A program made the position numbers and the translations under genes. Shown piece by piece: positions 1 to 31,102 of a stretch of 31,102 nucleotides of DNA. The stretch spans positions 1 to 31,102 of the IMG/VR virus record IMGVR_UViG_3300021376_000235; one strand, written 5' to 3'. Numbering within the stretch: position 1 is the first letter of the stretch; each line of letters begins with the position of its first letter. This stretch comes from a virus. The notes beneath the pieces are model-generated. The model did not search any database, was not told the origin of the DNA, and worked only from the letters and a program-made list of their open reading frames with translations.

Positions 1-1
1 A

Positions 2-205
2 TTTTTGCATCATTTTGATCCACAGGGATGTACAATCGTGATTGCACTTGCAGAAAGTCATGTTTCTTGCCATACTTGGCCCGAAAATGGGTGTTTAGCG
101 GTGGATGTGTATACCTGTGGTGATGGAGATCCACGTTTGATTGCCTTAGAAATCTTAAAATACCTTAATTCGGACTCATATTCAATACGTGAAATAGAGC
201 GTTAA
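2..205 (+). CDS. speD: S-adenosylmethionine decarboxylase proenzyme, 3' part (5' end outside window)
   Basis: SpeD removes CO2 from S-adenosylmethionine, giving the aminopropyl donor for spermidine synthesis. The enzyme cleaves itself at a Glu-Ser bond and converts the serine to a pyruvoyl cofactor. Counting from the TTG at base 5, the visible part has the motif LAESH with the cleavage pair Glu17-Ser18 (Ser codon 56-58), then His23 in HTWPE and Cys38 in YTCG. The +5 and +20 spacing from Ser to His and Cys matches the Ser63/His68/Cys83 set of the Thermotoga enzyme, so the catalytic residues are intact. The frame is open to the first base of the window (Phe-Leu precede the HHFDPQG stretch), so the N-terminal part is cut off and the TTG is not the true start. 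speD is a known auxiliary metabolic gene of T4-like cyanophages. It probably acts in the host cytoplasm during infection. Confidence 0.9.
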   Translation, partial: FLHHFDPQGCTIVIALAESHVSCHTWPENGCLAVDVYTCGDGDPRLIALEILKYLNSDSYSIREIER

Positions 206-243
206 ATAGAAGTAGGGAGATAGCAACCTCCTTTATAAAAGTT

Positions 244-272
244 CTGTTTTATTCATTAAAACAGGAGCTAAA
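244..272 (+). promoter_or_regulatory. 8-bp hairpin overlapping the ribosome binding site of the 78-aa gene
   Basis: CTGTTTTA (244-251) and TAAAACAG (257-264) form a perfect inverted repeat with a 5-base loop TTCAT. The 3' arm ends inside the Shine-Dalgarno sequence AGGAG (263-267), which lies 5 bases before the ATG at 273. Folding in mRNA would tie up the first two bases of the Shine-Dalgarno. There is no T-run after it, so it is not a standard terminator. The structure is seen in the sequence; a regulatory role is inference. Confidence 0.45.
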
Positions 273-509
273 ATGTCTAATTTACCAGTTGACAGAGACC
301 CCAACTACATGAGAGAAATGTGGGGAACAAATAAACTCATCACCGATTATCAACAACCACAACAAAAAAGAGTGCTTTCAGAGATCATGCACGATGACAT
401 GAAAAAGCACAACTTCAAAATCCAAGATGAGATTCATCAGAAGATTAGAAACGATGAAGACTATGATGACTGGGATTACGGAACTGAACCAAGTTATATT
501 TCTGGATGA
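273..509 (+). CDS. Conserved small acidic phage protein, function unknown (78 aa)
   Basis: I do not recognise a named family. The protein is short, hydrophilic and predicted largely helical. The first part has PNYMREMWGTNK, the middle is rich in Lys and His (MHDDMKKHNFK), and the end is very acidic and aromatic (DEDYDDWDYGTEP). There is no signal peptide or membrane segment. The start at 273 is supported by AGGAG five bases upstream. It sits between speD and the late promoter of gp25, so it may be transcribed with speD rather than with the baseplate genes. The acidic tail could suggest contact with nucleic-acid-binding proteins, but that is only a guess. Confidence 0.75.
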   Translation: MSNLPVDRDPNYMREMWGTNKLITDYQQPQQKRVLSEIMHDDMKKHNFKIQDEIHQKIRNDEDYDDWDYGTEPSYISG

Positions 510-550
510 TTTAATGCCTACCAAAAGATGGTTTTCTTTTAGAATTGCAA

Positions 551-558
551 TATAAATA
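551..558 (+). promoter_or_regulatory. T4-type late promoter TATAAATA upstream of gp25
   Basis: TATAAATA is the exact consensus -10 box used by the gp55-type late sigma factor of T4-like phages; no -35 is needed. It ends 19 bases before the gp25 ATG, in the 68-base gap after the 78-aa gene. Transcription should start about 6-7 bases downstream of the box, leaving a very short leader with no clear Shine-Dalgarno. It probably drives gp25, gp6 and the giant gene. Confidence 0.75.
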
Positions 559-577
559 AGTCAAGAAACTTTTATCA

Positions 578-979
578 ATGGCAGTCCAAAGGATATCTAG
601 AGAGTTTAAAGATATTGATTTATCTTTTACTCCACATCCAATTACTAAAGATCTGCAGATTCTTAAGAATGAATCAGCGATTCGTAGGGCTGTAAGGAAT
701 ATTGTTGAAACTATTCCAACAGAAGTTCCTTTTGACAGTCTTTTTGGATCTTATGTGAGAGCAAGTCTTTTTAATTTTTGTGATTTTGCCACTGCCGCCC
801 GCATTCAATCCCAGATTGAAATTGCAGTTAAAAACTATGAACCTAGAGTTAACAACTTAAGGATAGAGGTTGATCCAAGACCAGATTCAAATACATTTTT
901 ATGTACCATTATATTTGATATTATAGGGCAAGAGATACCAACTCAAACGTTTACGTTCTTACTAGAGGCAAATAGATAA
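578..979 (+). CDS. 25: Baseplate wedge subunit gp25
   Basis: gp25 is the small lysozyme-fold-like wedge protein at the inner baseplate that helps start sheath assembly; homologues exist in all contractile tail systems (GPW/gp25 family). The 133 residues compare with 132 in T4. Visible features are the N-terminal ISREFKDIDLSF, then PITKDLQILKNESAIRRAVRNIV, then ETIPTEVPFDSLFGS, which carries the family's typical E.P..P.FG pattern near residues 50-60. The C-terminal half is a beta-rich domain with EVDPRPDSNTF. Its stop overlaps the gp6 start by one base (TAATG), indicating translational coupling. It is the first gene after the late promoter at 551, and no strong ribosome binding site precedes it. 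Confidence 0.93.
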   Translation: MAVQRISREFKDIDLSFTPHPITKDLQILKNESAIRRAVRNIVETIPTEVPFDSLFGSYVRASLFNFCDFATAARIQSQIEIAVKNYEPRVNNLRIEVDPRPDSNTFLCTIIFDIIGQEIPTQTFTFLLEANR

Positions 980-2895
980 TGCCACTCACAAGATTTACCA
1001 CTTTAGACTTTGATCAGATTAAGGCAGGAATAAAAGATTATCTTCGTGCGAATACAAAATTTACTGACTTTGACTTTGAAGGATCGAACTTCTCTGTACT
1101 GATCAATACTCTTGCATATAATACTTACATTAATGCATTCAATACTAACATGGTATTGAATGAGGTTTTTCTTGACTCCGCAACTCTCAGAGAAAATGTA
1201 ATCTCTAGGGCAAGAGAAATCGGTTACGTACCCAGGTCTAGAACCGCCGCTAAGGCAACTGTTTCATTCAGTGCTATAACATCAGCAAATACCCCGACAC
1301 TCACCCTTAAGAAGGGTTTAGTATGCGTTGGGAAGGCAGAAAATAGTTCATACACCTTCTCAACTTTTGATAATATTACGGCAACAACAAAAGATTTTGT
1401 AGTTGATGGGATAACATATAAAAAATCAGACTTCAATAATATTGAGGTTTATCAAGGAGTTTTACTTCAAAAAGTTTTTGTCGTAGATGGATCGGTAGAT
1501 CAAAGATTCATTCTTGATAACAGTTTTGTCGATACTTCTACCATTAAAGTATATGTTAAAGGTGTAAGTGATACTGGACTTGGTGGAGAATATTCTGTGG
1601 TTGATAACATTGTCAATGTTAATAATCTATCAGAAATATATTTGATTCAAGAGATTGTTGATGAAAAATATGAACTTCTTTTTGGTGATGGTATATTTGG
1701 AAAGAAACTTGAAAATGGATCCGTCATTACTGTAGATTATGTCGTTACAGATGGTGAAAATGGTAATGGTGCCTCAGAGTTTTCATATTCTGGGCAACTT
1801 ACAAATGCAAACAATGCAGTTGTTACAGTTGCATTTACCATTGATATAACAACAAATCAATCTGCACAGTTTGGATCTGAGATTGAGACCATCGATTCAA
1901 TCAAATACTATGCACCCAGAATATACTCATCACAGTATAGGGCAGTAACTTCTAGAGATTATGAAGCTATTATCAAAACAATTTACCCAGATACGGAATC
2001 AGTGTCTGTAGTTGGTGGTGAGGAGTTAAATCCACCACAGTTTGGTAAGGTACAAATCAGCATCAAACCAAAAAATGGTACATTTATTTCTGATTTTGTT
2101 AAAACTCAGATTTATTCTAAACTGAAAAACTATGTGATTTCTGGAATCAATCAGGAAATTGTAGATCTTAAAGTTCTTTATATTGAGATTGATAGTTCTG
2201 TTTATTATGATACTAGTAGAGTAAGTAGTACAGATTCCTTAAAATCGTCGATCATTAGCTCCATTCAGAAATATTCTAGATCTATAGATCTGAATAAGTT
2301 TGGAGGACGCTTTAAGTACAGTAGATTAGTATCTTTGATTGACAATGTTGACCGCTCAATCACATCAAATATTACAAAAGTTAGAATAAGAAGAGATATT
2401 AAAGTATCTGTCAATACCCCAACTCAATATGAAATCTGTTTTGGAAATGCTTTCCATGCAAATCCAGACGGACTTAATATTAAGAGCACTGGATTCAAGG
2501 TATTTGGACATCCAAATGTGGTTTATCTTACCGATGTTCCAAATGATGACGGCAAAGAAGGAGTTATTTCTGTAGTTGAACCAAAAGTTGATGAGTCTGG
2601 ACAGGTTATCTATGTTGTTATTGTTAAGTCTGCTGGAACAGTTGACTATGAAAATGGAGAGATAATTCTCAATCCAGTTGTTATTACAGAAACTTCTGCA
2701 CCAAATAATGTGATCGAAGTTCAAGCGTTCCCAGATTCTAATGATGTTATTGGTCTTAAAGACCTATATCTATCATTTGATGTTTCGAAAAGCACAATAA
2801 ATATTGTGAAAGATACGATATCCTCTGGAGAAAAGATATCTGGAGTAGGATTTGCAAATATTTCAAGTTATCCAAACGGAAATTTAACGAGATAA
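979..2895 (+). CDS. 6: Baseplate wedge subunit gp6 (baseplate J-like)
   Basis: gp6 forms the continuous dimer ring that joins the baseplate wedges. At 638 residues it is close to T4 gp6 (660). The N-terminus has TTLDFDQIKAGIKDYLRANT followed by FEGSNFSVLINTLAYNTYINAFNTNM, the usual opening of the gp6/baseplate J family, then VISRAREIGYVPRSRTAAKA around residues 74-93. A central beta domain contains KYELLFGDGIFGKKL. The C-terminal helical/beta part starts near YYAPRIYSSQYRAVTSRDYE (residues 312-331), a signature of baseplate J proteins. It is translationally coupled to gp25 (1-base overlap), and the giant gene starts one base after its stop. No truncation is seen. Confidence 0.93.
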   Translation: MPLTRFTTLDFDQIKAGIKDYLRANTKFTDFDFEGSNFSVLINTLAYNTYINAFNTNMVLNEVFLDSATLRENVISRAREIGYVPRSRTAAKATVSFSAITSANTPTLTLKKGLVCVGKAENSSYTFSTFDNITATTKDFVVDGITYKKSDFNNIEVYQGVLLQKVFVVDGSVDQRFILDNSFVDTSTIKVYVKGVSDTGLGGEYSVVDNIVNVNNLSEIYLIQEIVDEKYELLFGDGIFGKKLENGSVITVDYVVTDGENGNGASEFSYSGQLTNANNAVVTVAFTIDITTNQSAQFGSEIETIDSIKYYAPRIYSSQYRAVTSRDYEAIIKTIYPDTESVSVVGGEELNPPQFGKVQISIKPKNGTFISDFVKTQIYSKLKNYVISGINQEIVDLKVLYIEIDSSVYYDTSRVSSTDSLKSSIISSIQKYSRSIDLNKFGGRFKYSRLVSLIDNVDRSITSNITKVRIRRDIKVSVNTPTQYEICFGNAFHANPDGLNIKSTGFKVFGHPNVVYLTDVPNDDGKEGVISVVEPKVDESGQVIYVVIVKSAGTVDYENGEIILNPVVITETSAPNNVIEVQAFPDSNDVIGLKDLYLSFDVSKSTINIVKDTISSGEKISGVGFANISSYPNGNLTR

Positions 2896-2896
2896 A

Positions 2897-5800
2897 ATGA
2901 TAAAGACTGGATTTGAAACAAGAGTCAAGGTACAGCAGATTTTAGAAAGTCAGCTGCCAGAGTTTATTCTGGACGAAAATCCAAATTTTTCCGATTTCTT
3001 AAAGCAATATTATATATCACAAGAATACCAGAGTAGTGTAAGTGATCTTACCGAAAATATTGATCAATATATTAACGTTGATAACCTTGTCCCTGAGGTC
3101 TTTTATGACAACAGTTACCTAACCTCATCTGTTGGAATCTCTTCTCAGACGATTTATGTCAATACAACCAAGGGATATCCTGAAAAATATGGTTTAATCA
3201 AGATTGATAGTGAAATTATCACTTATACTGGTATAACTACGAACAGTTTTACTGGTTGTATTCGTGGTTTTAGCGGAATTACTTCTTACCATGCTGAAAA
3301 TAATCAAGAAGATCTTGTTTTTGAGCAGACAAGTGCAGAAAATCACACAAAAAATCAATATTTGTCCAATTTAAGTACTCTTTTTCTTAAAGAATTTTTT
3401 GAAAAAGTAAAGTATAAGTTAGTTCCAGGTCTAGAAGGAGTATCTTTTACCAAAAATTTGAACGTTGGCAACTTTATTAAGGAAGCCAGATCACTTTATG
3501 AGTCAAAAGGCACTAAAGAATCGTTTAGAATACTCTTTAATGTCCTCTATGGCATCACTCCTACTATTTTAGACCTAGAAAATTTACTTCTCAAGCCATC
3601 ATCTTCGGAATATATCAGAAGACAAGTACTTGTTACTGAGTTAATCTCTGGAAATCCAACAAATTTGATTGGACAAACTCTATATCAGGGGTATGGTAAT
3701 GATTTGGGCACTAAAGATGTAAACGACTTAGTACCAACTGCCAGTGGACCAATATCAGAAGTAGAAATTATATCAAGAAATAACAAAACATTCTATAAAA
3801 TTTCACTTTTTGTTGGATTTGAAGATCAAAGTCTAATCACAGGTAATTTTGTTGTAGCGGGAAAGACAAAAATCATTGGTGATGTTGGAATTGGGGTTAG
3901 TGTAATAACTGTAGACTCAACTATTGGATTTTTACCAGCTAATCAAGGTTATTTGGTTTGTAATGGGCAAAACATTTCGTACACAGAAAGAACAGTCAAC
4001 CAGTTTTTGGGTTGTACTGGAATAACAACGAGTATTTCTTCGACTACTAGTATTAGATCGGATCAAGTTGTTTATGGATTTGAAAATGGGGATAGAAATA
4101 AACTTGTTATCTTTAGAGTGAGTGGCGTATTATCAAATTTTGCATCGATTTCTAACATTTTAGATTTCCAAGAGAGAGATCCAATCTTTGTCAAAAACTT
4201 GGGAGAAAAAATTGAAGATCCAGAGACTGATATTTCATATAAAGAAAAGTTTTTTAACTCTCTAATCTACAATACATCCAGCAGATTACAGGTAAAATCT
4301 TTCTCTGGTTCAACCTTTGTTGTTTATGATAAAATCAATGATTCTTGGTTAAAATTTGGAGATTATGTCGATATACTTTTAAGAGGATCTGAAACTGTTG
4401 TTACATCAAATGCAACTGTTTCATCAGTTTCTGGAAACTCTATGGTTCTTAGTGGTGTAGGAGCACTAAATCAAAACCTAGAATATGATATTAGGAGAAA
4501 AATTAAAAAGGCTTCAAGTTCTGGAGTTGCTATTGAATATGGAAATGATCTAATATCATCAGATATTACAAATGCATATAATGAAAAAGATGAATATGCA
4601 TATATTGCATCAAACTCATTCCCATCACATCAAATATCTCTTAATTTAATATCTGCCCAGGTAGCATCAGCAACAACTGCCAGCGGAACACTACAAGACT
4701 ATGATGCATCAAAAGACGGATATTCGACTATTGCATTTACATCTAATGTTCCATTTTTAACTGGCGATGAAGTTTACTATCAACCAGTTGGATCTGCTAC
4801 AAGTATAAGTGGACTTCAATCTGGAAGATACTTTGTTCAGGTTGATACATCTTCTCCTAATAAAGTTAAACTTTACAAGTCAAGATCTTTTATTGATATT
4901 GGAGACTATCTAGTATTCAATCCCCAGAATGGTGCTCATAAGTTTTCTCTAGTTGATCAGAGAGATAAAAAACTAACGCCACAAAAAATACTAAGAAAGT
5001 TTCCATTAAGTCAACCTTCTCAAACTGGAGATGATATTCAAACCATATCTGGTGGAACTGGCATATTAGTTAATGGTACTGAAGTTATTAACTATAAATC
5101 AAATGATAAGATTTACTATGGACCACTTTCTAGTGTTTCGATATTAAATAGTGGAAATAACTATGACATTATTAATCCTCCTGTTATTTCAGTATCAAAA
5201 CCTGTAGTTTCTAGTGGCACAACAGCACTTATTCAACCTGTAGTAAGGGGATCCCTTGTAGATATTTCTATTGATCCTATTGATTTTGATATTGAAAAAG
5301 TTATTTCTGTAGAGATAACTGGTGGAAACGGTGCTGGAGCAGAAGTTCAAGCAATCTTGGAAAGAAGGTATAGAGAAGTTGAGTTTAATGCTAAACAAGA
5401 TTTTGAAGGTGGTGGAATAAATGTAACTAATGAAACTATAGTTTTCTTACAACGCCATAACTTTATCAGTGGTGAAAAGATTGTATACGATCCAAATGGA
5501 AATCAACCTCTAGGTATTGGTAGTTATCAAGGATCAAATACAAACCAAAATAGATCTCTTGTTTCTGGGGCAGTTTATTATGCAGGAGTTATTAACTCAT
5601 CTGCGATACAACTTTATGAAAGCCAATCTGATTATCTAAGTGGAATCAATACAGTTGGATTCACTACTACAAATACTCTTGGTATTCATAAGTTTAGAGT
5701 GTTTGATGGTAGAAATACGATTTCTTCACTTAAAGTAATAAATTCTGGATCTGGATATGAAAACAGAAAGGTTATCGCTTATCCATCTAACATATCAACA

Positions 5801-8800
5801 TCAGAAAATTATATACAATTCAATAATCATGGATATTCTAATGGAGACGTTGTTACATATTCAACAACGGGTACAGCGATTTCTGGACTATCAACATCTG
5901 ATCAGTATAAAGTCATTAGAGTTAATAGTGATGCATTTAGACTTTCCTATGCTGGAATTGGTGGAACAGTTACAGAAAACTACTTGAGAGGAGAATATGT
6001 TAAGTTTAAATCTAACGGATCTGGATTTCACATTTTTAACTATCCAGAAATAAATGTTAATGTTAACGTTTCTTTTGCAAGCACGATTGTAGGAGTTATT
6101 ACAGCGACTCCTAAGTTTAGAGGTTCGATTGTAGATGCATTCTTATATCAATCTGGTTCTGATTATGGATCAAATATTCTAAACTTCAATAAGAAACCTT
6201 TACTGACGGTTAAAAATGGAAAGAATGCTGAGTTTAAACCAATCATATTTGGTGGAAAAATTGTAAGGGTTCAAGTTCAGTCTGGAGGTAGTGAATATAC
6301 TGCTCCACCAGACTTGATAGTCAATAGTTTTAGTGGATCTGGTTGTAAACTCAGAGCAATAGTTTCCAATGGGTCCGTAACTAGTGTTGTTGTTTTAAAG
6401 ACAGGGATAAACTACAATATAGCAGACACAAATGTTATTGCATCTTCTCCTGGATCTGGGCTCATACTAGATGCTAAGATTAGAGATTTGACGATTAACT
6501 CTGCAATGAGATTTTCTGTGTGGGGAGGAGAAGTTTTACATAGAAATGATGATTTATTGCAATATGGAGTGCTTGCATATGGATCTAATACAAGAAATGA
6601 GTTTTTAGATATAGACAGTTCTAAGCACTCTCCAATCATTGGATGGGCATACGATGGAAATCCAATATATGGACCATATGGATATGCCGATCCTAAGAAT
6701 GTATCTTCATCAATCCAGATAGTCAAATCTTCATATTCTCCAAATGTAGCAATCGTTAAAAATAGACCATCTGGATTTACTGCTGGTTTCTTTGTGGAAG
6801 ACTATGAATATACTGGATCAAATGATCTAGATCAATATAATGGTAGATATTGCGTTACACCAGAGTTTCCTCAGGGGACTTATGCTTACTTTGCTTCATT
6901 ATCATTAAATATAATCACTGGTACATTAGATCCACAGTTCCCATATTTTATTGGCAATACTTATAGAAGTAATCCATTAGAAGAAAACTATGCATTCAAT
7001 AAGAAGTTAAGTCAAACAACGTTTGATTTCAACTCTTCAGAATTAATTAGAAATACATTCCCATATAATGTTAATGAAAAATATGCCGACAATGATTTCT
7101 TAATAGAATCCAATGAGATCATTCTACAAAAGTCTGTTGTTGAGTCAATAAAAGAAGGAGAGGTTTCGGATTTTGATATTATCAACTCAGGATCTGGATA
7201 CAAAGTCAATGATAACTTAATATTTGAAGAAGAAAATAGTGGTGGTTCTGGATTATCTGCAAAGGTTTCTAAAATTAAGGGTGGTAGAATAAGTAAGATT
7301 GAGACTACTATTGATCAATATGATAATGTTGTCTTTATTTGGGAGAATTCAAATACTATAACTGCTATAACAACATCATATCATAGTTTAACATCTGAAG
7401 ATGTTGTTGAAGTTACTGGATTATCAACACATGTTGCTAATCTAAATGGTATTCATCAAATAGGATTTACAACTTACAAAGCTTCTCTGATTAATGCAGT
7501 AGCGGCAAATGCTGTTCCAGGGGTTGTGCAAGACATTTATGTTTCTGATATTCCTGAAAATATTAGATCGCAGTCCAACATTGGTATTGGAACGGAAGTA
7601 CTAACAATCCTTGACATCTTTAGACCACAAAATCTTTTAAGAGTATCTCGTGGTATAGTTGGTTCTGCACATACAGAATCTACGACAGTATTCTACAAAC
7701 CAATAGAGTTTCAGATTCCTTTAAAAGGAAACTATTTTGACTCTTCAATAAACACAAAGAGATATTTTAACCCATTACAAACGGTTGGACTTGGAACAGC
7801 AGTTGGTATTGGAAGTACACTATCATATAGTGTTGGTGGAATAACAACCACAATTTCAGTATTAACGAAGTCGATTTATATTCCAAATCACCCATTCTAT
7901 GATAATCAACAAGTTATCTTTGGAAAAGATTCGTCCTCCTCATCTTTAGGAATTTCTACACTGACAGATGGATCGTATTTCAATCTACCATTGTCTGGTG
8001 ATACTCAAACAGTTTTTATTTCATCCAAATCAAAAGATACCATTGGGATAAGAACCACATTATTTTCCGATGATGTTTATTTCATAAATGCAGGATCAAA
8101 CTCAAACAGTTATTTTATTCGTTCAAATTTAACCGAAGTAACTGGAGTAGTTAAGAAGAATCAAGCAACTGTTTCTGTTGCTTCTTCACATTCATTAAAA
8201 AATGATGATCAGATTGATTTAATTATTAAACCAAATCTTTCGGTTGGAATAGGAACTTCAACTATAGTAAGAGTCCAGTTTAACTCAAGTATTGAAAAAC
8301 TATTGATCAATCCAATCGGATTTACTTCTACTTCAGTAGATAGTGTAAATGATAAAATCACTATCACAAATCACGGTTTTGTTAGTGGGGATAAGATTTT
8401 TTATAATTCGACAGATCAAATTATATCTGGACTAGAGACTGGCGGATACTTTGTATATAAAGTGGATGACAATAACTTCAAGTTATCATCAACATATATT
8501 GGTGCAACTGGAGACTCTCCAATATTTGTAAGTATTGCAAGCACTGGTGGATCTGGACATATTTTCTCTAAAATTAATCCCAGAATATCCGTAGTTAAAA
8601 ATAATGATCTTGTCTTTGACTTATCACATTCATCTTTAAGTGGATATAAGTTTAAACTTTTCTACGATAAAGAATATTATAATGAGTTTGTTTCCACTGG
8701 ATCTACTAATACTTTTACAGTATCTGGAGTTGGTACTGTTGGAGTATCAACAAATGCTAGACTAACAGTAGGATTCTCAACAAATATACCACAAAAAATA

Positions 8801-11800
8801 TATTATGCTGTTCAAAAATCTGGTTTTATTTCAACATCTGATGTTGAAGTTATTAATGATTCGGAAATACTATTTACCAATAGTTCTTATAATGGAACAT
8901 ATTCAATATCTGGAATAGGTAGTACAACATTTAATATAAATCTCCTAGAAAACCCAGAAAAAATTAAATATCTTCCAACAGAATGTGATGAAATCAGATA
9001 TACGACTTCATCTCTTACTGCTAATGGTGGAATAGAAGATATTAAAGTTGTATTTGGTGGAAGTGGATATACAAAATCGCCAATAGTTTCTTCTATAGAA
9101 ACTTCTTTTGGTAAAAATGCAGAAGTTTATGCAAAATCTGATAATATTGGTCAAATCAACAGAGTAAGAATTATCAATCAAGGTTTTGAATATTCTTCAG
9201 ACAAAACTCTTAGACCCAAAGCAGATGTTCCTTCGATTCTTAATCTAAAATCTGCAAATGCTCTAGATTCTGTTATTGTTGTATTTGGTGGAGGTAGATA
9301 TAACTTTGCACCATCTTTAACACTAGTGAATACTCAAACTGGTTTGGCTGTCCCATCAGTTGCTATTGAACCAGTGATGGCGGTCAATACCATCAAATCA
9401 GTTAATGTAATTGCTTCTGGTGGTGGTCTTGTTGGCACTTCGTATACAGTCTTCGCAGAAAACAATGACAATGGAATCAGAATTCAAACTGTAGAATCTT
9501 CAAGATCTGGAGTCATTACTTGCTACATCGACACTCCTACTCTTGGTTTTACAACTGCCTACGTACAACCTGGGGATAAGATTTTTGTTGAAGGAATTGT
9601 GAACTATGCATCTGGATCTGGATTTAACTCCAAAGATAATGGATATAACTTCTTCGATGTTATTTCTTATAATGATACTGTAAATCCAGTAAAACTATCA
9701 TACTCAGTTGCAGATTATACAACTGATGCTGGATTAGCTAAGACTACGCAACTTGCAACTGCTTCTCTTGTAAAACAATCTCTATACCCAAGATTTAATA
9801 CGACACAAAAGAAAAATAGTTTCTTTGTTGGTGAGGACTTACTAGTAAGTACAGAGCAAAATCCATCAGTATTTGCAGAAAGTGATTTACAAGTATTAGT
9901 TGTTTCTGAAGACTTTATCAAAGTCAAAGGAGACTATAATATTAAACAAAACTTTAATATTAAAGGAGTTTTATCTGGAAGTATTGCTCAGATCAATAGA
10001 GTAACTAAGTTCAATGCACGATTTGAAACTGGAGCAACGCTTTCCTTTGAAAATGGTTGGATAACAAATACTGGAAAACTGAATGAAGACACTCAGGTAA
10101 TACCAGATAATGATTATTACCAAAACCTTTCTTACACAATAAAGAGTCCATTAGAATATAAAACTATTGTAACTCCTGTCAATAGAATGGTCCATCCTGC
10201 AGGTCTTAAGAACTTTGCAGACCTTCAGGTTCAAAAAAGCACAAATGTTTCAGTAGCAAATACGAATATTTCCTCACAAACTATAGTTATTGATGTTGTA
10301 AATGAAAATAGAGTAGATACAATCAATACTTATGATTTAAGTATTGATATTGATGTAGAAAATAATGCTTCAAAATATGTTCAACTAAAGAATAGAAAAG
10401 TATCCGATTATATTGAGTGTAGAACTAATAGAGTTCTTGAGATTGATGATATTAGTAATTTGTTTAGAAATAAAGATCTTGTAGAAATACTTCATAAAGA
10501 TCTTCAACCCTATCCAACAAATATAGACTATTCTAGATTCTTAGTTCAGATAACAAATGATGATTTGACTCAGATTCAAACTAACGAAATTGTTGTTGGT
10601 ATTGATGCTAACAAAAATACATATACCTTTGAAAAGGGTAGTGTTTACAATACAAACAGTGCTATAGCTGAGATTAATGCAAGATATGATGATCTTTCTT
10701 TCTTAGCTAATCTGAGAGTTGAACCAACTGATCCTTATAATCAGAACTATAATATTAAAGTATTCAGAAACTACTTTACATCTGCATCTAGTGGAATAGG
10801 AAGTACATCTGTTGGATTTGTAAACATTACAGGATTCTCTACAGGAATATCTTCAAGCACGACTTCTGTAGTAACATCTGTACCTATCTCAAGTTTTAAT
10901 ACGATCTTCGGTACAGTACAAATCATTGATAATACAAACTCTCAGGTTGATTACTCTGAGGTTATTCTTACTCATGATGGCGTAAACTCTTACGTTTCAG
11001 AATATTCATTTAACTCAAATGAGACTATTGATAGTCTTTCAAAATCCTTTATAGGTACATTCGGATCTAATCTGAACAGTGGTGTTTTATCTTTAACTTA
11101 TAAGAATAATAGATCAAATAATGTAGTTCTAAAAGCAAGAATCATTGGATTTGGATCGACAGCGATAGGAATTGGAACATATAGATTTAAATCAACTGGA
11201 CAATCTGATGATTCTGAAAGATCTGCACGTTTAGAATCTCACTATTCTGTTGGTACTGGAAAAACCACTGTTATTGCAGTTGATAAAGAAAAGATATCAA
11301 CTGTAAAATCTATTGTTAATGTTAGTGTTGGATCAACGACTGCAGTTCACCAAGTTCTACTAACAAATAGTAATGTTTTAACCTCCGCAAATATTACAGA
11401 ACTTCCATTCGTTTCTGTAGGAAATACAACAGGACTAGGAACTTTTGGAGCATCATACTCTGGATCAAATGTTGTACTTGAGTTTTATCCAATCGCATCC
11501 TTGGGTGGAAACTACACCATTAAATCATATAATGAACTATTGTATACATTGAATGATAATATAAATCTACCTGATGATTTGTTGTACGGAAATACTTTCG
11601 AAAATCTAATCTTAGATAGGTATCTTGGATATAATCTTGATGAGATTAATCGCGTTGATTTTGATCTATCTTACAATGGTACTCCTATTTTTATAAAAAC
11701 ATTTGATCCATCAAACATCACTGTTCTGAATAAAGAAACTGGTGTATTTACAATCGCTAATCACTTCTTTAATACTGGAGAAGAACTTAACTATCTTCCA

Positions 11801-14800
11801 GGATCTTCATTTGTTGGTGTTTCTTCATACCCAGTTGGTATTGGATCGACGTTAAATCATGTTGGTATTGTAACAAATATTTTACCACCAGTAGTTTATG
11901 CTATTAAAGTTAATCCAAACCAGTTTAGAATATCAACAAGAAAAGAATATGCAACTGCTGGAATATATGTAACATTTACTAATGTTGGATCTGGAAATGC
12001 TCACAAGTTTGATACAATCAAAAAACTTGAAAGATCTTTAATAGTTGTAGATGGTCTTGTACAGAATCCAATTTCTTGGACGCCACTGAACTATAATCTC
12101 ACCCAAAACGGTGGAAGTATCGGAACAGCATCTACAGTATTTGCGGTCTCTGGAATAACTTCTATTAAACCAAAAGATCTGGTAAGAGTCGGTGATGAAT
12201 ATATGAAGGTTGTTTCTGTTGGATTTGGCACATCTTCATCTGGACCAATAACTGGAATAGGAACAACCGCATTACTGAATGTTATCAGAGGATCTGTTGG
12301 ATCTGCAGCATCTACTCATAATGATGGTGTTTATCTGAGAGTTTATAGAGGTTCATTTAACATTGTCAATAGCACAGTTTACTTTACTGATCCTCCAAAA
12401 GGACCTGGAAATATTGCTGTAAATGATTCTAATCTAAAACCAGCAACATCATCTTTTGAGGGGAGAGTTTATCTAAGAAAAAATTATACAAACAACTTAC
12501 TATTTGATGATGTTTCAGATCAATTCACTGGCATTGGTGCTACATTTAATCTTACAGTATCTGGCGTCAACACTACTGGCATTGAGACTGGAAGCGGAGT
12601 TTTGTTTATAAATGGAATATTCCAAACACCAACTACTGAAAATAATGCAGGAAATAACTATCAACTTGCATCTTCAGTATCTGGAATTTCTAGTGTTATT
12701 TTCTCAGGCATTACATCATCTAACGGATCCAGAATAACAGTAGATTATGATGTAAATCAGAATCAACTACCAAGAGGTGGTGTGATTGTTTCTCTAGGAT
12801 TTACTGGTGGTCTTGGATTTGCACCTTTAGTTGGTGCTGCAGTTACCGCAGTAATGAACGGATCTGGCACAATCACTTCTGTTGGATTGGGTACAACAGA
12901 TCTGATCGGATCTGGTTATTATGGTCAAGTTAGTATTGCAGTAACATCACCAACTGGAAATGGTGCGGTTATTACAGCACTACCTGGTATTGGTGGAACA
13001 CTAGGATTTACTGTTGTTTCTGGCGGAACTGGATATGCCAGAACAAATACTTCGATTGCGATTTCGGATCCATCATATCAAGACCTATCAGTAACTGGTG
13101 TTTCTAGAGTTGGTTTGGGAACAACATCAGAGACAGGGATTGGATTCAAGGTTACTCTAGAAATGGGTCCATCTGAACTAGTTGGAATTGGTTCAAGTTA
13201 CTTCCAAGTCAAAAACTTCTTTATTAAGAACAGTGGATACGCATTTAGAAGAGGTGACGTATTTAAACCAATCGGTATTGTAACTGATAGAAGATTATCT
13301 TCTCCACTAATTGATTGTGAGTTTACTGTATTGGACACATATACAGACACTTTTTCATCATGGCAGTTTGGAGAACTCGATAATATTGATTCAGTCTCCT
13401 CTCTACAAAATGGTATAAGAAAGAGATTCCCACTTTATAAGAATAGTCAACTACTTAGTTTTGAGAAGAATCCTTTTGATGCATCTTCTCTGGAGATTGA
13501 TCTTGCACCAGTTCTCTTGATATTTGTAAATGGTGTCGTCCAAACACCTGGAAGTGCATACCAGTTTGATGGTGGAACATCGTTTATATTTACAGATCCA
13601 CCAAAAGAAGAAGATAAGATTGCAATATTTTTCTATAGAGGAACTAGAAACTCTGATAGTCAGTTAGTCAATATCACTGAAACTATTAAGATTGGAGATA
13701 ATATTCAACTATTTAAAAACGATCAAAACAGTTCCATCAAAACTCAAGATGTTCGTAGAGTTTTCAATATTACTTCTTCTGATACGTTAGAAACTAACAT
13801 ATATTCGGGAAAAGGTATAGACGAAAATCTTTATAGACCTCTCTCATGGACTAAACAAAAGATTGATCTGATTATTAATAATGAGATAGTTTCTAAGGCA
13901 AGAGATTCGATTGAAGGGATGATTTTCCCATCCTCAAAAGTTATTAAAAACTTTAGTTCTAGTCATAATGAGATTTTTGTAGATAATGCACAGTCATTTA
14001 AATATGAGGAAAATGATCCTAGCACTGCTATCACTATTCCTTCAGTTAATGCACTATTGATACAAGGTGTAGATCAGGTATCTGCTGCCGCTACAGCGAT
14101 AGTTTCTGCTGCTGGTACAATCACATCGATTAACATCGTTAGCGGCGGTAGTGGATACGTTGGGGCAGCACTCACGATCAAGATCTCAGCACCATCAAGA
14201 GTTGGTGTTGGTATTGGATCAACTGCTACTGCATCAGCAACTATAACCAATGGTTCTATTACTTCTGCAAGTGTTATAAGCCAAGGTCTTGGTTATAGTA
14301 AAACTGCACCACCACAAGTTATTATTCCTATTCAGAATATTGATTCTGAGATTCTCACAACGATTACTACTATAACTGGATTCACTGGAATCGTTACTGG
14401 AATAGGCACAACTAGCGGCACTTCTGGTCATCCATTAGCACTCCGCTTGCAGTTAAATTTAACTGGGGTAGCAAATCCAGGAGACCTTATTTCTGGATAT
14501 CCATTTGTTCTTGTTGACTCTAAGGTTGGTCATGGTGTAACCTCTGTAGATGGGCAAGATTCATCTATAGTTGGTATTGGATCTACTTTCTTAGATAATA
14601 TCTTCTATGCACACCAATACTCATACAACTCTGGATCTCTAACTGGAATTATTACCTCAAATATCTTATCAACAACCAACATTGTTGGTATTGCAACAAC
14701 TGGTAATAATCTTGGAAGAATATCTTGGGGTAAACTTTCTGGATTCTCTAGATCCTCACAACCAGTCTCTTTTGCAGTTACTGGTTATACAGTTGATGTT

Positions 14801-14878
14801 GGTCTATCAACATTTCCAACAATACAAAGAAGGGGGTATGGTTTACGTGACAATGGTGCGTATAAGAAGAAGCTCTAA
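2897..14878 (+). CDS. Giant modular baseplate/virion structural protein (gp7 position), 3,993 aa
   Basis: One continuous frame of 3,994 codons with no frameshift. Residues 1-270 form a conserved T4-like baseplate head: PEFILDENPNFSDFLKQYY, KEFFEKVKYKLVPG and EARSLYESKGTKESFRILFN. The position between gp6 and gp8 is that of T4 gp7 (about 1,030 aa), so a peripheral wedge role is likely, but homology to gp7 is not shown. The rest is beta-rich modules: G-x-G-Y units (e.g. residues 1087, 1131, 1170, 3751, 3797); a 'HGF.xGDx.xY...ISGL' unit (near 615, 851, 976, 1825, 2953); an 'I..E...Y...RG..G...H' unit (near 97, 1564, 3093); and an 'xVNG.xQ.P' unit (near 3050, 3235, 3539). A YHYH-like domain lies near 1205-1335. 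The protein ends with TFPTIQRRGYGLRDNGAYKK. There is no signal peptide or membrane segment. It probably forms an extended baseplate arm that contacts the host; adhesin-like function is inference. Confidence 0.85.
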   Translation: MIKTGFETRVKVQQILESQLPEFILDENPNFSDFLKQYYISQEYQSSVSDLTENIDQYINVDNLVPEVFYDNSYLTSSVGISSQTIYVNTTKGYPEKYGLIKIDSEIITYTGITTNSFTGCIRGFSGITSYHAENNQEDLVFEQTSAENHTKNQYLSNLSTLFLKEFFEKVKYKLVPGLEGVSFTKNLNVGNFIKEARSLYESKGTKESFRILFNVLYGITPTILDLENLLLKPSSSEYIRRQVLVTELISGNPTNLIGQTLYQGYGNDLGTKDVNDLVPTASGPISEVEIISRNNKTFYKISLFVGFEDQSLITGNFVVAGKTKIIGDVGIGVSVITVDSTIGFLPANQGYLVCNGQNISYTERTVNQFLGCTGITTSISSTTSIRSDQVVYGFENGDRNKLVIFRVSGVLSNFASISNILDFQERDPIFVKNLGEKIEDPETDISYKEKFFNSLIYNTSSRLQVKSFSGSTFVVYDKINDSWLKFGDYVDILLRGSETVVTSNATVSSVSGNSMVLSGVGALNQNLEYDIRRKIKKASSSGVAIEYGNDLISSDITNAYNEKDEYAYIASNSFPSHQISLNLISAQVASATTASGTLQDYDASKDGYSTIAFTSNVPFLTGDEVYYQPVGSATSISGLQSGRYFVQVDTSSPNKVKLYKSRSFIDIGDYLVFNPQNGAHKFSLVDQRDKKLTPQKILRKFPLSQPSQTGDDIQTISGGTGILVNGTEVINYKSNDKIYYGPLSSVSILNSGNNYDIINPPVISVSKPVVSSGTTALIQPVVRGSLVDISIDPIDFDIEKVISVEITGGNGAGAEVQAILERRYREVEFNAKQDFEGGGINVTNETIVFLQRHNFISGEKIVYDPNGNQPLGIGSYQGSNTNQNRSLVSGAVYYAGVINSSAIQLYESQSDYLSGINTVGFTTTNTLGIHKFRVFDGRNTISSLKVINSGSGYENRKVIAYPSNISTSENYIQFNNHGYSNGDVVTYSTTGTAISGLSTSDQYKVIRVNSDAFRLSYAGIGGTVTENYLRGEYVKFKSNGSGFHIFNYPEINVNVNVSFASTIVGVITATPKFRGSIVDAFLYQSGSDYGSNILNFNKKPLLTVKNGKNAEFKPIIFGGKIVRVQVQSGGSEYTAPPDLIVNSFSGSGCKLRAIVSNGSVTSVVVLKTGINYNIADTNVIASSPGSGLILDAKIRDLTINSAMRFSVWGGEVLHRNDDLLQYGVLAYGSNTRNEFLDIDSSKHSPIIGWAYDGNPIYGPYGYADPKNVSSSIQIVKSSYSPNVAIVKNRPSGFTAGFFVEDYEYTGSNDLDQYNGRYCVTPEFPQGTYAYFASLSLNIITGTLDPQFPYFIGNTYRSNPLEENYAFNKKLSQTTFDFNSSELIRNTFPYNVNEKYADNDFLIESNEIILQKSVVESIKEGEVSDFDIINSGSGYKVNDNLIFEEENSGGSGLSAKVSKIKGGRISKIETTIDQYDNVVFIWENSNTITAITTSYHSLTSEDVVEVTGLSTHVANLNGIHQIGFTTYKASLINAVAANAVPGVVQDIYVSDIPENIRSQSNIGIGTEVLTILDIFRPQNLLRVSRGIVGSAHTESTTVFYKPIEFQIPLKGNYFDSSINTKRYFNPLQTVGLGTAVGIGSTLSYSVGGITTTISVLTKSIYIPNHPFYDNQQVIFGKDSSSSSLGISTLTDGSYFNLPLSGDTQTVFISSKSKDTIGIRTTLFSDDVYFINAGSNSNSYFIRSNLTEVTGVVKKNQATVSVASSHSLKNDDQIDLIIKPNLSVGIGTSTIVRVQFNSSIEKLLINPIGFTSTSVDSVNDKITITNHGFVSGDKIFYNSTDQIISGLETGGYFVYKVDDNNFKLSSTYIGATGDSPIFVSIASTGGSGHIFSKINPRISVVKNNDLVFDLSHSSLSGYKFKLFYDKEYYNEFVSTGSTNTFTVSGVGTVGVSTNARLTVGFSTNIPQKIYYAVQKSGFISTSDVEVINDSEILFTNSSYNGTYSISGIGSTTFNINLLENPEKIKYLPTECDEIRYTTSSLTANGGIEDIKVVFGGSGYTKSPIVSSIETSFGKNAEVYAKSDNIGQINRVRIINQGFEYSSDKTLRPKADVPSILNLKSANALDSVIVVFGGGRYNFAPSLTLVNTQTGLAVPSVAIEPVMAVNTIKSVNVIASGGGLVGTSYTVFAENNDNGIRIQTVESSRSGVITCYIDTPTLGFTTAYVQPGDKIFVEGIVNYASGSGFNSKDNGYNFFDVISYNDTVNPVKLSYSVADYTTDAGLAKTTQLATASLVKQSLYPRFNTTQKKNSFFVGEDLLVSTEQNPSVFAESDLQVLVVSEDFIKVKGDYNIKQNFNIKGVLSGSIAQINRVTKFNARFETGATLSFENGWITNTGKLNEDTQVIPDNDYYQNLSYTIKSPLEYKTIVTPVNRMVHPAGLKNFADLQVQKSTNVSVANTNISSQTIVIDVVNENRVDTINTYDLSIDIDVENNASKYVQLKNRKVSDYIECRTNRVLEIDDISNLFRNKDLVEILHKDLQPYPTNIDYSRFLVQITNDDLTQIQTNEIVVGIDANKNTYTFEKGSVYNTNSAIAEINARYDDLSFLANLRVEPTDPYNQNYNIKVFRNYFTSASSGIGSTSVGFVNITGFSTGISSSTTSVVTSVPISSFNTIFGTVQIIDNTNSQVDYSEVILTHDGVNSYVSEYSFNSNETIDSLSKSFIGTFGSNLNSGVLSLTYKNNRSNNVVLKARIIGFGSTAIGIGTYRFKSTGQSDDSERSARLESHYSVGTGKTTVIAVDKEKISTVKSIVNVSVGSTTAVHQVLLTNSNVLTSANITELPFVSVGNTTGLGTFGASYSGSNVVLEFYPIASLGGNYTIKSYNELLYTLNDNINLPDDLLYGNTFENLILDRYLGYNLDEINRVDFDLSYNGTPIFIKTFDPSNITVLNKETGVFTIANHFFNTGEELNYLPGSSFVGVSSYPVGIGSTLNHVGIVTNILPPVVYAIKVNPNQFRISTRKEYATAGIYVTFTNVGSGNAHKFDTIKKLERSLIVVDGLVQNPISWTPLNYNLTQNGGSIGTASTVFAVSGITSIKPKDLVRVGDEYMKVVSVGFGTSSSGPITGIGTTALLNVIRGSVGSAASTHNDGVYLRVYRGSFNIVNSTVYFTDPPKGPGNIAVNDSNLKPATSSFEGRVYLRKNYTNNLLFDDVSDQFTGIGATFNLTVSGVNTTGIETGSGVLFINGIFQTPTTENNAGNNYQLASSVSGISSVIFSGITSSNGSRITVDYDVNQNQLPRGGVIVSLGFTGGLGFAPLVGAAVTAVMNGSGTITSVGLGTTDLIGSGYYGQVSIAVTSPTGNGAVITALPGIGGTLGFTVVSGGTGYARTNTSIAISDPSYQDLSVTGVSRVGLGTTSETGIGFKVTLEMGPSELVGIGSSYFQVKNFFIKNSGYAFRRGDVFKPIGIVTDRRLSSPLIDCEFTVLDTYTDTFSSWQFGELDNIDSVSSLQNGIRKRFPLYKNSQLLSFEKNPFDASSLEIDLAPVLLIFVNGVVQTPGSAYQFDGGTSFIFTDPPKEEDKIAIFFYRGTRNSDSQLVNITETIKIGDNIQLFKNDQNSSIKTQDVRRVFNITSSDTLETNIYSGKGIDENLYRPLSWTKQKIDLIINNEIVSKARDSIEGMIFPSSKVIKNFSSSHNEIFVDNAQSFKYEENDPSTAITIPSVNALLIQGVDQVSAAATAIVSAAGTITSINIVSGGSGYVGAALTIKISAPSRVGVGIGSTATASATITNGSITSASVISQGLGYSKTAPPQVIIPIQNIDSEILTTITTITGFTGIVTGIGTTSGTSGHPLALRLQLNLTGVANPGDLISGYPFVLVDSKVGHGVTSVDGQDSSIVGIGSTFLDNIFYAHQYSYNSGSLTGIITSNILSTTNIVGIATTGNNLGRISWGKLSGFSRSSQPVSFAVTGYTVDVGLSTFPTIQRRGYGLRDNGAYKKKL
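6500..6900 (+). other. YHYH-like domain inside the giant baseplate protein
   Basis: Residues about 1205-1335 of the 3,993-aa protein contain HSPIIGWAYDGNPIYGPYGY (residues 1244-1263), then VEDYEYTGSNDLDQYNGRYC and VTPEFPQGTYAYF (to 1332). These are hallmark blocks of the YHYH family (PF14240), otherwise found in bacterial secreted or periplasmic proteins and some large marine phage proteins. The segment expected to carry the YHYH signature reads Y-A-Y-F here, so both family histidines appear lost. The function of the domain is unknown. Confidence 0.75.
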
Positions 14879-14884
14879 ACTTAG

Positions 14885-14892
14885 TATAAATA
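14885..14892 (+). promoter_or_regulatory. T4-type late promoter TATAAATA upstream of gp8
   Basis: An exact TATAAATA box sits in the 35-base gap between the giant gene and gp8, ending 21 bases before the gp8 ATG. Like the boxes at 551 and 23989, it leaves a leader of roughly 15 bases without a recognisable Shine-Dalgarno. It should let gp8 and the DUF4815 gene be transcribed without reading through the 12-kb gene. Confidence 0.72.
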
Positions 14893-14913
14893 TAGAAAAA
14901 AGTCTAGTCTATA

Positions 14914-16482
14914 ATGTCTGCAATTGTAACTGACCAGTTCAGAATTCTTAATGCCGAAAATTTTGTCAACTCGGTTGAGAATTCCAATAACTCTTATTAT
15001 ATTTTCCTGAGTCTACCACAATCATCTTCCCCAACCGTTGGGTTTGGTAGGAGTTCTGATTGGGATACTAACAGTGCTGGACCTCCATCCCCAATAGATA
15101 ACCAAAACTATGTCAATCATGTGTATGACACAATGATTTTTGGTAAAAAAGTTACTGCAAATAATGTAAAGAGGATTGTTAGAAGGGTTGATTGGGCACA
15201 AGGAACAACTTATGAAATGTATAGGCATGATTATAGTGCTTTTTATCCATCTGCAATCACATCATCTTCAAGACTTTATGATGCGAACTATTATGTGATG
15301 AACAGTGAGTTCAAAGTTTACATTTGCCTAGATAACGGATCATCAGGATTAAATCCAACAGGAAATGCATCTCAAGATGAGCCAACATTTACAGACTTAG
15401 AACCATCTAGAGCTGGTGAAAGTGGAGATGGTTACGTTTGGAAGTATCTGTATACCATTGATCCAAACGATATTATCAAGTTTGATTCTGTAGAATATAT
15501 TCCCGTCCCTAGTAACTGGCAATCATCAGTAAATCCACAGATACAATCAATCAGAGAAAATGGTGATTCCAGTGTGAATGAAAATCAGATAAAAATCGTA
15601 TATATTGATCGTCAAGGATTTGGATATGGTATTGGTTTAAGTCAGGAAGTTAATATTCTTGGTGATGGTAGTGGAGGAAAAGTTGTATTAACTACTGATA
15701 ACAGTGGTCGTATTACATCAGCACAAGTATCTTCTGGTGGTAAAGACTATAGTTACGGTATGGTTGATTTAGGTGCGATTAACCAAAGCACCATTAGTTC
15801 TTTTGCAAAACTAATTCCAATCATTCCACCATCAAGGGGTCATGGATTTGATATTTACAAAGAACTAGGATCTGATAGAGTTCTTCTTTACGCCAGATTT
15901 GATGATTCTACTAAAGATTTCCCAATAGATACCAAATTTGCACAGATTGGAATAATCAAAAATCCAACCTCGATAGGATCAACTTCACTCTTTACTGAAA
16001 ATCAGTTTTCCTCTGTTTATTCATTAAAAGTAAAAAACGTAAGTGGAACTATTGCAATAGGAGATAAGATTAAACAAACTGTTGGTTTGACAACTGCTTT
16101 TGGTTATGTTGCATCATACGATGATGAAACTAATGTTCTTAAGTATTATAGAGATAGATCGCTCCAGTTCAATCAAACTGTTGGGGATCAAACAGATTAT
16201 GTTGGTATTTCTTCTAATGGATATGTTGTAAACTTTACAGCATCTAATAATTCAGTGACAAATGCAAGTGGTTCTTTTCAGGCATCGATTGATACAAACT
16301 TTACTGGTATTACTACTGTTATATCTGGAAGATCAGTAAATCTTGGCGTTCAGTTCAATAGTGGACTTGCAAATCCAGAGATAAATAAAAGATCGGGAGA
16401 GATCATTTATTTAGATAATAGACCAACAGTGTCTAGAAACTCCAGACAGAAAGAGGACATTAAAGTAATTTTGGAATTCTAA
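14914..16482 (+). CDS. 8: Baseplate wedge subunit gp8 with internal extension
   Basis: gp8 is a dimeric wedge protein that binds gp7, gp10 and gp6 in T4. Visible blocks that match marine T4-like gp8 are FVNSVENSNNSYYIFLSLPQ (residues 17-36), NVKRIVRRVDWAQGTTYEMY, the MNSEFKVYICLDNG block, and GDGYVWKYLYTIDPNDIIKF near 175-190. At 522 residues it is clearly longer than T4 gp8 (334). Part of the extra length is a pair of G-x-G-Y type units (QGFGY ending at Tyr238 and SGGKDY ending at Tyr279, 41 residues apart), the same module seen in the giant protein and gp14. Its own late promoter precedes it, and the DUF4815 gene starts one base after its stop. Confidence 0.88.
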   Translation: MSAIVTDQFRILNAENFVNSVENSNNSYYIFLSLPQSSSPTVGFGRSSDWDTNSAGPPSPIDNQNYVNHVYDTMIFGKKVTANNVKRIVRRVDWAQGTTYEMYRHDYSAFYPSAITSSSRLYDANYYVMNSEFKVYICLDNGSSGLNPTGNASQDEPTFTDLEPSRAGESGDGYVWKYLYTIDPNDIIKFDSVEYIPVPSNWQSSVNPQIQSIRENGDSSVNENQIKIVYIDRQGFGYGIGLSQEVNILGDGSGGKVVLTTDNSGRITSAQVSSGGKDYSYGMVDLGAINQSTISSFAKLIPIIPPSRGHGFDIYKELGSDRVLLYARFDDSTKDFPIDTKFAQIGIIKNPTSIGSTSLFTENQFSSVYSLKVKNVSGTIAIGDKIKQTVGLTTAFGYVASYDDETNVLKYYRDRSLQFNQTVGDQTDYVGISSNGYVVNFTASNNSVTNASGSFQASIDTNFTGITTVISGRSVNLGVQFNSGLANPEINKRSGEIIYLDNRPTVSRNSRQKEDIKVILEF

Positions 16483-16483
16483 A

Positions 16484-19400
16484 ATGCCGCAAAAAACGAA
16501 TCTCAACATAAATCCATATTATGACGACTACAATCCAAATAGTAGTTTTTATAAGGTTTTATTTAAACCAGGATTTCCGATTCAAGCTAGAGAGCTAACG
16601 ACTCTACAATCCATACTTCAAAATCAAGTTGAGAGTTTCGGTAGTCACATTTTCAAGGAAGGATCTATGGTCATTCCTGGAAATGTTACTTATGATGGTC
16701 AATATTATGCGGTTCAGTTAAATACTGCACATCTTGGTGTAGATGTTTCTCTTTATGCTGATAAGTTAGTTGGAAAAGTAATAAGAGGACAAACCTCTGG
16801 AGTTTCTGCTGTTGTGTTACCAGCAGGAAGAAATGATACTACAATAAAAGGATATCTTTCAGAAACAGAATCAGATACTGGAAATCTAACCATCTATGTA
16901 AACTATATTGATAGTGATGGTAATGGGGAATATTCAACTTTCTTAAACAATGAAGTCTTAATAGTCCAAGAAAATGTAACTTTTGGAGCAACAACAATTG
17001 CTGCTGGAGATACAATCGCAAGTTTGATTAGTGAAAATGCAACTTCGATTGGTTCTGCAGCTTCTGTAGGAGAAGGTGTATATTTTATTAGAGGATCTTT
17101 TGTTAGAGTTTCTCCTCAAACAATCATTCTAGACCAATTTGATTCTTTCCCAACATATAGAGTTGGTCTCAATATTAATGAGGAGATTATTTCTGCTGGA
17201 GATATTGGTGGTGAGTCTCTTTATGATAATGCAAGAGGTTTTTCTAACTATGCAGCACCTGGTGCAGATAGATTAAAAATAACAACTACACTTATAAAGA
17301 AATCTATCGATGATTTCAATGATACAAACTTTGTAGAGATTCTTAGAGTTCAAAATGGTGATATTAAGATCATCAAAACTCAAACAGAGTATAATATTCT
17401 AAGAAATTATTTTGCACAAAGAACTTATGATGAATCTGGAGATTATTCAGTAATACCTTTTGAAGTTTCTGTAAATAACTCTCTAAACGATCGTCTTGGT
17501 AATGGTGGATTATTCTTCTCAAATCAAAAGACCGATGAAGGAAATGATCCAGATGATGGATTAATGTGTGTTAAAGTTTCTCCAGGAAAAGCATACGTAA
17601 GAGGATTTGACATTGAAAAACTGGGAACCACGATTATTGATACACCTAAACCAAGAGATACTAAAACCGTAGATAACTCATTAGTTTCTTTTGGTAGAGG
17701 TAATCTTTTAAGAGTTAATAATACTTCTGGATCTCCAGTAATTTCAATCAATACAAATAATATCATTTATCTGCAGAATCAGAGAAAATCCTCTTTTACA
17801 CAATCATCTGGTGCTGGAACGACTATTGGTAGTGCAAGGGTTTATTCTTTCGGTGTTACTAATGCTGGATTTACAACTTTCTCAACGTCTTGGGATTTAT
17901 ATCTCTATGATATACAGACATACAGTAAAATAGAACTGAATACGCCAGTAAACAGCTATGAAGTACCAGAAACATCTTTGGTAAGAGGTCAAAGTAGTAA
18001 TGCTAGTGGATACGTTGTCAATTCTGTAGGAATTGGATCTTCAACTATTACACTATATCAAACTTCTGGTCAGTTTATGATTGGAGAAAAGTTATCCTTT
18101 AACGGAACGAATGAAGTATCAAGATCAGTAAAAAAAATCGTTGATTATGGAATCCAAGACATAAAATCGGTTTATCAAGATACTAGCACATTTTCTGGTT
18201 TTTCTGCGGTTGCAGATTTTTCTGCCGACTTGGTTCTTGATAGAAAACTCGCATCAGGATTTAATATTACAGATCAGATAACTATCAATAATGCAGGCAT
18301 TGTTACTTCTAATGGAAGAAACTTTGTAGGTATTAAGAGTGATGCGATCATTAGATATCAAACTAGTGGTGCGGTAGGATTTTCAACAGAAACATTTAAT
18401 AGAGTAGTATCAGTATCTCCAGATGGATTATCTATGACTGTTGCTGCGGTTAATTCTGTATCTGGAGTTTGTTCTGGTTCTTTACCATTGACAAACGTAA
18501 CGTCAACATTCTCTCTTGGCGTACCATCTATTGGAAATGCAAATCAGTCTGGATTATATGCACCAGCTGACGCAAGAAACCTAGTAACTGTTGATTTAAC
18601 TGGATCAAATATTTCAATTATAAGGCAGATTACTGGCCTCAGTGTATCTGCAACTGGCGAATTAGTCGTTACAACTGCTGCTATTACCGATTTAACAAAC
18701 ATTGTTTTTGAAGTATTTGATGAAAGTAGATATACAATCACATATTCTGATGGAGCTATTGAGCCACTTACCGAAGATAAGTTTACATTGTCTTCTAACG
18801 GAACTCAAATTACTTTTAATGGTCTAAGAGCAAGTCAGTCTAATGTAGTTCTTTCAGCAACTATTAAAAAATATTCGGTTCAAAATAAAGTAAAAAATTA
18901 TATTAGAAGTGAAAAACTTATAATCAACAAGTCAAAGTACACTTATTCTGGTATTGGCACAAATAATAACGATGGACTAACTTATAACAAGTTTTATGGA
19001 TTGAGAGTTCATGACGAAGAGATCTCACTAAATGTCCCTGATGTAGTTAAATTGGTTGCAGTTTATCAATCACTGAATACTAGTGCTCCAACATTTGACA
19101 AACTCAACTTCGAAACTGGTCTAAATCTAGATAATGCATCTATTATTGGGGAGTATATTTTAGGAGCAGTTAGTGGAGCAATAGCTCAGCTTGTAACAAG
19201 ATCATCATCTACCCAGATCGAAATTGTTTACGTAAACTCCGAATCATTCATAATCGGTGAAAAAGTAAGATTCCAAGAGTCTGGTATTCTCGGCACGATT
19301 CAATCACTGACAAAAGGAAACTTTATTAATATTACAAACAAATATACTTTAGATAAAGGGCAAAAAGATCAATACTATGACTATTCTAGAATAGTTAGAA

Positions 19401-22400
19401 CTCCTGGTGCAACAGAACCATCAAGAACTTTAACGATAGTCTATGATAAGTATCAAGTACCTTCCAATGATACTGGAGACATTTATACTGTTGCATCATA
19501 TGCTAACGAAAGATTTGCTAATGATATTCCATCTGTATCAAATAATTTGAGAATCAGCGATACTTTAGACTTTAGACCAAAAGTATCAGACTTTGCATTA
19601 ACAACAAGATCTCCATTTGCATTTGATAGCAGAAACTTCTCTTCTGCTGGAACAAATCCAACGGTTGTTATGGCACCAAATGAAAGTTCTATCATTGGAT
19701 ATTCTTATTATTTACCAAGAATTGATAAGGTAGTTTTAGGAAAAAATGGACAGTTTTCTGTTATCAAGGGAGTATCTTCGGATAATCCAAAACCACCTCT
19801 GAACGTAGAGGAGGCAATGGATATTGCCACAATTAACCTTCCAGCATTTTTATATTCGCCATCTGATGCAAAGATTTCTCTAATTGATAATAGAAGATAT
19901 ACAATGAGAGACATTGGCGATCTTGATACAAGAATCACCAACTTAGAAACGGTCACCACACTTTCTCTTCTAGAAGTAGACACTAAAACACTTCAAATAC
20001 AAGATGCTGACGGATTAAGTAGATTTAAATCTGGTTTCTTTGTCGATAACTTTAGAAATAGAGATTTACTCGATCAGTCAAACTTTGATCTAAAATGTGA
20101 CATCGATCCAGTAAACAATCAGATGGTATCACCAAATATTGTAAATACCATTAAAACTCAGATTGCTTTTGCATCAACAGTTGCTGAGTCTGTAATTGAT
20201 CTATCATCAAATTCTCCACTCTTAGATTCAAATGTTAGAAAGACTGGACCTATTGTTACACTAAACTATCAAGAGGAAGAATGGATTGGACAACCACTTG
20301 CATCTAGAGTTGAAAATATAAACCCATTCTCAGTTGTAAGTTGGGTTGGTTCGGTAAAACTCAATCCAGCTGTTGATAATTGGGTTAGAACTATTCAGTT
20401 GGAGGGTGGAACAAGCACAAGATTTACTGGAATAGGTGGTGCTAGTGGAGCACAGACAACAAATACTCTGGTGAGTTCCGTTTCAGAACAGTTTATGCGT
20501 TCAAGAAACGTAGAATTTATTGTTAACAACTTAAAACCATATACAAGATATTATGGATTCCTAGATGGAAATGGTGGACTTGATTATGTACCAAAACTAC
20601 TTGAAGTTGGGATGACAAATGGATCTCCAGCATTCCAAACTGGAGAAACAGTTACTGGATCAATAACAGCTCAAGATGGTACAAACGTAAGATTAATAAG
20701 ATTTAGAGTTGCTGCTCCAAATCACAAAACTGGTGCATACAATAACTCAGTTCTTGTATATAACGCAAATCCATACGATAAAAATGTTGCTATAACAACT
20801 GCATATACTGCATCATCAACACTACTGAACGTTGATACATTCTCACTATCAGAGGAAGCACAAGGACAATATAGTGGTTACGTTGTTATTGGAACAACAT
20901 TAAAGGGTGAAACAAGTGGAGCACAAGCTACTGTATCAAACATCAGATTGACAACTGATAACTTTGGCGATATCCATGGAACATTCTTTATTAGAGATCC
21001 TTTAGCATCTCCACCTCCAGCTGTTAGGATTGAAACTGGAAACAAAACATTTAGAATAACTTCAAGTTCTACAAATAAAACCCCATTACCAGGAAGTCTA
21101 CTGATAAGTTCTGGAGAAACAAGTTATACATCTACTGGCATCGTTAACACCTTCATTAGATCTACGGTCATTCTTTTGCCATATGATCCACTGGCACAAT
21201 CGTTTACGGTAGATGGTGATGGTGCATTTGTATCTTCTGTCGATCTTTATCTGGCAAACAAGGATGATTCTCTTCCACTCACGATTGAACTGAGACCAGT
21301 TGAACTTGGAACTCCTACTGGAAGACTTGTATCCGATCTGGCAACAGTAACTGTTCAACCAAATCAAATAAATGTATCTGACAATGCAAATGCAGTAACA
21401 AATGTCAAGTTCAAAGCACCAATTTTCTTAGAACCAAATAAAGAATATGCAATCGTTCTCCGTTCTGATAGTGATCAGTATGAAGCCTGGATTGCAAGAA
21501 TGGGTGAAAAGACGATTGAAGGTCAGATTCTGCCAAATGTTCAGGGTGTTGTTGTTTCCCAACAATTTGCAATGGGAAGTTTGTTTAAATCACAAAATGG
21601 TACAATATGGACTGCCAGCCAGTATGATGATTTGAAGTTTAAGTTATATAGATGTGCCTTTACATCCTCGGCTGGAAGTGCATATTTCTACAATCCAAAT
21701 CTGGATGAAACTAATGCATATCTTCCAAAGTTAAACTCAAATCCAATCAGAACTCTTCCAAGAAAAGTTAAAGTTGGCATTACTTCCTCGATAAGTTTGA
21801 ATACAACTCTTACAATTGGAACAAAAGTATCTGCATCAAATGCAATAACTGGAATAATTGAATCGGTTGGTGGAAGTATTAAACCTATAACGGGTATTAC
21901 AACAACTAATCCTGGATATGGATATTCAAGTGGAACATACACAAATGTTTCTCTTTATCCAATCTTAAGTTCTGGAAGTGGTGCAACTGCTACAGTTTCA
22001 TTCCATAATAGTGGCATTACTACTGTTTCTATTGCTAATACTGGAAATGGATATTCTGTTGGAGATGTACTCGGAGTCACAACTGCACATGTATCTAGAG
22101 GATTTGGTGCAAGAATCTCGGTAAGAGAAACTGCAAATATTGATACTCTATTCTTGACTAACGTTACTGGAGAAAAGTTCATTTCTGGACAAAACGTGCT
22201 TTATTATGACTCGTCCAATACTCTTATCTCTTTGGGTGCAACTGCAACATACAGAGGAGATTCTGCCTTAACCAATAACACTTTTGCAGGAAATGTTTTT
22301 GAAATAAATGACTATAATCATGGCATGTCTGCGGACAATAATGTGATTAAAATCACAGGTGTTGAACCAAATGTAACTCCAACAACACTTTCTTCGGCAC

Positions 22401-23611
22401 TCCAATCAACATCAACAGTAATATCTGTTGCTAGCACTACAGACTTCTCAATATTTGAAGGTATTACCACAAGTAGAGGATATGTTAAAGTAAATGATGA
22501 AATTATTTACTATACAAGCATTGGATCTGGAACTTTGGGAATATCAACAAGAGGTATTAGTGGTACTACTCAATCACAACATGCTATTGGATCTTTTGTC
22601 TATAAGTATGAACTTAATGGAGTTTCTTTAACCAAGATTAACAGAACTCATAACATGGCAACAACAAATGATCTTAATCAAGCAAGAGATCAAAACAAAT
22701 ATTATCTTGAGTTTGATAGAGAAGATAGAGCATCTGGTGCAACACAGATAAACTTCGCTGATGAAAAGTTCTTAGGTGGAAATAACGTATATGCATCCAG
22801 AAATATGCAGTTTAATAGCGTTACACCACAATACAGAATATTCACACCTGGAAAAAATACCACTGTTAATGGAAAAATCAGAACAGTATCTGGAACTAGT
22901 GCAGGTGGTAATGAAGTTTCCTTTATTGATCAAGGATTTGAAGATGTTGAAATCAATCAGGTGAATAATCTTGAATCAACAAGATTAGTTTGCTCCAAGA
23001 TAAATGAGACTGAAAGACTGACATCCCTCCCAAGAAATAAATCACTTACTGTTGCAATAAGTCTATTTTCTACCAATAAATACCTATCACCATATATTGA
23101 TCTCGATGTTTCCCACGTTGAGTTAATAAGAAACTCTATTAACAATCCAGTTTCAAATTATACAAATGAAAGTGCAAGTTCACTGCTTATTGGTGATCCA
23201 CATTCAATGATTTACTTCTCCAATAGAGTTAATCTAAAACAACCAGCAACTTCTCTTAAAGTTCTAGTTTCTTCTTATCGCCATTCAACTGCGGATTTCA
23301 GAGTTCTTTATAGATTGTTTAGACCAGATTCTAGTGAGATCACTCAATCATATGTTCTCTTCCCTGGATATAGCAACCTCACAGACACTAATGGGGATGG
23401 TTTTGGTGATAAAGTGATTGATGCATCAAGTAATGATGGAAAACCTGATGCATTTGTTCGTGCTAGTGATGATAATGAGTTCTTAGAATATCAGTTTACA
23501 TCTGACAATCTAGAGCAGTTCACTGGATTCATAATCAAGATTGTGGCATCTGGAACCAATGAAGCGTATGCCCCAAGATTTAAAGATCTTAGAGCGATTG
23601 CACTTGCATGA
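16484..23611 (+). CDS. Large virion structural protein with N-terminal DUF4815, 2,375 aa
   Basis: The N-terminus has NINPYYDDYNPNSSFYKVLF, then FPIQARELTTLQSILQNQVE and GSHIFKEGSMVIPGN, which I recognise as the DUF4815 family of cyanophage and related myophage structural proteins. A second conserved region with RRYTMRDIGDLDTRITNLE lies near residues 1140-1160 and looks like a short coiled segment. Other visible parts are two G-x-G-Y units (Tyr1814 and Tyr1857), an 'EIIYYT...RGISGTT..H' unit near 1999, and a calcium-type loop DTNGDGFGD at 2301-2309. There is no signal peptide or membrane segment. In T4 the genes after gp8 are gp9-gp12 (fibre socket, pin, short fibre). This single protein occupies that place and may do similar peripheral baseplate or adhesin work; that is inference. 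Confidence 0.82.
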   Translation: MPQKTNLNINPYYDDYNPNSSFYKVLFKPGFPIQARELTTLQSILQNQVESFGSHIFKEGSMVIPGNVTYDGQYYAVQLNTAHLGVDVSLYADKLVGKVIRGQTSGVSAVVLPAGRNDTTIKGYLSETESDTGNLTIYVNYIDSDGNGEYSTFLNNEVLIVQENVTFGATTIAAGDTIASLISENATSIGSAASVGEGVYFIRGSFVRVSPQTIILDQFDSFPTYRVGLNINEEIISAGDIGGESLYDNARGFSNYAAPGADRLKITTTLIKKSIDDFNDTNFVEILRVQNGDIKIIKTQTEYNILRNYFAQRTYDESGDYSVIPFEVSVNNSLNDRLGNGGLFFSNQKTDEGNDPDDGLMCVKVSPGKAYVRGFDIEKLGTTIIDTPKPRDTKTVDNSLVSFGRGNLLRVNNTSGSPVISINTNNIIYLQNQRKSSFTQSSGAGTTIGSARVYSFGVTNAGFTTFSTSWDLYLYDIQTYSKIELNTPVNSYEVPETSLVRGQSSNASGYVVNSVGIGSSTITLYQTSGQFMIGEKLSFNGTNEVSRSVKKIVDYGIQDIKSVYQDTSTFSGFSAVADFSADLVLDRKLASGFNITDQITINNAGIVTSNGRNFVGIKSDAIIRYQTSGAVGFSTETFNRVVSVSPDGLSMTVAAVNSVSGVCSGSLPLTNVTSTFSLGVPSIGNANQSGLYAPADARNLVTVDLTGSNISIIRQITGLSVSATGELVVTTAAITDLTNIVFEVFDESRYTITYSDGAIEPLTEDKFTLSSNGTQITFNGLRASQSNVVLSATIKKYSVQNKVKNYIRSEKLIINKSKYTYSGIGTNNNDGLTYNKFYGLRVHDEEISLNVPDVVKLVAVYQSLNTSAPTFDKLNFETGLNLDNASIIGEYILGAVSGAIAQLVTRSSSTQIEIVYVNSESFIIGEKVRFQESGILGTIQSLTKGNFINITNKYTLDKGQKDQYYDYSRIVRTPGATEPSRTLTIVYDKYQVPSNDTGDIYTVASYANERFANDIPSVSNNLRISDTLDFRPKVSDFALTTRSPFAFDSRNFSSAGTNPTVVMAPNESSIIGYSYYLPRIDKVVLGKNGQFSVIKGVSSDNPKPPLNVEEAMDIATINLPAFLYSPSDAKISLIDNRRYTMRDIGDLDTRITNLETVTTLSLLEVDTKTLQIQDADGLSRFKSGFFVDNFRNRDLLDQSNFDLKCDIDPVNNQMVSPNIVNTIKTQIAFASTVAESVIDLSSNSPLLDSNVRKTGPIVTLNYQEEEWIGQPLASRVENINPFSVVSWVGSVKLNPAVDNWVRTIQLEGGTSTRFTGIGGASGAQTTNTLVSSVSEQFMRSRNVEFIVNNLKPYTRYYGFLDGNGGLDYVPKLLEVGMTNGSPAFQTGETVTGSITAQDGTNVRLIRFRVAAPNHKTGAYNNSVLVYNANPYDKNVAITTAYTASSTLLNVDTFSLSEEAQGQYSGYVVIGTTLKGETSGAQATVSNIRLTTDNFGDIHGTFFIRDPLASPPPAVRIETGNKTFRITSSSTNKTPLPGSLLISSGETSYTSTGIVNTFIRSTVILLPYDPLAQSFTVDGDGAFVSSVDLYLANKDDSLPLTIELRPVELGTPTGRLVSDLATVTVQPNQINVSDNANAVTNVKFKAPIFLEPNKEYAIVLRSDSDQYEAWIARMGEKTIEGQILPNVQGVVVSQQFAMGSLFKSQNGTIWTASQYDDLKFKLYRCAFTSSAGSAYFYNPNLDETNAYLPKLNSNPIRTLPRKVKVGITSSISLNTTLTIGTKVSASNAITGIIESVGGSIKPITGITTTNPGYGYSSGTYTNVSLYPILSSGSGATATVSFHNSGITTVSIANTGNGYSVGDVLGVTTAHVSRGFGARISVRETANIDTLFLTNVTGEKFISGQNVLYYDSSNTLISLGATATYRGDSALTNNTFAGNVFEINDYNHGMSADNNVIKITGVEPNVTPTTLSSALQSTSTVISVASTTDFSIFEGITTSRGYVKVNDEIIYYTSIGSGTLGISTRGISGTTQSQHAIGSFVYKYELNGVSLTKINRTHNMATTNDLNQARDQNKYYLEFDREDRASGATQINFADEKFLGGNNVYASRNMQFNSVTPQYRIFTPGKNTTVNGKIRTVSGTSAGGNEVSFIDQGFEDVEINQVNNLESTRLVCSKINETERLTSLPRNKSLTVAISLFSTNKYLSPYIDLDVSHVELIRNSINNPVSNYTNESASSLLIGDPHSMIYFSNRVNLKQPATSLKVLVSSYRHSTADFRVLYRLFRPDSSEITQSYVLFPGYSNLTDTNGDGFGDKVIDASSNDGKPDAFVRASDDNEFLEYQFTSDNLEQFTGFIIKIVASGTNEAYAPRFKDLRAIALA

Positions 23612-23814
23612 TGAAAGTTGATGGACATAAAAATCTCTATCGAGATGAAAATAGTGGAGCAATTGTAAATACTGATACAAGTGCATATAATGAATATTGT
23701 AAACTAAGAGAGAGAAAACGAAAAGAAAAAACTGAAATAGATTTATTGAAAAATGAAATAAGCGAAATTAAGTCCCTCCTCTACCAACTACTACAAAAAA
23801 ATGGATCCATCTGA
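23608..23814 (+). CDS. Conserved small cyanophage protein with C-terminal coiled coil (68 aa)
   Basis: The function is unknown. The N-terminal half carries VDGHKNLYRDENSGAIVNTD, a block I recognise as strongly conserved among T4-like cyanophages. The second half is a charged helix (KLRERKRKEKTEIDLLKNEI) with Leu/Ile heptad spacing, so it probably forms a coiled coil. The first ATG overlaps the previous stop by 4 bases (ATGA); a second ATG at 23611 would give a start that fits the usual MKVDG N-terminus. It is coupled to the DUF4815 gene and overlaps the next small gene by 14 bases. It could be a minor baseplate component or an assembly factor. Confidence 0.8.
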   Translation: MMKVDGHKNLYRDENSGAIVNTDTSAYNEYCKLRERKRKEKTEIDLLKNEISEIKSLLYQLLQKNGSI

Positions 23815-23980
23815 AATAGAACTTGAGAACTTTACCAAATCCTTTGAGTATGAAAAACTATCAAGAGAAATAGATTCTTGCAATGATATAGAATATCTAA
23901 AAAATATTGCTAAATCATATATTAAATTATTTTTTAAACAGCAAGAAAATCTTACAGCATTACTAAGTGATACTAGGTAA
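23801..23980 (+). CDS. Conserved small helical phage protein (59 aa)
   Basis: A 60-codon frame begins at ATG 23801, inside the end of the 68-aa gene (14-base overlap, different frame), and stops with TAA at 23978-23980. It reads MDPSEIELENFTKSFEYEKL and continues with a helical segment containing EIDSCNDIEYLKNIAKSYIK. The 'FEYEKLSREID.C.DIE.L...A' pattern resembles small conserved proteins at this place in cyanophage genomes. Amphipathic helices are expected; there is no membrane segment. The role is unknown. It ends 8 bases before the late promoter at 23989, so it is probably the last gene of the gp8 transcript. Confidence 0.7.
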   Translation: MDPSEIELENFTKSFEYEKLSREIDSCNDIEYLKNIAKSYIKLFFKQQENLTALLSDTR

Positions 23981-23988
23981 AGGTAAAA

Positions 23989-23996
23989 TATAAATA
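23989..23996 (+). promoter_or_regulatory. T4-type late promoter TATAAATA upstream of the fibre/neck block
   Basis: An exact TATAAATA box lies in the 38-base gap before the 115-aa gene and ends 22 bases ahead of its ATG (24019). The start region (GTGTTTAAATG) has no clear Shine-Dalgarno. It probably drives the 115-, 76-, 546- and 82-aa genes and onward through gp13-gp16, since no other late box was noticed in the short gaps downstream. Confidence 0.72.
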
Positions 23997-24018
23997 AAGA
24001 TAGGTACTGAGTGTTTAA

Positions 24019-24366
24019 ATGGCAGCAGTATATGTTTCAAATCTTGTCATTAATGGTGGCACGGATTTTACACAAACATTTACTTTAGAAAGTAGCAATT
24101 CTAGTTCTGGTTTCAATCTAACTGGATACCGAGTAGATGCTTTAATGCGTAAACATTCTGGTAGTAGTGCTTCTACAGTATTTGCTACTTCAATACCGAA
24201 TGCTGTTGGTGGAAGTGTCCAAATATCTTTGGGTTCTTCCATAACATCTTCATTAAAACCTGGTAGATATGTTTACGATGTTGTTGTTGCAAGCAACAAC
24301 GGAAGCGGAACAAAAACAAGAGTTATTGAAGGAATGGCATTAGTTAGAGAGGGAGTAACAAGGTAA
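24019..24366 (+). CDS. Small conserved virion-associated beta protein (115 aa)
   Basis: The sequence is almost entirely beta-strand-like, with an immunoglobulin-type feel: VSNLVINGGTDFTQTFTLES at the start, LTGYRVDALMRKHSGSS in the middle, and SLKPGRYVYDVVVAS followed by RVIEGMALVREGVTR at the end. This pattern is conserved in small cyanophage structural proteins, and similar short beta proteins sit next to tail fibre genes in many myophages. It is the first gene after the late promoter at 23989 and overlaps the next start by one base (TAATG). It is probably a minor baseplate or fibre-attachment protein; no exact role is known to me. Confidence 0.72.
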   Translation: MAAVYVSNLVINGGTDFTQTFTLESSNSSSGFNLTGYRVDALMRKHSGSSASTVFATSIPNAVGGSVQISLGSSITSSLKPGRYVYDVVVASNNGSGTKTRVIEGMALVREGVTR

Positions 24367-24596
24367 TGGCAGACATTCGAGTTAGAGTAGGGCAGCAAAA
24401 CGCCATTAAAGTAGTTTCATCACTTGGTGGTGCTGGAGGTGCTGGTAATTTGGGTGGTCTGAATGATGTTAGTATTAACAATCCACAAACAGGAATGATT
24501 ATGGTTTATAATGCATCGACTGCTAAGTGGGAAGGAACAATGGAGTTGACACCAGGAACAACTCAAAATTTAGACATCAACGGAGGTAACTTCTAA
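24366..24596 (+). CDS. Small fibre-associated structural protein (76 aa)
   Basis: It begins MADIRVRVGQQNAIKVVSS, followed by a Gly/Ala-rich stretch (GGAGGAGNLGG), then LNDVSINNPQTGMIMVYNAS and TAKWEG. The 'L.DVSI..P..G..L.Y....KW' pattern is common in phage tail fibre repeats. The end, DINGGNF, resembles the end of the next protein (LDGGTF). It is coupled on both sides by 1-base overlaps (TAATG). It is likely a short fibre or baseplate adaptor made with the 546-aa protein. The assignment rests on pattern and neighbours only. Confidence 0.7.
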   Translation: MADIRVRVGQQNAIKVVSSLGGAGGAGNLGGLNDVSINNPQTGMIMVYNASTAKWEGTMELTPGTTQNLDINGGNF

Positions 24597-26236
24597 TGGC
24601 AAGTATCATCAGGGTCAAAAGATCTAGTGGTACTAATATACCAGGATCCCTACAGTGGGGTGAATTGGCATATGTTACAGGTATTGGTAGCTATGGTGGT
24701 GTAAACCAATATAAGGACCGTATCTTTATTGGTGATGATGGATCAAACGTCCTCTCAGTTGGTGGACGCTATTATACCTCCATGTTGGATCACCAACCTG
24801 GATCTGTTCAAGGAGTTGTCAACAGTAGGAACTCTGATGGTGGCATTGTTGCCATCATGGACAATAATAGAAAGGTTGATCAATGGAACGTTGATAACCT
24901 TCGTTTGGACGGAAACGTTTTCTCTAGTGAAAACGTAAACGGAGATATAATCCTTTCTCCAAATGGGACTGGAAATTTTATATTCACTGGTGGGGCTTCT
25001 CAACAGTTAAAGATTAATGATGGAGTAGTAGATAGATTTACAGTAGATTCTATTACTGGATCTAATAGAGTAAATCAAGGAACACTTACTGCAAACGCAC
25101 CAACGCTTGATGTTGGGGTAACTTGGAATAACGCTGGAGTTGCATTTACTGGCGTTTGTTATCATGTAACTAATACAGCATCAGCTGCAAGTTCAAAGGT
25201 TTTTGATATTAAAATCGGTGGCAATACTGTTTTTGCAGTTAACATTGATGGATCTACAACATCCTCTGGAATCATAACCGCTGGTGACATAACAGTTTTC
25301 AATACAATCACTGGTAATAACATTACTTCACAAAATGTTAGTATCAATAACTCACTTAATGTTACTGGTCTTTCAACTTTTGTTGGAACTATTCAGCACA
25401 CTGGAAACTTTATCAATCTTGGCGGAGCTTCATTCGATAATATTGGTATTTCTTCAAATACCATTTCAACAAAATCTGGATCTGGAAATGTATTGTTTAT
25501 TGACCCATTTCCCGATGGTAAAAGTAATGAAGGCACTGTAGTTATTAAGGGTGACTTACAAGTAGATGGTACTACAGTTACAGTTAACTCAACAAACGCA
25601 ACTGTTAACGACCCAATCATTAAACTTGGAGATGTTACAACTGAAAGAGTTGTAATTTCTAATGCTGTTGCTGGGGTTAGCACCATCAGATTAGATTCTA
25701 TTATTGGTTTGAATCAAAATGATGTAGTTTCTGGATCAACAAATCTTTCTCCTTCTGGACTTTCAACGATTACTGCAATTGATACTAGTAATAAGATTAT
25801 TACAATCAATGATACTGTTCAATCTGGAGGAATTTCTACAACAACCAGATTAACGATCACAACTGGATACGACACTAACACGGATCGTGGTGTTGCTTTC
25901 AGTTATAACACTGGTGTTGGTGGAACTGGTGGTAACAAACTAGGATTTTATGGATATGATGATAGTACTGGATATTGGACATTTATTCCAACCGCAACAA
26001 ACACCAGTAATGTAATATCTGGAGTAAAGGGTACTCTTGATGTTGGTGCAATCTATCTTGACTGGGCAGTCTCTGGTATACATACTAGAGGATCTCTCTA
26101 TTTTGATTCACAAGGAAAAATCATTAGCACAAACTCACCAGAAACTGGATATGCTAGCACATCAAACTTTGTTTTAACAACAAATGCAAGCAATGTTCCA
26201 GTTTGGACTGATACCTTAGACGGAGGAACTTTCTAA
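24596..26236 (+). CDS. Tail fibre-like virion structural protein (546 aa)
   Basis: The N-terminus MASIIRVKRSSGTNIPGSLQ with WGELAYVTG and RIFIGDDGSNVLSVGGRYY is the opening of a family of cyanophage and pelagiphage structural proteins. Next come VDNLRLDGNVFSSENVNGDI and LSPNGTG (residues about 99-125), repeat-like strands typical of fibres. The middle has beta repeats rich in Thr, Ser and Asn. Residues about 320-345 have LQVDGTTVTVNSTNATVNDP, then DRGVAFSYNT, and KLGFYGYDDSTGYWTFIPTA near 450-470. There is no obvious C-terminal chaperone domain. It ends in LDGGTF. It is likely a trimeric fibre or baseplate-attached spike. It may set host contact, but which receptor it meets cannot be seen. 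Confidence 0.78.
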   Translation: MASIIRVKRSSGTNIPGSLQWGELAYVTGIGSYGGVNQYKDRIFIGDDGSNVLSVGGRYYTSMLDHQPGSVQGVVNSRNSDGGIVAIMDNNRKVDQWNVDNLRLDGNVFSSENVNGDIILSPNGTGNFIFTGGASQQLKINDGVVDRFTVDSITGSNRVNQGTLTANAPTLDVGVTWNNAGVAFTGVCYHVTNTASAASSKVFDIKIGGNTVFAVNIDGSTTSSGIITAGDITVFNTITGNNITSQNVSINNSLNVTGLSTFVGTIQHTGNFINLGGASFDNIGISSNTISTKSGSGNVLFIDPFPDGKSNEGTVVIKGDLQVDGTTVTVNSTNATVNDPIIKLGDVTTERVVISNAVAGVSTIRLDSIIGLNQNDVVSGSTNLSPSGLSTITAIDTSNKIITINDTVQSGGISTTTRLTITTGYDTNTDRGVAFSYNTGVGGTGGNKLGFYGYDDSTGYWTFIPTATNTSNVISGVKGTLDVGAIYLDWAVSGIHTRGSLYFDSQGKIISTNSPETGYASTSNFVLTTNASNVPVWTDTLDGGTF

Positions 26237-26237
26237 T

Positions 26238-26486
26238 ATGAATAGTGAAATTGATGTGAATATTTTGATATCGATTTATAATGAAAAAATAAATTCATTA
26301 ACATCGAGCAATCTTTTATTGGAAGCAAGACTCAAGTCTATAGTGCAAGAGTTTTCGAAAGAAAAAAATACTTTATTAATGGCAAATCTTGACATTCAAA
26401 AAGAACTCGATTTACTAAAGAATACTAATAAATCTAGCGGAAAAGAATCTAGAGTAAAAACTTTAGGAGATTTAGGAGAAGAATAA
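26238..26486 (+). CDS. Small coiled-coil protein between fibre gene and gp13 (82 aa)
   Basis: No family is recognised. Residues 10-65 form a charged helix with Leu/Ile at heptad positions (LLLEARLKSIVQEFSKEKNT, then DIQKELDLLKN), so a coiled coil is likely. The tail is Lys/Ser rich (KSSGKESRVKTLGDLGEE). The start at 26238 is supported by GGAGGA about 9 bases upstream, which lies in the end of the fibre gene. It overlaps gp13 by one base (TAATG). Its position suits an assembly helper or a small virion part, but this is not shown. Confidence 0.7.
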   Translation: MNSEIDVNILISIYNEKINSLTSSNLLLEARLKSIVQEFSKEKNTLLMANLDIQKELDLLKNTNKSSGKESRVKTLGDLGEE

Positions 26487-27328
26487 TGGCACAACCTAGC
26501 ACTAGGCAACAACTGATAGATTACTGTTTGAGAAAACTTGGTGCTCCAGTGCTGGAGATTAACGTAGATGAGGATCAAATAGATGATTTAGTTGATGATG
26601 CTATTCAATACTTTCAAGAAAGACATTTTGATGGTGTTGAAAGAATGTATCTCAAATACAAAATTTCTCAGAGTGATATTGATCGTGGAACAGCAAAAAA
26701 TACAAATGGAGTAGGAATAGTAACAACAACTGGATCTTCTAGTATAACTGGTTATGGAACTACAACATTTAACTTCTACGAAACTTCAAATTATATTCAA
26801 GTTCCAGATACTGTAATAGGTATTGAAAGAATATTTCGATTTGATTCAAGTTCAATATCTTCTGGAATGTTTAGTATCAAATATCAGTTATTCTTGAATG
26901 ATTTATATTATTTTAACTCAGTTGAACTTCTCCAATATAATATGACAAAAAGTTATTTAGAAGATATTGATTACTTACTTACAACGGACAAACAAATAAG
27001 ATTTAATAAAAGACAAAATAGATTATATCTCGATATAGATTGGGGATCTCAAGCTAAAAATACGTATTTTATAATAGATTGTTACAGGGCTTTAGATCCA
27101 ACATCTTTTAGTAAAGTATTCAACGATAGTTTTCTTAAGAAATATTTGACTTCTCTTATTAAGAGGCAGTGGGGTCAAAATATGATTAAGTTTAGGGGAG
27201 TAAAACTTCCTGGTGGTATTGAACTGAACGGAAGAGAAATATACGAAGATGCTGAGAGAGAACTACAAGCATTGAAGCAAACAATGGCACTTGAACACGA
27301 ACTCCCTCCTTACGACTTTATTGGATAA
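26486..27328 (+). CDS. 13: Neck (head completion) protein gp13
   Basis: gp13 binds the portal vertex after DNA packaging and, with gp14, makes the neck that receives the tail. At 280 residues it is near T4 gp13 (309). Visible blocks are RQQLIDYCLRKLGAPVLEIN and DDLVDDAIQYFQERHFDGVE at residues 8-52, a central beta region, and the typical C-terminal block SLIKRQWGQNMIKF followed by VKLPGGIELNGREIYEDAER near 228-262. A short Gly/Thr/Ser-rich loop (residues about 73-91, VGIVTTTGSSSITGYGTTT) looks like a small insertion. A Shine-Dalgarno-like GGAGAAG precedes the start. Its stop overlaps the gp14 start by one base. Confidence 0.93.
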   Translation: MAQPSTRQQLIDYCLRKLGAPVLEINVDEDQIDDLVDDAIQYFQERHFDGVERMYLKYKISQSDIDRGTAKNTNGVGIVTTTGSSSITGYGTTTFNFYETSNYIQVPDTVIGIERIFRFDSSSISSGMFSIKYQLFLNDLYYFNSVELLQYNMTKSYLEDIDYLLTTDKQIRFNKRQNRLYLDIDWGSQAKNTYFIIDCYRALDPTSFSKVFNDSFLKKYLTSLIKRQWGQNMIKFRGVKLPGGIELNGREIYEDAERELQALKQTMALEHELPPYDFIG

Positions 27329-28998
27329 TGGCATTAAATCCCTTTTTCTTACAAGGTTCTCAAGGAGAACAAAGACTCGTTCAGGATCTTATCAATGAAC
27401 AGTTAAGGATTTTTGGTGTTGAAGTTGCATATATTCCAAGAAAAGTAATAGCAGAACAAAAGTTATATGGAACTAGCGACATATCAATCGACCTAAGAGA
27501 AATACAGTTTTCAAAATTTGATGATAACTTCTTAATAGAAGCATACGTCAATACTTATGAAGGTTATAGCGGAGCTGGAGATATCCTAACAAAATTTGGA
27601 ATGTCTTTAAGAGATGAATTGACTATCACAATTTCAAAAGAAAGATTTGAAGATTTTATTTCACCATTTTTAGAGGTATTGCCAGATGCAGAAGTTGACC
27701 CAGATGCTATTTCAAGACCAAGGGAAGGAGATTTAGTATATTTTCCTCTTGGACAAAGACTTTTTGAAGTGAAATTTGTTGAGCATGAAGATCCATTCTA
27801 TCAACTTGGAAAAGGATATGTTTATGAACTGAAATGCGAACTGTATGAATATGAGGATGAAATTGTTGACACATCAGTTGATGAAATTGATCGTGTTCTG
27901 GACGAAGAAGGTTATATTACAACATTGTCCCTCATAGGAGTTGGTGAAACTGCCACAATATCAGCAAATGCAACCAATGGTGGATATGTAAGGAGATTGT
28001 TCCTTAATAATGATGGATCTGGATATACTAGCGTCCCAACAGTATCATTTACAGCATCTCCAACAAATAACAATGCTACTGCCGTAGCAATAACAACAAA
28101 TCGTGGTGGTGTTTATTCTATATCGGAAATATTGATGACCAACGTTGGTTCAGGATATACTGTACCACCAAACATAACCATATCTGGTGGTAAAGGAGTT
28201 GGTGCTGCAGCAACTTGTAGTATTGAAAAAAATTACATTGGAGTTGCAAATATTGCAATCACTGATTCGGGTGAAGGATATCCAACTATTCCTAGAGTAT
28301 TTGTTGAACGCCCAACTGGAACTGCAGCTCAAGCAACTTCTTCTATTAATAATGGATCAGTTGGAATAGTAACGATAACTAATGGAGGAACTTTTTATAA
28401 TCCAAATAAAACTATTGTAGTAAACTTCTCTGCACCATCTGGTGTAGGTTCTACCGCAACTGGACATGCAGTAGTTGGGTCCGCTGGAACAATAACCTCA
28501 GTTGTTGTATCTTTTGCAGGAACTGGTTATACTTCTCCACCAACTATAAGTATTGGAAGTAGTTTTAGTGATAAAGTGGGATTAAATACTGCTGTTCTAA
28601 AGGCACAAATAAATTCATTTAATAGAATTTCTGCCGTAAGAATCGTAGACCCTGGCAATGGATATACTGGTGTTATAACTGCATGGGTAGCAAACCCTCC
28701 TAGAATATCTGGAGTTGGAACTTATCTCTTTAATGAAGAAGTCATTGGCGAACAATCTAGAGTCTCTGCAAGAGTCAAGAATTGGGATGTCGATACTAGA
28801 GTTCTTAAGGTTGGCATAAATACTGGAGTATTTTACAAGGGAGAAGAAGTCGTTGGTGCAGCTTCTTCTGCAAGATATGTGGTTTCAACTTATGAGACCG
28901 AAGATATATACGACCCATACGCACAAAATGATCAGATAGAAACTATCGCAGATCAAATATTAGATTTTTCTGAGTCAAATCCATTTGGTAGTTATTAA
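27328..28998 (+). CDS. 14: Neck protein gp14 with a six-copy repeat insertion
   Basis: gp14 joins gp13 in the neck of T4-like virions. Residues 1-190 match the family: MALNPFFLQGSQGEQRLVQD, EVAYIPRKVIAEQKLYGTSD, TKFGMSLRDELTITISKERF, then GDLVYFPLGQRLFEVKFVEH. The protein is 556 residues against 256 in T4. The extra length is an internal array of six G-x-G-Y-like units (starts at residues 230, 274, 315, 354, 398 and 443). The gp14 tail resumes after it with GTYLFNEEVIGEQSRVSARV and ends in QILDFSESNPFGSY, as expected of gp14. The core is therefore intact and the repeats are an insert. It is coupled to gp13 and gp15 by 1-base overlaps. Confidence 0.92.
   Translation: MALNPFFLQGSQGEQRLVQDLINEQLRIFGVEVAYIPRKVIAEQKLYGTSDISIDLREIQFSKFDDNFLIEAYVNTYEGYSGAGDILTKFGMSLRDELTITISKERFEDFISPFLEVLPDAEVDPDAISRPREGDLVYFPLGQRLFEVKFVEHEDPFYQLGKGYVYELKCELYEYEDEIVDTSVDEIDRVLDEEGYITTLSLIGVGETATISANATNGGYVRRLFLNNDGSGYTSVPTVSFTASPTNNNATAVAITTNRGGVYSISEILMTNVGSGYTVPPNITISGGKGVGAAATCSIEKNYIGVANIAITDSGEGYPTIPRVFVERPTGTAAQATSSINNGSVGIVTITNGGTFYNPNKTIVVNFSAPSGVGSTATGHAVVGSAGTITSVVVSFAGTGYTSPPTISIGSSFSDKVGLNTAVLKAQINSFNRISAVRIVDPGNGYTGVITAWVANPPRISGVGTYLFNEEVIGEQSRVSARVKNWDVDTRVLKVGINTGVFYKGEEVVGAASSARYVVSTYETEDIYDPYAQNDQIETIADQILDFSESNPFGSY
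27970..28700 (+). repeat. Six G-x-G-Y protein repeats (39-45 residue period) inside gp14
   Basis: The units begin GSGYTSVP, GSGYTVPP, GEGYPTIP, GTFYNPNK, GTGYTSPP and GNGYTGVI, spaced 44, 41, 39, 44 and 45 residues apart. Between them are Gly/Ala/Thr-rich strands such as GVGAAAT and GSVGIVTITN. The copies differ in sequence, so this is an old protein repeat rather than a recent DNA duplication. A beta-solenoid or stacked beta-sandwich fold is plausible but unproven. Confidence 0.8.
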
Positions 28999-29840
28999 TG
29001 TTAGGAAACTATTTTTATCACAAGATTCTTAGAAAGACAGTAATTGCTTTCGGAACATTATTCAATGATATCCATATCAAACATTCAGGTGATACTGGAA
29101 AAACTTTGAGCGATATGAAAGTTCCTATTGCCTATGGACCCATGCAAAAGTTCTTGGCAAGAATTGAGCAGCAATCAGATCTAAACAAAGCTGTACAGAT
29201 TACATTACCAAGAATGTCATTTGAAATGACTTCTATACAATATGATTCTTCAAGAAAAACTTCATTGACAACATCATTTAAAACCTCTGATGGCACTAAC
29301 ATGAAAAAAGTCTATATGCCAGTTCCATACAATATTGGATTTGAGTTGAATATACTATGTAAGTTAAATGACGATGCTTTACAAATTGTTGAACAAATTT
29401 TGCCATATTTTCAACCACATTTTAATGTGACGATGAATTTTTTAGATTCCATCGGTGAAAAAAAGGATGTTGCTATAGTTTTGGATAATATATCTTTTAC
29501 TGATAACTATGAAGGAAATTTTTCAACTAGAAGAGCTCTGATATATACATTACAGTTTACGGCAAAAACGTATCTGTTTGGTGCAATATCTGATACTACC
29601 GATGGTCTTATTCGTAAGGTCATTGTCAATGAATATGCAACTACAAAAGTTGCAACTGCTAAGAGGGAAATGCGTTACACAGTAACACCAAAAGCACTTA
29701 AAGATTATAACAATGATAATGTTATAAACTCTACTGATGATGCATTGATACCACCTGGCGATGATTTTGGATTCAACGAAGACTTAGACTTCTTCCAAGA
29801 TTCTAGAGAATATAGTCCACCAAGACAAATTGATGTATGA
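28998..29840 (+). CDS. 15: Tail sheath stabiliser / tail completion protein gp15
   Basis: gp15 forms a hexamer at the head-proximal end of the tail, stabilises the extended sheath and docks the tail on the neck. At 280 residues it is close to T4 gp15 (272). Visible blocks are MLGNYFYHKILRKTVIAFGT, IKHSGDTGKTLSDMKVPIAY with GPMQKFLAR, the LPRMSFEMTSIQYDSSRK block near 73-90, and VPYNIGFELNILCKLNDDAL near 112-131. The C-terminus is acidic (DDFGFNEDLDFFQDS). Its start overlaps the gp14 stop by one base. No unusual insert is seen, unlike gp14. Confidence 0.93.
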   Translation: MLGNYFYHKILRKTVIAFGTLFNDIHIKHSGDTGKTLSDMKVPIAYGPMQKFLARIEQQSDLNKAVQITLPRMSFEMTSIQYDSSRKTSLTTSFKTSDGTNMKKVYMPVPYNIGFELNILCKLNDDALQIVEQILPYFQPHFNVTMNFLDSIGEKKDVAIVLDNISFTDNYEGNFSTRRALIYTLQFTAKTYLFGAISDTTDGLIRKVIVNEYATTKVATAKREMRYTVTPKALKDYNNDNVINSTDDALIPPGDDFGFNEDLDFFQDSREYSPPRQIDV

Positions 29841-29850
29841 TACGTAAGTT

Positions 29851-30276
29851 ATGCCAGATGATTTTAATGCAATTGATAAAGCTCTGAATACTACTAGTGA
29901 GATAGTAGACATCAAGACAGAATCTTTGGAAATAGTTAAATCTATTGAAACTGCATCAGAAGATATTAAAAAAGATTATGAATATACAAGAGCGAATCTA
30001 TATTCATTGATTGAAAAAGGTCAAGAAGCAATTAATGGAATAATGGAACTTGCTGGTGAGGGTGGATCTCCTAGAGCTTATGAAGTTGCAGGTCAACTTA
30101 TTAAGAATGTTGCAGATACAACTGATAAATTAATTGACCTTCAAAAGAAATTAAAAGAGGTTGAAGAAGATTCACCTAAAACATCTAATAATGTTACCAA
30201 TAATGCTGTATTTGTTGGATCAACATCAGATCTGTCTAAACTACTCAAGCAAGGTTTTCTAAATAGTAAAGAGTAA
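29851..30276 (+). CDS. 16: Small terminase subunit gp16
   Basis: gp16 is the regulatory, DNA-recognising partner of the large terminase gp17 and forms ring oligomers that start genome packaging. The 141 residues compare with 164 in T4. The protein is almost wholly helical: a central hairpin with ESLEIVKSIETASEDIKKDY and YTRANLYSLIEKGQEAINGI, then AGEGGSPRAYEVAGQLIKNV and a coiled coil (DLQKKLKEVEED). The 'SPRA.EV...L' block near residues 72-83 is characteristic of this family in T4-like phages. The C-terminal VFVGSTSDLSKLLKQ is the likely gp17-contacting segment. It follows gp15 by 10 bases. gp17 is not in the window; a mosaic protein follows instead. Confidence 0.9.
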   Translation: MPDDFNAIDKALNTTSEIVDIKTESLEIVKSIETASEDIKKDYEYTRANLYSLIEKGQEAINGIMELAGEGGSPRAYEVAGQLIKNVADTTDKLIDLQKKLKEVEEDSPKTSNNVTNNAVFVGSTSDLSKLLKQGFLNSKE

Positions 30277-30287
30277 TATCTTTTTCG

Positions 30288-31102
30288 ATGAGTTGGTCTA
30301 ACAAATACAAAAGATCAATAAACTGCGATAATCCTAGTGGATTTTCTCAGAAAGCTCATTGTGCTGCTCGTAAAAAAAGAGCAAAGGGTGAAGAAACAAA
30401 ATCAAGGTCACCTTTCAGTGAAATGAACGATCCTCGCATTCCAAAGAAACCAGGACAACCAGATAAGTCTGATAAACACTCTGATCTCTATACAGATGAA
30501 GATCCAAAAGGAACAATTCAAGGACTAGGGTTTAAAGATGTTCAGACTGCAAAACAGAGTGTCTCAAAAATAAGAAACTCTGGAAGATCTCATGCTCACA
30601 AAATTCAAGCAGCAATTGCTATGGAACAAAGGGCAAGAGTAGCAGGAAAAACTTCAGAAGCTGCTGTTTACAGAAAATTCATTAACTCTATGAAAAAGAA
30701 AACAAAACAGATGAATGAAGAAGGTCTTCGTGACTGGTTTGGCAAGTCCAAATCAAAAGAGGGTATACGTGGTTGGGTAAATGTGGTGACTGGTGGCACT
30801 TGTGCGAGTGATGAACCTGGCGAAGGAACTCCAAAGTGTGTCTCCTCTGCAAAAAGAGCGAGTATGACAAAGGCAGAAAGACGATCTGCCGCGAGAAGAA
30901 AAAAGGCAGCAGACCCTGGACAACAGGCAAAAACTGGTGCTGCAAAACCCACTTATGTTTCAACTGATAAACCGAAGAAAAAAATGAACGAGGAAAAAGG
31001 AAAAGATCACGAGTATTCTATGGCTCGTTCAGAACTATCTACAATAATTGGTGCTGCCAAGAGACTGAGAAAAAAAATGGCAAAAGGTGAAGGAAACGTA
31101 GA
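30288..31102 (+). CDS. Basic mosaic protein of recurring marine-phage domains (3' end outside window)
   Basis: The frame is open from ATG 30288 to the window end (271 codons plus two bases). Four short modules are visible in order. (1) Residues 5-33, INCDNPSGFSQKAHCAARKK, with Cys13 and Cys25. (2) Residues 76-142, QGLGFKDVQTAKQSVSKIRN with AHKIQAAIAMEQRARVAGKT. (3) Residues 146-226, GLRDWFGKSK, then GWVNVVTGGTCASDEPGEG with Cys172 and Cys184, then a very basic KRASMTKAERRSAARRKKAA. (4) Residues 238-271, HEYSMARSELSTIIGAAKRL, cut by the window end. Linkers of the KKKxxxMNEE kind separate them. I recognise these modules from uncharacterised cyanophage proteins; their roles are unknown. Paired cysteines and high charge suggest metal or nucleic acid binding, but this is a guess. 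It sits where gp17 often follows gp16. Confidence 0.8.
   Translation, partial: MSWSNKYKRSINCDNPSGFSQKAHCAARKKRAKGEETKSRSPFSEMNDPRIPKKPGQPDKSDKHSDLYTDEDPKGTIQGLGFKDVQTAKQSVSKIRNSGRSHAHKIQAAIAMEQRARVAGKTSEAAVYRKFINSMKKKTKQMNEEGLRDWFGKSKSKEGIRGWVNVVTGGTCASDEPGEGTPKCVSSAKRASMTKAERRSAARRKKAADPGQQAKTGAAKPTYVSTDKPKKKMNEEKGKDHEYSMARSELSTIIGAAKRLRKKMAKGEGNV

Follow-up and report, generated by a model that had tools for sequence, protein, structure and literature searches.

The module described here has its closest known counterparts in domain I of the phage T4 tail sheath protein gp18 and in the Ig-like domains of phage virions. Domain I of T4 gp18 is a six-stranded barrel with a helix, which is inserted in domain II, protrudes, and plays no role in subunit contacts (PMC3004832). 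Its reported binding partners are the retracted long tail fibres and the baseplate, and fibre retraction is inhibited by the substitutions G106S, S175F and A178V (PMC3004832). Ig-like domains are already known as promiscuous surface domains on phage virions (PMC8718954, PMC9230969). These domains (Fraser et al. 2006, cited in PMC8718954) and the module have in common that they are promiscuous beta domains on tails and other virion proteins, that they are gained and lost among unrelated phages, and that they also occur in bacterial proteins. The module differs from them in its sequence, its two-half repeat, its even tandem arrays and its insertion into internal loops, and the Ig-like Pfam families Big_1, Big_2 and FN3 gave no match to it.

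The window, i.e., the whole stretch of DNA that was analysed, is a single virus record of 31.1 kb that holds structural genes of a marine T4-like phage. These are gp25, gp6, a baseplate wedge protein of 3993 aa, gp8, a DUF4815 protein of 2375 aa, gp13, gp14, gp15 and gp16, together with two small tail-related genes. The 3993-aa wedge protein (hereafter the giant protein) corresponds to phrog_2885 and has a YHYH domain. Judged by gp8 and gp14, the closest annotated relatives are Synechococcus phages, among them S-SRM01, Sf-CH5 and ACG-2014f, and those whose taxonomy was read belong to the Kyanoviridae. The carrier cores of gp8 and gp14 match the T4-type families PF09215 and PF11649, and structural comparison of these cores gives Z of 16.5 for T4 gp8 and up to 9.8 for T4 gp14. 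T4 gp8 is alignable to the gp8 of the window at residues 3-201 and 487-522 only, and the module of gp8 sits where the T4 protein is shorter by about 200 residues.

Copies of the module in four virion proteins

The original prediction held that a unit with a G-x-G-Y motif and a period of 39-46 residues is dispersed over the giant protein, gp8, the DUF4815 protein and gp14. All the motif positions it named were recovered: G1087, G-G-S-E-Y at about 1131, G1170, G3751 and G3797 in the giant protein, Y238 and Y279 in gp8, Y1814 and Y1857 in the DUF4815 protein, and six copies in gp14, five of them with G-x-G-Y (at about 230, 274, 315, 398 and 443) and one with a degenerate G-G-T-F-Y near 353. Further copies were found in the giant protein at about 753, 951, 1432, 2055-2194 and 3305-3403. 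The copies are listed below as pairs, with their scores against an HMM derived from module pairs of bacterial and viral loci (pair HMM) and with the results of profile-profile comparison of per-protein alignments (hhalign).

5111..5374, + strand: giant protein pair with degenerate second half, residues 739-826; pair HMM 15 bits; hhalign P99 to the 1070 segment
5711..6235, + strand: giant protein split pair, halves at residues 939-962 and 1056-1113 (G1087), interrupted by other sequence at about residues 963-1055; weak pair HMM match of 6.2 bits at 939-962; split and interruption read by eye
6245..6490, + strand: giant protein pair, residues 1117-1198, motifs 1131 and 1170; pair HMM 45 bits
7154..7306, + strand: giant protein partial pair, residues 1420-1470, motif 1432; pair HMM 14 bits
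9017..9478, + strand: giant protein tandem pairs, residues 2041-2115 and 2118-2194; pair HMM 32 and 5 bits; hhalign P98 to the 3725 segment
12770..13105, + strand: giant protein pair or pairs, residues 3292-3403; pair HMM 16 bits; hhalign P99.5 to the 3725 segment
14105..14386, + strand: giant protein pair, residues 3737-3830, motifs 3751 and 3797; pair HMM 42 bits
15583..15813, + strand: gp8 pair, residues 224-300; pair HMM 11.8 bits; hhalign P96 to the giant protein 1070 segment; AF2 strand order
21881..22138, + strand: DUF4815 protein pair, residues 1800-1885; pair HMM 25 bits; hhalign P95 to the giant protein 1070 segment
27976..28230, + strand: gp14 pair 1 (copies 1 and 2), residues 217-301; pair HMM 69 bits; AF2 pLDDT >90
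28234..28476, + strand: gp14 pair 2 (copies 3 and 4, copy 4 being the degenerate GGTFY), residues 303-383; pair HMM 51 bits; AF2 model
28483..28731, + strand: gp14 pair 3 (copies 5 and 6), residues 386-468; pair HMM 47 bits; AF2 model

Read by eye, motif 1087 of the giant protein is the second half of the pair begun at 951, and 1131 and 1170 form the next pair; the parity of the copy number in this protein is partly based on reading by eye.

Most of the hhalign comparisons between these four proteins gave P84-98. The gp14 array matched residues 3725-3860 of the giant protein at P98 (E = 5e-14) and residues 1070-1225 at P97; the latter segment also matched gp8 (P96, E = 2e-9) and the DUF4815 protein (P95), which in turn matched gp8 at P94 and gp14 at P85. 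The lowest value among the four proteins was P66, for gp14 against gp8. In the controls, six other segments of the window reached at most P15 and column-permuted copies at most P1.1. A first HMM, for which only the six gp14 copies were used, lacked the breadth to recover the other copies. With the pair HMM all four proteins score above the best of 650 shuffled proteins (9.9 bits), gp8 by the narrowest margin; weak as gp8 is by this measure alone, its membership is secure by profile-profile comparison.

An alternative reading, namely that the G-x-G-Y pattern is merely Gly/Ser/Thr/Tyr composition of low complexity shared without homology, draws on the skewed composition of the module (G 18%, T 16%, A 12%), but neither permuted columns nor shuffled proteins reproduce the matches, and the gp14 array is predicted to fold with confidence (AF2 pLDDT mostly >90). 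This reading, which the original prediction itself had put forward as a test, is exceedingly improbable, the two kinds of control refuting it in favour of true homology. At the level of sequence profiles, then, the modules of the four proteins are shown to be homologous, and the proposal of one spreading module in baseplate and neck proteins of different ancestry is supported.

The pair as the unit of insertion and loss

The unit of evolution is a pair of repeats of about 80 aa rather than the single repeat of 39-46 residues that had been proposed, for which no support was obtained; the module moves as a pair, as seen in even arrays and in insertions of two copies. When one array is taken per carrier family or cluster, with copies counted at low thresholds, 56 arrays are even, 5 are odd with three or more copies, and 7 are single. 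Arrays of two or more copies number 116 even and 15 odd in bacterial loci (binomial p = 8e-21) and 122 even and 26 odd in viral loci (p = 2e-16), relatedness being uncorrected in both tests. For arrays of three or more copies, the corresponding binomial p values are 5e-6 (bacterial) and 0.016 (viral). A longer pair match covers 120 of the 199 isolated viral units, so that the single counts partly represent missed partners. Within gp14, the copy number is 0 in S-SM1, S-CAM1 and T2, 2 in S-RIM2 and S-CAM4, 4 in S-SRM01 and B23, 6 in the window, and 8 in S-CAM9. A few gp14 relatives read 5 or 7, and there a degenerate copy lies below the threshold.

Loops of proteins that can otherwise be aligned have received whole pairs, as is shown by relatives in which the site is empty. 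In S-SM1 and S-CAM1 the gp14 site is a bare small barrel, and the copies occupy the same place in other relatives. A tree of the N-terminal domains of gp14, in which branch support is modest and some branches are long, calls for at least 13 changes in copy number. Lambda-like tail tube proteins of Pseudomonas have either exactly one pair or a bare loop at the same place, gp15 and gp6 each carry one pair in a relative and none in the window, and the sheaths of marine T4-like phages have 0, 2 or 4 copies. The expectation that a mobile module would be gained and lost between related phages therefore holds, on the strength of the gp14 changes and the empty sites in tail tube, gp15, gp6 and gp14.

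In the two proteins for which the predicted folds were compared, gp14 and gp8, the AF2 models have the same order of elements, with three strands per half. Each half-domain consists of a long strand A, the G-x-G-Y turn, a short strand B, a Gly-rich turn and a long, Ala-rich strand C, and the series occurs twice per pair. Mean-field covariation over 519 pairs (effective number 377) supports antiparallel B-C and C1-A2 hairpins, with the caveat that correlations at a spacing of 39 may reflect resemblance between copies; on triples, where closed pairs (C2 returning to A1) were weighed against a solenoid, the effective number is about 130 and the signal noisy. The small barrel around the gp14 array comprises residues of about 197-216 and 470-525, and it is this barrel, not the module, to which eIF2-gamma/EF-Tu-like structural matches refer; those matches include no known fold for the array. 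Foldseek against the PDB matched the cores of the carriers and found no match for the gp14 array.

It is conceivable that an array is instead a continuous beta-solenoid of single coils of 39-46 residues, not a string of two-half barrels. Indeed, odd-numbered and even-numbered copies hardly differ in sequence, and the spacing is equal within and between pairs (39.2 and 39.0); even copy numbers, the many isolated pairs and the insertions of exactly two copies all count against such a solenoid, which is quite unlikely.

Probable relation to domain I of the T4 sheath protein

The original prediction had no name for the module; it seems to be remotely related to domain I of T4 gp18. The pair HMM has its best match within domain I, which makes up 14% of the length, in 31 of 31 dereplicated T4-type sheaths, mostly in register with the first motif of the domain. 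Low as the scores are (up to 12 bits), this placement is not random. Domain I of T2 gp18 reads IEYTISTPGSNYAVGDKITVKY...GKITEVDADGKIKKINI...GSNWTAEISSSSSGLAAVITL, that is, A-GxNY-B-C followed by A-GxNW-B-C. Natural variants of domain I come nearer to the module, with GQGYTVGD in L553 and L557 and GGPGSGQAATATV in L567, and marine sheaths have canonical GxGY pairs (2 or 4 copies) at the domain I site, between the N-terminal part of domain III and domain II. With a one-residue offset presumably due to the initiator Met, the residue types of G106, S175 and A178 all agree with T2, and G106 would be the first Gly of G-S-N-Y in T2 domain I.

Compared by hhalign, domain I gives P24-36 with gp8, the DUF4815 protein and two giant-protein modules, in register in the case of gp8, and only P1-6 with the gp14 array and with broad module alignments; controls with other sheath domains and with permuted columns gave at most 1.4. 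Residues 226-305 of the gp8 model superpose on residues 98-187 of the KP1 sheath with Z of 5.7 (2.9 A over 75 residues), a value too low to be set apart from what common folds give. The Pfam family of the domain, PF22639 (Gp18_dom_I), matches T2 gp18 itself with 137.6 bits and matches neither the window segments (E up to 10), nor the window record, nor the L463-type sheath records. Since the copies of the window fall outside this model, the module is filed as a probable remote relative of the domain rather than as a member of PF22639.

Domain I and the module share a size of about 90 residues, an inserted position, two G-x-[GN]-[YW] halves, the order of elements as judged by profile, the insertion site in sheaths, and, for the gp8 pair, a weak structural match. 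Domain I differs in its extra helix and degenerate second half and is known from sheaths, whereas the modules of the window are canonical in both halves, stand in tandem and occur in many other proteins; the helix that precedes the second motif in domain I has no equivalent helix or insertion in them. Common ancestry of the two is probable on this comparison. Taken as a whole, the reading that seems likely is that of a two-half domain of about 80 residues, with the pair as its unit, which is inserted, duplicated and lost whole and is most likely a remote relative of gp18 domain I.

Spread and probable role of the module

The module is carried by gp6, gp8, gp14, gp15, a gp53-like wedge protein, the sheath, the lambda-like tail tube, a podoviral nozzle protein, DUF4815 proteins, an amidase-like protein and a DUF2589 protein, and in bacteria by lipoprotein-, pilin- and multicopper-oxidase-like proteins. 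In sampled genomes, with each phylum named from its seed locus, it was found in 29 of 195 (Verrucomicrobia), 9 of 247 (Bacteroidetes) and 9 of 201 (Chloroflexi); the plasmids searched gave no match. Eight PHROG families contain it (phrog_701, 708, 2885, 5342, 19630, 460, 438 and 1922); these are whole-protein families, none of them named after the module, and because their profiles contain it they cross-match each other and the gp14 array. No family of Pfam or NCBIfam covers the module. Matches to PF25670 (E = 0.09) and PGRS (E = 4.3) are at chance level, and a PDB sequence search with the module profile returned only bL21 (E = 0.19) and FlgG (E = 5), neither significant. In the literature accessible to the searches, which lay largely outside subscription papers, neither the module nor its even-number rule, nor its occurrence across neck, baseplate, tube and sheath proteins, was described, and searches for the motif returned nothing relevant.

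The best reading of the function is that of a promiscuous surface-docking or adhesion domain, presumably exposed on the virion surface. Virion proteins take up the pair whole, in a loop, and arrays grow by tandem duplication of whole pairs and shrink by their loss. Each pair would be a self-contained barrel with neighbouring ends, and it is proposed that, for this reason, a loop could accommodate it with no harm to the carrier. On the virion a pair would form an extra outward knob for low-affinity docking, either to the phage's own appendages, as is reported for gp18 domain I, or to the host surface. If the module shares the use reported for domain I, it would be such a docking knob.

The original prediction had offered two more specific roles. 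The pair may be a host-surface or glycan-binding decoration on outer faces, with weak sugar binding as proposed for phage Ig-like domains. The carriers in tail tube, sheath, baseplate and neck are places that also bear Ig-like domains (PMC8718954, PMC9230969), and the bacterial lipoprotein- and pilin-like carriers point the same way, but the neck lies a long way from the host surface and the 519 aligned pairs conserve only the turn Gly, Tyr, Pro and core hydrophobics. The lack of any conserved polar, charged or Trp position among these pairs argues against a conserved sugar site, yet is compatible with variable weak binding, and the decoration role is thus a tentative possibility, somewhat doubtful on balance. 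Pairs might otherwise act as a spacer or clamp that interlocks neighbouring virion proteins or stiffens neck and baseplate, in keeping with the presence of the module in four structural proteins of one virion and with Ala/Gly/Thr-rich strands that could pack. Close relatives without the module, or with other copy numbers, indicate that assembly is independent of it, and gp18 domain I does not take part in subunit contacts (PMC3004832); a clamp is therefore unlikely.

Virions thus seem to have in common a surface component that can be exchanged and had no name before. Whether this extends to a superfamily of two-half barrels that has gp18 domain I as one specialised member, moves as whole pairs among at least nine kinds of virion protein as well as bacterial proteins, keeps to even copy numbers and acts as an all-purpose docking knob for tail fibres, whiskers or host surfaces is, in our estimation, evenly balanced. 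With the module, a part that is very common in marine T4-like virion proteins, yet unannotated, acquires an identity open to testing, and cross-matches between whole-protein families in annotation are explained. Natural proteins with and without pairs, such as gp14 of S-SM1 versus S-RIM2 and the Pseudomonas tail tubes, are available for direct tests of function. A classical T4 domain may thereby prove to be the tip of a large mobile family.

Small barrel of gp14 and the DUF4815 protein

A second element common to gp14 and the DUF4815 protein is a small barrel marked by G-E-x-[IV]-x-G motifs, and in gp14 this barrel holds the GxGY array as an insertion. Its sites in the window are:

28711-28917, gp14 residues 462-530
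19091-19408, DUF4815 residues 870-975
about 17936-18163, a further site

Two DUF4815 segments match the gp14 barrel (P95 and P91, hhalign), and no hhalign match was found between the gp14 barrel and unrelated segments of the window. The DUF4815 protein also has a weak PHR-domain match, which falls just short of the Pfam cut-off:

21200-21619, DUF4815 residues 1573-1712, PHR-like segment (Pfam, E 1e-4)

Among the proteins that resemble the gp14 model in structure is one from a giant virus (BFVD A0A3G5AH46, Sylvanvirus; Foldseek E 1.7e-5, 21% identity).

Compared loci

In the locus L350, the tail tube protein carries a GxGY pair followed by sequence resembling a tail assembly protein. This join represents either a fusion via recombination inside the GxGY module or an assembly artefact. 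In Synechococcus phage S-SRM01 (L313), an HNH endonuclease gene (2430-2957) lies between gp14 and gp15. The first reading frame (453 aa) of another locus, L592, is terminase-like, and one stretch of it closes with NGIETHNC, which resembles an intein end.

Further elements of the giant protein

By eye only, a third recurring element (H-x-F-x-x-G-D ... G-L ... G-x-H-x-F) was noted in the giant protein, at the site listed below and in several further positions, and it appears to be nested within one of the GxGY pairs. A YHYH domain, predicted to be a metal-dependent hydrolase (PMC7824862), is also present:

5783-6061, giant-protein residues about 963-1055, H-x-F-x-x-G-D stretch
6605-6919, giant-protein residues 1237-1341, YHYH domain (Pfam PF14240, E 4e-28)
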